DNA from: Ornithinimicrobium sp. F0845
GTDB taxonomy: Bacteria > Actinomycetota > Actinomycetes > Actinomycetales > Dermatophilaceae
Direction of reading: 5' to 3'
Assembly (NCBI RefSeq): GCF_023015765.1
Contig: NZ_JALKAL010000001.1
Coordinates: forward strand, 233,478 to 297,477
DNA: 64,000 nucleotides
Part shown: piece after piece, positions 1 through 64,000 of the stretch
How the letters are laid out: each line of letters begins with the position of its first letter
Position numbering within the stretch: the stretch's first letter is position 1
Made by a program: the position numbers and the translations under genes
The notes under the pieces: model-generated
Told to the model about the DNA's origin: nothing
Database searches by the model: none
What the model saw: only the letters and a program-made list of their open reading frames with translations

Positions 1-43
1 CTCCGAGGCCATCCGACGAGCGCTGGCCGGCTACGCCGCGTGA
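1..43 (+). CDS. C-terminus of a small upstream protein, probably an antitoxin (partial)
   Basis: The window opens inside a reading frame whose last residues are SEAIRRALAGYAA followed by TGA at 41-43. Its stop overlaps the GTG start of the next gene in a GTGA arrangement, which implies translational coupling. An 'S-E-A-I-R-R-A' helix near the C-terminus is common in ribbon-helix-helix antitoxins, and the following small protein resembles a toxin, so an antitoxin role is inferred. Too little is visible to prove it. Confidence 0.5.
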   Translation, partial: SEAIRRALAGYAA

Positions 44-282
44 AGGTCCACCGCAGCGCGCTCAAGCACGGGATTCTGCCCGAGGACGCGGTCCAGGCTG
101 CGGACCTGTCGCTGTGGATCGAGCCGCTGGAGGAAGACGAGTGGCCGCATCGCGAGCTGCGGCTCGGCTTCGACACTCGGGCGCGGCTCCTCGAGACGGT
201 CGTGCTCGTCTTCCGCAGCGGCGAAGAACTGGTCATCCACGCTATGCCGGCACGTCGTCCGTTCTGGGACCTTCTGCCCTGA
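40..282 (+). CDS. Small BrnT/DUF4258-like protein, possible toxin
   Basis: 80 residues with a GTG start that overlaps the stop of the preceding frame by 4 bp. The sequence runs from a basic 'KVHRSALKHGI' start through 'RLGFDTRARLLETVVLV' to 'ELVIHAMPARRPFWDLLP'. This pattern (N-terminal basic helix, central strands ending in a VIHAMPAR block) is that of small BrnT/DUF4258-type proteins, many of which are annotated as toxins of type II systems. The coupled upstream frame would then be the antitoxin. Family assignment is from memory of the motif, not from a search. Confidence 0.55.
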   Translation: MKVHRSALKHGILPEDAVQAADLSLWIEPLEEDEWPHRELRLGFDTRARLLETVVLVFRSGEELVIHAMPARRPFWDLLP

Positions 283-395
283 GTCAACATGCGCCCCCAG
301 TCGCCCCTTCGATGGACACTGGTGGCCATGGGCATCATGCGAAAACTCATGAACGGCCGCGCCCACATCACGGCCCGGAGCAGCGCAAACGCGAG

Positions 396-468
396 TGGGC
401 CCCGTGGGACTCGAACCCACAACCTACGGATTAAAAGTCCGCAGCTCTAACCATTGAGCTAGAGGCCC
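396..468 (-). tRNA. tRNA-Lys(UUU)
   Basis: The complement folds as a full 73-nt cloverleaf. The acceptor stem pairs GGGCCTC with GGGGCCC (one U-G pair), the D-arm starts TAGCTCAATGG, the anticodon loop is CTTTTAA with anticodon TTT, and the T-arm is GTGGG-TTCGAGT-CCCAC. The discriminator base is A and no CCA is encoded. It stands alone between the toxin-like gene and the secreted nuclease-fold gene. tRNA genes are frequent integration sites, but no integrase or attachment repeat is visible beside it. Confidence 0.96.
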
Positions 469-583
469 AGGGCGTCCCCAGTGCTCGGTGGCGCTCCGGC
501 CGGTCAGTCTACGTCCGTCGGCAGCCTGCACCGAGATGAGGGAGGGCGTCGGCGGCCCGATGCCGCACCGGAGGTGACGACGG

Positions 584-620
584 ACTCCGCTCGCTGTCAC
601 GCCATACTCCGCTCGCTGTC
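584..620. repeat. 15-bp direct repeat
   Basis: ACTCCGCTCGCTGTC occurs at 584-598 and 606-620, a 22-bp step, in the gap between tRNA-Lys and the 3' end of the gene at 645. The rest of the 469-644 gap shows no gene or convincing terminator. Function unknown. Confidence 0.6.
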
Positions 621-644
621 GCGCCGCAGGCCGAGGCCGCGCGC

Positions 645-1901
645 CTACGGCTTGTGCGGCAGCTTCACGTCCACCCAGACGAGCCGGTGGTCACTCGACG
701 GGAACGGATAGGTGCCGGTCAGCCACGACAGCGGATCGCTCGACACCGGCCAGAACACCCCTGAGTCCAGGATCCGCAGGCTCTTGCCGGGCAGGACGTA
801 GTCGACGCGGATGTTGCCCGGGGGCTCGGCGAAGTCCGCCGTGTCCAGGTGCGGGTCGCCCAGGTGCTCCAGGTTGATGCCGCCCTGCAGTTCGCTCGCC
901 TCGGCAGCGCCCTCGCTGGTCGGGGGAGTCCCTGCGTTGACCCGCGGGTGCTCGAGCAGCTGGTTGATGGCGCCGTCATAGGAGTCCCCGTCCAACGGGT
1001 CGGCGTTCTGATCACCGGCGATGACGAACCGCGCGCCGGGCTCGAGGCCACCACGCACACCCTGGTCGTCATAGATATACGACGCCTTGCCCGGCGCCCC
1101 CACGTAGTCGGCCCAGAACCGGATCTCGTCGTGGTTGCGGCGCCCGTTGCGGTCCTCGGGGCCGTCGAAGGTGGGCGGCGTCGGGTGGCTGACCAGGAAG
1201 TGCACCGTCTTGTGCCGGTCGACCCGGATCGGCACGTCCCAGTGCGACTTGCTCGACAGCCGCAGGATCTCCTGCTCCTCGGGGGAGTAGAACTCCGTCG
1301 GCATCAGGTTGCCCGGCATGTCCTGCCACCGGAAGAGCTGGAAGGTGCGCACCGCGTCGGTGTCGATCGGGTACTTGCTGAACACGACCATGCCGTACTG
1401 CCCGGGGAAGAGCCCGAACCCGAAGGCGTCGTCGCCGCCGCCGATCACGCCGTCGTTGTTGAGGTCGTGACCGGAGGGGATCCCGGTGTTGGACGGCGCC
1501 ACGTAGTAGTACGGATAGTCGACCGGCGCCGCACCGTTCTGCCCCACGGCCAGGTAGTTGTCGCGGAACAGCTCGGCGGCCGCACCGCCCTCGACGTAGT
1601 CGAACTCGTTGACCAGCAGCACGTCGGGGTCGTTGCGCTGGATGATCTCGGCGATCACCTGCGCCTGCTCGTTGTCCGGCGTCGACAGGTCGGCCAGCAG
1701 CTGGCCCTCCGCGCCGCGGTTCAATGAGGCGTTGAAGGTCGCGAAGCGCACGTCCATGTCCGGCCTTCCGGGTGCTGTCTGGGCGGCCGCGCCGGGAGAG
1801 CGGTCCGACGTGGCCGACGCAGGCGCCAGTGCGACGCCCGCGACAAGTGTGGCGGCGGCGAGGGCCAGGGCAGCCAGTCGCCTGTTCGTGGCAGCAGTCA
1901 T
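645..1901 (-). CDS. Secreted endonuclease/exonuclease/phosphatase-family protein
   Basis: 418 residues. A signal peptide is evident: basic MTAATNRR, then an Ala/Leu-rich core ending near 'APASA'. The mature part has the hallmarks of the EEP metal-dependent hydrolase fold: 'VRFATFNASLNR' (first strand with Asn), 'PDVLLVNEFDY' (the metal-binding Glu), a 'VSHPTPP' block, 'FVIAGDQNADP' (GD.N motif) and C-terminal 'SSDHRLVWVDV' (catalytic SDH). Substrate could be nucleic acid, a phosphoester or a sphingomyelinase-like lipid; the sequence does not decide. It is divergent from the SpoIID-type gene. Confidence 0.85.
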   Translation of the reverse strand: MTAATNRRLAALALAAATLVAGVALAPASATSDRSPGAAAQTAPGRPDMDVRFATFNASLNRGAEGQLLADLSTPDNEQAQVIAEIIQRNDPDVLLVNEFDYVEGGAAAELFRDNYLAVGQNGAAPVDYPYYYVAPSNTGIPSGHDLNNDGVIGGGDDAFGFGLFPGQYGMVVFSKYPIDTDAVRTFQLFRWQDMPGNLMPTEFYSPEEQEILRLSSKSHWDVPIRVDRHKTVHFLVSHPTPPTFDGPEDRNGRRNHDEIRFWADYVGAPGKASYIYDDQGVRGGLEPGARFVIAGDQNADPLDGDSYDGAINQLLEHPRVNAGTPPTSEGAAEASELQGGINLEHLGDPHLDTADFAEPPGNIRVDYVLPGKSLRILDSGVFWPVSSDPLSWLTGTYPFPSSDHRLVWVDVKLPHKP

Positions 1902-1982
1902 AGGGGCAGGTTAGAGGCAGGAGTATGCCGTGTCGCGCGCTCGCGATGAGCGTCCGGTGAATGCTCGGGCCGACAGAGCGGT

Positions 1983-2038
1983 GTGCAAAATCTCCCCAAG
2001 AATGCGCGGGAGGCGGACAAAACCTCCCCAAGAATTGG
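1983..2038. repeat. 32-bp-period array, two units (family A)
   Basis: Two copies of a core CAAAA(T/C)CTCCCCAAGAAT begin at 1986 and 2018, exactly 32 bp apart, with a G+C-rich linker between them. The second copy ends AATTGG. The same core recurs at 31047-31100 (opposite orientation) and 31417-31527, and a related one at 26740-26798. It lies in the spacer between two divergent genes; the in-frame extension of the downstream gene through it is not real coding. Confidence 0.85.
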
Positions 2039-2056
2039 TGTAACACTTGTCACACC
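2037..2056. promoter_or_regulatory. Inverted repeat in the divergent promoter region
   Basis: GGTGTAACA-ct-TGTCACACC is an inverted repeat matching in 8 of 9 arm positions, directly after the 32-bp-period array and 46 bp before the GTG start of the SpoIID-type gene. Its size and position fit a dimeric regulator site. No regulator is identified. Confidence 0.4.
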
Positions 2057-2102
2057 AGTCACTTCTGCATCATATTGGTGGGCCCCGACCAAGGAGTCCA
2101 CC

Positions 2103-4454
2103 GTGCGACCAACCCTCGCCGCCTCACTGGCCCTCGCCCTGACCGTCACGCTGCTGCCGACCGCGGCACTCGCGGCCGACGACACGGCCGAGCCGGTCAG
2201 CGAGGCGATCCCCGACGAGCACCTCGACCTCGAGCACGGGCTCATCACGTCCGACCCCGAGGACGTCGCCCTCTCCGAGCCGACCGTGGTCACCGAGCTG
2301 ACGCAGCTGCCGGCGGCCGAGCCGAGCGCCGAGTCCTACCCGATGCCACCCGGCGGCGCCTACACGGTGACCGGGGGCGGCTGGGGGCACCGCATCGGCA
2401 TGTCGCAGTACGGCGCGCACGGGGCCGGCCTCGCGGGCCTGACCCACCAGCAGATCCTCGCCTTCTACTACCCGGGCACCGTGCTGGAGACCCGGGACAT
2501 CGGGACGATCCGGATCGGCATCACGATCGACAACGACGGGGTGACCCGGGTCGACCACCGCGCCGGACTGGTGGTCAGCCACGGCACCGGCGGCACGACA
2601 TACTCCCTGCCGAGCAGGGACCAGTGGCGCGTCCGGGCCACGTCAGGCAGCGCAAGCAGCTGCGTCCTGGAGGGGCGCAGCGACGCGGGGGTGTGGTCGG
2701 CCTACCAACCCACCGGCATGCCGTCCGGGTGCCCGATCACCTTCGCCTCGCCCACCGAGGGCACCGTCGACCTCTACCTGCCCAGCGGCTCCCGGCGCAT
2801 CTACCGCGGGCAGCTCACCGCCACCCACCGCGGCAGCACGAGTCTCGCAACGGTCAACCGGCTGCCGATGCAGCACTACCTGCGCTCGGTCGTCTCCATC
2901 GAGATGTCCCCCTTCTTCCACACCCAGGCGCTGCGCGCCCAGTCCGTCGCGGCCCGGACCTACGCCGAGCGCGGCGTCAACGGGACCGGCTACTACGACA
3001 CCTGCGACACCACCTCGTGCCAGGCCTACCGCGGTCGCGGAGCGCGGCAGAGCGACGGTGGGATCACCAGCTATGAGTATGCCGAGAACACGGCTGCCGT
3101 GAACGCCACCGACGGGCAGGTGCTCACCTATAACTTCCCCACCGGCAAGGGCCTGGCCACGACGATGTACGCCGCCTCGACCGGTGGCTACACCATCCCG
3201 GGCGGGGCCGGGCACCCCTACCTGACGGCCCAGGCCGACCCCTACGACGCCACCCCGCTGAACACCCGGCACCGCTGGACGGCGCAGCTGACCGCGACCT
3301 CCCTGGAGGCGCGCTACGGCATCCACGACGTGACGCGCGTGCAGGTGCTGGAGCGGGACGGCCACGGGTTGTGGGGCGGCCGGATCGTCCGGGCCAAGGT
3401 GGAGGGCTTCACCTCCGGTGGCGCCTACACCTACGCCAACGCCACCGGCGTCGGGCTCTACCTGGCGCGGCCGTGGCCGACCTGGAGCACCGGCCTGTCC
3501 ACCGACTACTTCACGTTCGGCGACCCCGGCGACGACCCGCCGCCCGCCGGCGACGTCACCAGGATCTCGGGGAAGGACCGCTGGGAGACGGCCAAGAAGG
3601 TCTCCGAGCAGTGGGCGCCCGGGGTGAGCGTGGTCTACCTGGTCAACGGCCAGGACTACCCGGACGCGCTGGCGGCCTCGGCGCGCGCCGGGATCTACGA
3701 CGCGCCCGTGCTTCTGGTCAAGCGGGACCACATCCCCTCGGCCACCCAGCAGGCCCTGACCCGGCTGCAGCCGGGCCGCCTCGTGGTCGTCGGGGGCACC
3801 GGTGCGGTCAGCACGGCCGTCGAGGACCAGCTCAAGGAGTTCACCACCGGCACCATGGAACGGGTCGGCGGCGCCAACCGCTATGAGACGGCCGCGAACC
3901 TGGCCTCCTACTACGCCAGCGGGCAGTCGCGCGTATACCTGGCCAGCGGCCAGGACTTCCCGGACGCGCTCGCCGTCGCCGCCCTGGCCGGCAAGCAGCA
4001 CACCCCGCTCCTGCTGACCCGGGGCGACCGGCTCAATGCTGCGGCCCGCACCCAGCTGGACCGGCTGAACCCGGGCGAGATCGTCGTCCTGGGCGGCACG
4101 GGCAGCATCTCGAACACGGTGGCGCAGCAGGCCGCGGCCTATGCGACGAGCGGCAGCTACCGCCGGCTCGGCGGGACCGACCGCTACCGGACGGCGGCCC
4201 AGGTGGCGCTGGAGTATCCCGGGTCGGTCAGCTCGACGATCGTCGCGTCCGGGGAGACCTTCTCCGACGCCCTGGTGGGCGCCGCGCTGGCCGGGCGTCG
4301 AGGCGTGCCGGTCGTCCTGGTCCAGCGGGACCGGGTCCCCGTGGGTGCCATCACGGCTCTCACCCACCTGCGCCCGTCCGCCATCGACGCGCTCGGCGGC
4401 ACGAACTCCGTGACCGACGCCACGCTGGCCGATCTCGCAGATTACCTGCGCTGA
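2103..4454 (+). CDS. SpoIID/LytB-domain exoprotein with C-terminal cell-wall-binding repeats
   Basis: 783 residues from a GTG start at 2103, chosen because AAGGAG precedes it and the signal peptide (VRPTLAASLALALTVTLLP...) begins there; the open frame further upstream runs through the intergenic repeat. A glycine-rich 'GGGWGHRIGMSQYGAHG' block and 'LPMQHYLRSVVSIEMSP' with 'ALRAQSVAARTYA' identify the SpoIID family, known from amidase activation and sporulation. After a Pro-rich linker, three CWB2 repeats (first 'RISGKDRWETAKKVSE', each with a 'VYLVNGQDYPDALA'-type strand) would attach it to the wall. Probably a cell-wall remodelling or surface protein. Confidence 0.88.
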   Translation: MRPTLAASLALALTVTLLPTAALAADDTAEPVSEAIPDEHLDLEHGLITSDPEDVALSEPTVVTELTQLPAAEPSAESYPMPPGGAYTVTGGGWGHRIGMSQYGAHGAGLAGLTHQQILAFYYPGTVLETRDIGTIRIGITIDNDGVTRVDHRAGLVVSHGTGGTTYSLPSRDQWRVRATSGSASSCVLEGRSDAGVWSAYQPTGMPSGCPITFASPTEGTVDLYLPSGSRRIYRGQLTATHRGSTSLATVNRLPMQHYLRSVVSIEMSPFFHTQALRAQSVAARTYAERGVNGTGYYDTCDTTSCQAYRGRGARQSDGGITSYEYAENTAAVNATDGQVLTYNFPTGKGLATTMYAASTGGYTIPGGAGHPYLTAQADPYDATPLNTRHRWTAQLTATSLEARYGIHDVTRVQVLERDGHGLWGGRIVRAKVEGFTSGGAYTYANATGVGLYLARPWPTWSTGLSTDYFTFGDPGDDPPPAGDVTRISGKDRWETAKKVSEQWAPGVSVVYLVNGQDYPDALAASARAGIYDAPVLLVKRDHIPSATQQALTRLQPGRLVVVGGTGAVSTAVEDQLKEFTTGTMERVGGANRYETAANLASYYASGQSRVYLASGQDFPDALAVAALAGKQHTPLLLTRGDRLNAAARTQLDRLNPGEIVVLGGTGSISNTVAQQAAAYATSGSYRRLGGTDRYRTAAQVALEYPGSVSSTIVASGETFSDALVGAALAGRRGVPVVLVQRDRVPVGAITALTHLRPSAIDALGGTNSVTDATLADLADYLR

Positions 4455-4480
4455 ACGCCGCCCGGTGGGAGAATCCGCGC

Positions 4481-6013
4481 ATGACTGACACGCACACCGC
4501 CGTGCCCGAGGCCAAGCGGGTCCTGATCGAGACCAACGGGATCGACATCATCACGGAGCAGGAGCGCACCGCCAAGCCCTCCGACCTGTTCTGGCCGTGG
4601 TTCGCCGCGAACGTGTCGGTCTTCGGCATGAGCTATGCCGCGTTCGTCTACGGCTTCGGCATCGGCTTCTGGCAGGGGGTCCTGGTCACCGTCGTGGGCG
4701 TGACCCTGTCGTTCCTGCTGTGCGGGATCATCGCGATCGCGGGCAAGCGCGGCTCGGTGCCCACGATGGTGCTCTCCCGCTCCGCCTTCGGCGTCAACGG
4801 GCAGAAGGTGCCCGGCATCTTCTCCTGGCTCATCTCGATGGGGTGGGAGACCTTCCTGGCGATCATGGCGACGCTGGCCACCGCCACCGTCTTCAACGAG
4901 CTCGGCTGGAGCAGCGGGACGACCACCAAGGTGATCGCGTGCGCAGTGATCGCCGCGCTCATCGTGCTCGGCTCGGTCGCCGGCTACCACACGATCATCC
5001 GGATGCAGTCGGTGCTGACCTGGGTGACCGGCCTGGCCACCCTCGGCTACATCGCGATCACCTTCCGGGACATCGACCTGTCCGCGGCCACCGCGCTGCC
5101 GGCCGGGTCCAACCAGGCTGTCATCGGTGCCCTCGTCATGGTGATGACCGGCTTCGGCCTGGGCTGGATCAACATCGCGGCCGACTGGTCCCGCTACCAG
5201 AAGCGGGACGCCCCCGGCGGACAGATCGTCTTCTGGAACACCCTCGGCGGCGCTCTCGCCCCGGTCCTGCTGGTCTGCTACGGCCTCGCCCTGGCCGGCT
5301 CCAACCCCGACCTGATCGACGGCATCGCGAACGACCCGATCGGCACCCTCGCCACCATCCTGCCGACCTGGTTCCTCATCCCGTTCTGGATCGCCGCAGT
5401 GCTGGCGCTGGTCAGCGGCGCCATCCTGGGCATCTACTCCTCGGGCCTGACCCTGCTCAGCCTGGGCATCGACATCCCGCGCCCCATGGCGGCCCTCATC
5501 GACGGCACGATCCTGACCATCGGCACGATCTACGTCGTCTTCTTCGCCGAGTCCTTCCTCGCGCCCTTCCAGAGCTTCCTGATCACCCTGGGGGTGCCGA
5601 TCGCCGCGTGGGCCGGCATCCTGATCGCCGACATCATGCTGCGGCGCAAGGACTACGACGAGCTGGCGCTGTTCGACCGGCGCGGGCGCTACGGCAACTG
5701 GAACTGGACCTCGGTCGGTCTCATGGTGGTCGCCTCGATCGTGGGCTGGGGCCTGGTCGTCAACAACTTCGCCGCGGACGCCGCCTGGAACAACTGGCAG
5801 GGCTACCTGCTGGAGCCGCTCGGCCTGGGCACCTACGTCGAGGACGGGGCCTACTGGGACGGCAACTGGGCCTACGCCAACCTGGGGGTCCTGCTCGCCC
5901 TGGTGATCGGCTTCGTCGGCTACGCGCTCCTGCAGGCGGCCACGGTCCGCCGCCAGGAGGCCACACCCGTGGCCCCGGCGGTCCGCGAGGACGTCGACGG
6001 AACGGTGGTGTGA
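4481..6013 (+). CDS. NCS1-family nucleobase:cation symporter
   Basis: 510 residues with about 12 hydrophobic segments. The N-terminus 'NGIDIITEQERTAKPSDLFW' followed by 'FAANVSVFGMSYAAFVYG' is typical of the NCS1 purine/cytosine permease family, and 'GWINIAADWSRYQ' matches the conserved TM region that binds substrate and sodium. It would import cytosine, a purine, allantoin or a hydantoin with a cation. The cysteine hydrolase gene starts 2 bp after its stop, so transporter and enzyme are probably co-transcribed and serve one catabolic route. Confidence 0.88.
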   Translation: MTDTHTAVPEAKRVLIETNGIDIITEQERTAKPSDLFWPWFAANVSVFGMSYAAFVYGFGIGFWQGVLVTVVGVTLSFLLCGIIAIAGKRGSVPTMVLSRSAFGVNGQKVPGIFSWLISMGWETFLAIMATLATATVFNELGWSSGTTTKVIACAVIAALIVLGSVAGYHTIIRMQSVLTWVTGLATLGYIAITFRDIDLSAATALPAGSNQAVIGALVMVMTGFGLGWINIAADWSRYQKRDAPGGQIVFWNTLGGALAPVLLVCYGLALAGSNPDLIDGIANDPIGTLATILPTWFLIPFWIAAVLALVSGAILGIYSSGLTLLSLGIDIPRPMAALIDGTILTIGTIYVVFFAESFLAPFQSFLITLGVPIAAWAGILIADIMLRRKDYDELALFDRRGRYGNWNWTSVGLMVVASIVGWGLVVNNFAADAAWNNWQGYLLEPLGLGTYVEDGAYWDGNWAYANLGVLLALVIGFVGYALLQAATVRRQEATPVAPAVREDVDGTVV

Positions 6014-6015
6014 GT

Positions 6016-6660
6016 ATGTCGGACGAGCAGTCCTCCTCCGACCTCCCGACGGACCAGGGTGAGCTGAAGGAGGGCCCCGGCGACGTCGCCTCGTCGGCCG
6101 GCACGGACCCGTGGCTGGTCGTCATCGACGCGCAGGTCATCTTCGCCGACCCGGAGTCGAAGTGGGGCGCACCGCGGTTCCCCGAGATCGTCGAGCCGGT
6201 GCGGCGCCTGGCCGCCGCCTTCGGCGACCGCGTGGTCCTGACCCGCTGGGTCCCGCCGGCGCAGAAGATCGGCTCGTGGGTGCCCTACTTCGAGCAGTTC
6301 ACCTTCGCCGACCAGCCGCCGAACCACCGGCTCTTCGACCTGGTGCCGGCGGCCGCGGACCTGGGCGCACGGCATACTCTCGCCGAGCCCACCTTCGGCA
6401 AGTGGGGCGACCAGCTGCGTGCGCTCACCGGGCCCACCCCGCACCTGGTCCTGGCCGGCGTCGCCACCGACTGCTGCGTCATCTCGACCGCGCTCCCGGC
6501 CATCGACGACGGTGCCCAGATCACGGTGGTCTCGGACGCCTGCGCCGGATCCGACGACACCAACCACCAGCGGGCGCTGGACGCCATGGCGCTCTACGCA
6601 CCCCAGCTGTTCGTGCGCACGACCGAGCAGGTCCTGACCGAGGACCTCACCCCCTCCTGA
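6016..6660 (+). CDS. Cysteine hydrolase, isochorismatase/nicotinamidase superfamily
   Basis: 214 residues; the ATG overlaps the region just after the permease stop. The superfamily triad is present: Asp38 in 'WLVVIDAQ', Lys129 in 'TFGKWGDQ' and Cys154 in 'VATDCCV', with the usual cis-peptide-type 'AGVATDCC' context. Members hydrolyse amides or related bonds (nicotinamide, ureidoacrylate, N-carbamoyl compounds). With an NCS1 permease directly upstream, an N-carbamoyl or pyrimidine-ring product is a reasonable guess, but the substrate is not determined. The first 30 residues are Ser/Asp/Glu-rich and extra to the domain. Confidence 0.88.
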   Translation: MSDEQSSSDLPTDQGELKEGPGDVASSAGTDPWLVVIDAQVIFADPESKWGAPRFPEIVEPVRRLAAAFGDRVVLTRWVPPAQKIGSWVPYFEQFTFADQPPNHRLFDLVPAAADLGARHTLAEPTFGKWGDQLRALTGPTPHLVLAGVATDCCVISTALPAIDDGAQITVVSDACAGSDDTNHQRALDAMALYAPQLFVRTTEQVLTEDLTPS

Positions 6661-6675
6661 CCGAGCGCACGGGCG

Positions 6676-7986
6676 TCAGTCCGCCGGGGTGATCGACAAC
6701 CCGAGCTCGGCGAACTGCTCGGCCGGGCGGTGGTAGCCACGGACGAGGTGCCGGATGCCACCGATGCGGGAGGGGGAGTCCGCGATGGCCGCGGCGATCA
6801 CCGAGGAGAAGCCCGCGCGCACGTCGGGGACCTCGACCTCGGCCCCGCGGAGCCTGGACACGCCCTTGACGACCGCCGAGTGGACCGCGTTGGTGTCGTG
6901 GAAGCGGCACGACTCACCGCCCAGGCAGGTCGAGAAGAGCTCGATCTCGGCGCCCATCTGCTGCAGCGCGGGGACATAGACCAGCCGGTCCTCATAGACG
7001 GTCTCGTGCAGCACCGACATGCCCGAAGCCTGGGTGAACAGCACCATGAGCGGGGTCTGCCAGTCCGTCATGAACCCCGGGTGGGTGTCGGTCTGCACCG
7101 CGGCCGGCCGCAGCCCCTCGGGTGCGGTCGCCAGGACGTAGTCGTCGGTGATGTCGAAGCGGGCACCCATCCCGCGCAGGGTGGTGAGTGCGGTGACCAG
7201 CCGGTCCTGCCGGCAACCGTGGACCCGCACGTCACCGCCGGTCACCAGGCCGGCGACCAGATAGCTGAACGCCTCGTTGCGGTCGCCCTCGAGAGTGACC
7301 TCGGCGGCCTGGAGCCGGTCCACACCGTCGATGGTCCACTTGCGGCCAGGAGAGAGGACGATCCGGGCGCCCATCCGCTGCAGGAAGAGGGCGAGCTCGA
7401 TGACCTCGGGCTCGGTCGCCGCGTTGCGGAGCACCGTGCGTCCCTCGGCAAGGGCCGCGGTGAGCAGCACCGTCTCGGTGGCGCCGACGCTCGGGTAGGG
7501 CAGCTCGAGCCGAGCGCCCCGCAGACGGGTCGCGCGGGCCACGATGCCGTCGTCCCGGTGCTCGATCTCCGCTCCGAGCGCCGTGAGTGCCTCGATGTGG
7601 AAGTCCACCGGGCGGCGTCCGATGCGGTCCCCGCCGACCAGCGGCACGAATGCCTCGCCGGCCAGGTGCAGCAGGGGTCCGAGCAGCAGGATCGGGATAC
7701 GGTTCAGGCCGGTGAACGACAGGGGCACCTCCGCGCGCACGTCGTCGCCACGCCCCACCGTGATCACGCCCTGCTGCTCGTCGTGCTCCACCGCCACCCC
7801 CAGCGAGCGCAGCATGTCCCGGGTGATCGCGACGTCGCCGACCTCGGGCACGTTGCGGATCTGGCTGGGCCCGTCGCCCAGGATCGCGGCCACCATGTGC
7901 TTGGTGACGGCGTTCTTGGAGCCACGGACGTGCACGTCTCCGTGCAGGGGACCGGAGGGCGTCACCGACCAGGCTGTCGTAGGCAT
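6676..7986 (-). CDS. murA: UDP-N-acetylglucosamine 1-carboxyvinyltransferase (MurA), Asp-type
   Basis: 436 residues spanning the two-domain EPSP-synthase-like fold. It begins with 'GDVHVRGSKNAVTKHMVAA', the Lys-Asn substrate-binding motif, and continues with the usual inside-out alpha/beta repeats. The family catalyses transfer of enolpyruvate from PEP to UDP-GlcNAc, the first committed step of peptidoglycan synthesis. The loop that normally holds the catalytic Cys reads 'PLVGGDRIGRRPVDFH', with Asp120 in place of Cys, as in mycobacterial MurA, which is intrinsically fosfomycin-resistant. It is convergent with the hydrolase gene. A second murA elsewhere in the genome is possible. Confidence 0.9.
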   Translation of the reverse strand: MPTTAWSVTPSGPLHGDVHVRGSKNAVTKHMVAAILGDGPSQIRNVPEVGDVAITRDMLRSLGVAVEHDEQQGVITVGRGDDVRAEVPLSFTGLNRIPILLLGPLLHLAGEAFVPLVGGDRIGRRPVDFHIEALTALGAEIEHRDDGIVARATRLRGARLELPYPSVGATETVLLTAALAEGRTVLRNAATEPEVIELALFLQRMGARIVLSPGRKWTIDGVDRLQAAEVTLEGDRNEAFSYLVAGLVTGGDVRVHGCRQDRLVTALTTLRGMGARFDITDDYVLATAPEGLRPAAVQTDTHPGFMTDWQTPLMVLFTQASGMSVLHETVYEDRLVYVPALQQMGAEIELFSTCLGGESCRFHDTNAVHSAVVKGVSRLRGAEVEVPDVRAGFSSVIAAAIADSPSRIGGIRHLVRGYHRPAEQFAELGLSITPAD

Positions 7987-8053
7987 GGGATCAGGCTACG
8001 CACTGTCGGAAACTGCGTCGCGGGCGCTGGCCCCGGCTGTCAGGCTGTTGCCC

Positions 8054-8662
8054 ATGACCTCACCTGATCAGAAGGCGATCCTGCACCGCTATCTCACGAG
8101 TGGCCGCGAGGCGCTGCTGTGGAAGCTGGACGGGCTCAGCGAGTATGACGTGCGCCGGCCGCTGACCTCGACCGGCACCAATCTGCTCGGCCTGGTCAAG
8201 CACGTGGCGAGCGTGACCGACGGCTACGTGGGCTCGGTCATGGGCAGGCCGTCGGGCATCGACCTGCCGTGGTTTCCCGAGGATCCGGCCGATGAGGAAC
8301 CCAACGCCGACCTGTGGGTCCCGGCCGAGGAGTCCCGCGAGTCCATCATCGACCTGCACCACCGCGTGGCGGCCCACTCGGACGCCACGATCCAGGCGCT
8401 CGAGCTGGACGCTGTCGGTCACGTGCCGTGGTGGGGCGACCGGGGCGAGGTGACGCTGCACCAGGTCCTGGTGCACGTCATCGCCGAGACGCACCGGCAC
8501 GCCGGCCACGCTGACATCATCCGGGAGCTGATCGACGGCGCGGTCGGGGTTCGTGAGGGCATGGACAACATGTGGGCCGAGGACGGCACCGACTACTGGG
8601 AGCGGCACCGGCAGCGGATCGAGGACGCCGCCCGTGCCGCCCAGCAGTCGGCGGGCGCCTAA
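8054..8662 (+). CDS. DinB/DUF664-family protein
   Basis: 202 residues; ATG at 8054, divergent from murA. The pattern is that of the DinB four-helix fold: 'LTSTGTNLLGLVKHVASV' with a first His, and 'LHQVLVHVIAETHRHAGHADIIREL' with clustered His residues that would bind a metal. The middle 'DLPWFPEDPADEEPNADLW' matches the actinobacterial DUF664 branch. Members include mycothiol- or bacillithiol-dependent transferases. Since the window also encodes mycothiol synthase, a thiol-dependent role is possible but unproven. Its 3' end overlaps the convergent membrane-protein gene by 4 bp. Confidence 0.82.
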   Translation: MTSPDQKAILHRYLTSGREALLWKLDGLSEYDVRRPLTSTGTNLLGLVKHVASVTDGYVGSVMGRPSGIDLPWFPEDPADEEPNADLWVPAEESRESIIDLHHRVAAHSDATIQALELDAVGHVPWWGDRGEVTLHQVLVHVIAETHRHAGHADIIRELIDGAVGVREGMDNMWAEDGTDYWERHRQRIEDAARAAQQSAGA

Positions 8663-9366
8663 CGAGCCGGCGGGGCGACCGGGGCGGCCGAGGTGGCCGA
8701 CCGGTCCGCCACCCGTGGTGCGTCCGTGTCCACGGAGCGCAGCGCTGAGCGCGCGGCGGGCAGGAGCCCGGCGACGAGCGCCACGCCCCAGACCACGCTG
8801 GCCCACGGCTGACCCGAGAAGGCCGCGAAGACGACGGTCCCCAGGAGCACGGACCCGAGGGCCCATCCAGGGATGACCCGCGCCCGCCAGAGCGCCAGCG
8901 CGAGCACCGCGGGGGCCAGGAGCACCCCGAGGAGGAAGGGCGCGAAGACCGCGAAACCGAGGCTGCTGGCGTCGAGGGACTGCTGGGCCGACACCGCGGC
9001 CTCCGTGTCCGGCATCCCGGACAGGGCGCCGACCGTGACGAAGTAGCCCATCAGGTGCGCGATCTGACCGGTGACCATCCCGGCGCCCAGCACCCCGCCG
9101 GTCCACGCCAGCACCGGCGCGCGATCGACCGCCAGGCGCCACAGCAGCAGCACCATCGGGATCGTGAGCAGCGCGGCGAGGTAGAAGAGCCACGCCCCGG
9201 CCTCCCAGGCGCCGCGGTGCGCGTTCACGGCCGTGAACAGCTGGGTGGTGCTAGCGGAGCCGTCCGCGAGGACGCCTCCCTCGGCGCCAAGGCGCAGCAG
9301 GTCGGCGACGGTGATGACGACGGGGGTGAGGAGGACGGCGATCGCGCCGAGCGTCCGTGCCTTCAT
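8659..9366 (-). CDS. Multi-pass membrane protein of unknown function
   Basis: 235 residues with about six or seven hydrophobic segments, the first at the N-terminus (MKARTLGAIAVLLTPVVITV). Several helices carry small residues and single charged ones ('LLWRLAVDRAPVLAW', 'QIAHLMGYFVTV'). The C-terminal 30 residues are polar and Ala/Pro-rich. No catalytic motif was recognised; a DUF4386-like relationship is only a possibility. It stands alone on this strand, convergent and overlapping with the DinB-fold gene, and divergent from the histidine kinase. Confidence 0.7.
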   Translation of the reverse strand: MKARTLGAIAVLLTPVVITVADLLRLGAEGGVLADGSASTTQLFTAVNAHRGAWEAGAWLFYLAALLTIPMVLLLWRLAVDRAPVLAWTGGVLGAGMVTGQIAHLMGYFVTVGALSGMPDTEAAVSAQQSLDASSLGFAVFAPFLLGVLLAPAVLALALWRARVIPGWALGSVLLGTVVFAAFSGQPWASVVWGVALVAGLLPAARSALRSVDTDAPRVADRSATSAAPVAPPAR

Positions 9367-9566
9367 GAGGTGCTCCTATCGGTGGTGGTTCGCGGCCCGG
9401 GTCCCCGGACCACCTCCACGGTGCCGCCGGGGAGCCCGTCGCCGCGTCCGCCGTGAGGCCCCGGCCTGCCTCCCCGGCCAGGTGATCCCGGCGACGCGCG
9501 ACGAGGGATGCGGGTCCACCCTGAGGGGGACGCGCAGTGAGCGGTCCGGGTCGTACTCTCAGGCAG

Positions 9567-11426
9567 ATGAGCAGGTGGCGCGGCCTCGTCGTCCTCGCGC
9601 TGGCGTGTGCCGGGCTGGACGCCTTCCTGCTGGCCGGGGAGGGGATCGCTCGGTATGCCGTGCCACCAGTCGCCGCGGTCGCTGTCCTCGCCGTGGGGCT
9701 GGCGCCGTGGGCAGGGCTCATCGGTGTCGTCGCAGCGATGGTGCTGAGCGGCTGGCTGGGGGTGCCCACGGAGAGCCCGGCACTCCTGCCGGCGACGCTG
9801 GCGGTGACCTATCTGGCCGGGCGGTCGGCGAGCACCTGGCCGGGTCCGGCCGGGGTCGCCGCTGTCGCCCTGACGGCCTGGGTGCAGGACGACCTCGGGG
9901 TGGGGACCCTGGTGTTCGCCGCGGTGGTGCTCGGCACGGTGTGGGCGTTCGGTCGGGTCGTGCGGCGCCGGACCGAGGCGGCCGAGGCAGCCGGCGAGGA
10001 GGCGGCCCGGATCGCAGCTCTGGACCCGGTCGCCGCGTCCGGTCAGGTCGTGCTGGCCGAGCGTCAGCGCCTGGCGACCGAGGCGGTCGCGGTGCTGCAG
10101 ACGGCCGTGACGGACATGCGCCGGGCCTCCGGGGAGGCAGCCGGCTCGCTCGGCGAGGACGACCTGACGGCCGTGCACCGTCGAGGAGTCGTGGCGGTCC
10201 AGGAGCTGCGGCGCCTGCTCGGGCTGCTGCGCCAGGATCCCGAGGGGGAGGGCAGCGACGCGCACGGTGACGCGGAGGGGGTGACCGACGAGCGCCCGCC
10301 CGCACGCCGGTCCCGCTGGCCGTGGCGGTGGCACGAGTGGGCCACGGCCCTTCTCGCGCTCGCGCTCGTGCCGGTCGGCCTCGGGCCGGAGGCTCTCGAG
10401 CCATCGTCGCTCGACGTCGGCGTCGTGCTGTGCGTGGTGCCGCTCCTCCAGCGGATCCGCCCCTTCGCGGCGGCACTGCTGCTCGGTGGCGTGCCGCTCC
10501 TGACCCTGGCGCTGGGCGCACCGCCCTTGGACGGGATGTCCGAGGTCGTGGTCACCGTCGCCGCCGCGTGGCGGGTGGGCGCCGCCGGCGACCGGGTCCT
10601 CGGCGCGGGGCTGGCGGGCCTGCTGCTGTCCCGCGTCGTCTACGTGATGGGCCACGACCCGGGCAACCTGATGATCGAGCTGGCCCTCGTGGGCATGCCG
10701 CTGCTCGCCGGCGCGGCCTGGGGCGAGAAGGACCGCGCCTACCGCCGGGCGCGGGACCGGGCCACCACGCTGCACGAGGTGCACGACGGGATCATCAGCG
10801 CGGCGGTGGCCCAGGAACGGTTGCGGATCGCCCGTGAGCTCCACGACGTCGCCAGCCACGCGGTCGGCGCCATGGTCCTGCAGTCCGCGGCGGCGCTGTC
10901 CCACCGGGAACAGGACCCCGAGCGGGCCCGCCGGGCGCTGGGCTTCGTCGACACCGCGGGGGCGGAGGCCCTGGGCGAGCTGCGTCGGCTGCGGTCCGTG
11001 CTGCGCGGGGATGCGGACGGGCCGGCGTCCCCGCCGCCCGACCTCCAGGATGTCGTGGCCCGTGTCGGTCAGGGCCTCGAGGTGCACCTGGACGCAGAGG
11101 CGCTGCCGCAGGATCCCGTGACCGCGGCCTTTATCCGCCAGGTCGTGCACGAGGGGCTGGCCAACGCCAGTCGTCACGCGCCGGGCTCCCGCGTCGACGT
11201 GCACGTCGGACGGAGTCCCGGCGGGTGGGTCGTCGACATCGTCGACGACGGTCCCGCCGCACCGGGAGCTGCGGTGCAGAGCACCGGCTACGGTCTGGTC
11301 GGACTCGCCGAGAGGGCCCGGGCGCTCGGGGGAGAGGTCATCGCTGGACCCACGGCCGACGGAGGCTTCGCGCTGCGGGCCAGCCTGCGGCATACGACCC
11401 CCGCCGCTGAGAGGGTGGAGGCATGA
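9567..11426 (+). CDS. Two-component sensor histidine kinase, internally duplicated
   Basis: About 619 residues from ATG 9567; an in-frame GTG at 9537 is an alternative. The C-terminal half has a HisKA_3 dimerisation domain 'ERLRIARELHDVASHAVGAM' with phospho-accepting His426, then a GHKL ATPase domain ('VHEGLANASRHA', 'IVDDGP', 'GYGLVGLAERARALGGEV'). The N-terminal half has its own membrane segments followed at about residues 162-230 by 'AERQRLATEAVAVLQTAVT' and 'AVQELRRLLGLLRQDPEG'. These mirror the real dimerisation domain and its 'LGELRRLRSVLRGDADG' end but lack the His. The response regulator gene overlaps its 3' end by 4 bp. Confidence 0.9.
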   Translation: MSRWRGLVVLALACAGLDAFLLAGEGIARYAVPPVAAVAVLAVGLAPWAGLIGVVAAMVLSGWLGVPTESPALLPATLAVTYLAGRSASTWPGPAGVAAVALTAWVQDDLGVGTLVFAAVVLGTVWAFGRVVRRRTEAAEAAGEEAARIAALDPVAASGQVVLAERQRLATEAVAVLQTAVTDMRRASGEAAGSLGEDDLTAVHRRGVVAVQELRRLLGLLRQDPEGEGSDAHGDAEGVTDERPPARRSRWPWRWHEWATALLALALVPVGLGPEALEPSSLDVGVVLCVVPLLQRIRPFAAALLLGGVPLLTLALGAPPLDGMSEVVVTVAAAWRVGAAGDRVLGAGLAGLLLSRVVYVMGHDPGNLMIELALVGMPLLAGAAWGEKDRAYRRARDRATTLHEVHDGIISAAVAQERLRIARELHDVASHAVGAMVLQSAAALSHREQDPERARRALGFVDTAGAEALGELRRLRSVLRGDADGPASPPPDLQDVVARVGQGLEVHLDAEALPQDPVTAAFIRQVVHEGLANASRHAPGSRVDVHVGRSPGGWVVDIVDDGPAAPGAAVQSTGYGLVGLAERARALGGEVIAGPTADGGFALRASLRHTTPAAERVEA

Positions 11427-12076
11427 ACAACGAGCCCGTCCGGGTCGTCGTCGCGGACGACCAGGACCTCGTCCGCGGCGGCATCACCGCCATCCTCGAC
11501 GCCGCCGAGGGGATCGAGGTGGTCGCCGAAGCGGCCGACGGGCACGCCGCGGCCGCGCTGGCGCGCGAGCACCGCGCCGACGTCGTGCTCATGGACGTGC
11601 AGATGCCCGGTCTCGACGGGGTGTCTGCCGTCGGCGAGGTCGCACGGGCACGGCCCGAGGCCCGGGTGGTCATGCTGACCATGTTCGACCTGGACGAGTA
11701 CGTGTTCGGCGCGCTCCGGGCCGGTGCCAGCGGGTTCCTTCTCAAGACGACCCCGCCGGCGGAGCTGGCCGCCGCGATCCGCGCCGTGCACGCGGGCGAC
11801 CTGCTCTTCGCGCCCGCCGTGACGCGTCGGCTCGTCGAGAACTACGTGCGCAGGCCACCCGCGGGCACGGTGTCCGACGGGCTGTCCGGTCTGACCCCGC
11901 GCGAGCTGGACGTGCTGCGGGCGATGGCCAGGGGCCTGTCGAACGCCGAGATCGGGCGCGAGCTCTACCTGGGCGAGGCCACCGTCAAGACCCACGTGAC
12001 ACGGGTGCTGGGCAAGCTCGGGCTGCGGGACCGGGTGCAGGCCATCGTGCTCGCCTACGAAACGGGCCTGGTCTGA
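11423..12076 (+). CDS. NarL/FixJ-type response regulator
   Basis: 217 residues; the ATG overlaps the kinase stop (ATGA). The receiver domain has the acidic pair in 'VVVADDQDLV', phospho-acceptor Asp58 in 'VVLMDVQMPGLDG' and the conserved Lys in 'FLLKTTPP'. A linker leads to a LuxR-type helix-turn-helix, 'LTPRELDVLRAMARGLSNAE' through 'EATVKTHVTRVLGKLGLRDR'. With the upstream kinase it forms a complete two-component system of the type that controls envelope stress or antibiotic resistance in Actinobacteria. The targets are not evident. Confidence 0.93.
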   Translation: MNNEPVRVVVADDQDLVRGGITAILDAAEGIEVVAEAADGHAAAALAREHRADVVLMDVQMPGLDGVSAVGEVARARPEARVVMLTMFDLDEYVFGALRAGASGFLLKTTPPAELAAAIRAVHAGDLLFAPAVTRRLVENYVRRPPAGTVSDGLSGLTPRELDVLRAMARGLSNAEIGRELYLGEATVKTHVTRVLGKLGLRDRVQAIVLAYETGLV

Positions 12077-12104
12077 GGAGAGCGACGGGCGGCGCGCTCG
12101 GTCG

Positions 12105-13094
12105 TCAGGGGGTCTCGGCGAGCCAGCCCCGCCGCTCGGCCTGCACGCCGAGCTGGATCCGGGTGTGGACGCCGCACGCCTCCATCAGGGAGGCCACCCG
12201 CCGCTGCACGGTCCGGATCGACAACCCGAGCTGGCTGCCGACCGCCTGGTCCGTCAGGCCCGAGAGCATCAGGGTGAGCACCCGCAGATCGGTCCCGTCG
12301 AGCCCGTCCCGCGTCGCGGCATCGGTCGGCTCGGCGGCCAGCGATCGGGCGGCCGCCCACGTGTAGTCGAAGAGAGCCACGAGCGAGTCCAGCAGCGCGC
12401 TGGGGTGGACCAGCAGGGCTCCCGCCTCGCTCCGGCCCTCGTTCGCCGCCGAGGCCAGCGGGATCAGGGCCAGCTCCTGATCGGCCATCATCATGCGCAG
12501 CGGGATCCGGTCCGCCACCCGGACCAGCTCGCCGCGGCTCATCGCGCTCTCGATGTTGGCGTCGAACCCCGGCTGCTCCAGGACCGCTCGCTCCAGGACG
12601 ACCCGGTAGGTGACCCCGCGCTCGGCCGCCGCGTCCTCCTCGACGTTCTCGGCCGCCGAGACGACTGCCACCCCGGCACGGATCAGGGCACGCACCTCGG
12701 TGCGGGCCGAGCGCTGCAGCTGGGCGAACCGCTGAGCCACCGCGTCGGCCCCGGTGACGACGTCGATGACGTCGGTCGCCGTGCGCTTCGCCGCGGCGCC
12801 GCGGTACTGCTCCGTGAGGACCTCGAGCTCGGAACGAGCACGGTTCAGATCGTCCTGACGGTCCCGCACGAGCGATCCCAGCGCCACGAGGGGAGGGGAC
12901 GCGACATACTGCCCGGTGCCGTTCGTGGACGTGGCGACCAGGCCCTTCTCAGCCAGGGTCTTCAGGGCCGCCTGCAGCTCGGCGGAGGGGAGCTCCAACT
13001 GCAGGGCGAGATCGGTCGAGCTGGCTGAGGGCAGGGTGATGAGATGGCGATAGGTCGCCTCTTCGATCGGATCAAGTCCCAACACATCGAGCAT
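12105..13094 (-). CDS. Regulator with N-terminal TrmB-like wing and C-terminal LuxR-type HTH
   Basis: 329 residues. The start at 13094 is preceded by AAGGAGG at a good distance; the open frame further upstream lacks such support. Residues 1-65 form a TrmB-like winged helix ('IEEATYRHLITLPSASSTDLALQLELPSAELQAALKTLAEKGLV'-type pattern). The middle resembles a phospholipase-D-like or effector domain, and the end carries a LuxR-like HTH ('LTDQAVGSQLGLSIRTVQRRV'). It is divergent from the large subtilase gene, whose expression it may control. Regulators of this two-HTH layout are often found beside secreted peptidases in Actinobacteria (recalled, not searched). Confidence 0.82.
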   Translation of the reverse strand: MLDVLGLDPIEEATYRHLITLPSASSTDLALQLELPSAELQAALKTLAEKGLVATSTNGTGQYVASPPLVALGSLVRDRQDDLNRARSELEVLTEQYRGAAAKRTATDVIDVVTGADAVAQRFAQLQRSARTEVRALIRAGVAVVSAAENVEEDAAAERGVTYRVVLERAVLEQPGFDANIESAMSRGELVRVADRIPLRMMMADQELALIPLASAANEGRSEAGALLVHPSALLDSLVALFDYTWAAARSLAAEPTDAATRDGLDGTDLRVLTLMLSGLTDQAVGSQLGLSIRTVQRRVASLMEACGVHTRIQLGVQAERRGWLAETP

Positions 13095-13235
13095 TGTTGT
13101 CCTCCTTCCGTCAGTGAAGACAGTCAAGCGTACGGCGGAAACATGCCACGGCGTAAATCCGCCGTTGTGATCGGGCGGTCTGAGTGACATATTCATGCCG
13201 TCAGATCAATCCCTGCAATGTAGCGAGGACCCTCT

Positions 13236-16200
13236 ATGACTCACCGACCACGCGCGCGGACCGTCGTGTCCGGCGTCGCCGCTGCCGCCCTCGTGGCGAC
13301 TGCGGCAGCAGGTGTCGCAACCGCGGCGCCCGACCAGGAGACCTCGGCCACGGCCGAGTCGAACACGACGTCGCGTCCACAGCTCAACCACCCGAGCACC
13401 GGCACGACGCACCGTCTCACACTGATCACCGGTGACGTCGTCACCGTCACCGAGCTCGCGGACGGCACGAGGACCGTGGGCGTCGAGTCGCCCACCGGTG
13501 GCGGCTACCAGACCACGACGGTGGGCGAGGACCTGCACGTCGTGCCTGACGCGGCACGCCCCTTCGTGGCGGCGGGGACGCTGGACGCGGACCTGTTCAA
13601 CGTGTCCGCGCTGATCGAGCAGGGCGTCGGCACGGCAGGGCGCGACACCGCGCCGGTCATCGTGCAGTATGCCGAGGGGGCCTCCACGCAGTCGCTCCAG
13701 TCGTCCCTCGGGACGTCGACCGCCACGCTGGAGAGCATCAACGCCGTGGCGGTAACGCCCGAGGCCGACGCCGGCGCTGACCTGTGGCAGTTGCTCACCG
13801 GCGGTCGCAGCGACGGCACCCTGGCACGGGGCATCAGCAAGGTGCACCTCGATGGTCTTGTCGAGGCCACCCTGGCGGACAGCGTCCCGCAGGTCGGCGC
13901 GCCCGAGGCCTGGGACCGGGGGATCGACGGGGCCGGGGTCACCGTCGCGGTCCTGGACAGCGGCGCTGACGTCGACCACCCAGACCTGGTGGACGCGATC
14001 ACTGACTCGCACAGCTTCGTGCCGGGCCAGGCCGTCACCGACGGCAACGGCCACGGCACCCACGTGGCCTCCACGGTCGCCGGGTCCGGCGCCGCCTCCG
14101 ACGGTGTCCAGGTGGGTGTCGCCCCGGGGGCCGAGCTGATCATCGGCAAGGTGCTCGGTGACGACGGCTTCGGCCAGGAGTCCTGGATCATCGACGGGAT
14201 GGAGTGGGCGGCGGAGAACGCCGATGTCGTCAACATGAGCCTGGGCACCCCCCAGGCGAGCGACGGCACCGACCCGATGGCGGTGGCACTGCAGACCATC
14301 AGCGAGGACACCGACACCCTCTTCGTGGTGGCCGCGGGGAACAACGGCCAGGTCAGCGGCATCGGCTCGCCTGGTGCGGCCGAGGCCGCGCTGACCGTCG
14401 GTGCCGTCGACGGCATGGACTACCGACCGTGGTTCACCAGCATGGGCCCCCGTCTCGGGGACGGCCTGGTCAAGCCCGACCTGTCCGCCCCGGGCGTCGA
14501 CGTGCTCGCCGCCCGGTCGCAGGACAGCGCCGGTGAGGGTTGGTACACCACCCTGGACGGCACGTCCATGGCCAGCCCCCACATCGCCGGGGCGGCAGCC
14601 CTGCTGCTCCAGGACGACCCGGACCTGACCCGCGAGGAGCTGAAGAACACGCTGATGTCCTCCTCGTTCCCGCTGAGCGAGGGGCCCTTCCAGCTCGGCG
14701 CCGGGCGGCTCGACGTGCCGGCCGCGCTGGACGCCGAGGTGATCGCCACCGGGTCGGTCTCCTTCGGCTACTTCGACTGGCCCCACGAGGGTGACGTGCC
14801 CGTCACCCGCGAGATCACCTACACCAACGACGGTGCGGCAGACGTCACCCTGGCGCTACGTCTCGAGGGCGACGACGGCATGGGCGGCGGTCTGCCCTCC
14901 GGCCTGACCGAGCTGTCCGCCACCCAACTGGTCGTGCCCGCCGGAGGCACCGCCAGCGTCCAGGTCACCCTGGACCCGGCGGTCGTCCCGCTGGCCTCCA
15001 CCCTGTCCGGCTTCGTCATCGCCTCCGCCGACGGGGCCGACGTGGCGCGCACCGGCTGGGGCGTCATGAAGGAGGAGGAGCGCTACGACCTGACCCTGCG
15101 CGCCACCGACCTCGACGGCTCCCCGGCCCTGGCCTACGTGGTGTTCAAGGGTCGCGACCACATGTGGCCCTCGCAGTACATCGTCGACGGCGAGACCACC
15201 CTGCGGCTGCCCGCCGGCACCTATGCCGCGATGAGCTACATGGACGTCCACGTCGCCGAGGACGCGCTCGGCGTGGCCCTGGTGGGTGACCCCCAGGTCG
15301 AGCTCGCCCAGGACACCGTCGTCGAGCTCGACGCCCGAGAGACGCACGAGATCACGGTCGACGTGGGTCAGGACGGGCTCGAGCCGTCCCAGCGCCGGAT
15401 GGACTTCAGCATCAGGGCGGGCACCGGTCTGAACAGCGCCTACCAGGTGCCGGCCGCTGTCGACCACCTCTTCGCCGCCCCCATGGACGGCATCACCGAC
15501 GGTGACTTCGAGTACCTCACCCGCTGGCGGCTGCGGACCCCGTTCGTGGCCGTCGCCGAGGGCGGCACGTCGCTGGACGTCACCGGGCTGGTCGGCAGCT
15601 CGATGCCCACCGAGCAGGTGAGCCTCGACGCGGTGTACGCCGGCACGGGCACGCCCGACGAGCTCGCCGCCGTGGAGACCGAGGGCAAGGCCGTGGTGAT
15701 CACCCGCGACCAGTCCCTGGACCTGACCCAGATCGCCGCCGGCATCGACCAGGCCGGCGCGGCGCTCCTCGTCGTCGTCAACGACGAGCCCGGCGAGTTC
15801 TCCGCCGGAGTGTCCTGGGAGGCTCCGGTGTCCTACCCGGCCGTCGGCGTGAGCGGCGTCGAGGGCGCGGGCCTGATCTCCCGGATCCAGGCCGGTCCCG
15901 TCCAGCTCACCGTCAGCGGCGGTGTGGACAGCCCGGTCGTCTACGACCTGGTGGACCCGCACCCGGGCAGCATCCCGACCGACCTGGAGTACGCGCCGAC
16001 CCTGGACGAGCTGGCCCGGATCGACACCAGCTTCCACGGCAACCAGACGCGGGCGGGTGGCGAGTTCCGCTACGACTTCCGTCCGTACACCCCCTACGGG
16101 GTCGGCTTCCAGGAGATGATGAACATGCCGATCGCCCGCACCGAGTACGTCTCGGCGCAGGAGGGCACGGAGTGGTACCAGGACGCCGTCGTCCTGGAGG

Positions 16201-17888
16201 GCAGCTGGAACGAGCGCGGCATCCGTCAGGGCTACGAGCCCGGCAGCGCCACCTCCGAGGCGTGGTTCTCCGCCGTCGTCCAGCCGCGGTTGGGTGAAGG
16301 GTTCTGGGTGCCGAACCGGCAGGGCAACACGCTCCAGGTGAACCTGCCCAGCTGGGCGGGCGACGAGCCGACCCACACCGGCAGCCTGGGCGACTACCAG
16401 GGCAACGACGACCAGACCATCCGCTGGTACGAGGGTGAGACCCTGCTGAAGGAGACCATCGGCTGGCAGAGCTCGTTGGTCGACCTGCCCACGGGTGAGC
16501 GCACGCAGTACCGCGTCACCAACGACGTGGGACGCCCGGACTCCTGGGGGACCACCCCGGCCAGCAGCACCGAGTGGACCTTCTGGAGCGAGCAGCCGGC
16601 CGACTGGTTCGCCGAGCTGCCGTTCGTCCAGGTCGACTTCGCGGTCGAGACGGACTGGACCGGCACGGCGGTCAACGCACCGAGCGACACCATCGGCCTC
16701 ACCGCGTGGCAGCTGCCGAACACCCAGCTCGCCGGCGAGATCACGCAGGGCTCGCTGGCCATCTCCTACGACCAGGGTGCCACCTGGGAGGACCTGGAGC
16801 TGACCGGTGAGCCCGGCGACTGGACCGCGCAGGTCACCTACCCGGCCGGTGCCCAGACCGTCTCGCTGCGGGCGACCGCGGCGGACTCCGAGGGCAACTC
16901 GGTCACCCAGGAGGTCTACGGCGCGTACCACGTGGCCGAGGTGACCGGTCCGACGGTGGAGCGCGTCTCCGGCGTCGACCGCTACGCCACGGCGGCACAG
17001 ATCGCGGAGCGCTACCCCGATGGGGCCGACACGGTCTACGTCGTCACGGGCGAGGACTTCGCCGACGCCCTGGCCGGTGCCGCACCGGCCAGCGAGGGCC
17101 GGCTGCCGGGCTCCGCGGGGCTGTTCACCGTGGACGGCTCACCGGCGCCGGTGCTGCTGGTCAAGTCGGACCGGATCCCGGGCGCGACCCGGGCGGCGCT
17201 CGATGCGGTCCAGCCGCAGCGACTCGTCGTCCTCGGCGGTGAGGGTGCGGTGTCCGAGGGCGTCGCCACCCAGCTGGGTGCGTGGGGCGAGGTCGACCGG
17301 GTCGCGGGCGAGAACCGCTACGAGACGGCCGCCATGCTCTCCGATCTCTACCCGGCCGGCGTGGACACCGTCTACGTCGCCAGCGGCGAGCCGGAGAACT
17401 TCCCCGACGCACTGGCGGGCGCGGCCCTGGCCGGCCACGAGGGCGCCCCGGTCCTGCTGACGCAGACCGACCACGTGCCCGCCGTGGTGACCGAGGCGTT
17501 GGATCGCCTGGACGCCGGCGAGATCGTGGTGCTCGGTGGCGACGGCGCGGTCTCCGACGAGGTCTTCGCCGAGCTCGGTGCCGATCGGCGGCTGGCCGGT
17601 GTGGACCGCTACGCCACCGCGGCGGCCATCTCGGCCGAGCACCCCTCCGGTCTGGCGAACACGTTCGTCGCGACGGGTCTGGACTGGCCGGACGCCCTCA
17701 CCGGCTCCGCGCTGGCCGCCCACCTCGGCGAGCCGGTCAACCTGACCAGGCCGACCGGTCTGCCGGCGGTCACCCGCGCCGAGCTGGAGCGGCTGGAGCC
17801 GGGTCACGCGACGGTGCTGGGCGGCAGCGGTGTCGTCCCCGAGGACGTCGTGGCCGAGCTGACGGCGCTGCTGGACGGCTGGCTGTGA
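13236..17888 (+). CDS. Secreted S8 subtilisin-like serine protease with cell-wall-binding repeats
   Basis: 1550 residues. A signal peptide (MTHRPRARTVVSGVAAAALVAT...) is followed by a prodomain and the subtilase domain with catalytic Asp241 ('VAVLDSGADVDHPDL'), His273 ('GHGTHVASTVAG') and Ser444 ('DGTSMASPHIAGA'). A long beta-rich region follows, including a PA-like segment ('AGAALLVVVNDEPGEF') near residues 840-900. From about residue 1241, three CWB2 repeats ('RVSGVDRYATAAQIAERYP' and kin) would anchor the enzyme in the wall. A strong terminator follows. Length and architecture resemble large actinobacterial lactocepin-like proteases. Confidence 0.93.
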   Translation: MTHRPRARTVVSGVAAAALVATAAAGVATAAPDQETSATAESNTTSRPQLNHPSTGTTHRLTLITGDVVTVTELADGTRTVGVESPTGGGYQTTTVGEDLHVVPDAARPFVAAGTLDADLFNVSALIEQGVGTAGRDTAPVIVQYAEGASTQSLQSSLGTSTATLESINAVAVTPEADAGADLWQLLTGGRSDGTLARGISKVHLDGLVEATLADSVPQVGAPEAWDRGIDGAGVTVAVLDSGADVDHPDLVDAITDSHSFVPGQAVTDGNGHGTHVASTVAGSGAASDGVQVGVAPGAELIIGKVLGDDGFGQESWIIDGMEWAAENADVVNMSLGTPQASDGTDPMAVALQTISEDTDTLFVVAAGNNGQVSGIGSPGAAEAALTVGAVDGMDYRPWFTSMGPRLGDGLVKPDLSAPGVDVLAARSQDSAGEGWYTTLDGTSMASPHIAGAAALLLQDDPDLTREELKNTLMSSSFPLSEGPFQLGAGRLDVPAALDAEVIATGSVSFGYFDWPHEGDVPVTREITYTNDGAADVTLALRLEGDDGMGGGLPSGLTELSATQLVVPAGGTASVQVTLDPAVVPLASTLSGFVIASADGADVARTGWGVMKEEERYDLTLRATDLDGSPALAYVVFKGRDHMWPSQYIVDGETTLRLPAGTYAAMSYMDVHVAEDALGVALVGDPQVELAQDTVVELDARETHEITVDVGQDGLEPSQRRMDFSIRAGTGLNSAYQVPAAVDHLFAAPMDGITDGDFEYLTRWRLRTPFVAVAEGGTSLDVTGLVGSSMPTEQVSLDAVYAGTGTPDELAAVETEGKAVVITRDQSLDLTQIAAGIDQAGAALLVVVNDEPGEFSAGVSWEAPVSYPAVGVSGVEGAGLISRIQAGPVQLTVSGGVDSPVVYDLVDPHPGSIPTDLEYAPTLDELARIDTSFHGNQTRAGGEFRYDFRPYTPYGVGFQEMMNMPIARTEYVSAQEGTEWYQDAVVLEGSWNERGIRQGYEPGSATSEAWFSAVVQPRLGEGFWVPNRQGNTLQVNLPSWAGDEPTHTGSLGDYQGNDDQTIRWYEGETLLKETIGWQSSLVDLPTGERTQYRVTNDVGRPDSWGTTPASSTEWTFWSEQPADWFAELPFVQVDFAVETDWTGTAVNAPSDTIGLTAWQLPNTQLAGEITQGSLAISYDQGATWEDLELTGEPGDWTAQVTYPAGAQTVSLRATAADSEGNSVTQEVYGAYHVAEVTGPTVERVSGVDRYATAAQIAERYPDGADTVYVVTGEDFADALAGAAPASEGRLPGSAGLFTVDGSPAPVLLVKSDRIPGATRAALDAVQPQRLVVLGGEGAVSEGVATQLGAWGEVDRVAGENRYETAAMLSDLYPAGVDTVYVASGEPENFPDALAGAALAGHEGAPVLLTQTDHVPAVVTEALDRLDAGEIVVLGGDGAVSDEVFAELGADRRLAGVDRYATAAAISAEHPSGLANTFVATGLDWPDALTGSALAAHLGEPVNLTRPTGLPAVTRAELERLEPGHATVLGGSGVVPEDVVAELTALLDGWL

Positions 17889-17916
17889 CAGCGGCCTGCT
17901 GAGGAGGCATCCGACG

Positions 17917-17951
17917 ACGGGGGCCCGGTCCGACCAGGACCGGGCCCCCGT
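17917..17951 (+). terminator. Rho-independent-type terminator of the subtilase gene
   Basis: A perfect 15-bp inverted repeat, ACGGGGGCCCGGTCC with a GACCA loop and its exact complement, begins 28 bp after the subtilase stop. The trailing bases are TCGTCTCCTCT, with few Ts, as is usual in high-G+C actinobacteria. Confidence 0.85.
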
Positions 17952-17953
17952 TC

Positions 17954-18053
17954 GTCTCCTCTGTCACAGCGCCGTCTCCTCCGTCACAGCGCCGTCGCCT
18001 CCGTCACAGCGCCGTCGCCTCCGTCACAGCGCGGCATCACCTGAGTCACAGGA
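17954..18053. repeat. 20-bp tandem array upstream of the symporter gene
   Basis: Four units of GTCGCCTCCGTCACAGCGCC (variants GTCTCCTCT/C) start at 17954, 17974, 17994 and 18014. A weaker fifth keeps only the GTCACAG core around 18044-18050. The array sits between the subtilase terminator and the putP start at 18186. Regular phasing of one core at two helical turns would suit cooperative binding of a regulator on one face of the DNA, so it may be an operator array. Replication slippage of a neutral spacer is the alternative. Confidence 0.8.
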
Positions 18054-18185
18054 GCAACACAGGTCACATTGAGGTAAACATGTCTCGCAGGCCCCCCACG
18101 CGGGTCGCGTTTCCCCTACTGTGCTAAATGCCCCTTTCCCGGGAGCCCGTGTGACTTCCGGTTGCCCCGAGCGACGGAGAGTCCC

Positions 18186-19712
18186 GTGTCCGAACAGACC
18201 TACCAGCTCATCGCCATCGGCGTGTACTTCGCGCTCATGCTCGCGATCGGCTTCTACGCCTACCGGCAGACCAGCGACCTGGGCGATTACATGCTGGCGG
18301 GGCGCAACCTGCCGCCGGGCGTCGCCGCGCTCTCCGCGGGTGCCTCCGACATGTCGGGCTGGTTGCTCATGGGTCTGCCCGGCGCGATCTACGCCACCGG
18401 GCTGGTGGAGGCCTGGATCGCCATCGGACTGACGGTCGGGGCCTATCTCAACTGGAAGTTCGTCGCGCCTAGACTGCGTTCCTACACCGAGGTGTCGAAC
18501 AACTCGATCACGGTCCCCAGCTTCCTGGAGAACCGGTTCAAGGACCACACCCACGCCCTCCGTCTGGTGGCCGGCATCATCATCCTGGTCTTCTTCACCT
18601 TCTACGTGTCCTCCGGCATGGTGGCCGGCGGCGTCTTCTTCGAGTCCTCCTTCGGCAGCACCTACATCTTCGGCATGCTGCTGGTGTCCGGCATCACCCT
18701 GATCTACACCCTCTTCGGCGGGTTCCTCGGGGCGTCGCTGACCGACGTCGCGCAGGGGCTTTTGATGCTGGCTGCCCTCATCCTCGTGCCCATCGTCACG
18801 ATCGTCTCGATGGGCGGCCTCGGTGAGGTCTTCTCCAGCATCGAGGCCGCCGACGCGGCCTTCAACGCCGGGGTCAGCGACCCCGCCGACGAGCTGAACC
18901 GCACGTCGCTGCTCTTCGGCGGCACCTTCCTGGGCATCGTCTCGGCCGCGGCGTGGGGGCTGGGCTACTTCGGCCAGCCCCACATCATCGTGCGCTTCAT
19001 GGCCCTGCGCTCGGCGGCCGACGCCAAGGCGGGCCGCCGCATCGGCATCAGCTGGATGGTCCTGGTCGCCGGCGGCGCCATCTTCACCGGCCTGATCGGC
19101 ATCGGCTACTTCTTCAACTCAGGGGAGGAGCTGGGCAACCCCGAGACCGTCTTCCTCCGCCTGTCGCAGATCATGTTCCACCCGATCATCGCCGGCTTCG
19201 TCCTCGCGGCCGTGCTGGCCGCGATCATGTCGACGATCTCCTCCCAGCTCATCGTCTGCTCCTCGGCGCTCGTCGAGGACATCTGGAAGATCTTCGGCAA
19301 GGAGGCCACGCCACGTCAGCAGGTGATGCTCGGCCGGATGGGGGTGCTCGTCGTCGCGGTCGTCGCCGGACTGCTCGCCATCGACCCGCAGTCCAACATC
19401 CTGGGCCTGGTCGGCTTCGCATGGGCCGGCTTCGGCGCCGCGTTCGGCCCGATCATCATCCTCGCGCTGTTCTGGCGGAAGCTCACCGCGATGGGCGCTC
19501 TGGCCGGCATGATCACCGGCGCGGTGGTCGTGGGCATCTGGGGCAACGTGGATGCCCTCAGCGGCTTCATGTACGAGATCGTCCCCGGCTTCCTCGCCTG
19601 CCTGGTGGTGGCCTACGTCGTCTCGCTCGTCGGCACGCCGAACGCCGAGGACGCGGCGATCCAGGCCGAGTTCGATGAGATGTCCGGCACTGCCGAGAAG
19701 ATGAAGGTCTGA
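18186..19712 (+). CDS. putP: Sodium/proline symporter
   Basis: 508 residues from GTG 18186, chosen over an upstream in-frame ATG because of the GGAGAG ribosome site just before it and because 'SEQTYQLIAIGVYFALML' is the usual PutP start. It is a member of the sodium:solute symporter family with about 13 membrane helices. 'LPPGVAALSAGASDMSGWLLMGLPGA' is the conserved first-helix region and 'GRRIGISWM' a conserved loop. Imports L-proline with Na+, for nutrition or osmoprotection. The 20-bp repeat array upstream is a candidate control region. Confidence 0.92.
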   Translation: MSEQTYQLIAIGVYFALMLAIGFYAYRQTSDLGDYMLAGRNLPPGVAALSAGASDMSGWLLMGLPGAIYATGLVEAWIAIGLTVGAYLNWKFVAPRLRSYTEVSNNSITVPSFLENRFKDHTHALRLVAGIIILVFFTFYVSSGMVAGGVFFESSFGSTYIFGMLLVSGITLIYTLFGGFLGASLTDVAQGLLMLAALILVPIVTIVSMGGLGEVFSSIEAADAAFNAGVSDPADELNRTSLLFGGTFLGIVSAAAWGLGYFGQPHIIVRFMALRSAADAKAGRRIGISWMVLVAGGAIFTGLIGIGYFFNSGEELGNPETVFLRLSQIMFHPIIAGFVLAAVLAAIMSTISSQLIVCSSALVEDIWKIFGKEATPRQQVMLGRMGVLVVAVVAGLLAIDPQSNILGLVGFAWAGFGAAFGPIIILALFWRKLTAMGALAGMITGAVVVGIWGNVDALSGFMYEIVPGFLACLVVAYVVSLVGTPNAEDAAIQAEFDEMSGTAEKMKV

Positions 19713-19847
19713 CCCGGGCACTCCTCTCCTCGCCGGCGGGTGGCGGGGCGGCCACCAATCTCTGCGGAGGCATGGCTGCCCCGGCCGGCCGCCTCTGGCG
19801 GGGCCGGTGTCCGAGATGACCACACGGCATACGGGATGATGGGCGGG

Positions 19848-22478
19848 ATGGCCACTCCCACCACGCTCACCGACCTGCTCCCGCCCGAGGGGACCAACCC
19901 CGACCCGGACGACCTCTACGAGAAGTTCGCCGACTGGGCGGAGCAGCGCGGGACCGCGCTCTACCCGCACCAGGAGGAGGCGGTCATCGAGCTGCTGTCC
20001 GGGGCCAACGTCATCCTGGCCACCCCGACCGGCTCCGGGAAGTCACTCGTGGCGACCGCCGCCCACTTCCAGGCGCTGGCCGAGGACCGGGTGAGCTTCT
20101 ACACCGCCCCCATCAAGGCGCTGGTCAGCGAGAAGTTCTTCGCGCTCTGCAAGATCTTCGGCGCGGACAACGTCGGCATGCTCACCGGGGACGCCGCGGT
20201 CAACGCGGACGCGCCGATCATCTGCTGCACCGCCGAGATCCTGGCCAACATCGCGCTGCGTGAGGGAGCCCAGGCCGACGTGGGGCTGGTCATCATGGAC
20301 GAGTTCCACTTCTACGCAGAGCCCGACCGCGGGTGGGCCTGGCAGGTGCCGCTGCTGGAGCTCCCGGACGCCCAGTTCCTGCTGATGTCGGCCACCCTCG
20401 GCGACGTCACCCGCTTCGTCGACGACATCTCCCGGCGCACCGGCCGCGAGACGGCCGTCGTCGCGGGGGCCGAGCGGCCGGTGCCGCTGAGCTTCAGCTG
20501 GGCGCTCACCCCGATCACCGAGACGATCACCGAGCTGCTGGAGACCCACCAGGCGCCGGTCTACATCGTGCACTTCACGCAGAAGGAGGCACTGGAGCGC
20601 GCGCAGTCGCTGATGTCGCTCAAGATCGCCACCCGGGAGGAGAAGGACAAGATCGCCGAGCGGATCGGGGCCTTCCGCTTCACCGCGGGCTTCGGCAAGA
20701 GCCTGTCCAAGCTGGTCCGCAACGGCATCGGGGTGCACCACGCCGGGATGCTGCCGCGCTACCGCCGCCTCGTGGAGCAGCTCGCCCAGGACGGGCTGCT
20801 CAAGGTCATCTGCGGCACCGACACCCTCGGTGTGGGCATCAACGTGCCGATCCGGACGGTGCTGTTCACCGGCCTGACCAAGTATGACGGGAGTCGCCAG
20901 CGCGTCCTGCGCGCCCGGGAGTTCCACCAGATCGCGGGACGGGCCGGCCGGGCCGGCTATGACACGAGCGGGTATGTCGTGGTGCAGGCCCCCGAGCACC
21001 ACATCGACAACGTGCGGGCCCTGGCCAAGGCCGGGGACGACCCGAAGAAGCAGCGCAAGGTGCAGCGCAGGAAGCCGCCGGAGGGCTTTGTCAACTGGAC
21101 CGAGGAGACCTACGACAAGCTGGTGGTCGCCGAGCCCGAGGCGCTGGTCTCCCGGATGCGGGTCGACCACTCGATGATCCTCAACGTCGTGGCGCGCCAG
21201 GGTGACCCGTTCGTCAACCTGCGCAAGCTGCTGCGGGACAACCACGAGGACCCGCGCGCGCAGGTCCGGCTCTCTCGGAAGGCGATCACGCTGGCCCGGA
21301 GCCTGCTCGACAGCGGGGTCCTGGAGCGGCTCCCCGAGCCGCAGGAGTCGGGTCGGCAGGTCATCCTCTCCGCGGGCGTGCAGGAGAACTTCGCCCTCAA
21401 CCAGCCCCTCGCCCCCTTCGCCGTCGCGGCACTGGAGGTGCTGGACCGGGAGGACCCGGCATACTCCCTGGACGTTGTCTCGGTGATCGAGTCTGTGCTG
21501 GAGGACCCGCGCCAGGTGCTCTACGCCCAGCAGTCCAGGGCCAAGGGGGATGCCGTGGCGCAGATGAAGGCCGACGGCATCGAGTACGACCAGCGGACGG
21601 AGCTGCTCGAGGACGTCACGTGGCCGATGCCGCTGGCCGAGCTGCTCGAGGCGACGCTGGAGATCTATCGCCAGTCGCACCCGTGGGTCAGCGAGGACGC
21701 GCTCAGTCCCAAGTCGGTGGTGCGGGACATGTACGAGCGGGCGATGAGCTTCACCGAGTTCGTCGGGTTCTACCAGCTGACCCGCTCCGAGGGGATCGTG
21801 CTGCGCTACCTGACCGACGCCTACCGGACGCTGCGCAACACCGTGCCGGACAGTGCCAAGACCGAGGAGCTGGACGACCTGATCCACTGGCTCGGCGAGA
21901 CGATCCGGCAGACCGACTCCTCGCTGCTGGATGAGTGGGAGGCGCTCACGGATCCGGAGCTGGTGGCGGCTGCTGCGGCCCGGGCGGCGGAGGGGGTGCC
22001 GCTGGCACCGTCGCGGCCGATCACCGGCAACGAGCGGGCCTTCCGGGTGATGGTGCGCAACGCGGTCTTCCGCCGCGTCGAGCTCGCGGCCCGTGACGTC
22101 TACCACGACCTGGCGGCGCTGGAGCGGGCGGTCGCCGAGCTCACCGAGCCGCCGCGCGAGCCGCTGATGACCGCGGACGACTGGGACGCCGCGCTGGGGG
22201 CCTACTGGGAGGACCACGACGAGATCGGCCTCGGGCCGGACGCCCGCGGGCCGGCGATGCTGGAGATCACCTCCGAGCAGGGGCCGCAGCCGGGGGTGCG
22301 GGTCGTGCCGGGTGTCGCCTCCAGCGGCCCGGAGCAGGTGCGGCTGTGGCGGGTGCGCCAGACGCTCGCCGACCCCGCGGGCGACCACGACTGGGTGATC
22401 GAGGCGGTCTGCGACCTGGACGCCTCCGACGAGGTGGGCGAGCCGGTGCTCCTGGCCTCGGCGATGCGCCGCCTGTGA
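19848..22478 (+). CDS. DEAD/DEAH-box helicase, DUF3516 type
   Basis: About 876 residues from ATG 19848; ATGs at 19836 and 19839 are alternatives. Superfamily 2 motifs are clear: Walker A in 'ATPTGSGKSLVATAA', motif Ia 'TAPIKALVSEKFF', Walker B 'VIMDEFHFY' (DEFH box), motif III 'LMSATLGD' and motif VI 'QIAGRAGRAGYD'. The remaining third matches the DUF3516 region found in actinobacterial helicases related to Ski2/Mtr4-type RNA helicases. Probable role in RNA or DNA unwinding; the substrate is not known. The motif CACGGCATAC lies at 19823-19832, just upstream. Confidence 0.9.
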   Translation: MATPTTLTDLLPPEGTNPDPDDLYEKFADWAEQRGTALYPHQEEAVIELLSGANVILATPTGSGKSLVATAAHFQALAEDRVSFYTAPIKALVSEKFFALCKIFGADNVGMLTGDAAVNADAPIICCTAEILANIALREGAQADVGLVIMDEFHFYAEPDRGWAWQVPLLELPDAQFLLMSATLGDVTRFVDDISRRTGRETAVVAGAERPVPLSFSWALTPITETITELLETHQAPVYIVHFTQKEALERAQSLMSLKIATREEKDKIAERIGAFRFTAGFGKSLSKLVRNGIGVHHAGMLPRYRRLVEQLAQDGLLKVICGTDTLGVGINVPIRTVLFTGLTKYDGSRQRVLRAREFHQIAGRAGRAGYDTSGYVVVQAPEHHIDNVRALAKAGDDPKKQRKVQRRKPPEGFVNWTEETYDKLVVAEPEALVSRMRVDHSMILNVVARQGDPFVNLRKLLRDNHEDPRAQVRLSRKAITLARSLLDSGVLERLPEPQESGRQVILSAGVQENFALNQPLAPFAVAALEVLDREDPAYSLDVVSVIESVLEDPRQVLYAQQSRAKGDAVAQMKADGIEYDQRTELLEDVTWPMPLAELLEATLEIYRQSHPWVSEDALSPKSVVRDMYERAMSFTEFVGFYQLTRSEGIVLRYLTDAYRTLRNTVPDSAKTEELDDLIHWLGETIRQTDSSLLDEWEALTDPELVAAAAARAAEGVPLAPSRPITGNERAFRVMVRNAVFRRVELAARDVYHDLAALERAVAELTEPPREPLMTADDWDAALGAYWEDHDEIGLGPDARGPAMLEITSEQGPQPGVRVVPGVASSGPEQVRLWRVRQTLADPAGDHDWVIEAVCDLDASDEVGEPVLLASAMRRL

Positions 22479-22515
22479 GCCGGGCGACGAGGGGCGCGGC
22501 AGTACCCTGACCCCC

Positions 22516-23874
22516 ATGAGTGCCGACGCAGCCACTCCCGCCCCCGCGCCTGCTCCCGCCCCCGGGCCGCACGGCGTGGGCCGGGCCCGCCAGAACGCCA
22601 TCTACCGTCCCGGCGCGCTCGGAATCGAGCCGGCGGTGCCTACGAGCACGGTCGAGCTGGAGCGCCGGGCGCGGCGCGCGATGAGCCGTCGGGCGTGGGC
22701 GTACGTGGCTGGGGGAGCGGGCGACGGTGCGACGATGCGGGCCAACCGGGAGGCGTTCGACCGGTGGCGGGTCGTCCCGCGCGTGCTCCACGGCACGACC
22801 GAGCGGGATCTACGGACCAGTGTGCTGGGCACCGATCTTGCGGCCCCGCTGCTGCTGGCTCCGGTGGGCGCCGCCGGGCTGATCACCGACGACGCGGACC
22901 TGAAGATCGCCGAAGGCGCGCACGCCAGCGGCATCCCGTACGTCTTCTCGTGCCAGGGGTCCTCGCCGATGGAGGAGACGGCCGCGGCGATGCGCGGCAC
23001 GCCGTTCTGGTACCAGCTGTACTGGTCCACCGACGAGGAGCTCGTCGACTCGATGATCGGCCGGGCCGAGGCGGCGGGGGCGCAGGCGCTGGTCGTCACG
23101 CTGGACACGACGATGCTCGGCTGGCGCACGCAGGACCTCGACCTCGGGTCGCTGCCGTTCGCCCGGGGGATCGGGATCGCGCAGTACACCTCCGACCCGA
23201 GGTTCATGGCCCTGGTGCGGGAGCGGGTGGCCGCTGCGCAGAGTGCGGACGGGGGAGCGGGCCTGGGGATCGACCCGCGCAAACCACTCACGGCAGCCAG
23301 GGCGGCGCGGTCCGGCGTCGGCACGCTGCTGTCGATGGCGCGGTCCCATCCCGGCGCCACCCGCGACAACCTGCGGTCCCCGGAGCCACGCGCGGCGGTC
23401 GAGGCCTTCCTCGACATCTACTCCAACCCCGGCCTGTCCTGGGACCACGTCGCCACCCTGCGGGAGCGCACGTCGCTGCCGGTGCTGCTCAAGGGCGTGC
23501 TGCACCCGGACGACGCCCTCCGTGCCCTGGATGCCGGGGTCGACGGGCTCATCGTGTCCAACCACGGCGGCCGCCAGGTGGACCGGTCGGTCGCCGCGCT
23601 GGACGCTCTCGTCCGGGTCCGGGAGGCCGTCGGGCCGGAGCCCACCGTCCTGATGGACAGCGGGATCCGCACCGGCGCCGACGTCTTCGTGGCGCTGGCG
23701 CTCGGCGCCGACGCCTGCCTGCTCGGGCGCCCGCACGTCTACGGACTGGCCCTGGACGGCGCGGCGGGTGTGGGTGCCGTCATCGACAACGTCGTGGCCG
23801 AGCTCGACCTGACGATGGGGCTCGTGGGCGCCGGGTCCGTGGACGCCATCACCCGCGACCTGCTGGAAGGCTGA
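22516..23874 (+). CDS. FMN-dependent alpha-hydroxyacid oxidase (lactate 2-monooxygenase-like)
   Basis: 452 residues. After a Pro/Ala-rich start (PAPAPAPAPGP) comes the TIM-barrel FMN domain: 'LERRARRAMSRRAWAYVAGGAGDG', 'LLLAPVGAAGL', 'YQLYWSTDEE', catalytic His in 'GVDGLIVSNHGGRQVD' and 'VLMDSGIRTGADVFVALALGA' with the FMN-phosphate site. Length, the N-terminal 'RQNAIYRPG' block and the insertion between barrel strands fit lactate 2-monooxygenase or related alpha-hydroxyacid oxidases. Oxidises a 2-hydroxyacid, probably lactate, with O2. Short spacing after the helicase gene suggests possible readthrough. Confidence 0.87.
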   Translation: MSADAATPAPAPAPAPGPHGVGRARQNAIYRPGALGIEPAVPTSTVELERRARRAMSRRAWAYVAGGAGDGATMRANREAFDRWRVVPRVLHGTTERDLRTSVLGTDLAAPLLLAPVGAAGLITDDADLKIAEGAHASGIPYVFSCQGSSPMEETAAAMRGTPFWYQLYWSTDEELVDSMIGRAEAAGAQALVVTLDTTMLGWRTQDLDLGSLPFARGIGIAQYTSDPRFMALVRERVAAAQSADGGAGLGIDPRKPLTAARAARSGVGTLLSMARSHPGATRDNLRSPEPRAAVEAFLDIYSNPGLSWDHVATLRERTSLPVLLKGVLHPDDALRALDAGVDGLIVSNHGGRQVDRSVAALDALVRVREAVGPEPTVLMDSGIRTGADVFVALALGADACLLGRPHVYGLALDGAAGVGAVIDNVVAELDLTMGLVGAGSVDAITRDLLEG

Positions 23875-23880
23875 GGCCCG

Positions 23881-24771
23881 CTAGGGCAGGTGCTCGACCA
23901 GGCTGTCCAGCACGGCCATCCAGCCGTGGGTGGGATCGGTGGTGTCGGCCTGCGGCACGGCGAACTCGTGGACCAGCGTCACCAGCGTGCTCGCCTGCCC
24001 GTCGTCCCCGTCGGCGAAGGTGACCGTCACCAGGTCCTGCGGGGCTGCCGGGCCCGGAGACTCCCACAGCCACGTCATGACGATGCGCTCGCCCTCGTCC
24101 AGCTCCAGGTAGGTCCCGGTCGCGCCCAGCCCGGTCTGCGCGGAGCGGATCGCGAAGTGCCCTCCCCGGCGGGCGTCGATGACATAGCTCGTGTCCTGCC
24201 CGGGCCACCACCACTGCGCCAGCCGCTCCGGCTCCAGCCAGGCAGCGAAGGTGTCGGCTCGTGGGGCGGGCACGACCTGGGTCAGGGTGATCGCCGGCTG
24301 CAGATCGGCGTCGGCCGGGCTCGCGGCCACGGCGGGCGCACCGGAGGGGAGCTGCCCGTCGTGCGGCAGGCGGGCCAGGTTGCCGAGCACGTACTCCCAC
24401 CCCTGGCGGTAGGACTCGACCCCGTCGGCGGTGGCCACCAGGTGCGTGACGGTGACGAGCGTGCCGCCGTCCTGGTCTGCGAGCTCGACCCGCACGTGCT
24501 CCTCGGGTCCGGCGACAGCACCGTCGAGCCAGGTCCACGTCAGCTCGATCAGGGTCGGCTCCTCGAGCCTGGTGAAGGTGCCGCGCACACCGATGCCGGC
24601 GCCGACGGACTCGACCAGGTAGTCCCCGCCGACCCGGCCGTCCACGGCATACTGCGTGTCGCCGATGCTGACCCACCACCACCGGGACATGCCCTCGGGA
24701 GTCAGCCACGCCGCATACACCTGGTGTGGCGGGGCGGGGACGTGCTGGGTGATCACGAGCTCGCGGGTCAT
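23881..24771 (-). CDS. SRPBCC protein with two AHSA1 domains
   Basis: 296 residues formed by two tandem AHSA1/START-like domains. The first starts at 'VITQHVPAPPHQVYAAWLTPEGMSRWWW', the second near residue 150 at 'TLTQVVPAPRADTFAAWLEPERLAQWWW'. Both have the domain's hallmark W-W-W segment and C-terminal helix. Such proteins bind hydrophobic ligands in a helix-grip fold. The gene overlaps the ArsR regulator by 4 bp (ATGA), a standard actinobacterial pair in which the regulator represses its own operon. Ligand unknown. Confidence 0.85.
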   Translation of the reverse strand: MTRELVITQHVPAPPHQVYAAWLTPEGMSRWWWVSIGDTQYAVDGRVGGDYLVESVGAGIGVRGTFTRLEEPTLIELTWTWLDGAVAGPEEHVRVELADQDGGTLVTVTHLVATADGVESYRQGWEYVLGNLARLPHDGQLPSGAPAVAASPADADLQPAITLTQVVPAPRADTFAAWLEPERLAQWWWPGQDTSYVIDARRGGHFAIRSAQTGLGATGTYLELDEGERIVMTWLWESPGPAAPQDLVTVTFADGDDGQASTLVTLVHEFAVPQADTTDPTHGWMAVLDSLVEHLP

Positions 24772-25103
24772 GGCTGCTCCTTGGCGGTCGGGTCGAAGGA
24801 CTGGGCGAGGTTGCCGAGCTGGGTGGCCCAGAAGGTGCGGGTGCGGTGCAGCCAGTCCTCGGCCGCGCGGAGCCGGTCGCGCTCCAGGCTGACGGTGACC
24901 GTGCGGCCCGACTTGGTGCGGGTGACCAGCCCGGCCGACTCCAGGACGGTCAGGTGCTTCAGGGTGCCCGGCAACGAGATGGGCAGGTGGGCGGCCAGCT
25001 CCGAGACGGTCTGGTCGCGCTGGGCGAGCAGGTCCACGATCAGGGCCCGCCGAGGGTCGCCCAGCGCGGCGAAGACCGTTGCCTCCTCCTGATGGTTAAC
25101 CAT
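24768..25103 (-). CDS. ArsR-family winged-helix repressor
   Basis: 111 residues from ATG 25103. The domain runs 'VFAALGDPRRALIVDLLAQR', 'TVSELAAHLPISLPGTLKHL' (recognition helix), 'VLESAGLVTRTKSGRTVTVSL' (wing), then a tail with 'AAEDWLHRTRTFWATQL'. No metal-binding Cys pair is present, so metal sensing is unlikely. It belongs to the group co-transcribed with AHSA1/SRPBCC proteins. A perfect inverted repeat covers its start codon and is the likely self-operator. Confidence 0.9.
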   Translation of the reverse strand: MVNHQEEATVFAALGDPRRALIVDLLAQRDQTVSELAAHLPISLPGTLKHLTVLESAGLVTRTKSGRTVTVSLERDRLRAAEDWLHRTRTFWATQLGNLAQSFDPTAKEQP

Positions 25104-25112
25104 ACGGTTAAC
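25095..25112. promoter_or_regulatory. ArsR operator over the start codon
   Basis: GTTAACC-ATAC-GGTTAAC is a perfect inverted repeat with 7-bp arms and a 4-bp spacer. It includes the repressor's start codon (complement of 25101-25103), so bound protein would block both transcription and initiation. The upstream motif GTATGCCGTG at 25114-25123 directly abuts it. Confidence 0.7.
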
Positions 25113-25161
25113 AGTATGCCGTGGGGCACGCGAGCGCAACACGGCGCGTTAGGTTTGCGTC

Positions 25162-26721
25162 ATGCCGAATCTCTCCGCACTGCTCGAAGACTCCGCCGGC
25201 CAGTTCCCCACCCGTGACGCGGTGGTGCTCGGGGAGACACGACTGACGTACGCACAGGTCAACGGTGCGGCCAACCAGGTGGCGAACCTGCTCGCGTCCC
25301 GGGGCGTCGGCGCCGGCGACAAGGTGGCGCTGACATGCCCGAACCTGCCGTTCTTCCCGATCGTCTACTACGGGATCCTCAAGACCGGCGCCACGGTCGT
25401 GCCGTTGAACGTGCTGCTCAAGGCCCGCGAGATCGCCTACCACCTGCAGGACTCGGACGCCACGGCATACTTCTGCTTCGAGGGCACGCCGGAGCTGCCG
25501 ATGGCGCAGGAGGGGGCCAGGGCCTTCGAGCAGACCCCGGGGTGCGAGCACTTCTTCGTGATGACCGCCGACCCGGCCGCGCCGTCCCCGATCGAGGGCA
25601 CGACCACGCTCGGCGCCGCGATGGCCGACCAGCCGCCGACCTTCGAGACGGCTGAGGTGTCCGACGACGACACCGCCGTCATCCTCTACACCTCGGGGAC
25701 GACCGGCCAGCCCAAGGGTGCCGAGCTGACCCACGCCAACATGACGTCCAACGCGCTGGTCGGTCGGGAGCTCTTCGAGGCCGACGCCGAGCGGCCGGAC
25801 ACCTACCTGTGCGTGCTGCCGCTGTTCCACTCCTTCGGGCAGACCGTGATCCAGAACTCCGGCTTCGCCTTCGGCGGCACGGTGGTGCTGCTGCCGCGCT
25901 TCGAGGCGCAAGCCGCACTGGGTCTCTTCCAGAAGGAGAAGGTGAGCTTCTTCGCCGGCGTCCCCACGATGTACTGGGGGCTGCTGGGGGCACTCGACGA
26001 GACCGTCGACGTGGCGGCCATCGCGGCCAACCTGCGGGTCGCCGCCTCGGGCGGCTCGGCCCTGCCGGGTGAGGTGCACAGGGCATTCCGGGAGCGCTTC
26101 GGCGTGACGATCCTGGAGGGCTACGGCCTGTCCGAGACCTCGCCGGTCGCCTCCTTCTCGGTCTTCGGGGAGGAGCCGCGGGTGGGTTCGATCGGGGTGC
26201 CCATCCCGCAGGTGCAGATGAAGCTGATCAACCCGGACTGGTCGGAGGTGGAGCGTTCGGGCGACCCGGACGCCGTCGGTGAGATCGCGATCAAGGGTCC
26301 CAACATCATGAAGGGCTACTACGACCGGCCCGACGCCACCGGCGAGGCGATCCACGACGGCTGGTTCCGCAGCGGTGACCTGGGGCGGGTGGACGAGGAC
26401 GGCTACTACTACATCGTCGACCGCGCCAAGGACATGATCATCCGGGGCGGGTTCAACGTCTATCCGCGGGAGATCGAGGAGGTCCTGATGACGCACCCCG
26501 CCGTCTCCCTCGCTGCGGTGATCGGCGTGCCCCACGAGAGGCACGGCGAGGAGATCAGGGCCTACGTCATCCCCGAGCCTGGCGCGGAGGTGACCCCGGA
26601 GGAACTGGTGGCCTGGGGCAAGGAGCAGTTCGCGGCCTACAAGTACCCACGCCAGGTGGAGATCGTGGGCGCCCTGCCGATGACCGCGACGGGCAAGATC
26701 CTCAAGCGCGAGCTGGGCTGA
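25162..26721 (+). CDS. Long-chain-fatty-acid-CoA ligase (AMP-forming)
   Basis: 519 residues of the ANL adenylating superfamily. The P-loop is 'VILYTSGTTGQPKGAELTH', the adenylate-binding motif 'LEGYGLSETSP', the hinge region 'WFRSGDLGRVDEDGYYYIVDR' and the C-terminal catalytic Lys lies in 'MTATGKILKREL'. It activates a carboxylic acid with ATP and joins it to CoA; 'MIIRGGFNVYPREIEEVL' is the usual fatty-acyl-CoA ligase segment. Chain length is not predictable. The short 5' region (58 bp) from the divergent ArsR gene must hold both promoters. Confidence 0.9.
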   Translation: MPNLSALLEDSAGQFPTRDAVVLGETRLTYAQVNGAANQVANLLASRGVGAGDKVALTCPNLPFFPIVYYGILKTGATVVPLNVLLKAREIAYHLQDSDATAYFCFEGTPELPMAQEGARAFEQTPGCEHFFVMTADPAAPSPIEGTTTLGAAMADQPPTFETAEVSDDDTAVILYTSGTTGQPKGAELTHANMTSNALVGRELFEADAERPDTYLCVLPLFHSFGQTVIQNSGFAFGGTVVLLPRFEAQAALGLFQKEKVSFFAGVPTMYWGLLGALDETVDVAAIAANLRVAASGGSALPGEVHRAFRERFGVTILEGYGLSETSPVASFSVFGEEPRVGSIGVPIPQVQMKLINPDWSEVERSGDPDAVGEIAIKGPNIMKGYYDRPDATGEAIHDGWFRSGDLGRVDEDGYYYIVDRAKDMIIRGGFNVYPREIEEVLMTHPAVSLAAVIGVPHERHGEEIRAYVIPEPGAEVTPEELVAWGKEQFAAYKYPRQVEIVGALPMTATGKILKRELG

Positions 26722-26739
26722 CCGCGGGGAGCGGGCCCA

Positions 26740-26798
26740 GACCAGCAAAACCACTATCAAAAGTGCTGGAGGACCAGCAAAACCACTATCAAAATTGG
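26740..26798. repeat. 32-bp-period array, two units (family B), abutting the pit stop codon
   Basis: GACCAGCAAAACCACTATC followed by AAAA occurs at 26740-26762 and 26772-26794, exactly 32 bp apart. The second copy runs into TTGG directly before the complement of the pit stop codon (26799). The outer bases, CAAAACC...AA.TTGG, match the family A core at 2018-2038, so the two families are probably related. It fills the 77-bp gap between two convergent genes. Confidence 0.85.
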
Positions 26799-27791
26799 TC
26801 AGACGAAGACCGCGAGGATCCAGTAGGTCACGGCGGCGACCAGCCCGGCGCCGGGGAAGGTGAGGATCCAGGCGCCGACGATGTTGCCGGCGACACCCCA
26901 CCGGACGGCGGACAGCCGGCGGGTTGCGCCGACGCCCATGATCGCCGAGGTAATCGTGTGCGTCGTGGAGATCGGCGCGTGGAAGCCGATGCCGGCGACG
27001 TAGAGCACGGAGGCGGCCACGCTCTCGGCGGCGAAGCCCTGCGGCGGGTCGAGGTCAATGATCTTGCGACCCAGGGTGCGCATGATTCGCCAGCCGCCGG
27101 CATACGTCCCTGCGGAGATGACCAGCGCGGAGGTGACGGTCACCCACAGCGGGATGCTGTCGCCCTCGTGGTAGCCGCCGACTACCAGGGCGAGCACCAC
27201 GATGCCCATCGTCTTGGCCGCGTCCTGCAGACCGTGTCCCAGCGCCATGGCCGCCGCCGACACGGTCTGGGCCCTGCGGAAGTTGCGTGACATCTTGCCG
27301 GGGTGCCCGTTGCGGAAGATCCACAGGATGGCGGTCATCGCCAGGAAGCCCAGCAGCATGCCGGCGATCGGGGAGATGAGCATCGGGATGACGATCTTGT
27401 TCAGGATCCCGTTCCAGAGCACCGTCGTGCCGGCCGCGAGTGAGGCTCCGGCCATGCCACCGATGAGCGCGTGGGAGGACGAGGAGGGCAGGCCGTACCA
27501 CCAGGTCAGCATGTTCCAGCCGATCGCACCGACCAGGGCGGCGGCCACGATGGCCAGACCGGTCATCCCGGAGGGCGGGTCGATGATGCCCGAGCCCACC
27601 GTCTGCGCCACGCCGGTGCCGAGAAAGGCGCCGAGCAGGTTGAAGAAGGCGGCCATGGCCAGGGCCACGCGCGGGGTCAGGGCCCGCGTGGACACCGACG
27701 TCGCGATCGCGTTCGCGGCGTCGTGGAAGCCGTTCGTGTAGTTGAAGCCCATCGCCAGGAGGATGACGAGGGCAACCGGGAGCCAGTCCAC
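26799..27791 (-). CDS. pitA: Low-affinity inorganic phosphate transporter (Pit), copy 1
   Basis: 330 residues from GTG 27791. Two copies of the PiT signature appear: 'FNYTNGFHDAANAIATSVST' near the N-terminus and 'ALGHGLQDAAKTMGI' in the middle, with about ten membrane helices. It exports or imports metal-phosphate using the proton or sodium gradient. The DUF47 gene precedes it with a 4-bp gap, the normal operon order. A second DUF47-Pit pair lies at 42905-44520. The 32-bp-period array follows the stop without spacing. Confidence 0.92.
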   Translation of the reverse strand: MDWLPVALVILLAMGFNYTNGFHDAANAIATSVSTRALTPRVALAMAAFFNLLGAFLGTGVAQTVGSGIIDPPSGMTGLAIVAAALVGAIGWNMLTWWYGLPSSSSHALIGGMAGASLAAGTTVLWNGILNKIVIPMLISPIAGMLLGFLAMTAILWIFRNGHPGKMSRNFRRAQTVSAAAMALGHGLQDAAKTMGIVVLALVVGGYHEGDSIPLWVTVTSALVISAGTYAGGWRIMRTLGRKIIDLDPPQGFAAESVAASVLYVAGIGFHAPISTTHTITSAIMGVGATRRLSAVRWGVAGNIVGAWILTFPGAGLVAAVTYWILAVFV

Positions 27792-27795
27792 CGGA

Positions 27796-28416
27796 TCAGG
27801 ACTCCTTGGCCGCGATGCTCTCGACCGTGTTGGCGACGGTCTCGAACGCGTCGGCCGCAGCCTCCAGCTCGTCGTAGAGGGCCTTGTGCCGGATGATGTC
27901 GATCGCGTCCCGGTCGCCGTCGAACAGGTTGGCGATCATCCGCCGGTAGTTGCGGTCCGCGTCGTTCTCCAGGCTGTTGATGGCGATCCAGAACTCGCGC
28001 AGGTTGTGCATCTTCTCCAGGCCCGGCATGGCCTCAAGCGTCAGGTCGGCCATCTCGACCAGAACGGCGACCTGCTTGGCCACGGTCTTGGGGAGCTTGT
28101 CCACGCGGTAGAGGACCATGATGTCCAGGCTCGCCTCGATGTGGTCCAGGCAGTCGTCCAGCCGGGCGGCGAGTCGGTAGATGTCGTCCCGGTCGAACGG
28201 GGTGATGAACGAGCTGTTCACCGCCGACAGGATGGTGTGGGTGGCCTCGTCGCCCTCGTGCTCGATCTGCTTGAGCCGCTTGGCCGCCGACTCCCACTCG
28301 CCGGGCGGACCGGCGACGGCCTCCTGCAGCAGATGGGCGCCGTCCCGGATGTGGGAGGCCAGATCGGCGAACTGTCCGTAGAAGGTCGTGTTCTGTGGTG
28401 TCAGTTTGAAACGCAC
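27796..28416 (-). CDS. DUF47 PhoU-like Pit accessory protein, copy 1
   Basis: 206 residues from GTG 28416, where the conserved '[19 protein letters not shown]' start begins; the longer frame upstream crosses the Pho-box region. All-helical, with '[37 protein letters not shown]', the DUF47 core that resembles PhoU metal-binding helices. DUF47 proteins are thought to regulate or gate the Pit transporter encoded next to them. Expression is likely phosphate-controlled through the Pho-box-like repeats at 28465-28497. Confidence 0.9.
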
Positions 28417-28464
28417 GGCGACGATGCTACGGGACACTCGCGGGACTACCCACCGTCGCCCGGC

Positions 28465-28497
28465 GTTCACAACGCGTTCATGGTTCGTTGACAGCGC
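28465..28497. promoter_or_regulatory. Pho-box-like triple direct repeat
   Basis: Three 11-bp units in register: GTTCACAACGC, GTTCATGGTTC and GTTGACAGCGC. Streptomycete PhoP binds 11-nt direct repeats with a GTTCACC-like core. The box lies between divergent DUF47-pit and phosphoketolase genes, so one PhoP site could serve both. Confidence 0.7.
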
Positions 28498-28592
28498 GCG
28501 GAGAGGTGCCCGAGCGCCGTTCCTGGGGTCGCGCAACGGCGGGGAAAGGGACAGGCTGGGCACGGACATCCCGCCCAGCAAGGAGCCACCCG

Positions 28593-31040
28593 ATGAGCGC
28601 CGCACCCGAAACCGCGAACGGCCCACTGTCCCAGGAGCAGCTGCAGTCGATCGACGCCTGGTGGCGCGCCTCGAACTATCTCGCCGTGGGGCAGATCTAC
28701 CTCATGGACAACGCGCTGCTGGAGCGGCCGCTCGCCGAGCAGGACGTGAAGCCACGGCTGCTCGGCCACTGGGGCACCTCACCGGGCCAGAACTTCGTCT
28801 ACGCCCACCTGAACCACCAGATCATCGAGCGCGACCTGGACATGATCTATCTCAGCGGTCCGGGGCACGGCGGCCCGTCGCTCGTCGCGGCCGCCTGGCT
28901 GGAGGGGACCTACTCCGAGGTCTACTCCCACGTGGGACCCGACGCGCGCGGGGTCAACGCGCTGTTCCGGCAGTTCTCCTTCCCCGGCGGGGTCCCCAGC
29001 CACGTCGCCCCGGAGACGCCCGGGTCGATCCACGAGGGCGGCGAGCTCGGCTACGTCCTGTCCCACGCCTACGGCGCCGCCTTCGACAACCCCGGCCTCG
29101 TCGTGGCCGCGGTCATCGGGGACGGCGAGGCCGAGACCGGCCCGCTGGCCACCGCCTGGCACAGCAACAAGTTCCTCAACCCGAAGGTCGACGGGACGGT
29201 GCTGCCCATCCTGCACCTCAACGGCTACAAGATCGCCAACCCCACGGTGCTGGACCGGATCCCGCGCGAGGAGCTCGAGGCCCTCATGGTCGGCTACGGC
29301 CACCGGCCCTACTTCTTCGAGGGCGGCTTCGAGGACGAGGACGACGCACAGGTCCACCAGCGGTTCGCCGCGCTCCTCGCGGAGGTGCTCGACGAGATCG
29401 CGCGGATCCGCACCGAGGCGGCCGACGGCATACTGGATGAGCGTCCGCGGTGGCCGATGATCGTCCTCCGGACGCCCAAGGGCTGGACGGGACCCAAGGA
29501 GGTCGACGGGCTGCCGGTCGAGGGCACCTGGCGCAGCCACCAGGTGCCGATGGCCTCGGTGCGCGGCAACGCGGACTACACCCGCCTGCTCGAGGAGTGG
29601 ATGCGCAGCTACCGGCCGGAGGAGCTGTTCGACGAGGACGGCCGGATCGTGGAGGCGATCGCGCGCAACAACCCGGCCGGGACGCGCCGGATGAGCGCCA
29701 ACCCGCACGCCAACGGGGGCACGCTCACCCGCGATCTGGACCTGCCGGACTGGCGGGAGTATGCCGTGGACGTCCCCTCGCCCGGCGGGGCCACCGCCGA
29801 GGCGACCCGGGTGCTCGGGGAGTGGGTGGCCGACGTGGTGGACCGCAACCGGGAGAACTTCCGGGTCTTCGGGCCCGACGAGACCAACTCTAACCGGCTG
29901 GGTGCGGCGGCGGAGAGGGGCGGCAAGACCTGGGTGGGCGAGGTCGTGGACACCGACGTCGACCTCTCGCCGACCGGTCGGGTGATGGAGGTGCTGTCCG
30001 AGCACCAGTGCCAGGGGTGGCTGGAGGGCTATCTGCTGACCGGGCGGCACGGTCTGCTCAACAGCTACGAGGCGTTCGTGCACATCGTCGACTCGATGTT
30101 CAACCAGCACGCCAAGTGGCTCGACGCCTGCCGCGACATCCCGTGGCGGGTGCCCGTCCCTTCGCTGAACTATCTGCTCTCCTCACACGTGTGGCGGCAG
30201 GACCACAACGGCTTCTCCCACCAGGACCCGGGCTTCCTGGACGTGGTGATGAACAAGACCGCGGACGTGATCCGGATCTACCTGCCGCCGGACGCCAACA
30301 CGCTGTTGTCGACCTACGACCACGTGCTGAGCAGCAAGAACTACGTCAACGTCGTCGTGGCCGGCAAGCAGCCCGGGCCGCAGTGGCTGACGACGGAGGA
30401 GGCGGTGCTGCACTGCACCCGCGGCCTGGGCATCTGGGACTGGGCCGGCTCGGAGGTGCCCGGGGAGAAGCCGGACGTGGTGCTCGGCTGCGCCGGTGAC
30501 ATCCCGACGATGGAGGCGATTGCGGCCGCCAAGCTGCTGGCCGAGCACCTGCCCGAGCTCAGGGTGCGGGTCGTCAACGTGGTCGACCTGATGCGGCTGC
30601 AGGACGAGAAGGAGCACCCGCACGGTCTGAGCCACCGCGACTTCGACTCCTACTTCACGACCGACCGGCCGGTGATCTTCGCCTTCCACGGCTACCCGTC
30701 GCTGGTGCACCGGCTGACCTACCGACGCACCAACCACGCCAACATCCACGTGCGCGGCTTCAAGGAGGAGGGCACGACCACCACGCCGTTCGACATGCTG
30801 ATGATGAACGACCTGGACCGCTACCGGCTCGTCGCCGACGTCATCGACCGGGTGCCGGGCCTCGCCGAGCGGGCCGCCGGGCTGCGGCAGGAGATGCTGG
30901 ACCGGCGGGTGCGGGCGCGCAACTACACGCGCGAGCACGGTGAGGACATCCCCGAGGTCGCGCAGTGGGTCTTCAACGACGACGACAACACCCAGGGGTC
31001 GGGTGCCCCCGGCTCGGACACGGGTGGCGACAACGAGTAG
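28593..31040 (+). CDS. xfp: Xylulose-5-phosphate/fructose-6-phosphate phosphoketolase
   Basis: 815 residues; ATG 28593 is preceded by AAGGAG. Signature segments include '[16 protein letters not shown]', '[24 protein letters not shown]' and '[21 protein letters not shown]' (thiamine-diphosphate site), plus '[11 protein letters not shown]' and 'HQDPGFLD' in the pyrimidine-binding half. It splits xylulose-5-P or fructose-6-P with phosphate into acetyl-P and a shorter sugar phosphate. The reaction consumes inorganic phosphate, which makes a shared Pho box with the divergent pit operon meaningful. No acetate kinase gene is adjacent. Confidence 0.95.
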
Positions 31041-31046
31041 CCCACC

Positions 31047-31100
31047 CATTCTTGGGGAAGATTTGTACGCGTTCTGCGCATTCTTGGGGAAGATTTGTAC
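31047..31100. repeat. 32-bp-period array, two units (family A, reversed)
   Basis: CATTCTTGGGGAAGATTTG followed by TAC occurs at 31047-31068 and 31079-31100, exactly 32 bp apart. It begins 6 bp after the phosphoketolase stop. Relative to the preceding gene it reads in the same direction as the arrays after metH and after pit. The sequence is the complement of the core seen at 1986 and 31440. Confidence 0.85.
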
Positions 31101-31186
31101 GTACTGACACGCGCATGGTTGGGGGCTCGCACCGCTCGGTGCCATGCCGAACACCCAAGAGCTCGTTGCCAGACGAAGATTTCGGT

Positions 31187-31351
31187 CTCGTTGCCAGCGC
31201 TTCGGCCAGTCGTGCGTCCCCGGTCCACACCGGGGCACCGAGCTCGGCGGCCAGCGTGAGATACGCGGCATCGTAGGCCGTGAGGCGCTCGCGCCACGGC
31301 CACGTCGACCATCGCAGTGAGCGAGTCATGGAGTGTCTGGAGGACATCCAT
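31187..31351 (-). pseudogene. Remnant of a VapC-type PIN-domain toxin
   Basis: One frame gives 'MDVLQTLHDSLTAMVDVAVA' and, after a one-base shift near 31285-31292, another gives 'RERLTAYDAAYLTLAAELG' and 'APVWTGDARLAEALATR'. The last two are the classic C-terminal half of a PIN ribonuclease ('LTAYDAAYL' and 'TxDxRLA' with its acidic residues). The N-terminal half and an antitoxin are missing. It lies between two oppositely oriented 32-bp-period arrays. The rest of 31101-31416 holds an 11-bp repeat CTCGTTGCCAG (31162, 31187) and no other gene. Confidence 0.72.
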
Positions 31352-31416
31352 GTCGGGAGGGCTGGTATGTGTTCGGCGGCTCTGGGGTGTCACGGGTTCC
31401 TCGATACCGTACCGAA

Positions 31417-31518
31417 CGTCCCCAAGATTGCGGGAGCGGCGTACAAAACTTCCCCAAGAATGCGGGAGCGGCGTACAAAACTTCCCCAAGAATACGGGAG
31501 CGGCGTACAAAACCTCCC

Positions 31519-31527
<9 letters not shown>
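31417..31527. repeat. 32-bp-period array, three to four units (family A), overlapping the metH stop
   Basis: Units CGTACAAAACTTCCCCAAGA plus ATGCGGGAGCGG start at 31440, 31472 and 31504, exactly 32 bp apart, with a partial unit at 31417. The last unit degenerates to CTCCCTCAAATTTGG and overlaps the metH 3' end, where it provides the final Gln-Ile codons and the TGA. The linker GCGGGAGCGG is conserved within this array but differs from the linkers in the other arrays. Confidence 0.88.
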
Positions 31528-35160
<3,633 letters not shown>

Positions 35161-35303
35161 CGTCTGCCTCTCGTGCCACGGCTGTGGACTTCCGACCTCG
35201 CGGCCGGGCCTGGGGACGGCACCGTCGAGGATAGTGGAGGCGCCGCTGCAACCTTTGGTCGCGGTGGGAGCGTCATGGCTGACGTGAGGGACAGGAGCAC
35301 CGG

Positions 35304-35837
35304 ATGAGGATCTTCGGCCGCTCGGCCGAGCAGGGCGAGGTCGAGGCCTACGTCGTGGGCGCCATGCCCCGGCTGGTGGGCCTGGCCTATGCGATGACCG
35401 GCGCCCGCGAGGACGCCGAGGACCTCGTCCAGGACACCCTGGCGATCGTGGTCACCAAGTGGGCCCGGATCTCCGGGGCGGAGAACATCGACGCCTACGT
35501 GCGGCGCACCATGGTCAACCTGCTCATCTCCAAGAAGCGGCGCAAATGGACCAGCGAGGTCGTCTCGCACGAGGCGGTCACGGCTGACCGGGCACAGCCC
35601 GCGACCGCCGGGGTCGCCCAGCGGGTCACCGACCGCGACGCCGTGCTGGAGTTGCTGCGCGAGCTGCCCGACCGGCAGCGGGCGGTGATAGCCCTGCGCT
35701 ACTACGAGGACCTCCCGGACGTGCAGATCGCCGCGGCCCTCGACTGCTCCGAGCAGGCCGTGCGCAGCGCGGCCCACAACGCGATGAAGACGCTCCGCCG
35801 GCTGCTGCCGGCCAGAGAATGGCAGGAGGTCCGGTGA
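35304..35837 (+). CDS. SigE-family ECF RNA polymerase sigma factor
   Basis: 177 residues; ATG with AGGAG upstream. Region 2 is '[26 protein letters not shown]' and region 4 '[20 protein letters not shown]...[27 protein letters not shown]', a compact two-domain sigma of the SigE/ECF type abundant in Actinobacteria. The next gene starts within its stop codon (TGATG), so sigma factor and membrane partner are translationally coupled. The partner is the likely anti-sigma or sensor protein. Confidence 0.92.
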
Positions 35838-36754
35838 TGGCTCCACAGGACGGCGGTCAGGGCAGGGAGAGCCTCCGCACGGCGATGCACGTCGCGGTGG
35901 ACCGCGAGCAGTTCGACTACGAGGCGCTCGTGGCCGGGGTTCACGTCCGCGCGGGCCGGATCCGGCGCCGGCGGGCGATCACGGCAGGGGTGGCTGCGGC
36001 GGTGCTCGGTCCGGCCCTGGTGGGCGGCGCGGCCCTGGTGCTGCCCGACATACTGCCCGGTGGTGACTCGACCATCATCGCCCCGGCGACCAGGCCGGAT
36101 GACGGGTCGACGACCGCCCCCGTCGAGGAGTCCGAGGCCACCGCCGAGCCCACTCCTGCCCAGCCCGGTCCTCCCTGGCAGGACGGCGCGCCGCCGCTGC
36201 CTGAGGGCGGGTTCGAGGTGAACGAGGACCTCCCGAACGCGTGGGAGATCCCGGACGCCCGACCCACCGGCGTCCCGGCCCTGGACGATCTGGGTGTGCC
36301 CCAGTTGGCCCAGGCCTACCCGCGGGCGGTGCCCGTGATGAGCCTGATGGTCTGCGACCCGGGCCGCGAGGGCGGGGCCGAGCCCGAGGCGGCCCAGTCC
36401 TTCGGTTACTTCTCCGACGAGGCGGGCGACCCGACCATCGATCTCCAGGTGACCGGGTGGGCGGACAGCGACGCGGCGCGCGACGGGCTCGTGTCGGACA
36501 GTTACACCCTGTGCACCTGGTCCCCCGATCCCGGGGAGCCGCAGCCGTGGCCCGGCCACGAGGGTGACGAGGACTACCTGCTGTTCACCCCCGAGGGCTC
36601 GGACACAGCGGCCGCGGTCGTGCGCCAGGGCGACTACCTGGTGGCGGTTACCGTGCAGGACACCGGCGCCCACGGTGCCGAGCTGGCGACGGAGATCGCG
36701 AGCCGGACGGCGGACAACCTCGAGGCGCTGGACCCGGTCCACGGACGGGACTGA
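35837..36754 (+). CDS. Membrane-anchored partner of the sigma factor (possible anti-sigma)
   Basis: 305 residues from ATG 35837. A cytoplasmic N-terminus carries 'FDYEALVAGVHVRAGRIRRRR'. A single membrane segment, 'AITAGVAAAVLGPALVGGAALVL', is followed by a Pro/Thr/Glu-rich linker and an extracytoplasmic domain with several conserved-looking Cys ('VMSLMVCDPG', 'SYTLCTWSP'). The topology and coupling to the sigma gene suggest an anti-sigma or signal-receiving protein. No zinc-binding ZAS motif is visible. A broken second copy of its N-terminus follows. Confidence 0.8.
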   Translation: MAPQDGGQGRESLRTAMHVAVDREQFDYEALVAGVHVRAGRIRRRRAITAGVAAAVLGPALVGGAALVLPDILPGGDSTIIAPATRPDDGSTTAPVEESEATAEPTPAQPGPPWQDGAPPLPEGGFEVNEDLPNAWEIPDARPTGVPALDDLGVPQLAQAYPRAVPVMSLMVCDPGREGGAEPEAAQSFGYFSDEAGDPTIDLQVTGWADSDAARDGLVSDSYTLCTWSPDPGEPQPWPGHEGDEDYLLFTPEGSDTAAAVVRQGDYLVAVTVQDTGAHGAELATEIASRTADNLEALDPVHGRD

Positions 36755-36756
36755 CG

Positions 36757-36993
36757 GTGCCGACCCTGTTCGACGAGCGCTTCGAGCGAGACCTCGCCGA
36801 CGACCTGCGTCGCTCTGTGGCCGAGGTGGAGTTCGACTATCCCGCGCTCGTCGCCGGGGTGCGCCGCCGGGTGGCACGTCTCCGTCGACGGCGGATACCG
36901 GAGACCGGTTCCAGCGTGCTGCTGCTCGCTCCGCGGTGGTGGGTGGGGGCGCGCTGGTCCTGCCGGGGCTACCCGACCCACCGGCGCGACTGA
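36757..36993 (+). pseudogene. Broken paralogue of the sigma-factor partner
   Basis: A GTG frame starts 2 bp after the preceding stop and encodes 'VEFDYPALVAGVRRRVARLRRRR', clearly akin to 'QFDYEALVAGVHVRAGRIRRRR' of the gene before. The membrane segment is then lost in this frame, but 'ARSAVVGGGALVLPGLPDPP' follows in the +1 frame, matching 'GPALVGGAALVLPD'. The open frame ends after 78 residues. A duplicated, frameshifted and truncated copy is the simplest reading; a short live peptide cannot be excluded. Confidence 0.7.
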
Positions 36994-37037
36994 CCTCGGG
37001 GAGCCCACCGGCCTGCCAGGGCTGACAGACTCAGAGG

Positions 37038-39428
37038 GTGCGCCCCACCGACGTCACCGCGACCTACCGGCTGCAGCTGCACGCCGGCTTCACCCTCGAC
37101 GACGCCTGCGGCGTGGTGCCCTACCTCGCCGATCTCGGCGTCTCCCACGTCTACATCTCCCCGGTGCTCACCGCGGTGCCGGGCAGCCAGCACGGCTACG
37201 ACGTGCTGGACCACGGCTCCATCGACCCTGAGCTGGGCGGGCGGGAGGCGCTGGAGCGCCTCGCAGCGTCCTGTCACGAGGCCGGTCTGGGGGTCGTGGT
37301 CGACATCGTCCCCAACCACATGGCCCTGACCGCCCCCGAGTGGGCCAACGTCCAGGCCTGGCAGGTGCTGCGGGAGGGCCGCCTGTCCGCCACCGCGCAC
37401 TGGTTCGACGTCGACTGGGACGCCCTCGACGGCCGCATCGGCCTGCCCGTCCTCGGTGCGCCACTGACCGAGGTGCTCGCGGCGGGGGAGCTCACCCTCG
37501 ACACCGGCCGGGACGACGAGGGACCCGCCGCCGGTCAGCCGGTGATCCGCTACTACGAGCACGTCCTCCCCGTGGCGCAGGGCACCGGAGAGACTGGGGA
37601 CGTCGCGGAGGTGCTCGCGCGGCAGCACTACCTGCTGGCGGACTGGCGCGAGGCCGAGACGGCGCTGAACTATCGCCGCTTCTTCGAGGTGGACTCCCTC
37701 ATCGGGGTGTGCGTCGAGGAGAGCGACGTCTTCGAGCAGACCCACCGGCTGCTCCTCGACCTCAACCACGCGGGGGTCATCGACGCGTTCCGCATCGACC
37801 ACCCGGACGGGCTCGCCGACCCCCACGACTACCTGCGGCGACTCACCCGCCAGGCGCTGCCCGGCACCCCGATCTGGGTGGAGAAGATCCTCGAGGGCGA
37901 CGAGCGCCTCCCGGAGGGCTGGGAGTGCTCGGGCACCACGGGCTACGACGCCAACGCAGTCCTCCAGCGCGCGCTGACCCCGACCGCGACGGTCGAGCCG
38001 GTCTCGACCGCCTGGCAGCAGGTCGGGGGCAACCCCTCGCTGGACGAGGTCGTGACGCGTGCCAAGCGCGAGGCGGTGGACCGGCTGCTGACCCCGGAGA
38101 CCGCCCGGCTGCTGCGGCTGGCGCGCAGGGTGCTGCCCGAGCGCGACCCGAGCGACCTGCGTGCGGCGCTCCGGGACCTGCTGGTCTCCGTGGACGTCTA
38201 CCGGGCCTACGTGCGGCCGGGCCGCGACACCGACCCGGCGTCCGCCGAGCGGTTGAGGGAGGCGATCGACCGGGGCGACACGACTGACGAGACCGGGACC
38301 GTCCGGGCGCTCGGGGCCGTGCTCCTGGCCCCCGACGCCTCCCACGACCCGGTCGCCGCGCGAGACCTCGCGGTGCGCTTCCAGCAGGTCACAGGGCCGG
38401 TGATGGCCAAGGGCATCGAGGACACCGCGTTCTATCGCTGGCACCGGCTCACCGCCCTCAACGAGGTCGGAGCCGACCCCGCGGCGCCGGCCGGCACGGA
38501 CGCCCTCGTGGCGTGGGCCGAGCATCAGCTTGAGCACTGGCCGTCCGGCATGACCACGCTGTCCACCCACGACACCAAGCGCAGCGAGGACGTGCGGGCC
38601 CGGCTCCTCGCGGTCGCGGCGGACGCCGAGGCGTGGCGGTCCTGCACCGAGGCGTTTGCCGCTGCGGCGGCAGAGCACGGCGTCGACGGCCCGACCGCGC
38701 ACCTGGTCTGGCAGACGGTGGTCGGGGCCGGCGGCGACTGCGGGAGCGGGCTGGAGCTTGACGAGCAGCGGCTCGGCGACTATCTCGTCAAGGCGCTGCG
38801 CGAGGGCAAGGAGCACACCAACTGGATCGCGGTCGACGAGGCCTACGAGGCCCGCGTGCTCGGTCTGGCCCGGGCGGCGCTCGCCGACGGACCGTTGCGT
38901 GAGGTGACCGACGCCGCACTGGCCGCCAACCGGGGCCGGGTGCGCGCCGTCATACTCGCCCAGAAGCTGCTCCAGCTCACCCTGCCCGGCGTGCCCGACA
39001 CCTACCAGGGGTGCGAGCTGGTCGACCTGTCCCTGGTCGACCCCGACAACCGGCGGCCGGTCGACTTCGCGGATCGCGCCGCGCGTCTGGCGCGGCTCGA
39101 CGCGGGGGAGGCACCTGCGGACCTGTCGGACGAGAAGCTCCTGGTCACCGCCACGACAGTCCGGCTGCGGCGCGAGCGACCCGCCCCATTCGCCGCGGCC
39201 TTCACCCCGCTGGACGTCGGGGAGCACCTCATCGGGTTCGGGCGCGGCGAGGACGTCCTCGTGCTCGCTGTGCGTCAACCCGACGCCGACGGCACGGCTC
39301 CCGGCCCACGGCTCGACCTGCCCGCAGGCACGTGGACCGAGCGGTTCAGCGGCGAGCAGCACTCCGGCGCCGTGTCCACCGAGGCCCTGCTCGCCGAACT
39401 GCCCGTAGCGCTCCTCGTCCGGACGTAG
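37038..39428 (+). CDS. treY: Maltooligosyltrehalose synthase
   Basis: 796 residues from GTG 37038. GH13 features: 'TYRLQLHAGFTLDDACGVVPYLADLGVSHVYISPVL', 'GLGVVVDIVPNHMAL' (region I), 'GVIDAFRIDHPDGLADP' with nucleophile Asp (region II) and 'TTLSTHDTKRSEDVRARL' (region IV). 'FYRWHRLTALNEVG' and 'LPGVPDTYQGCEL' are TreY-specific. It converts the reducing end of a maltodextrin to a trehalosyl unit by intramolecular transglycosylation. TreZ, encoded downstream, releases the trehalose. The debranching gene treX is not in the window. Confidence 0.95.
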   Translation: MRPTDVTATYRLQLHAGFTLDDACGVVPYLADLGVSHVYISPVLTAVPGSQHGYDVLDHGSIDPELGGREALERLAASCHEAGLGVVVDIVPNHMALTAPEWANVQAWQVLREGRLSATAHWFDVDWDALDGRIGLPVLGAPLTEVLAAGELTLDTGRDDEGPAAGQPVIRYYEHVLPVAQGTGETGDVAEVLARQHYLLADWREAETALNYRRFFEVDSLIGVCVEESDVFEQTHRLLLDLNHAGVIDAFRIDHPDGLADPHDYLRRLTRQALPGTPIWVEKILEGDERLPEGWECSGTTGYDANAVLQRALTPTATVEPVSTAWQQVGGNPSLDEVVTRAKREAVDRLLTPETARLLRLARRVLPERDPSDLRAALRDLLVSVDVYRAYVRPGRDTDPASAERLREAIDRGDTTDETGTVRALGAVLLAPDASHDPVAARDLAVRFQQVTGPVMAKGIEDTAFYRWHRLTALNEVGADPAAPAGTDALVAWAEHQLEHWPSGMTTLSTHDTKRSEDVRARLLAVAADAEAWRSCTEAFAAAAAEHGVDGPTAHLVWQTVVGAGGDCGSGLELDEQRLGDYLVKALREGKEHTNWIAVDEAYEARVLGLARAALADGPLREVTDAALAANRGRVRAVILAQKLLQLTLPGVPDTYQGCELVDLSLVDPDNRRPVDFADRAARLARLDAGEAPADLSDEKLLVTATTVRLRRERPAPFAAAFTPLDVGEHLIGFGRGEDVLVLAVRQPDADGTAPGPRLDLPAGTWTERFSGEQHSGAVSTEALLAELPVALLVRT

Positions 39429-39458
39429 GACCATGGTGGACAACACCCGGGAGGCGTC

Positions 39459-39914
39459 ATGGCCGGAGAGAGCTTCGCGGCATACCTGAAGCAGGTGCGG
39501 GCCCACCGTGCCGAGCTGCGCGACTCGGTGCGGCAGGTGGAGGACGCGCTGTCCTCGCCGATCGCCCAGGGGAGCGCGTGGCGGACGCGCGTGGCGGTCG
39601 CGCTGGCCGAGCTGTCCCGCGACTTCGAGGATCACATCCACCTCACCGAGCGGCCCGGCGGTGTCTACGACTCGGCACGGTCCGCCGCGCCCCGGCTGGC
39701 GGCGACGGCAGAGCGACTGGTCAGTGAGCACGTCGGCCTCAACCGGGCTATCGCCGAGTGCCTCGAGGCCTACACCGAGGGCCCGGACGACGCCGACCTC
39801 GCCACCCTGCGGGAGCGCGCCACGACCCTGGTCGGACAGCTGGTGCGGCACCGGCAGCGCGGCGGCGACCTGGTCTACGAGGCCTACGACGTGGACATCG
39901 GCGGTCAGGGCTGA
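39459..39914 (+). CDS. Small hemerythrin-like helical protein
   Basis: 151 residues, all-helical. 'LAELSRDFEDHIHLTERPGG', 'ERLVSEHVGLNRAIAECLE' and 'QLVRHRQRGGDLVYEAYDVDIGG' resemble the His/Glu/Asp helices of hemerythrin-type proteins, though not every canonical iron ligand can be placed by eye. It lies 30 bp after treY and before treZ, and is probably co-transcribed with treY. A role in trehalose metabolism is not obvious; an oxygen or redox sensor is one possibility. Confidence 0.65.
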   Translation: MAGESFAAYLKQVRAHRAELRDSVRQVEDALSSPIAQGSAWRTRVAVALAELSRDFEDHIHLTERPGGVYDSARSAAPRLAATAERLVSEHVGLNRAIAECLEAYTEGPDDADLATLRERATTLVGQLVRHRQRGGDLVYEAYDVDIGGQG

Positions 39915-39929
39915 CCTCCCACGCCGGCC

Positions 39930-40117
39930 GCTCCCGCCAGCCATGCGACCCGCCCGCTCCCGCCAGCCATGCGACATTCTGTGCGCCGTGCGACGCCCAA
40001 GCACTCCCACGGCGCACAATTTGTCGCACGGCGGCGGTGAGTTGGTCGCACGGCGGCGGTGAGATGCTCGCGCGGTGGCGGTGAGTTGGTCGCACGGCGG
40101 CGGTGAGATGGCAGGAT
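39930..40117. repeat. Mixed repeat cluster: 26-bp doublet and four 22-bp units
   Basis: A doublet CGCTCCCGCCAGCCATGCGAC begins at 39930 and 39956 (26-bp step). After a long hairpin, four 22-bp units of GCGGCGGTGAGTTGGTCGCA type start at 40031, 40053, 40075 and 40097. The units share a GTCGCAYGG or complementary CCRTGCGAC block. The cluster fills the 207-bp gap between the hemerythrin-like gene and treZ, ending about 10 bp before the treZ start. No gene is visible in it. Confidence 0.8.
39971..40027. promoter_or_regulatory. Long hairpin upstream of treZ
   Basis: GCGAC-attc-TGTGCGCCGTG pairs with CACGGCGCACA-attt-GTCGC: an 11-bp perfect inner stem, a symmetric A+T-rich internal loop and a 5-bp outer stem around a 17-nt loop. 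No T-run follows. It could terminate transcription, cap an mRNA end or bind protein; it is part of the repeat cluster. Confidence 0.65.
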
Positions 40118-40121
40118 CGGT

Positions 40122-41942
40122 GTGGTGAGCCAGGGGACCGAGCAGCCGAGGCAGTATGCCGTGTGGGCACCCGACGCCGACCGCGTGGACGTGGTCGTCG
40201 GTGACCGCGTCGTCGGTGACCGCGTCGTCGGTCACCCCGCCGACCGTGCGCGCCCGATGGTGCCGGGGGAGCGTCCGGGCTGGTGGGTGGCGCCGGTCGA
40301 GCAGGGCGACGACGGCCGCTATGCATTCAGCCTCGACGGCGGTGACCCGCGCCCGGACCCGCGCTCGCTGTCGCAGCCCGACGGGGTCCACGCCTCCTCG
40401 GCCCTGGTCGACCTCGGGGCCCACGAGTGGGGGGACGGCGACTGGACCGGCCGCGAACTGGAGGGCTCGGTCCTCTACGAGCTGCACGTCGGGACGTTCA
40501 CCCCGGAGGGCACCCTCGCCGCGGCGACCCGGCACCTGGACCACCTGGTCGACCTCGGGGTCACGACGGTCACGCTGATGCCGGTCGCGGCCTTCCCGGG
40601 GCGGCACGGCTGGGGCTACGACGGGGTCGCGCTGTTCGCGGTGCACGAGCCCTACGGCGGCGCGCGGGGGCTGCAGGAGTTCGTCGACGCCTCCCACCAG
40701 CGTGGCCTGGGGGTCCATCTCGACGTCGTCTACAACCACCTCGGGCCGAGCGGCAACTACCTCGCGCAGTTCGGGCCCTACTTCACCGACCGGCACCACA
40801 CCCCGTGGGGACAGGCCGTCAACCTGGACGCTCCGGGCAGCGACGAGGTGCGGACGTTCCTGCTGGACAACGCACGGATGTGGCTCACCGACTTCCACCT
40901 GGACGGGCTGCGCCTGGACGCCGTCCACGCGCTGCACGACGACCGCGCCGAGCACCTCCTGGAGGCGCTCGCAACCCTCGCCGACGAGGTCAGCCGGCAG
41001 ACCGGCATACCCCGGCACCTGATCGCCGAGTCCGACCGCAACGACCCCGCCACGGTGAGCCCGCGCGGCCCCGGCGGCGCCGGCGGGCTCGGGCTGGCCG
41101 GACAATGGGCCGACGACGTCCACCACGCGCTGCACGTGATGCTGACCGGGGAGACGCAGGGCTACTACGCCGACTTCGCTGCTCCCGGCGCCCTGGCCAA
41201 GGTGCTGACGCGCACCCCCTTCTTCCACGACGGCACCCCCTCCACCTTCCGGGGACGCGACCACGGCCGCCCGGTCGACCTGGGCGTCACCCCGCCGTGG
41301 CGTTTCGTGGCGTCCCTGCAGACCCACGACCAGGTCGGCAACCGGGCGGCGGGCGACCGGCTGTGCCACGGGCTCACCCCCGGCCAGGCGGCAATCGGGG
41401 CAGCGCTGCTGCTCACCGCGCCCTACACGCCGATGCTGTTCATGGGGGAGGAGTGGGCTGCGGGCACGCCGTGGCAGTTCTTCACCGATCACGCCGAGCC
41501 GGACCTCGTCGCGTCGATCCGCACCGGGCGGGCCCGCGAGTTCGCCGAGCACGGCTGGACGACGCAGGTCCCCGACCCGCAGTCCCCGGACACGGTGGAG
41601 GCCTCCCGACTGGACTGGATCGAGCCGACCCGTGAGCCCCACGCGTCCCTGCTGGCGTGGCACCGCACCCTCCTCCGGCTCCGCCGGGACCTCCCCGACC
41701 TGCTCGACACGCCGCTGGACGCCTCCAACCTGACCCGCGAGGGCGACGTCCTCGTGCTCACTCGCGGAGGCGTCCACGTCGTCGCCAACCTGGGTGAGTC
41801 CCCCGCCCGGGTGCCGGCACCGGGGGAGCCGGGTGCACGGCATACTGCCGCGGAGTATGCCGGGGCGCGGGTCGAGGCGGACACGGTCCACCTGCCCGCC
41901 CACTCGGTGATCGTCGTCGCCGACCAGCGGCCGGCGGACTGA
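40122..41942 (+). CDS. treZ: Maltooligosyltrehalose trehalohydrolase
   Basis: About 606 residues; GTG at 40122 or 40125. An N-terminal beta-sandwich ('YAVWAPDADRVDVVV', interrupted by a repeated VVGDR from a 15-bp tandem duplication at 40194-40238) precedes the GH13 barrel. Barrel motifs are 'GLGVHLDVVYNHLGPSGNYL', 'FHLDGLRLDAVHAL' (nucleophile Asp), 'HLIAESDRNDP' (acid/base Glu region) and 'FVASLQTHDQVGNRA'. 'TPMLFMGEEWAAGTPWQFFTDH' is typical of TreZ. It cleaves trehalose from maltooligosyltrehalose made by TreY. A 22-bp repeat cluster precedes the start. Confidence 0.94.
   Translation: MVSQGTEQPRQYAVWAPDADRVDVVVGDRVVGDRVVGHPADRARPMVPGERPGWWVAPVEQGDDGRYAFSLDGGDPRPDPRSLSQPDGVHASSALVDLGAHEWGDGDWTGRELEGSVLYELHVGTFTPEGTLAAATRHLDHLVDLGVTTVTLMPVAAFPGRHGWGYDGVALFAVHEPYGGARGLQEFVDASHQRGLGVHLDVVYNHLGPSGNYLAQFGPYFTDRHHTPWGQAVNLDAPGSDEVRTFLLDNARMWLTDFHLDGLRLDAVHALHDDRAEHLLEALATLADEVSRQTGIPRHLIAESDRNDPATVSPRGPGGAGGLGLAGQWADDVHHALHVMLTGETQGYYADFAAPGALAKVLTRTPFFHDGTPSTFRGRDHGRPVDLGVTPPWRFVASLQTHDQVGNRAAGDRLCHGLTPGQAAIGAALLLTAPYTPMLFMGEEWAAGTPWQFFTDHAEPDLVASIRTGRAREFAEHGWTTQVPDPQSPDTVEASRLDWIEPTREPHASLLAWHRTLLRLRRDLPDLLDTPLDASNLTREGDVLVLTRGGVHVVANLGESPARVPAPGEPGARHTAAEYAGARVEADTVHLPAHSVIVVADQRPAD
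41838..41862. repeat. Inverted pair of the GTATGCC motif inside treZ
   Basis: CGGCATACT-gccgcgg-AGTATGCCG is a perfect inverted repeat with 9-bp arms inside the treZ coding region. The left arm is part of the 10-mer CACGGCATAC. The encoded residues are RHTAAEYAG, using the rare codons CAT, ACT and TAT. Confidence 0.8.
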
Positions 41943-41998
41943 GGGGGCACCCGCCGCCGAGAGAGCCGGGGCGGCGCGTCACGGCTACCCTGGGGCGC

Positions 41999-42610
41999 GT
42001 GAGGTTCCACAAACCGATCCCCGTGCCACCTGAGTCGATCGACGCCAACACGGCCGCGCCCGACCAGCTTGAGGTGGCCGAGATGGCCCACCGCAGCGCG
42101 GCCGTCCTGGTGGACCGCGGCCGGGCCAGCGACGACCCCGAGCTGCAGCGACGACTCGTCGAGCTGCCCCGGACCGTCGGCCTGCAGACCCTCGCCGAGG
42201 TGTGGTCCGAGCGCCCCGCCCGCACGCTGCCGGGCGCACTGTGGCGGCTCTACGTCCTCGACGAGTGGGTGCAGCGGTCCCCGGAGGCGGTGGCGCAGGC
42301 GTTCACCGCCGGGGCCGCCCATGCCGAGGTCTACCGCGTGATCTCCGGAGTGGTGGAGCCTCCGCGGCCGGAGGACCTGCGGGAGCTGACCCACCAGATC
42401 CTCAGTGGTGTCTACGAGGGCGACCTCGACGTGGCACTCGAGCGGGCGGCGGCCTTCTGCCACGTGGCGGCGACCGGTCTGGCGGTGCTGCACGAGAGCG
42501 ACGACGAGTCCTCCCGGTCGGAGGAGCTGCGCCGGGCCGCCCGCCTCCAGGAGACGGCCGCCGACCTGCAGGCGTGCGCGAAGCTCTGGCTGCGCGGCGA
42601 CCTGCGCTGA
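41999..42610 (+). CDS. Conserved actinobacterial protein of unknown function
   Basis: 203 residues from GTG 41999. Largely helical, with 'VAEMAHRSAAVLVDRGRASDDPELQRRLVELPRTVG', 'LPGALWRLYVLDEWV' and 'VALERAAAFCHVAATGLAVLHE'. No signal peptide, membrane segment or catalytic motif is evident. Acidic and Arg-rich helices suggest a soluble helical protein. It stands 56 bp after treZ and may be read from the same transcript. The function cannot be inferred from the sequence. Confidence 0.7.
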   Translation: MRFHKPIPVPPESIDANTAAPDQLEVAEMAHRSAAVLVDRGRASDDPELQRRLVELPRTVGLQTLAEVWSERPARTLPGALWRLYVLDEWVQRSPEAVAQAFTAGAAHAEVYRVISGVVEPPRPEDLRELTHQILSGVYEGDLDVALERAAAFCHVAATGLAVLHESDDESSRSEELRRAARLQETAADLQACAKLWLRGDLR

Positions 42611-42904
42611 GGGACCCCGGCCCGGCCCGGGAACAGATCCGCCCGGAGACCCGTTAGTCTCATCGTGTGCCGGGCCGCGGCAGCCCCGGGCTCCAACATT
42701 CGCCGCTACGAGCGGCCACGCGCCGAGAGGCGCTCCCGGCCCGGCACACGACTTCCCTGCGAGCCTGCACCTGACTCCCCCTGTGAGGCCAACGAACCAG
42801 ATGGCCTGCTCGCGAACGGAGGGTTTCGGTAGTCTGACTACGGCTGCATAGCATGTGGCCAGCGACGGACCTCGTCGTGGCGGCCGAGACTCCGGAGATG
42901 ACGC

Positions 42905-43525
42905 GTGCGCCTTCGCCTGACCCCCAGGAGCCCGTCGTTGACCGACGCCCTGACCGGTCTGGCCGTCCTGGTCCGTGACGGCGCCGTCATCATGCGCGAC
43001 AGCCTCGGTGCCACCAGCGTCGGCAGGGCGCAGGAGCTCGACCGGCTGCGGGCCCTCGTGGGCGAGGCCGGGCAGGCGCGCAACCACATCGTCGACCTGA
43101 CGCGCAACGCCTTCGTGACGCCCTACGACCGGGGCGACATCCACCTCCTCGCCGTGACGCTCGCCGAGTGCCTGATGCACCTGGAACGCGCGGTGGACGG
43201 TGGCATCCGCCACCGGATCGAGGACGTGCCCGACGGAGCAGCGGCCCTGGTCGACGCGCTGGTGCGGATGGCCGAGCTGACGGCGCAGGCCATGCCGCGG
43301 CTGCGCAGCCTCGAGGAGCTGGCCGGCTACCCGGAGGAGCTCCGCCGGGTGGCCGCCCGGGCCCTTCGCGTGCGGGGGGAGATGCTGACCGAGACGCTGG
43401 CGGCCGGAGCAGATCCGCTCCTCGCGCTGCGGACCGTGGTCGTGAGCGGCGACGTGGCCAACGCAGTGCGTGCCTTCGAGCAGGTGGCCACCGTGGTCGA
43501 GGGCATCGTCGTCAAGGAGTCCTGA
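42905..43525 (+). CDS. DUF47 PhoU-like Pit accessory protein, copy 2
   Basis: 206 residues from GTG 42905. 'GQARNHIVDLTRNAFVTPYDRGDIHLLAVTLAECLMHLE' corresponds to the '[27 protein letters not shown]' core of copy 1, so the two are paralogues of equal length. Both end in KES. It precedes the second pit gene with a 2-bp gap. The 42611-42904 gap before it holds no gene and no clear terminator that I can see. Confidence 0.88.
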   Translation: MRLRLTPRSPSLTDALTGLAVLVRDGAVIMRDSLGATSVGRAQELDRLRALVGEAGQARNHIVDLTRNAFVTPYDRGDIHLLAVTLAECLMHLERAVDGGIRHRIEDVPDGAAALVDALVRMAELTAQAMPRLRSLEELAGYPEELRRVAARALRVRGEMLTETLAAGADPLLALRTVVVSGDVANAVRAFEQVATVVEGIVVKES

Positions 43526-43527
43526 GG

Positions 43528-44520
43528 GTGGACTGGCTGCCGGTCGCCCTCGTCATCGGGCTCGCGCTGATCTTTGCGTTCACCAACGGTTTCCAGGACG
43601 CGTCGAACTCCATCGCGATCGTCGTCGCGACGGGCTCGCTCAGCCCGCGTCTCGCGGTGACGATGGCAGCGACCCTGGGGCTCGGCGGCGCCTTCCTGGG
43701 GGAGGGGCTGGCCCGCAGGTTCGGCCTGGCCATCATCGACCCGCCCGCTGGGGGGCTGGGACTCCGGATCATCGGCGCTGCCCTGGTCGCGGCGATCGTG
43801 TGGGACCTGGTCACCTGGTGGTTCGGGATGCCGGCGTCGTCGACGCAGGCGCTGATCGGAGGGCTCACCGGGGCGTCGCTGGCGGCCGGGACGACCGTGC
43901 TCTGGAGCGGCATCTGGCGTGATGTCGCACTACCGATGCTGCTCTCGCCCGTGGCCGGACTGGTCCTCGCCTACCTGGGCATGCGGGTGCTGATCAGGGT
44001 GGCGGGCGACCTCGCGAGACGTCGGGTGGGACCGGACATGCGCCGTGCCCAGGTCGCGGCGGCCGGTGCCGTCGCCCTCGGCAACGGCCTGCAGGACGCC
44101 GCCAAGACCATGGGCGTGATCCTCCTGGTCCTGACCGTCAGCGGTCACCAGCTGGGGCCGGGCGTGCCGTGGGAGGTCATGGTGGGGGCGGCCGTCGCGA
44201 TGGCGCTCGGCACGTATGCCGGGGGCTGGCGGATCGTGCGCACCCTCGGCCGCCGGATCATCTCCCCGGCACCCGACCCGGCTCAGGGGACGGTGGCCCA
44301 GAGCGCCACGGCAGGCATCCAGTATCTGGCGGGCGCCCTCTATGCACCGGTGTCGAGCACGCACACCGTCACGGCCGCGATCGTGGGCGCCGGGTTGACC
44401 GGGCGTCGCTCCGCCATCCGCTGGGACGTCATCACCCAGGTCGTGGCGGTCTGGTTGGTGAACTTCCCGGCCACCGTGGCCCTCAGTGCGCTCCTGTGCA
44501 CGGTGGCTCTCGCCCTCTGA
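43528..44520 (+). CDS. pitA: Low-affinity inorganic phosphate transporter (Pit), copy 2
   Basis: 330 residues from GTG 43528, the same length as copy 1. It has the PiT signatures 'FTNGFQDASNSIAIVVATG' and 'ALGNGLQDAAKTMGV' with about ten hydrophobic helices. In the first signature copy 1 has 'FHDAANAIA' where this has 'FQDASNSIA', so ligand preference may differ. It is followed after 207 bp by pstS, which places low- and high-affinity phosphate uptake side by side. Confidence 0.9.
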   Translation: MDWLPVALVIGLALIFAFTNGFQDASNSIAIVVATGSLSPRLAVTMAATLGLGGAFLGEGLARRFGLAIIDPPAGGLGLRIIGAALVAAIVWDLVTWWFGMPASSTQALIGGLTGASLAAGTTVLWSGIWRDVALPMLLSPVAGLVLAYLGMRVLIRVAGDLARRRVGPDMRRAQVAAAGAVALGNGLQDAAKTMGVILLVLTVSGHQLGPGVPWEVMVGAAVAMALGTYAGGWRIVRTLGRRIISPAPDPAQGTVAQSATAGIQYLAGALYAPVSSTHTVTAAIVGAGLTGRRSAIRWDVITQVVAVWLVNFPATVALSALLCTVALAL

Positions 44521-44562
44521 TCTGAGCCCGTTCGTGACGCAGCCCACACGGTTGCGTTGCAC

Positions 44563-44595
44563 ATTCAAACGTCGTTCACGCCGCGTTCACCCAGC
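44563..44595 (+). promoter_or_regulatory. Pho-box-like triple direct repeat upstream of pstS
   Basis: Three 11-bp units in register: ATTCAAACGTC, GTTCACGCCGC and GTTCACCCAGC, the last carrying a perfect GTTCACC core. GTTCGTGACGC at 44530-44540 is in the same 11-bp phase. It lies 133 bp before the pstS start, as expected for PhoP activation under phosphate limitation. Confidence 0.8.
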
Positions 44596-44727
44596 ACGCC
44601 CGATCGGGTCACGTGCCCTCCCTACGGTTCGAGGAGGTTGGCAACGAGGCCAGCACGCAGGACCAGCAGTTTGCTGCCGTCGCGTGCCACCGACCACCCC
44701 CCTCACTTGGAGAGAGGCAACACCACC

Positions 44728-45906
44728 GTGAAGCTCAACCGCTTTGGCTCGACCGTCGCGATCGCGATGGCGGCATCCCTGACCCTGTCCGCCTGTGGTG
44801 ACGACAACCCCACCCAGAGCGACGACTCCACCTCCGAGGCCGCCGGGGAGGGCGCGGCGCAGGAGGGTGCTGACGAGGAGACCACCGCGGACGACGCGGG
44901 CGAGGAGACCGAGGCGTCCGGCGCCGAGCTGTCCGGCACGCTCGCCGGCGCCGGTGCCTCCTCCCAGGACTCCGCGATGGCGGCCTGGATCGCCGGCTAC
45001 AACGAGGACCAGCCCGACGTCACCGTGAACTACGACGGTGTCGGTTCCGGCGGCGGCCGCGAGCAGCTGCTCGCCGGTGCGGTCGGCTTCGCCGGCTCCG
45101 ACGCCTACCTCTCGCCGGACGAGCACGCCGCGTCGCAGGAGTTCTGCGGCCCGGGCGGCGCGATCAGCATCCCCGTGTACATCTCCCCGGTCGCGATCCC
45201 CTACAACCTGCCCGGCGTGGAGACCCTGAACCTCTCCCCGGGCGTGCTGGCCCAGATCTTTGACCAGCAGATCACCACCTGGAACGACCCGGCCATCGCC
45301 GAGATCAACCCGGACGCCGACCTCCCCGAGGCCGACATCACCGTGGTCAACCGCTCCGACGAGTCCGGCACCACCGAGAACTTCATGGAGTACCTCTCCG
45401 CGGTCGCTGCGCAGGACTGGGAGTACGAGGCGGACAAGGTGTGGCCGGTCGCCGGTGGCGAGGCCGCCCAGGGCACCTCGGGCGTCATCGAGGTGGTCGG
45501 CTCGACCGAGAACGCGATCGGCTACGCCGACGCCTCCGCCGTCGGCGCGCTGAGCACCGCCCTGGTCGGGGTCGGCGACGAGTACGTGGCCTTCTCCCCC
45601 GAGGCCGCAGCCAAGGTCGTGGACGCCTCCGAGTCGGCCGACACCGGTGTGGAGGGCGACCTGGCCCTTGACCTGGCGCGCGACACCACCGAGTCCGGCG
45701 CCTACCCGATCGTCCTGGTCTCTTACCACATCGTCTGCACCACCTACAACGACCCGGTGCAGGGCGAGCTGGTCAAGGACTTCGTCGGCTACGTCATCTC
45801 CGAGGAGGGCCAGGCCGCCTCCGCCGAGGCTGCCGGCTCCGCCCCGATCTCCGAGGCCCTGCGCACGCAGGCCCAGGAGTCGCTGGACTCCATCGACGCC
45901 GGCTGA
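44728..45906 (+). CDS. pstS: Phosphate ABC transporter substrate-binding lipoprotein
   Basis: 392 residues from GTG 44728, with GGAGAGAGG before it. It is a lipoprotein: 'VAIAMAASLTLSACGDD' is the lipobox with Cys. An acidic Glu/Asp/Ala linker leads to the phosphate-binding domain, with 'LAGAGASSQDSAMAAWIAGY', 'VGSGGGREQLLAGAVGFAGSDAYL' and 'VNRSDESGTTENFMEYL' as the oxyanion-binding loops. Binds phosphate outside the membrane for PstCAB. A Pho box lies upstream, and two strong hairpins follow before pstC. Confidence 0.95.
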   Translation: MKLNRFGSTVAIAMAASLTLSACGDDNPTQSDDSTSEAAGEGAAQEGADEETTADDAGEETEASGAELSGTLAGAGASSQDSAMAAWIAGYNEDQPDVTVNYDGVGSGGGREQLLAGAVGFAGSDAYLSPDEHAASQEFCGPGGAISIPVYISPVAIPYNLPGVETLNLSPGVLAQIFDQQITTWNDPAIAEINPDADLPEADITVVNRSDESGTTENFMEYLSAVAAQDWEYEADKVWPVAGGEAAQGTSGVIEVVGSTENAIGYADASAVGALSTALVGVGDEYVAFSPEAAAKVVDASESADTGVEGDLALDLARDTTESGAYPIVLVSYHIVCTTYNDPVQGELVKDFVGYVISEEGQAASAEAAGSAPISEALRTQAQESLDSIDAG

Positions 45907-45945
45907 TCGGAGCACCCACTGCACCCCCAGCACCTACGCACTGAG

Positions 45946-46005
45946 GCGACGGTTGCCACCCACCCGTGGCGGCCGTCGCACCGGCGCGACCGGAACGGTC
46001 GCGCC
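45946..46005 (+). terminator. Double hairpin between pstS and pstC (attenuator or mRNA stabiliser)
   Basis: Stem 1 (45946-45979): GCGACGG-tt-GCCAC pairs with GTGGC-gg-CCGTCGC. Stem 2 (45983-46005): a perfect 10-bp stem GGCGCGACCG-gaa-CGGTCGCGCC. There is no T-run, and the pstC ribosome site AAGGA follows 5 bp later. Such hairpins would give partial termination or protect the pstS 3' end, raising PstS above PstCAB. Confidence 0.75.
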
Positions 46006-46019
46006 AGGCAAGGAATGAG

Positions 46020-46958
46020 ATGAGCGAGACACTCACCCGCACGCCCCGGCGCAGCGGCCCCGCCCGCCGTGTCGGCGACGTGATCTTCAGCGGCACCTCA
46101 CGGGCGTCGGCACTGCTGATCCTGGTCATCCTGGCCGGGGTCGCCATCTTCCTGACGGTCGAGGCACTGCCGGTCTTCGCATCCGAGTCCGAGGAGATCA
46201 CCGGCGGGCAGGGTTTCGTCTCCTACGTCTGGCCGCTCGTCGCCGGGACGGTCGTGGCGTCGATCATCGCGATGGTGGTGGCGACCCCCATCGCCGTCGG
46301 CATCGCCCTGTTCGTCTCGCACTACGCCTCGCGGCGGGTCGGCCAGACCATCGGGTTCGTCATCGACCTGCTCGCCGCGGTGCCCAGCGTCGTCTTCGGC
46401 ATGTGGGGCATGCAGGTCTTCGCCCCCAAGCTGGTCCCCGTCTTCGGCTGGTTGGAGGAGAACCTCGGTTTCCTCCCCTTCTTCGCGGACGGCTCGGCGA
46501 CCGGACGGACCCTACTGACCGCCGCGCTGGTGCTGGCCGTGATGATCCTGCCGATCATCACCTCGGTGTCCCGCGAGGTGTTCGTGCAGACGCCCCGGTT
46601 GCACGAGGAGGCCGCCCTGGCCCTGGGCGCGACCAAGTGGGAGATGATCCGCACCGCGGTGATCCCGTTCGGCACCCCCGGCGTCATCGGCGGCACCATG
46701 CTCGGTCTCGGACGGGCTCTCGGCGAGACCATGGCCGTGGCGATCATCCTCTCGCCCGGACCGTTCACCTGGAACCTCATCGGCACCGGCAACAAGACGA
46801 TCCCCGCCGAGATCGCCCTCAACTTCCCCGAGGCGGCGGGGCTGCGGCTCTCCGAGCTGATCGCCGCCGGTCTCGTCCTGTTCGCACTCACCCTGGCGGT
46901 GAACCTCATCGCCCGCTGGATCGTGGACCGCCGGTCCGAGTTCTCAGGAGCCAACTGA
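46020..46958 (+). CDS. pstC: Phosphate ABC transporter permease PstC
   Basis: 312 residues from ATG 46020, preceded by AAGGA. Six membrane helices; the ABC permease coupling loop is 'EEAALALGATKWEMIRTAVIPFG', with 'GLGRALGETMAVAIIL' after it. Forms the channel with PstA. The reading frame upstream of this ATG runs through the hairpin pair and is not supported. Its stop overlaps the pstA start (ATGA). Confidence 0.95.
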   Translation: MSETLTRTPRRSGPARRVGDVIFSGTSRASALLILVILAGVAIFLTVEALPVFASESEEITGGQGFVSYVWPLVAGTVVASIIAMVVATPIAVGIALFVSHYASRRVGQTIGFVIDLLAAVPSVVFGMWGMQVFAPKLVPVFGWLEENLGFLPFFADGSATGRTLLTAALVLAVMILPIITSVSREVFVQTPRLHEEAALALGATKWEMIRTAVIPFGTPGVIGGTMLGLGRALGETMAVAIILSPGPFTWNLIGTGNKTIPAEIALNFPEAAGLRLSELIAAGLVLFALTLAVNLIARWIVDRRSEFSGAN

Positions 46959-48106
46959 TGAGCACCCCGACGAAGGACCGCACCCCCGCGCGCCGGATGG
47001 ACCACGAGCTGGACCACCTGAGCGGCATCGTGCCGTCCCCGGTGCGTCCGGCACCGCGCCACCTGAGCCTGATGGTGCTCGGCGGCGCGGTCCTGGCCAC
47101 ACTCTTGATCCACACCGTCCTCGACCGGTCGCTGGTGCTGTCGGCGGTCATCGGCTACCTGCTCTACGTCATCGGCGTCAACGTGGCCTACCGGCTCACG
47201 AGCGGGTCGCGGGTGGCCACGGACCACACGATGCGCGCCCTGGTCTACGGCGCGTTCGTCCTGGCGATCATCCCGCTGGTCTCCCTGCTGTGGACCGTCG
47301 TGGAGAACGGCGGCGCCCGCGCGCTGAGCCCGGACTACCTCCTGCAGACCATGAACGGCGTTACCGGCGTGCACGACAAGGCCTACGCCGAGGACGGCGC
47401 GCCGATGGTCGGCGGTGCCTACCACGCCATCATCGGCACCCTCATCATCACCGGCATCGCGGCCCTCATCTCCATCCCGATCGGTCTGTTCACCGCGATC
47501 TACCTGGTGGAGTACGGCGCCAAGAACCGGCTCTCCCACGCCATCCGGTTCATGGTCGACGTCATGACGGGCATCCCCTCGATCGTCGCCGGCCTCTTCG
47601 CCTTCGCGCTGTTCGGCGTGCTGTTCGGCGTCGGGACCAAGAACGGGGTGGCCGGCGCGGTGGCGCTGTCGGTGCTGATGATCCCCACCGTGGTCCGCAA
47701 CAGCGAGGAGATGCTGCGGATCGTGCCCAACGAGCTCCGGGAGGCCTCGCTGGCCCTGGGGGTGCCGAAGTGGCGCACGATCGCCAAGGTGGTGCTGCCG
47801 ACCGCGGCCTCCGGGCTGGCGTCCGGCATCACCCTGGCCATCGCCCGCGTCATCGGTGAGACCGCGCCGCTGCTCGTGGCCGTCGGGTTCACCCGCGTCC
47901 TCAACCTCAACCCCGTGGACGGGCCGATGAACAACCTGGCCCTCTACGCCTACTACATGTTCACCCGGCCGCTGAACCCCGGCTACCGGGACCCCAGCAT
48001 CGAGCGGGCGTGGGCCGCCGCCGTGCTGCTGGTGATCTGCGTGATCGCCCTCAACCTGCTTGCCCGACTGATCGCCAAGTTCTTCGCACCGAAGACGGGG
48101 AGCTGA
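46958..48106 (+). CDS. pstA: Phosphate ABC transporter permease PstA
   Basis: 382 residues; ATG overlaps the pstC stop. An N-terminal extension with two or three extra membrane helices precedes the six-helix permease core, as in other actinobacterial PstA. The coupling loop is '[22 protein letters not shown]', followed by '[17 protein letters not shown]'. Pairs with PstC. pstB follows after 5 bp. Confidence 0.95.
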
Positions 48107-48111
48107 CCACC

Positions 48112-48906
48112 ATGGAGAAATCTGCAATGTCCAAACGCATCGACATCAACGACCTGAACATCTTCTACGGCGCCTTCCACGCGGTGAAGGACGTCAGCAT
48201 GGCCATCGAGCCGAAGACAGTCACCGCGTTCATCGGCCCCTCCGGCTGCGGCAAGTCCACCTTTCTGCGGACGCTGAACCGGATGCACGAGGTGATCCCC
48301 GGTGCCCGGGTCGAGGGCGAGGTCAGCATCGACGGCAGGAACCTCTACGGCCGCGGCGTCGACCCCGTGGACGTGCGCCGCGAGGTGGGCATGGTCTTCC
48401 AGCGGCCCAACCCCTTCCCCACCATGTCCATCAAGGAGAACGTCCTGGCCGGCGTGCGCCTCAACAGCAAGCGCCTGTCCACCAGCGCGGCCGACGAGCT
48501 CGCCGAGCGGTCGCTGCGCGGGGCCAACCTGTGGAACGAGGTCAAGGACCGCCTGGACAAGCCCGGGTCGAGCCTGTCCGGCGGCCAGCAGCAGCGTCTG
48601 TGCATCGCCCGCGCCATCGCGGTGCGGCCGCAGGTGCTGCTGATGGACGAGCCCTGCTCGGCGCTGGACCCGATCTCCACGCTGGCCATCGAGGACCTGA
48701 TCAACGAGCTCAAGTCCGACTACACGGTCGTGATCGTCACCCACAACATGCAGCAGGCGGCCCGTGTCTCGGACCGGACCGGCTTCTTCAACCTCGAGGC
48801 CACCGGGCAGCCGGGACAGCTCGTCGAGTTCGACGACACCCAGCGGATCTTCAACAACCCCGCGCAGCAGGCCACCGAGGACTACATCTCCGGCCGCTTC
48901 GGCTGA
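48112..48906 (+). CDS. pstB: Phosphate ABC transporter ATP-binding protein
   Basis: 264 residues; ATG 48112, or ATG 48127 five codons later. Walker A 'GPSGCGKST', signature '[16 protein letters not shown]', Walker B '[13 protein letters not shown]' and switch His in '[11 protein letters not shown]' are all intact. '[18 protein letters not shown]' is the usual PstB start. Powers phosphate import. No phoU follows directly; the two DUF47 genes nearby are PhoU-like. Confidence 0.96.
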
Positions 48907-48936
48907 TCTGCCCGCCGCAGGCCCTACACTCTGCGC

Positions 48937-50400
48937 ATGACCTGGCTCGCGGCGCTCCCGTCCGCCTGGATCGTCCTGGAGACGGGGCTGAAGCTGTATG
49001 CCGTGGGCACGGTGCCGGAGAACCGCCGGCCTGCCTCGTCCTCGGCGTGGCTGCTGCTGATCCTCTTCCTCCCGCTGGTCGGTTTCCCGCTCTACTGGCT
49101 GATCGGCAGCCCGTGGGTGCGGGGACGGCGGCACGAGGTCCAGGCCCGCACCAACCAGCTCCTGGCCGAGGTGAACGCCCCTCTGCCGCAGCTGCCGGAC
49201 GGCGTCACGGTCTCCGACGGGCTGGCCTCGGTGGTCACCATGAACCGGCGGCTCACCGCCCTGCCCTGCGTGACAGGGCGGGACGAAGGGCTCTATGGCG
49301 ACACCGATGACTACTTCGCCGCGCTCGCCGGGGCGATCGGCGCCGCGCGGGAGCACGTGCACATCGAGTTCTACATCGTGGCGCGGGACGACGCGACCGA
49401 GCCGGTTTTCCAGGCCATGTTCGAGGCCGTCCGGCGTGGCGTCCAGGTCCGGCTGCTCCTGGACCACCTCGGCTCGCGCAAGTATCCCGGCCGCACGCAG
49501 ATGCAGGAGGCCCTCACCGCCGGCGGGGTGCAGTGGCACCACATGATGCCGATCGACCCGCTGCGGGGCCGGTGGCGGCGCCCCGACCTGCGCAACCACC
49601 GCAAGCTGATGGTGGTCGACGGCACCGTCGGCTTCATCGGCTCGCACAACCTGATCGGCGCGGCCTACGGCAGCGCCGCGAACGAGAAGATCGGGCGCCG
49701 GTGGAAGGACCTGAGCATGCGGGTCACCGGTGACGTGGTGACCTCCCTGCAGTCGGTCTTCCTGACCGACTGGTTCACCGAGACGGGCGAGCTGCTGGAC
49801 CGCACGACATACTTGATCGACCAGCCGGACCTGCTCCCGGGTGACCGGGACAACGCCCTGCAGCTCGTCCCCTCGGGTCCGGGCTTCCCGACCGAGCCCA
49901 ACCTGAGGATGTTCACCGCCCTGGTGAGCCAGGCGACCGAGAAGATCTCCATCACCAGCCCCTACTTCGTCCCGGACGAGTCGCTGCTGGCCGCCATCAC
50001 CTCCGCGGCCTACCGCGGGGTCCGGGTCGAGCTCTTCGTCGGCGAGCAGGCGGACCAGTTCCTGGTCGGGCACGCCCAGCGCTCCTACTACCGCGCGCTG
50101 CTCACCGCCGGCGTGGTCATCCACCTCTACCCGACCCCCACGGTGCTGCACGGCAAGTACCTCACCGTGGACGACGCGGTGGGCGTCATCGGCTCCTCCA
50201 ACATGGACTTCCGCTCCTTCGGCCTGACCTACGAGATCATGCTGATGGGCTTCGGCGGCAGCATGGTCGCCCGGTTGCAGGCCAACGATGACGAGTACCG
50301 CGCGGTGTGCCGCGAGCTGACCCTGGAGGAGTGGGACGCCCAGCCGTGGCACGCCCGCTACATCGACAACGTCTGCCGCCTGACCGCGGCGCTGATGTAG
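48937..50400 (+). CDS. cls: Cardiolipin synthase (phospholipase D family)
   Basis: 487 residues with two N-terminal membrane segments, the second 'SAWLLLILFLPLVGFPLYWLIG'. Two HKD catalytic motifs are intact: 'RNHRKLMVVDGTVGFIGSHN' and 'LHGKYLTVDDAVGVIGSSNM'. Joins two phosphatidylglycerol molecules, or a related alcohol, to make cardiolipin. It begins 30 bp after pstB and could be read from the pst transcript. Confidence 0.92.
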   Translation: MTWLAALPSAWIVLETGLKLYAVGTVPENRRPASSSAWLLLILFLPLVGFPLYWLIGSPWVRGRRHEVQARTNQLLAEVNAPLPQLPDGVTVSDGLASVVTMNRRLTALPCVTGRDEGLYGDTDDYFAALAGAIGAAREHVHIEFYIVARDDATEPVFQAMFEAVRRGVQVRLLLDHLGSRKYPGRTQMQEALTAGGVQWHHMMPIDPLRGRWRRPDLRNHRKLMVVDGTVGFIGSHNLIGAAYGSAANEKIGRRWKDLSMRVTGDVVTSLQSVFLTDWFTETGELLDRTTYLIDQPDLLPGDRDNALQLVPSGPGFPTEPNLRMFTALVSQATEKISITSPYFVPDESLLAAITSAAYRGVRVELFVGEQADQFLVGHAQRSYYRALLTAGVVIHLYPTPTVLHGKYLTVDDAVGVIGSSNMDFRSFGLTYEIMLMGFGGSMVARLQANDDEYRAVCRELTLEEWDAQPWHARYIDNVCRLTAALM

Positions 50401-50404
50401 CCGC

Positions 50405-51364
50405 TCAGACGGGCGGGCGGTGTCGCTCGACGTGGACGACGTTCGCGTCCGGTCCGGTGCCGGCCAGATGGACTGCCAGCACCTCACCCTTGTCCATCCC
50501 CTGCCTGGCCAGGCGGGTCAGCATCCGCGCCGACCGTCCGGCAGGTGCCAGACCGGCGAGCGTGGTCAGTATGCCGGGCAGCACCGGTCCGTGGGTGCAC
50601 AGGGCGGTCCCCGCCCCGCGGGCGAGCACCGCGCCCAGGTGCTTGGCCGCCTTGTCCGGTGCCGCCTCGAACCCCTCCTCGGACAGACCCTTGCGGGTCG
50701 TCAGCCGCAGACCGGACTCCACGGCATACGGGGCCAGCGTGTCGGCGCAACGGACCGAGGGCGAGCTGACCAGGTGCTCCGGGTCGTAGGCCGTGAGCAG
50801 CGGGATGATCCGCCGGGTCCGCCGCTGACCGGCCTCGGTGAGCGGTCGGTCGGGGTCGACGCCGCGCCAGGACCCGCGCCCCACCGCCTTGGCGTGCCGC
50901 ACCACGAGCAGGGTCCAGGTCTCCAGGTGCCCGTCGGTGTGGGCCTCGACGGCGGCGTCCAGCTGCTCTCGGTCCCGGCGGTAGCTCAGGCGCTCCCTGG
51001 CCTCCTGCGCGCCGAGCCAGCGCACCTCGTCGATCTCGTGCTCGAGGTGACCGTGCCCCCCGGTCACGGTGCCCGCCCAGTAGCGCACCTGCTTGAGCTG
51101 TGGGCGTCCGTCCTTGGTGCCCAGGCCGTAGAAGGAGGTGGGCAGCGGCGGCCCGAGGCGCACCCGCAGGCCGGTCTCCTCCAGGGTCTCCCGGGCCGCG
51201 GCCACCGCCCACTCCTCGCCCACCTCGAGCTTGCCCTTGGGCCAGGACCAGTCGTCATACTGCGGTCGGTGCACGAGCGCGAACTCCAGCTCACCGTCCC
51301 GCAGGCGCCACGGGAGGACCCCCGAGGCACGGACGAGCACCGCGCGTTCGGTCTGCGTCGCCAC
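50405..51364 (-). CDS. NUDIX hydrolase fused to histidine phosphatase (MutT1-like)
   Basis: 319 residues. Residues 1-140 hold a Nudix box: 'GKLEVGEEWAVAAARETLEETGL' reduced to G-x5-E-x7-RE-x2-EE-x-G. The C-terminal half is a histidine-phosphatase domain beginning 'LLVVRHAKAVGRGSW' (RHG-type His). This fusion matches mycobacterial MutT1, which degrades 8-oxo-dGTP and diadenosine polyphosphates, and which likewise sits beside ppk. It ends 13 bp before the ppk stop and is on the same strand, so co-transcription is likely. Confidence 0.9.
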   Translation of the reverse strand: MATQTERAVLVRASGVLPWRLRDGELEFALVHRPQYDDWSWPKGKLEVGEEWAVAAARETLEETGLRVRLGPPLPTSFYGLGTKDGRPQLKQVRYWAGTVTGGHGHLEHEIDEVRWLGAQEARERLSYRRDREQLDAAVEAHTDGHLETWTLLVVRHAKAVGRGSWRGVDPDRPLTEAGQRRTRRIIPLLTAYDPEHLVSSPSVRCADTLAPYAVESGLRLTTRKGLSEEGFEAAPDKAAKHLGAVLARGAGTALCTHGPVLPGILTTLAGLAPAGRSARMLTRLARQGMDKGEVLAVHLAGTGPDANVVHVERHRPPV

Positions 51365-51377
51365 CGTCTGCCGGTCC

Positions 51378-53612
51378 TCAGCGGCGACGGCCCGGCCGTC
51401 GCCGGGCGCGGTAGGAGGCGATCAGCTCGAACTGGATGTCGGTCAGCGGGACGCCCTCGCTGGACAGGTGGTGCCGGTGCCACTGGCCGTCGGGGGACAG
51501 GTGCCAGCTGGCGACCTCGTCCGAGAACACCCGGTCGAGCAGCGTGCTGAGGGTCTTGAGCTGGTCCCGGTCGGTGATCGGCACCAGCGCCTCGACCCGG
51601 CGGTCCAGGTTGCGGTGCATCATGTCGGCCGAGCCGATGTAGACGGTCGCGGTCTTGCCCCGGCCGAACGCGAAGATCCGGGAGTGCTCGAGGAACCGCC
51701 CCAGGACGGAGCGGACCCGGATCGTCTCCGAGAGGTCGGGCACCCCGGGGCGGATGGCACAGATCCCGCGCACCCACACGTCGACCGAGGCACCGGCCCT
51801 CGAGGCCCGGTAGAGCGCATCGACGACGGCCTCGTCCACGATCGAGTTCAGCTTGAACCGGATCGCCCCGTCAGCGCCCTTGGCGGCCTCGGCGTCGATG
51901 AGCTCGACCAGCCCGGAGCGGACCGACCGCGGCGCGACCAGCAGCCGCTTGAACTTTGACTTGGGGGCCATCCCGGACAGCTGGTTGAACAGCCGGGTCA
52001 GGTCCTCACCGACCCCGTCGTCGCAGGTGAGCAGTCCGAGGTCCTCGTAGAGTCGGGCGGTCTTGGGGTTGTAGTTGCCGGTGCCGACGTGGCAGTAGCG
52101 GCGCAGGCCCCCCTCCTCCTCACGGACCACGAGGCAGAGCTTGGCGTGCGTCTTCAGCCCCACCATGCCGTAGACCACGTGCACGCCCGCGTGCTCCAGC
52201 TTGCGCGCCCACGAGATGTTGTTCTCCTCGTCGAAACGAGCCTTGATCTCCACCACCGCCAGCACCTGCTTGCCGGCCTCGGCAGCGTCGATGAGGGCGT
52301 CGATGATGGGGCTGTCGCCGCTGGTGCGGTAGAGCGTCTGCTTGATGGCCAGGACCTGCGGGTCGTTGGCAGCCTGCTCGATGAATGCCTGCACGGAGGT
52401 GGAGAAGGAGTCGTAGGGGTGGTGCAGCAGGATGTCGCCGGAGCGCATCGCCCGCAGTATGTCGCCTGGTGCAGCGCTCTCGACGGGCGCCAGTGTGGGG
52501 TGGGTCGTGGGCACGAAGTTGGGGTAGCTCAGCTCGGTGCGGTCCAGGTCGGCCACCGTGTTGAGCGCGGTGAGGTCCAGCGGTGAGGGGAGCCGGTAGA
52601 CCTCGGAGGACTGGACGCGCAGCTCCCGGGTGAGCAGGTCCAGGACGTGGTCGTCCATCTCCGACTCGACCTCGAGGCGCACCGGGGGGCCGAACCGTCG
52701 CCGGGTCAGCTCCTTCTCCAGCGCGGTCAGCAGGTTCTCGGCGTCGTCCTCCTCGACCTCCAGGTCCTCGTTGCGGGTGACCCGGAAGGTGTAGGTCTCG
52801 TGGACCTCCATCCCGGGGAAGAGGTACTGCAGGTGGTTGCCGATGAGCTCCTCGAGCAGCACGTAACGGGTGGCGTAGAGCCCGTCCTCGCTGGGGAGCT
52901 CGATGAAGCGGGGCAGCAACGGGGGGACCTTGACCCGCGCGAAGTGCTCGGCCCCGGTCTGGGGGTTGATGAGGATGACCGCCAGGTTGAGGGAGAGCCC
53001 GCTGATGTAGGGGAAGGGGTGCGCCGGGTCGACGGCCAGGGGAGTGAGCACCGGGTAGACGGTGCTGCGGAACATCTCCCCGAGCGACTTCTGCTCCTTG
53101 GCGGTCAGCTCGTCCCAGCGCACCAGCGTGATGCGCTCGCCCTCGAGCGCGGGGGCGATCACCTCCCGGTAGAGCTGGGCGTGGCGCTCCATGAGCTCGT
53201 GCGCGCCGATCGAGATCTCGTCCAGGACCTCGCGCGGCTCGAGTCCGGAGGCGGAGCGGGTGGCGATGCCCGTGGCGATGCGGCGCTTCAGCCCGGCCAC
53301 CCGCACCATGAAGAACTCGTCGAGGTTGCTGGCGAAGATGGCCAGGAACCGGGCCCGCTCCAGCAGGGGGACCTCCGGGTCGGCGGCCAGCTGCAGCACC
53401 CGCTCGTTGAACTGCAGCCAGGAGACCTCGCGGTCCAGGAACCGGTCACCGGGCAGTGCCTCGTCAGTGCCTTCGCCCGCGGTGGCCCCGGGCGGCGCCG
53501 CGCTGATGAATCGCCCGTTGGAGGCACGGGGTCGCTGGGCGCGGATCGTGGGCAGCGGGACGACGGTCGAGGACTCCACGATGTCCGGGACGGACCGGGT
53601 GCTGGAGGTCAT
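51378..53612 (-). CDS. ppk: RNA degradosome-type polyphosphate kinase
   Basis: 744 residues from ATG 53612. '[19 protein letters not shown]' opens the N-terminal helical domain. The catalytic domain has '[15 protein letters not shown]' with the autophosphorylated His and '[24 protein letters not shown]' with the second His. '[32 protein letters not shown]' is the ATP-binding region. It polymerises the ATP gamma-phosphate into polyphosphate. Its position within a phosphate-uptake region is functionally coherent. Confidence 0.95.
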
Positions 53613-53690
53613 GTCAGCCAGTCTGCCACCACCGTCGGCAGCTGCGACGACACAGGTGTGCGGCGTCACCGGCGCGCGGAGGGGTGCTGC

Positions 53691-54635
53691 TCAGGCTGGT
53701 GCGTCCGCGGCGGCATACATGACGTCGATAGCGGACCGCTCGAACCCCAGCCGGTGGTAGGTGGCCAGCGCTGGAGCGTTGTCCCCCTCGACGTAGAGGG
53801 TGGCGCTGGCCAGGCCGCGATTGCGCAGGTGGTGCAGCCCCACCAGGGTCACCACGGTGCCGAGTCCGCGTCCCTGGTAGGCCGGGTCGACCCCGACGAC
53901 GTAGACCTCGCCGGAGGCGGGCACACTGTGGCCCGGCTCCGCCGGCTCGACCTTGGTCCAGTGGAATCCGGCGAGGTCGTCCCCGTGCTCGATGAGCAGG
54001 AATCCGTGGGGGTCGAACCACGGCTCCTGGGTCCGGTCCTGGAGGTCGGCCAGGGTCATCCGGCCCTGTTCCGGGTGGTCCGCGAAGGCTCGGGCGTTGA
54101 CCGCCAGCCAGCGCTCCTCGTCGCGGCCGCGCTCGAAGCTGCGCACCGTGAAGCCCTCCGGCAGCGTGACTCCCGGCAGCTCGGACCACTCTCCGCGCAG
54201 CGGCCGGGTCATCTGCCACAGCTCGCGGACCGGTGACAGGTCCAGGCTGGAGAAGAGGTTCCGTGCGGCGGGTAGGTCACCGTGGGCCCAGAACCGCGTG
54301 TGCGGCCACTGCGCGAGCACCGCCTGCGCCAGGGCGCGGCCGTGCCCTGCGTGCCGGTGGTCCGGGTCCACGACGATCTCTGCCGACGGGGGGTCGGTCA
54401 GCTCGACGTGCGCATAGGCGACCACGCCGGTGCGCGGACTGTCCGGGTGCTCCTCGATGAGCAGGTGCCTGGTGGGGGCCTCGCTGGCCGCCGATCCGGG
54501 CAGGCGGCGGACGTCGAGCACGGTCTGCTCGGACAGGGGGCGCACCCCGTCGTGGGTCGCCGCCCGCACGGCCATGGCCAGCACGTCCGCGGACTGGGCC
54601 GGTTCCAGGTGTGCGTCGGTCACAGTCGGCTGCAT
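53691..54635 (-). CDS. mshD: Mycothiol synthase
   Basis: 314 residues with two GNAT acetyltransferase domains. The C-terminal one has the acetyl-CoA site 'VYVVGVDPAYQGRGLGTVVT' and 'HHLRNRGLASATLYVEGDNAPALATYHRLGFE'. The N-terminal one has 'IVVDPDHRHAGHGRALAQAVL'. 'PHGFLLIEHGDDLAGFHWTKV' is typical of MshD. It acetylates Cys-GlcN-Ins in the last step of mycothiol synthesis. The glnR-mshD pairing, 4 bp apart here, is also found in mycobacteria. Confidence 0.93.
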   Translation of the reverse strand: MQPTVTDAHLEPAQSADVLAMAVRAATHDGVRPLSEQTVLDVRRLPGSAASEAPTRHLLIEEHPDSPRTGVVAYAHVELTDPPSAEIVVDPDHRHAGHGRALAQAVLAQWPHTRFWAHGDLPAARNLFSSLDLSPVRELWQMTRPLRGEWSELPGVTLPEGFTVRSFERGRDEERWLAVNARAFADHPEQGRMTLADLQDRTQEPWFDPHGFLLIEHGDDLAGFHWTKVEPAEPGHSVPASGEVYVVGVDPAYQGRGLGTVVTLVGLHHLRNRGLASATLYVEGDNAPALATYHRLGFERSAIDVMYAAADAPA

Positions 54636-54639
54636 CGGG

Positions 54640-55359
54640 CTATTCCACCATGCCGCCGTCGGTCACGGAGCGGGGCGCCCGGGCAAAGCGGTAGCCGACG
54701 TTGCGGATCGTGCCGATCAGCGACTCCCGCTCCGGTCCGAGCTTGGCGCGGAGCCGCCGGATGTGGACGTCCACCGTGCGGGTCCCACCGTAGTAGTCGG
54801 TGCCCCACACCTCGTGCAGCAGCTGCTCGCGCGTCACCACCCGGCCGGGATGGCTGACCAGGAACTTCAGCAGCTCGAACTCCTTGAAGGTGAGGTCCAG
54901 GGGCTCTCCTCCCGCCCGGACCATCCAGCTGGCCTCATCGACCTCGACGTCGGCGACCTGGATCGGGCTGGCCGTCGCCGTCGGGGCAGCGACGTGAGGG
55001 GCGGGTGGGGACGCGCTCGCTCGACGGAGCCGTGCCGCCAGCTCGGTGGGGCCGCAGCCGGTCAGCACGAAGTCGGTGATCGGCCACTGCTCGTCCAGGG
55101 CGACCAGGCCCCCATCGGCGAAGACCGCGATGACGGGACAGTCCAGCTGCATCGCGTCGATGGTGCGGGCCACCGTGCGTGCCTGGACGAGCGCCCGGGT
55201 CGCGTCGATGAGGACCAGACCGGGGGGAGGACCGGTCAGCAGCTCGGCGGGGTCCAGCTCCAGGACCCGCAGCCGGTGGGGGAGCAGTTCGAGGGCGGGC
55301 AGCACGGTGAGCGGCGCGTCCGGGGCGCCACCGGGAGTGAGCAGTGCCAACTCGGCCAC
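54640..55359 (-). CDS. glnR: GlnR-type OmpR-family nitrogen regulator
   Basis: About 239 residues from GTG 55359; GTG 55386 is an alternative. TATCCT lies 6 bp before GTG 55359, a spacing that suits a leaderless transcript. The N-terminal domain is an atypical receiver ('PGLVLIDATRALVQARTVART') without a clear phosphorylation pocket. The winged helix is 'LDLTFKEFELLKFLVSHPGRVVTREQLLHEVWG' and 'GGTRTVDVHIRRLRAKLGPE', almost the GlnR consensus. GlnR controls nitrogen assimilation genes in Actinobacteria, often with cross-talk from PhoP. Confidence 0.88.
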   Translation of the reverse strand: MAELALLTPGGAPDAPLTVLPALELLPHRLRVLELDPAELLTGPPPGLVLIDATRALVQARTVARTIDAMQLDCPVIAVFADGGLVALDEQWPITDFVLTGCGPTELAARLRRASASPPAPHVAAPTATASPIQVADVEVDEASWMVRAGGEPLDLTFKEFELLKFLVSHPGRVVTREQLLHEVWGTDYYGGTRTVDVHIRRLRAKLGPERESLIGTIRNVGYRFARAPRSVTDGGMVE

Positions 55360-55454
55360 CCGGTCAGGATAATCGCCCTCCCCCACCCACGACCGAGCGC
55401 GTGGTGTCGCGTCTCCTCAGCTCCGCTGGAGGCCGGTGATGGCACCATGGGCCT

Positions 55455-56234
55455 GTGCCGCGCCGCCCAGCCCCACTGCCGCCCGCTGTTGAGGTGGCGA
55501 CCTTGGTGTGCTGTGCAGCGGCGGTCGTGGCACTGGGGGCGATGGCCAGTCCGGACGTCCTGGCGCTCGCCCTGTGGATCGGTGGAGCGGTCCTGGCGTG
55601 GGGCTGGGCGGGCATGCTCGCTCTCCCTGCGCCCCGTGGCACGTCGGTGGTGCTGCTGATCGGCTCGCTCGCTGTCGTGCTCAGTGCCTCGCTGGACAAC
55701 GAGCGGCCCTGGCTCACCTGGGTGGCGGAGGCCCTGGCCATCGCCGTCGTGGTGGCCTTCCTCCACCAGCTTCTCCGGGTCGATGGTCGACCTCGGATCG
55801 TGGAGTCGGTGAGCTCGGTCGTTCTGGGCCTCGGGCTCATCACCTGCGGCGTCCTTCTCATCCCGCTGGCCGGCACGGTCCAGGGCGCCGCCCTGGTCGC
55901 GGCCACCGTCGCAGGTGCGGCGGGCAGCGCCCTCACCGACACACTGGGCCGGTGGGCGGCGGTGCGGCCCTGGCTGGTCCCGCTCGCCCTCGCAGCCGGT
56001 GGGGTCGGCGCGACCGTCGTCGCCCTCGTCCTCGACGAGCCGTGGAGCATCTTCATGCTGGCGGGAGTCGTGGCCGGGGCAGTGAGCCACGCGACCCGGT
56101 CGGTGCTGCGCATCCTGCCCACGATGGCCCACGCGCGACCCCGGCTGGTCATGGCCATCACCTCGCTGCTGGTGACCGGCCCGGTCGCCTACGCCGTGGC
56201 CCTCGCGCTGCTGCCCGCCACCGCGCTGACCTGA
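55455..56234 (+). CDS. Polytopic membrane protein of unknown function
   Basis: 259 residues from GTG 55455, with about seven or eight hydrophobic helices and few charges. A cytoplasmic-looking segment 'HQLLRVDGRPRIVESVSSVV' lies in the middle, and a loop 'DEPWSIFMLAGVVAGAVSHATRSVLRILP' is near the C-terminus. It is divergent from glnR, as an unnamed membrane-protein gene commonly is in related actinobacteria. No family was recognised. Confidence 0.7.
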   Translation: MPRRPAPLPPAVEVATLVCCAAAVVALGAMASPDVLALALWIGGAVLAWGWAGMLALPAPRGTSVVLLIGSLAVVLSASLDNERPWLTWVAEALAIAVVVAFLHQLLRVDGRPRIVESVSSVVLGLGLITCGVLLIPLAGTVQGAALVAATVAGAAGSALTDTLGRWAAVRPWLVPLALAAGGVGATVVALVLDEPWSIFMLAGVVAGAVSHATRSVLRILPTMAHARPRLVMAITSLLVTGPVAYAVALALLPATALT

Positions 56235-56264
56235 CCTGCTGACCGCCACCGCGCTGACCTGAGC
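56215..56264. repeat. 28-bp tandem duplication at a gene end
   Basis: CCGCCACCGCGCTGACCTGA at 56215 recurs at 56243. It copies the last codons and stop of the membrane-protein gene into the spacer. The remaining spacer up to 56343 shows no other feature. Confidence 0.75.
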
Positions 56265-56343
56265 TGCTGCGGGGGTCCTGGACCGCCACGTGGAGGACGC
56301 TTCAGCTGGCCACCGCGCCGCCTGAGCCACCTACGATGGGGCT

Positions 56344-56841
56344 GTGGCTTTTGAACTCGACCCGAACATGCCCTCCGAGCTGGCCCCACTGGCCTGGCTG
56401 ATCGGCCGCTGGGAGGGGGCCGGTGTCGTCGGTTACCCGACGATCGAGTCGCACAACTTCGGGCAGGAGCTGGAGGTCAGCCATGACGGCCGCCCGTTCC
56501 TGCGCTGGGAGTCCCGCACCTGGCTCCTGGACGAGGCAGGCAACAAGGTGCGGCCCGGTGCGACCGAGCTCGGCTTCTGGCGGCCGTTGCCTGATGGTGA
56601 GGTGGAGTTCCTGCTGACCCACCCGACGGGGATCGTGGAGATGTACTTCGGCAGCACCAGCCCCGCCAAGATCGAGGTGCGCACGGACAGCGTCGTGCGC
56701 AGCCCCCATGCCAAGGAGTACACCGCGGCGCACCGCCTCTACGGGCTGGTCAACTCCAACCTCATGTGGGTCATGGACATGGCCGCCGTGGGTCAACCCC
56801 TGACCAGCCACCTGTCCGCCGAGCTCAAGCGCGTCGGCTGA
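56344..56841 (+). CDS. FABP-like heme-binding (nitrobindin) protein
   Basis: 165 residues from GTG 56344, a ten-stranded beta-barrel of the THAP4/nitrobindin family. 'LAPLAWLIGRWEGAGVVGYP' is the family start motif (P-L-x-W-L-x-G-x-W-x-G). 'HRLYGLVNSNLMWVMDMAA' near the end contributes the His that binds heme iron in nitrobindins. Probably handles nitric oxide or peroxynitrite in the cytoplasm. The mycobacterial orthologue lies in the same glnR neighbourhood. Confidence 0.88.
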   Translation: MAFELDPNMPSELAPLAWLIGRWEGAGVVGYPTIESHNFGQELEVSHDGRPFLRWESRTWLLDEAGNKVRPGATELGFWRPLPDGEVEFLLTHPTGIVEMYFGSTSPAKIEVRTDSVVRSPHAKEYTAAHRLYGLVNSNLMWVMDMAAVGQPLTSHLSAELKRVG

Positions 56842-56856
56842 GCAGCCGCTGCAGCG

Positions 56857-57954
56857 TCAGCGCCCAAAACCCTGCGTCGGTGACACGTCGTCGCGATAGT
56901 CCTCCATCGTGTCGGTGCGCAGGTGCTCGCGGAGCACCTCGAACTGCGCTTCGTGGGGGATGACGATCGATCCGGCCAGGTCGTCCGAGCCGATGCCGCT
57001 CCACGGTGCTGTCACGAAGTGGATGTCACCGCCTCGCAGGTCGCGCAGCTGCCAGCCGAGATCGCGCATGTCGCTGACCTTCAGGTCCTCGTCGACGGTG
57101 AGGTTCTGCGTCGCCGCGTCGACGACGGTGGCCAGCCGAGCGGGGTTGGTGAACGTGTCACGCGTCAGCACCTTGAGCATGACGGCCTTGATGAACTCCT
57201 GCTGCCGGTGGCCGCGGGAGATGTCGCCCTGGCTGAGGTTGTAGCGCTCGCGGACAAAACGGAGGCCGGTCTCGCCGTCCATGTGGGTCATCCCCACCTC
57301 GAAGCCCGGGCTTGCCTCGGCGACGTTGACGTCGACGCCGCCCACCGCGTCGGTCAGCGACTGGAAGCTCTCGAAGTCGGTGATGACGACGTGATCCACC
57401 GGCACGCCGATCAGAGGCTGGATCGTCTCCACCAGGAGCGGTGGGCCGCCGAAGGCGTAGGCGGCGTTGAGCTTGTTCTTGCGCTCCGAGCCGGGGATCT
57501 CCACGAACAGGTCGCGCGGGAAGTGGATGAGGTCGACACGTTCCCGTTCGTGCGAGACGTGCATCAGCACCATCACGTCGGACCGGCCACGGTCGGCGTC
57601 AGGGTCCCTGCTGTCCGAACCGATGACCAGGATGTTCAGCGCGTCACCGGCCTCTGCGGGCTTGTCGGGCGGCGCCGGGGTGACGACGGAGTCCTCGCCG
57701 CGGATGGGGGAGTCCGGGAGGAGCTGTGCGTGGGTGATGTTGCTGCTGACCTTCCAGTTGAGGAAGGCCAGGTAGCCCGCGACGGTGCCAACGCCGAGCA
57801 GCACCAGGGTCACGAACGAGACGATCGCGATCCGCAGCCCGCGCCGTCGTCGGCGGCGTGGGCGCACGCCCACGTCGTCCTGGGCGCCGGTGCCGTCGAA
57901 GATGTCATCGCCCTCGTCGGCAGCCGGCAGGTCTCCCTCGTAGTCCCCTGCCAT
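56857..57954 (-). CDS. LytR-CpsA-Psr family wall-polymer ligase
   Basis: 365 residues from ATG 57954; the frame continues far upstream but this is the natural start before the membrane segment. An acidic N-terminus, an RRRRRR stop and one transmembrane helix ('IAIVSFVTLVLLGVGTVAGYLAFL') are followed by the LCP domain. Conserved arginines and aspartates are in 'ILVIGSDSRDPDADRGRSDVMVLMHV', 'DLIHFPRDLFVEIPG', 'DAVGGVDVNV' and 'GLRFVRERYNLSQGDISRGHRQQEFIKAV'. LCP enzymes attach anionic or arabinogalactan-like polymers to peptidoglycan. Confidence 0.92.
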   Translation of the reverse strand: MAGDYEGDLPAADEGDDIFDGTGAQDDVGVRPRRRRRRGLRIAIVSFVTLVLLGVGTVAGYLAFLNWKVSSNITHAQLLPDSPIRGEDSVVTPAPPDKPAEAGDALNILVIGSDSRDPDADRGRSDVMVLMHVSHERERVDLIHFPRDLFVEIPGSERKNKLNAAYAFGGPPLLVETIQPLIGVPVDHVVITDFESFQSLTDAVGGVDVNVAEASPGFEVGMTHMDGETGLRFVRERYNLSQGDISRGHRQQEFIKAVMLKVLTRDTFTNPARLATVVDAATQNLTVDEDLKVSDMRDLGWQLRDLRGGDIHFVTAPWSGIGSDDLAGSIVIPHEAQFEVLREHLRTDTMEDYRDDVSPTQGFGR

Positions 57955-57999
57955 GGGAGCGGATTCTACGTCCCGAACCTGGGGGGATACCGTGAAGAG

Positions 58000-59067
58000 G
58001 TGACCCACGTGACCAGCGCCCCCGGTGACGCGGCGACCCAGGAGCGTCGCGTCGTCCCGCCGAGCCCTCTCCTGAGCCGGCCCGGTGCCGTCGCCGCCAG
58101 CGGTGCCGATGACGGCGTGGCCGCGCACTTCGGGGACCCGCACCGAGAGCAGCGGCTGCTCGTCGAGGGCCTGTCCGTCGTCGACCTGTCCCACCGGGCC
58201 GTGCTGACGGTGACCGGCCCGGACCGGCTCAGCTGGCTGCACTCCCTGACCAGCCAGGCACTGACCGATCTGGCGCCGCGGACCTCGACCGAGTCGCTCA
58301 TCCTCACGCCGAAGGGGCATATCGAGCACGCACTGCACGTCATCGACGACGGCGACACCACCTGGCTCGTGACGGAGCGGGAGACCGCCCCGGCGGCTCA
58401 GGCATGGCTGGACTCGATGCGCTTCATGCTGCGCGTGGAGGTGGCCGACCGCACCGAGGACTTCGCTGTGGTCGGCGAGCCCGTGGCGCGCGAGGCGGCC
58501 GAGGGTGAACACCTGGCCTGGGTCGACCACTGGCCCGGACCGATCGGGGACACGGCGCTGTACGGCCCCGCCGAGGGACACCCGGGTGCCAACCGACCCT
58601 GGCGCGAGGTGCTGGTCCCACGGGGCGAGCTCACGGCATACGTCGGCGAGCGGCCGCTGTCCGGGGTCTGGGCGGCAGAGGCGCTGCGCGTGGCCGCCTG
58701 GCGCCCACGGGCCGGCGCCGAGACCGACCACCGGACGATCGCGCACGAGCTGGACTGGTTGCGCACCGCGGTGCACCTGCACAAGGGCTGCTACCGCGGG
58801 CAGGAGACGATCGCGCGGGTGCACAACCTCGGCCGGCCACCGCGACGACTGGTCTTCCTGCACCTGGACGGGTCGGGGCACACGCTCCCCGAGCCCGGGG
58901 ACGAGCTGCACCTCGGCGACAAGACGGTCGGACGCATCACCACGGTGGCGCGGCACTACGAGGACGGGCCGATCGCGCTCGCCGTCGTGAAGCGCAACAC
59001 CGATCCCGAGGCGGTGCTCACCTCGGGCCCGACCAGCGCAGCCCAGACAGTCATCGTCACCCCCTGA
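58000..59067 (+). CDS. ygfZ: YgfZ/GcvT-fold folate-binding protein
   Basis: 355 residues from GTG 58000; GTG 58009 is also possible. The N-terminal tetrahydrofolate-binding fold includes 'VVDLSHRAVLTVTGPDRLSWLHSLTSQALTDL', and the diagnostic 'LHKGCYRGQETIARVHNLG' is the YgfZ signature with its functional Cys. YgfZ acts with folate in the repair or assembly of certain Fe-S clusters. It is divergent from the LCP gene across only 45 bp. Confidence 0.9.
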   Translation: MTHVTSAPGDAATQERRVVPPSPLLSRPGAVAASGADDGVAAHFGDPHREQRLLVEGLSVVDLSHRAVLTVTGPDRLSWLHSLTSQALTDLAPRTSTESLILTPKGHIEHALHVIDDGDTTWLVTERETAPAAQAWLDSMRFMLRVEVADRTEDFAVVGEPVAREAAEGEHLAWVDHWPGPIGDTALYGPAEGHPGANRPWREVLVPRGELTAYVGERPLSGVWAAEALRVAAWRPRAGAETDHRTIAHELDWLRTAVHLHKGCYRGQETIARVHNLGRPPRRLVFLHLDGSGHTLPEPGDELHLGDKTVGRITTVARHYEDGPIALAVVKRNTDPEAVLTSGPTSAAQTVIVTP

Positions 59068-59151
59068 GCACGGACCGCGGCGGGGGCTCGGTGGGTGGTG
59101 GACCCCGGCTGTGAGCAGCATCTCACCAGGAAACTGCTAGCTCAGTTTGCA

Positions 59152-59175
59152 TTGTGCTTGCAGTTGCAAGCACAA
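59152..59175. promoter_or_regulatory. 24-bp palindromic operator of the HTH gene
   Basis: TTGTGCTTGC-agtt-GCAAGCACAA has two perfect 10-bp arms and ends 7 bp before the ATG of the regulator gene. CACAATAGAG at its right edge could be a -10 element. This is the expected layout for autoregulation. Confidence 0.8.
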
Positions 59176-59182
59176 TAGAGCC

Positions 59183-59587
59183 ATGAGCCGCCTACCAGTT
59201 CCGGACCTGGGGTCCTACCTGCGCGAGCAGCGTGAGTCTGCCCAGATGTCGGTTCGGCAGGTTGCCAAGGCTGCCGGTATCAGCAACCCCTACCTCAGCC
59301 AGATCGAGCGGGGCCTGCGCAGGCCGAGCGCCGAGATCCTCCAGCAGCTCGCCAAGGGCCTGCGGATCTCGGCCGAACAGCTCTACATCCGCGCCGGCAT
59401 CCTGGACGACAGCTCGACGGGAGCCCCGGTCGAGCAGCCGTACGACGTCACCGTGGCGATCATGGCCGACGAGCGGTTGACCGACCGCCAGCGGCGCGCC
59501 CTGCTGGACGTCTACCGCTCCTTCGTCGGCGACGGTGCCGACGCGACCGCAGAGCCGGTGGATCCGGCCACTCCCGACCATCCCTGA
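59183..59587 (+). CDS. XRE-family helix-turn-helix regulator
   Basis: 134 residues from ATG 59183; the upstream in-frame ATG (59147) would place the operator inside the gene. The HTH is 'LGSYLREQRESAQMSVRQVAKAAGISNPYLSQIERGLRRPSAEIL'-type, with recognition helix 'NPYLSQIERG'. The C-terminus has 'VAIMADERLTDRQRRALLDVYRSF'. In mycobacteria a similar regulator gene (Rv0474) immediately precedes hbhA, as here, so it probably controls itself and the HbhA-like gene. Confidence 0.9.
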   Translation: MSRLPVPDLGSYLREQRESAQMSVRQVAKAAGISNPYLSQIERGLRRPSAEILQQLAKGLRISAEQLYIRAGILDDSSTGAPVEQPYDVTVAIMADERLTDRQRRALLDVYRSFVGDGADATAEPVDPATPDHP

Positions 59588-59639
59588 CCGGGTGCCTGAC
59601 GGCCCCGCCATCGACCACACCCCCTGAGGAGAGAACACC

Positions 59640-60779
59640 ATGGCAAGCATCAAGAAGATCAAGGACGACGCCGTCAAGGCCGTCGAGACCTACACCGACC
59701 AGGCCAGCAAGCGTGTCGAGGAGGTCACCACCGAGGTGACCAAGCAGTCCGCTGCCGCCCGCGCCGAGGCCACCCGCGTCGCGACCGACCCGACGCCGAT
59801 CTACGCCGTCGTCGGCCTCACCGACACCGTCGTGGAGCGTGCCCGCGAGACGGTCACCGGGACGGTCAACCTGGTCAGCAAGTCGCTCAGCCCCAAGGCC
59901 ATCAGCACCACGGTCAGCCAGACGGCCACCGAGGCCTCCAAGAAGGCCGAGGCGCTGCCGGGCAAGGCCCTCGGCGACGTGACCGGGGGTCTGGGCAAGG
60001 TCCAGGAGGGCTACCAGGAGCTCGCCAAGCGCGGCGCCGACCTGGTGGGCCGGGTGAAGGAGCAGCAGGCCACCAAGGACCTGACCAAGCAGGTCAGCAA
60101 CGTGGTCGAGCAGGGCAAGACGCTGCTGGGCACCGCGGCCAAGGGAGTCACCGACACCCGCAGCGCGGCGAAGGCGACCGTGACCAAGGGCCGCCGCCAG
60201 GCCGCCGACGTGGTGGCCGACGCCGTGGCCGGTGAGGACATGACGGTCACCACCAAGAAGCCGGTTGCCCGCAAGGCTGTCGCCAAGCCGGCGACCAAGG
60301 CTGCTGCGACCAAGTCCAGCACCAAGGCCCCGGCCAAGCCGGCCACGAAGGCTGCTGCGACCAAGTCCGGCACCAAGACGGGCAGCAAGCCGGCCACGAA
60401 GGCTGCTGCGACCAAGTCCGGCTCGAAGGCCGCGGCCAAGCCGGCCACGAAGGCTGCTGCGACCAAGTCCAGCACGAAGGCCGCGGCCAAGCCGGCCACG
60501 AAGGCTGCTGCGACCAAGTCCGGCACCAAGACGGCGAGCAAGCCGGCCACCAAGGCTGCCGCGACCAAGTCCGGCACCAAGACGGCGAGCAAGCCGGCCA
60601 CCGGGACGACCGCTCCGAGCCAGCCGACCACGACCGCGGCCAAGCGCACCGTCACCACGGCCCGCAACGCCGCCACCAAGACCGTGGACGCGGCCCAGGG
60701 CACCGTCACCGAGGCCGCCAAGGTCGCCGACAAGGCCGGCGACGCCGTGAGCGCGACCGCTGCCAAGGTCGGCGACTGA
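59640..60779 (+). CDS. HbhA-like protein with Lys/Ala/Thr repeat tail
   Basis: 379 residues. Residues 1-200 are helical and rich in Lys, Glu, Thr and Val, with 'TPIYAVVGLTDTVVERARETVTG' resembling the N-terminus of mycobacterial heparin-binding hemagglutinin. From residue 216, six 17-residue repeats of 'KPATKAAATKSGTKTAS' type form a strongly basic tail, followed by a Thr/Ala/Lys end. The basic tail could bind sulfated glycans, wall polymers or DNA; histone-like behaviour is an alternative. The operon context (HTH upstream, DUF2516 downstream) supports HbhA. Confidence 0.78.
   Translation: MASIKKIKDDAVKAVETYTDQASKRVEEVTTEVTKQSAAARAEATRVATDPTPIYAVVGLTDTVVERARETVTGTVNLVSKSLSPKAISTTVSQTATEASKKAEALPGKALGDVTGGLGKVQEGYQELAKRGADLVGRVKEQQATKDLTKQVSNVVEQGKTLLGTAAKGVTDTRSAAKATVTKGRRQAADVVADAVAGEDMTVTTKKPVARKAVAKPATKAAATKSSTKAPAKPATKAAATKSGTKTGSKPATKAAATKSGSKAAAKPATKAAATKSSTKAAAKPATKAAATKSGTKTASKPATKAAATKSGTKTASKPATGTTAPSQPTTTAAKRTVTTARNAATKTVDAAQGTVTEAAKVADKAGDAVSATAAKVGD
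60285..60590 (+). repeat. Six 51-bp repeats encoding the basic tail
   Basis: Six exact-length 51-bp units, each beginning AAGCCGGC and containing AAGGCTGCTGCGACCAAGTC. Units differ at a few codons (S/G and T/A changes). The near identity at the DNA level points to recent expansion, so copy number may vary between strains. Confidence 0.9.
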
Positions 60780-60842
60780 CCGCTCACCGGTCGATCTGAC
60801 CGACCAACACCGACCACTGCGGTGGGGACTAGGCTCTGCGCC

Positions 60843-61826
60843 GTGACCCCACCGCAGTTGTCGTCTGACCCCTCCCTGCACACAGCGCCCGTCGTGGCGC
60901 AGGTCCACCGAAGCGGGTTCGTGGAATCCGTGCACCACGGTGTCGTCGCCGTCACCGCGGCGGACGGGAACCTGGAGCTGACGGTCGGCCCCGTCGGGAC
61001 ACCGATCTTCCCGCGGTCGTCCAACAAACCGGTGCAGACCCTGGCCATGCTGCGCAACGGGCTCGACCTTCCGGACAGACTGGTGTCCCTCGCGAGCGCC
61101 AGCCACAACGGTGAGTCCTTCCACCTGGACGGGGTCCGCGAGATCCTGGCCTCGGCCGGGCTGGGTGAGGACGCCCTGCAGAACACGCCCGACCGCCCGA
61201 TCCACGAGCCCGACCGGGAGCAGTGGATCGCCCGGGGGCTGGCACCCAGCTCCCTGGGTCAGAACTGCTCCGGCAAGCACGCGGCGATGCTGGCCACCTG
61301 CGTGGTCAACGGCTGGGACACCGCCACCTACCGCGACCCGGACCACCCGCTCCAGGTCGCGATCGCCGAGACCCTGGCCGAGCTCAGCGGCGAGAGCGTG
61401 GCCGCGACGGGCGTCGACGGCTGCGGTGCTCCGGTGATGGCCATCAGCACCGCCGGCCTCGCCCGGGCGTTCGGCACCCTGGCGGCAGCCGGGGAGGACA
61501 CCCCGGAGGGGCGGGTCGCCCGCGCGATCCGGACCTATCCCGAGTTCCTGGGCGGCACCGGCCGGGACGTCACCGACCTGATCCGCGCCGTCCCCGGCCT
61601 CATCGCCAAGGACGGGGCGGAGGCGGTCTACGCCATCGGTCTCCCCGACGGCCGGGGCGTCGCCGTCAAGATCAGCGACGGCAACCAGCGTGCCCGCACC
61701 GTCGTCGCCCAGGCGGCCCTGCGCGCAGCAGGCATCGAGGACGACCTGTCGGCCCTCGACGCCGACCCCGTGCTGGGCCACGGCGAGCCCGTCGGCGCCA
61801 TCACCGCCGTCGGTCTCGACGGCTGA
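60843..61826 (+). CDS. L-asparaginase, Asparaginase_II (PF06089) type
   Basis: 327 residues from GTG 60843. '[21 protein letters not shown]', '[20 protein letters not shown]', '[21 protein letters not shown]' and '[21 protein letters not shown]' are characteristic of this bacterial family, which differs from classical type I and II asparaginases. Hydrolyses asparagine to aspartate and ammonia, in the cytoplasm since no signal is seen. It lies between hbhA and dtd. Confidence 0.9.
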
Positions 61827-61843
61827 CACGACGCGGCGAGCAG

Positions 61844-62269
61844 ATGCGTGCGGTGCTGCAGCGGGTCATCCGGGCCGCGGTGACGGTCGGCGACCGGGTC
61901 GTCGGTGCCATCGACCGACCCGGTCTGGTCGCACTGGTGGCGGCCACCCACGACGACGGACCCGACGACGTCGAGCGGATGGCCCGCAAGATCGCCGAGC
62001 TGCGGATCCTGCCGGACGAGAAGTCCGTGAGTGACGTCGGCGCCCCCGTCCTGGTCGTCAGCCAGTTCACGCTCTACGGTGACACCCGCAAGGGACGCCG
62101 TCCTGGATGGTCGCAGGCGGCGCCCGGCCACGTCGCCGAACCGCTGGTCGACGCCGTGGTGACGGCCCTGCGCGAACGGGGGATCGAGGTCGCCACGGGG
62201 GAGTTCGGGGCACAGATGCAGGTCGACCTCGTCAACGACGGCCCGTTCACGGTCCTGGTCGACACCTGA
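61844..62269 (+). CDS. dtd: D-aminoacyl-tRNA deacylase
   Basis: 141 residues. '[21 protein letters not shown]' is the standard DTD start, '[20 protein letters not shown]' contains the SQxT active-site motif and '[13 protein letters not shown]' is the NxGPxT motif with its cross-subunit Pro. It removes D-amino acids mis-attached to tRNA. It begins 17 bp after the asparaginase stop and is probably co-transcribed. Confidence 0.95.
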
Positions 62270-62322
62270 TCCGACACCGGCTCGACACCAGAACTGTCCG
62301 CGACGGCCCGTACCCTGGTGCC

Positions 62323-62652
62323 ATGCCGACGTTCTTCGATGTCCAGCAGTGGGTCGGGCTCGCCCTGGGCGCCCTCGCCCTCGGCATCCAGGTGTGGGCG
62401 TTCGTCGACGCGCTGATGACCCGCGGCGACGCGTTCGTCGCCGCCGACAAGCGCACCAAGGGTTTCTGGCTCGCGCTGACCGGTGTCGCCAGCGCCATCG
62501 GCTTCATGCACCTGCAGCAGCCATTCGGGCTGTTCAACCTCATCGCGATCGTGGCCGCCGCCGTCTACCTGACCGACGTGCGTCCCGCCGTCGCGCAGAT
62601 CCGCGGCCGTGGCCGCGGCGGGGCCTCCAGGGGTTCCTACGGTCCGTGGTGA
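62323..62652 (+). CDS. DUF2516-family membrane protein
   Basis: 109 residues with three membrane helices: 'LALGALALGIQVWAFVDALM', 'FWLALTGVASAIGFMHL' and 'LFNLIAIVAAAVYLTDV'. The R-G-rich C-terminus is cytoplasmic. It matches DUF2516, whose mycobacterial member (Rv0476) follows hbhA; here asparaginase and dtd lie in between. The GTG of the next gene overlaps its stop (GTGA). Confidence 0.82.
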   Translation: MPTFFDVQQWVGLALGALALGIQVWAFVDALMTRGDAFVAADKRTKGFWLALTGVASAIGFMHLQQPFGLFNLIAIVAAAVYLTDVRPAVAQIRGRGRGGASRGSYGPW

Positions 62653-63443
62653 CCCCACCGCATACTCGTCTGGTCGTCGGTCCCACGGGGGACCTGGAGG
62701 TCCTGACCGCCGGCCACGGCGCACCCCACACCGTCTTCGCCCACGGACTCGCCGGGTCCATCCCGACCACCCGGCCCTACGCCTCGAAGGTGCCTGGCAC
62801 GCGCACCTTCCTGCACTTCCGTGGCCATGGCTCCTCCACGACCCCGGACGACGGCTGGCAGTATGTCGACCTGGCCGCCGAGCTCTGGACGGTGGCGGAC
62901 CACGTGGGGGCCAGACAGGCGCTGGGGATCAGCATGGGTGCCGGCGCGTTGTGCGCCGGGCTCACCACCGATCCGGGCCGGTTCGAGCGCCTCGTGCTGG
63001 TCCTGCCGGCGGCCATCGACCGCCCGCGGGACGACGCGGCGATGGCCCGTCTGGCCGGGCTGGCCGACCTGGTCGACGCGGGTGACCACGAGGGGGTGGC
63101 GGAGCACCTGCTGGGGGCCGAGCCGGTGCACGTGCGCAGCGAGCCGGGCGTGCGCCAGTGGGCCCGGGGCCAGGCCGACCGGCTGGTGGGGACCGGCGTG
63201 GGTCGGGCCCTGAGGACCCTGCCGCACCGGGTGCCGGTCGCCGACCGGGCGCTGCTGAGTCGGGTGACCGCCCCCGTCCTGCTCCTCGCCCAGGAGGGCG
63301 ACCCCGCCCACCCGGCTGCCGTCGCCCGCGAGCTCGCCGAGGTGCTGCCCGGGGCGATGCTGCAGGTGCTGCCGCCGGGTGGCATCATGTGGGGTCACCG
63401 CTCCCGCGTCCGTGACCTCGTGGGGGAGTTCCTGACGCCATGA
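62649..63443 (+). CDS. Alpha/beta-fold hydrolase
   Basis: 264 residues from GTG 62649, overlapping the DUF2516 stop. 'TVFAHGLAGSIPTTRPYASKVPGTRTFLHFRGHG' is the oxyanion-hole region, the nucleophile Ser is in 'ALGISMGAGAL', an acidic residue is near 'LLLAQEGDPAHP' and the catalytic His near 'GIMWGHRSRVRDLV'. Probably an esterase or lactonase; substrate unknown. Coupled translation with the DUF2516 gene suggests a functional link. Confidence 0.85.
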   Translation: MTPPHTRLVVGPTGDLEVLTAGHGAPHTVFAHGLAGSIPTTRPYASKVPGTRTFLHFRGHGSSTTPDDGWQYVDLAAELWTVADHVGARQALGISMGAGALCAGLTTDPGRFERLVLVLPAAIDRPRDDAAMARLAGLADLVDAGDHEGVAEHLLGAEPVHVRSEPGVRQWARGQADRLVGTGVGRALRTLPHRVPVADRALLSRVTAPVLLLAQEGDPAHPAAVARELAEVLPGAMLQVLPPGGIMWGHRSRVRDLVGEFLTP

Positions 63444-63480
63444 TCCGACGCACCATCACCGAGCACGGGGAGACGACTCG

Positions 63481-63936
63481 ATGAGTGACCACACCACCAC
63501 GGAGGAGCAGATCCACACCCCCGAGGAGTTGGCCGCTGCTGCCCGGGCGCAGCCCACCGAGGGGTCGCCCGGGGCCTACCGCGACCGCACCCGGGACGTC
63601 TTCGTGGTCGAGCGGCCCTGGGGTCGCTTCGAGCAGTTCGCGACCAACGAGACCGTGACGGTCAAGACGGTCACCATCGACCCCGGTCAGCGCCTCTCGC
63701 TGCAGCACCACGCGGCACGCAACGAGATGTGGCAGGTGCTGGACCACCCGGTCGACGTCACGCTCGGCGACCGCACCTGGTCGGCCCAGCCGGGCGAGCT
63801 CGTGTGGGTGCCGGTGGGCACGCTGCACCGGATGGGCAACTCCGGCGACCAGCCCGCCCGGGTGCTCGAGCTCGCCTTCGGCGACTTCGACGAGGCGGAC
63901 ATCACCCGGGTCGAGGACGACTACCGCCGCGACTAG
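63481..63936 (+). CDS. Mannose-6-phosphate isomerase type II-like cupin protein
   Basis: 151 residues; a Glu/Ala/Pro-rich N-terminus is followed by the cupin domain of type II phosphomannose isomerases. 'FVVERPWGRFEQFATNETVTVKTVTIDPGQRLSLQHHAARNEMWQVL' holds the metal His/Glu set, and 'GELVWVPVGTLHRMGNSGDQPARVLELAFGDF' the last His. The guanylyltransferase half found in bifunctional enzymes is absent, so it is a stand-alone isomerase-like domain. Possible role in GDP-mannose supply for wall glycans. Confidence 0.85.
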   Translation: MSDHTTTEEQIHTPEELAAAARAQPTEGSPGAYRDRTRDVFVVERPWGRFEQFATNETVTVKTVTIDPGQRLSLQHHAARNEMWQVLDHPVDVTLGDRTWSAQPGELVWVPVGTLHRMGNSGDQPARVLELAFGDFDEADITRVEDDYRRD

Positions 63937-64000
63937 CGTCTGCTCCGCGCCGGGCTGGCTCCCGGCTAGGTCCCGGGCGCGACAGCCTCCCACGCGACCT

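What the first reader, a model, noticed from the sequence alone, without database searches (positions are those of the whole stretch)
1923..58641. A scattered 10-mer, GTATGCCGTG, in coding and non-coding DNA
Thirteen exact copies in either orientation, found by hand: + at 1923, 9653, 25114, 29759, 40154, 48996; complement at 6368, 19823, 24643, 25461, 41836, 50720, 58632. Assuming 35% each G and C, about 0.1 copy is expected in 64 kb. The shorter GTATGCC occurs about 27 times. The codon register varies: Tyr-Ala-Val (TAT GCC GTG), Ala-Tyr (GCA TAC), Arg-His-Thr (CGG CAT ACT) and, for the shorter form, Gly-Ile or Asp-Ile with the rare ATA codon. Three copies are intergenic. Codon choice alone does not explain this. 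It may be a genome-wide DNA signal (uptake, repair, segregation or modification); there is no strand bias here.
Basis: partly seen in the sequence, partly recalled or inferred. Interest (0 to 1): 0.75.

Follow-up and report, generated by a model that had tools for sequence, protein, structure and literature searches.

The report
Genome-wide DNA tag in actinobacteria
A short DNA word is scattered about 1,700 times through this bacterium's genome and through many of its relatives, in the manner of the tags that some other bacteria use to recognise and take up their own kind of DNA, although that use has not been tested here.

Summary
All 13 GTATGCCGTG copies are where stated (0.06 expected by shuffling); the genome has 542 against 13 of the reversed word. 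The core is the 8-mer GTATGCCG: 1,692 copies in 4.2 Mb. In 399 kb of genes it occurs 166 times against 17.7 in a codon-preserving shuffle, in all six registers, and it is also enriched between genes. Strands are balanced, also against GC skew. Of 186 genomes of the same family 111 are enriched, 67 poor and 8 intermediate by my cut-offs; none of 273 genomes from other families of the order reaches the enriched class. Flanking preferences differ between lineages. Two prophages carry few copies; sites are conserved more than other 8-mers. RecBCD-Chi, KOPS, matS/parS and terminator roles are disfavoured. The genome has ComEA, ComEC and a Tad/Flp-like locus. Best reading: a DNA-uptake signal sequence, inferred, not tested. 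Against it: poor genomes keep ComEC too, and the protein that reads the motif is unknown.

The parts
1923..1932 (+). GTATGCCGTG copy (preceded by A; intergenic by my gene calls)
6368..6377 (-). GTATGCCGTG copy (preceded by A)
9653..9662 (+). GTATGCCGTG copy
19823..19832 (-). GTATGCCGTG copy (intergenic by my gene calls)
24643..24652 (-). GTATGCCGTG copy (preceded by A)
25114..25123 (+). GTATGCCGTG copy (preceded by A; intergenic by my gene calls)
25461..25470 (-). GTATGCCGTG copy (preceded by A)
29759..29768 (+). GTATGCCGTG copy (preceded by A)
40154..40163 (+). GTATGCCGTG copy (preceded by A)
41836..41845 (-). GTATGCCGTG copy (preceded by A), one half of an inverted pair with 41855 +, inside a predicted gene
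48996..49005 (+). GTATGCCGTG copy
50720..50729 (-). GTATGCCGTG copy
58632..58641 (-). GTATGCCGTG copy (intergenic by my gene calls)
3077..3084 (+). core GTATGCCG
13667..13674 (+). core GTATGCCG
34144..34151 (+). core GTATGCCG
41855..41862 (+). core GTATGCCG, other half of the inverted pair
44214..44221 (+). core GTATGCCG
50569..50576 (+). core GTATGCCG
53711..53718 (-). core GTATGCCG
41003..41010 (-). core GTATGCCG
39478..39485 (-). core GTATGCCG
34680..34687 (-). core GTATGCCG
29426..29433 (-). core GTATGCCG
27098..27105 (-). core GTATGCCG
21457..21464 (-). core GTATGCCG
11388..11395 (-). core GTATGCCG

Best explanation
The motif (here [A]GTATGCCG[T/A]G, family core GTATG-N-CG) is a self-DNA uptake signal sequence. 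Proposed mechanism: during natural competence a surface receptor, probably part of the Tad/Flp pilus or ComEA, binds this word on double-stranded DNA from lysed kin; DNA carrying it is preferentially pulled in, one strand enters through ComEC, and recombination copies the tagged allele into the chromosome. Preferential uptake of tagged alleles then accumulates and preserves copies all over the chromosome on both strands, while phage DNA has few. Shown here: genome-wide, strand-neutral, codon-independent over-representation; conservation of sites between species; restriction to one family among those sampled, with differing flanks and patchy absence; few copies in two prophages; ComEA, ComEC and Tad/Flp-like genes in this genome. 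Inferred: that the cells are competent, that uptake prefers the motif, and which protein reads it.
For: Density like known uptake sequences: 1,692 cores here, 4,724 in G156, 1,356 per Mb in G191, against about 1,900 DUS 10-mers in meningococcal genomes (PMC3630211, passages seen). Codon-preserving control 166 v 17.7; between genes 29 v 1.6. Strand balance: 85/88 in 20 x 20 kb of the single-contig genome G013, 53/61 where GC skew is positive and 32/27 where negative, p 0.34; chi-square 67.2 on 111 df over enriched genomes. Spacing slightly more even than random, CV 0.853 v 0.990 (sd 0.069), 1.25% of simulations as low. Lineage dialects round a fixed core: A before the core in 109 of 182 sampled sites of G000 but 7 of 173 of G013; GTATGCCGCT at 6 of 6 dispersed sites of G098; position 6 relaxed in G033. 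Two prophages of about 40 kb in comEC: 5 cores in 80.5 kb v 14 in 39.5 kb of flanks, p 0.0003. Site conservation 21 of 30 v 26% of other 8-bp windows. One orientation commoner in genes, 97 v 69, p 0.036, as reported for known uptake sequences (PMC2346458, part 1 of 3 read). ComEA, ComEC, a TadA-family ATPase, two T2SSF proteins, a 45-aa DUF4244 protein and two TadE-family proteins in G000; tad genes of this kind are required for transformation in Micrococcus luteus (PMC4322843, passages). Of genomes at least 90% complete, 95 of 95 enriched ones have a prepilin peptidase and 93 of 95 a ComEC match.
Against: No uptake data. ComEC is in 67 of 67 motif-poor genomes, so competence genes do not predict the motif, and no reader gene was found. 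The T4a pilus marker PilM is missing from 34 of 36 family genomes and weak in the other two, so a ComP-like receptor on a T4a pilus is unlikely. Inverted pairs, described for Neisseria, are rare here (1 within 60 bp in 457 kb). The prophages still have more cores than a Markov-3 expectation (5 v 0.8). Density is lower in the most codon-adapted genes (2.5 v 5.3 per 10 kb), which may be a cost or a compositional effect. Some enriched genomes have a broken comEC (G002, G018, G015), so either competence was lost recently there or it is not what keeps the motif.
Confidence: 0.6

Rival explanations
1. A Chi-like recombination hotspot read by a helicase-nuclease (RecBCD, or AdnAB/AddAB where RecBCD is missing).
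For: Over-represented octamer-sized motif, common in ordinary chromosomal DNA and scarce in two prophages; an unpolarised candidate Chi motif was reported for 23 species of Vibrio (PMC8022716, passages).
Against: 63 of 111 enriched genomes have no RecC match and 38 of 67 poor ones do. No polarity with GC skew; neighbouring sites are 89 same, 107 opposite in orientation. AdnAB and AddAB were not searched.
Confidence: 0.12
2. A site bound by a chromosome-structuring or segregation protein (nucleoid protein, or an analogue of matS, parS or KOPS), kept all over the chromosome by selection.
For: Even spacing, spread over the sampled chromosome, conservation.
Against: No polarity and no concentration in the sampled 20 of about 197 such pieces of G013, so the known types do not fit; absence within genera such as G141 beside G143 is odd for an essential function.
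Confidence: 0.1
3. A DNA-modification or self/non-self mark (orphan methylase, restriction-linked or BREX-like system) that favours the motif.
For: Asymmetric core with one degenerate base (GTATG-N-CG) resembles some methylase sites (recalled).
Against: Restriction sites are normally avoided, not gathered (recalled); the motif is not below expectation in two prophages or in samples of five poor genomes, two of them too small to tell. Methylation could not be examined.
Confidence: 0.08
4. A repeat gathered by mutation or conversion bias or by dead mobile repeats, without function.
For: None specific; molecular drive needs no benefit, and the G098 sites share letters beyond the core, as a dispersed repeat would.
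Against: In G000 the shared letters end within about 13 bp, sites lie in genes in every register, and several lost orthologous copies differ by one base, so it is not a long mobile repeat there.
Confidence: 0.1

Closest known systems
Neisseriaceae DNA uptake sequence (DUS, ATGCCGTCTGAA and dialects)
   Same: Hundreds to thousands of copies, coding and intergenic, lineage dialects, absence in some members of the family (PMC3630211, passages; PMC2346458). Shares the letters ATGCCGT with AT-DUS, probably by chance.
   Different: High-GC actinobacterial host; the DUS core CTG is not in the G000 motif; no clear T4a pilus marker; inverted pairs rare; no uptake experiment.
Pasteurellaceae uptake signal sequence (USS, AAGTGCGGT)
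   Same: Short asymmetric word, dense, spread over the genome, one orientation commoner in genes (PMC2346458).
   Different: No AT-rich flanking tracts seen beyond codon phase (that USS has such tracts is recalled); no significant bias to gene ends.
Chi sites
   Same: Over-represented octamers tied to recombination.
   Different: No polarity; presence independent of RecC.
HIP1 of cyanobacteria (recalled)
   Same: Abundant chromosomal word of unsettled function.
   Different: HIP1 is a palindrome; this motif is not.
Methylation-dependent uptake preference of Campylobacter (recalled)
   Same: Self-DNA preference in transformation.
   Different: Depends on a methylated short site, not on a gathered long word; not compared here.

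Membership tests
DNA uptake sequence (DUS/USS) | One short asymmetric word, hundreds to thousands of copies, far above composition and codon expectation | tested here: met
DNA uptake sequence (DUS/USS) | Both strands, no general orientation bias on the chromosome | tested here: met
DNA uptake sequence (DUS/USS) | Shared by relatives, with dialects around a fixed core | tested here: met
   several dialect samples are only 20 kb
DNA uptake sequence (DUS/USS) | Poor in recently acquired DNA | tested here: met
   two prophages only: 5 in 80.5 kb v 14 in 39.5 kb of flanks, though above a Markov-3 expectation of 0.8; no islands seen in 457 kb to test further
DNA uptake sequence (DUS/USS) | Host has DNA-uptake genes | tested here: met
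   ComEA, ComEC, Tad/Flp-like locus in G000; ComEC in 106 of 111 enriched but also 67 of 67 poor genomes
DNA uptake sequence (DUS/USS) | Inverted pairs between genes (described for Neisseria, not required) | tested here: not met
   1 inverted pair within 60 bp in 457 kb, and it lies in a predicted gene
DNA uptake sequence (DUS/USS) | Type IV pilin receptor of the ComP kind | tested here: inconclusive
   T4a marker PilM absent from 34 of 36 family genomes; G006 has a match under the cut-off and G000 one that passes only with its neighbours. Tad minor pilins present
DNA uptake sequence (DUS/USS) | Enrichment in genome-maintenance genes | not tested
   genes were not functionally classified
DNA uptake sequence (DUS/USS) | Motif raises uptake or transformation (the defining feature) | not testable with these tools
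   needs experiment
Chi site | Polarity with replication | tested here: not met
Chi site | Cognate RecBCD present | tested here: not met
   63 of 111 enriched genomes without a RecC match; other helicase-nucleases not searched
KOPS / matS / parS | Polarity or confinement to ori or ter | tested here: not met
   (10% of one genome sampled evenly)
HIP1 | Palindromic octamer | tested here: not met
   sequence itself; that HIP1 is palindromic is recalled

The most novel reading that the evidence does not exclude
An ancient, family-wide self-DNA recognition code in monoderm Actinomycetota: a GTATGNCG uptake word read by Flp/Tad-type competence pili, diversified into dialects and lost repeatedly, evolved independently of the Neisseria and Haemophilus systems.
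Probability: 0.5. Interest if true: 0.92.

Novelty: new variant of a known kind. Interest (0 to 1): 0.82.

Why it matters
In the papers seen here, gathered uptake sequences are described for Pasteurellaceae and Neisseriaceae only. An independent case in high-GC monoderm bacteria would show that self-selective DNA uptake can evolve with another kind of pilus, would point to sexual-isolation codes among actinobacteria, and would give a directly testable handle (one short tag) for transforming strains that are hard to manipulate.

Tried and rejected
Terminator or hairpin role: inverted pairs are rare in 457 kb. A scan of genome contigs for inverted pairs in G000's dialect gave 6 stretches, five from outside actinobacteria and one from Arthrobacter oryzae, which look like chance; it used A before the core, so it does not speak for other dialects, and it did not name the organism. 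Alternative motif in motif-poor genomes: none stood out in 98 kb of G022 or 140 kb of G031; G032 showed only one array-like repeat; other poor genomes were seen only as 20-kb pieces. G022's short ComEC match is cut by a contig end, so I do not count it as a loss. Flanking AT tracts: differences mostly follow codon phase. Islands on the window's contig: the longest core-free gap in 457 kb is 9.5 kb and its genes score as native. A 6.4-kb gap without gene calls, which I thought to be rRNA, gave no rRNA match in the part searched. Organism name: protein searches of phages and plasmids gave only distant hits, the nearest from actinobacterial phages and from Nocardia and Tsukamurella. Literature: the exact 10-mer is in 28 papers, of which 15 were listed and none opened; by title they look like chance (primers and the like). 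No paper joined the terms DNA uptake sequence, Actinobacteria and overrepresented or uptake sequence, Actinomycetota and natural transformation; some searches were seen as listings, apart from the papers cited. Only open-licence PMC papers were searchable.
Full report
Observation. The 13 copies of GTATGCCGTG are exact at the stated places; 100 dinucleotide shuffles give 0.06 on average and at most 1. In the genome that holds the window (G000, 4.2 Mb, 59 contigs) there are 277 forward and 265 reverse copies against 4 and 9 of the word read backwards.

What the motif is. In 457 kb of the window's contig the 8-mer GTATGCCG occurs 198 times against 11.8 expected from a third-order Markov model; in the window all 27 GTATGCC are followed by G. 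Outside the core, G000 prefers A before it (118 of 198), then T or A, then G after it. In G000 the preference ends within about 13 bp, apart from codon-phase effects. At core position 6, T and A are tolerated in the 10-mer (20 and 14 copies against 63 with C).

Codon control. I predicted 380 genes (399 kb) with a gene caller of my own, not a curated annotation, and shuffled synonymous codons within each gene 200 times: 10-mer 49 observed v 2.2 (maximum 7), 8-mer 166 v 17.7 (maximum 29). The six registers, sense 0/1/2 and antisense 0/1/2, have 2, 9, 86, 11, 36 and 22 copies against 0.04, 1.6, 12.7, 0.9, 2.0 and 1.1 in 100 shuffles. In 59 kb between genes there are 29 v 1.6 expected from a second-order Markov model (all).

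Layout. In 20 pieces of 20 kb spread evenly over the single-contig genome G013 (10% of it) there are 85 plus and 88 minus cores; 53/61 in the 13 pieces with positive GC skew and 32/27 in the 7 with negative skew, p 0.34. Counts per piece run from 3 to 14 without an obvious ori-ter gradient by eye. In the 111 enriched genomes the plus share runs from 0.454 to 0.531, chi-square 67.2 on 111 df, which is more even than binomial. In G000, spacing CV is 0.853 against 0.990 (sd 0.069) for random placement, 1.25% of simulations as low; neighbours are 89 same and 107 opposite in orientation. One inverted and two direct pairs lie within 60 bp in 457 kb; the direct ones belong to one tandem array.

Distribution. 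Of 186 genomes of the same family, G000 included, I class 111 as enriched (95 to 1,356 cores per Mb, 31 genera), 67 as poor (under 45 per Mb, 23 genera) and 8 as intermediate (counts, classes; cut-offs mine, genome sizes rounded). Four genera hold both classes. Of 297 genomes drawn from the order, 24 are of this family; none of the other 273 reaches the enriched class. By density alone some of these would be intermediate, the densest being G396 with 177 in 2.2 Mb, but it has 135 of the reversed word. A LeuRS plus ComEC tree of 49 genomes has weak deep nodes and its two outgroups do not join, so I use only well-supported groups: G141 poor with G143 rich (100), G202 poor with G098 rich (100), poor g2 with G091 (100) inside a clade with G136 and G189 (100). 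Repeated loss of one ancestral system is the simplest reading; repeated gain of the same word is less likely. This is inference, not a reconstruction.

Which organism. NCBIfam models of the mycobacterial Rv3654c/Rv3655c pilin type pass their cut-offs, and the nearest phage and plasmid proteins are actinobacterial, so an actinobacterium is likely. From genome sizes and the number of genera I guess Dermatophilaceae in the GTDB sense, perhaps Ornithinimicrobium for g1; that is recalled and untested.

Dialects. A precedes the core in 109 of 182 G000 sites (414 kb sample) but in 7 of 173 in congener G013. G098 has CGTATGCCGCT or TGTATGCCGCT followed by similar letters (consensus near GTATGCCGCTGRGCYG) at 6 of 6 sites scattered over 20 kb, which would explain why it has 19 copies of the 10-mer beside 1,142 cores. 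G033 and G034 also accept A and G at core position 6; G067 has C before the core in 9 of 9. The constant part is GTATG-N-CG. Several of these samples are 20 kb only, and the longer G098 form could also be a dispersed repeat.

Maintenance. In alignments of the comEA-comEC neighbourhood among G000, G006, G010 and G015 (six pairs, not independent), 21 of 30 cores are kept exactly, against 26% of 51,082 other 8-bp windows and 102 of 429 windows one or two changes from the core. Many lost copies differ by one base, some by more or by gaps. Density falls from 5.3 to 2.5 per 10 kb from the least to the most codon-adapted fifth of genes, as if the word costs something in highly tuned genes; that is my interpretation.

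Foreign DNA. In G002 and G018 comEC is split by inserts of about 40 kb. Proteins tested from them match integrase, terminase and portal families, and in G002 also a major head protein (9 proteins tested, 6 from G002 and 3 from G018), so they are prophages. They hold 3 and 2 cores; flanks of 19.9 and 19.6 kb hold 8 and 6 (pooled p 0.0003). The prophage numbers are low but above a Markov-3 expectation of 0.8 in all, so the word is not avoided.

Machinery. G000 has ComEA (SLBB plus helix-hairpin-helix) directly before ComEC, and elsewhere a locus with an Ssd/CpaE-like ATPase (just under its model's cut-off), a TadA-family ATPase, two T2SSF proteins, a 45-aa DUF4244 protein that I take for a small pilin, and two TadE-family proteins; the locus is interrupted by other genes. 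In M. luteus two tad clusters of similar order are required for transformation (PMC4322843, passages; the result for comEA/EC mutants was not in the passages seen). Across the family ComEC is found in 106 of 111 enriched and 67 of 67 poor genomes, a prepilin peptidase in 110 of 111 and 64 of 67; none of these differences is significant (p 0.15-0.16). Among genomes at least 90% complete, the two without the peptidase (G186, G202) are poor, and so are the six with fewer than three T2SSE matches (G079, G080, G126, G127, G153, G154). These agree with uptake but do not discriminate, because most poor genomes keep the genes. Some enriched genomes have a broken comEC: G002 and G018 (prophage) and G015 (internal deletion). 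PilM, a marker of T4a pili, is absent from 34 of 36 family genomes, with weak matches in G000 and G006.

Alternatives. RecC is detected in 48 of 111 enriched and 38 of 67 poor genomes (p 0.09), which with the missing polarity speaks against a RecBCD Chi. KOPS, matS and parS types fail on polarity or location. Terminator use fails on the rarity of inverted pairs. A methylase or nucleoid-protein site stays open. Functionless drive cannot be wholly excluded, but conservation and dialects suggest a sequence-specific reader.

Compared with what is known. Copy number, layout, dialects, patchy family distribution and orientation preference in genes agree with DUS and USS (PMC3630211, passages; PMC2346458, outline and part 1 of 3 of the text). 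The defining feature, better uptake of tagged DNA, is untested. I therefore say that it most likely works like an uptake sequence and do not enrol it as a proven member. The letters ATGCCGT shared with AT-DUS are probably chance, since the functional DUS core CTG is missing from the G000 motif.

Noticed in passing
G002 C1:1161102-1202035 (L084-L086) and G018 C46:68443-109701 (L087-L089): comEC is split by a prophage of about 40 kb in two congeners, with an integrase that also matches a DNA-invertase family (so probably serine-type) next to one comEC piece; possibly a phage-controlled switch on competence like the comK prophage of Listeria (recalled).
   Followed up: partly
L083:9041-11041 (G015): ComEC open frame of 666 aa lacking about residues 341-478 of the G000 protein in an enriched genome, so competence may be recently lost there.
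   Followed up: partly
window 1993-2035, 31048-31090, 31408-31518: Direct repeats at 32-bp spacing around ATTCTTGGGGA, 6 copies in three clusters in the window, 8 in 457 kb: possible regulator boxes.
   Followed up: no
window 60282-60645: 51-bp tandem repeat inside predicted gene 59640-60779; read by eye it codes for Lys/Ala/Thr/Pro-rich units, like the tail of a histone-like protein.
   Followed up: no
L048-L052 (G032): Array-like repeat with about 17 copies containing TATGCGGGGA, possibly a CRISPR array.
   Followed up: no
G000 C1:208282-208355: Three cores at 33-bp spacing in a tandem repeat.
   Followed up: no
L136 (G098) 789, 813, 5233, 8053, 13255, 13857: The six cores share letters well beyond the core (GTATGCCGCTGRGCYG), a longer dialect or a dispersed repeat.
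   Followed up: partly
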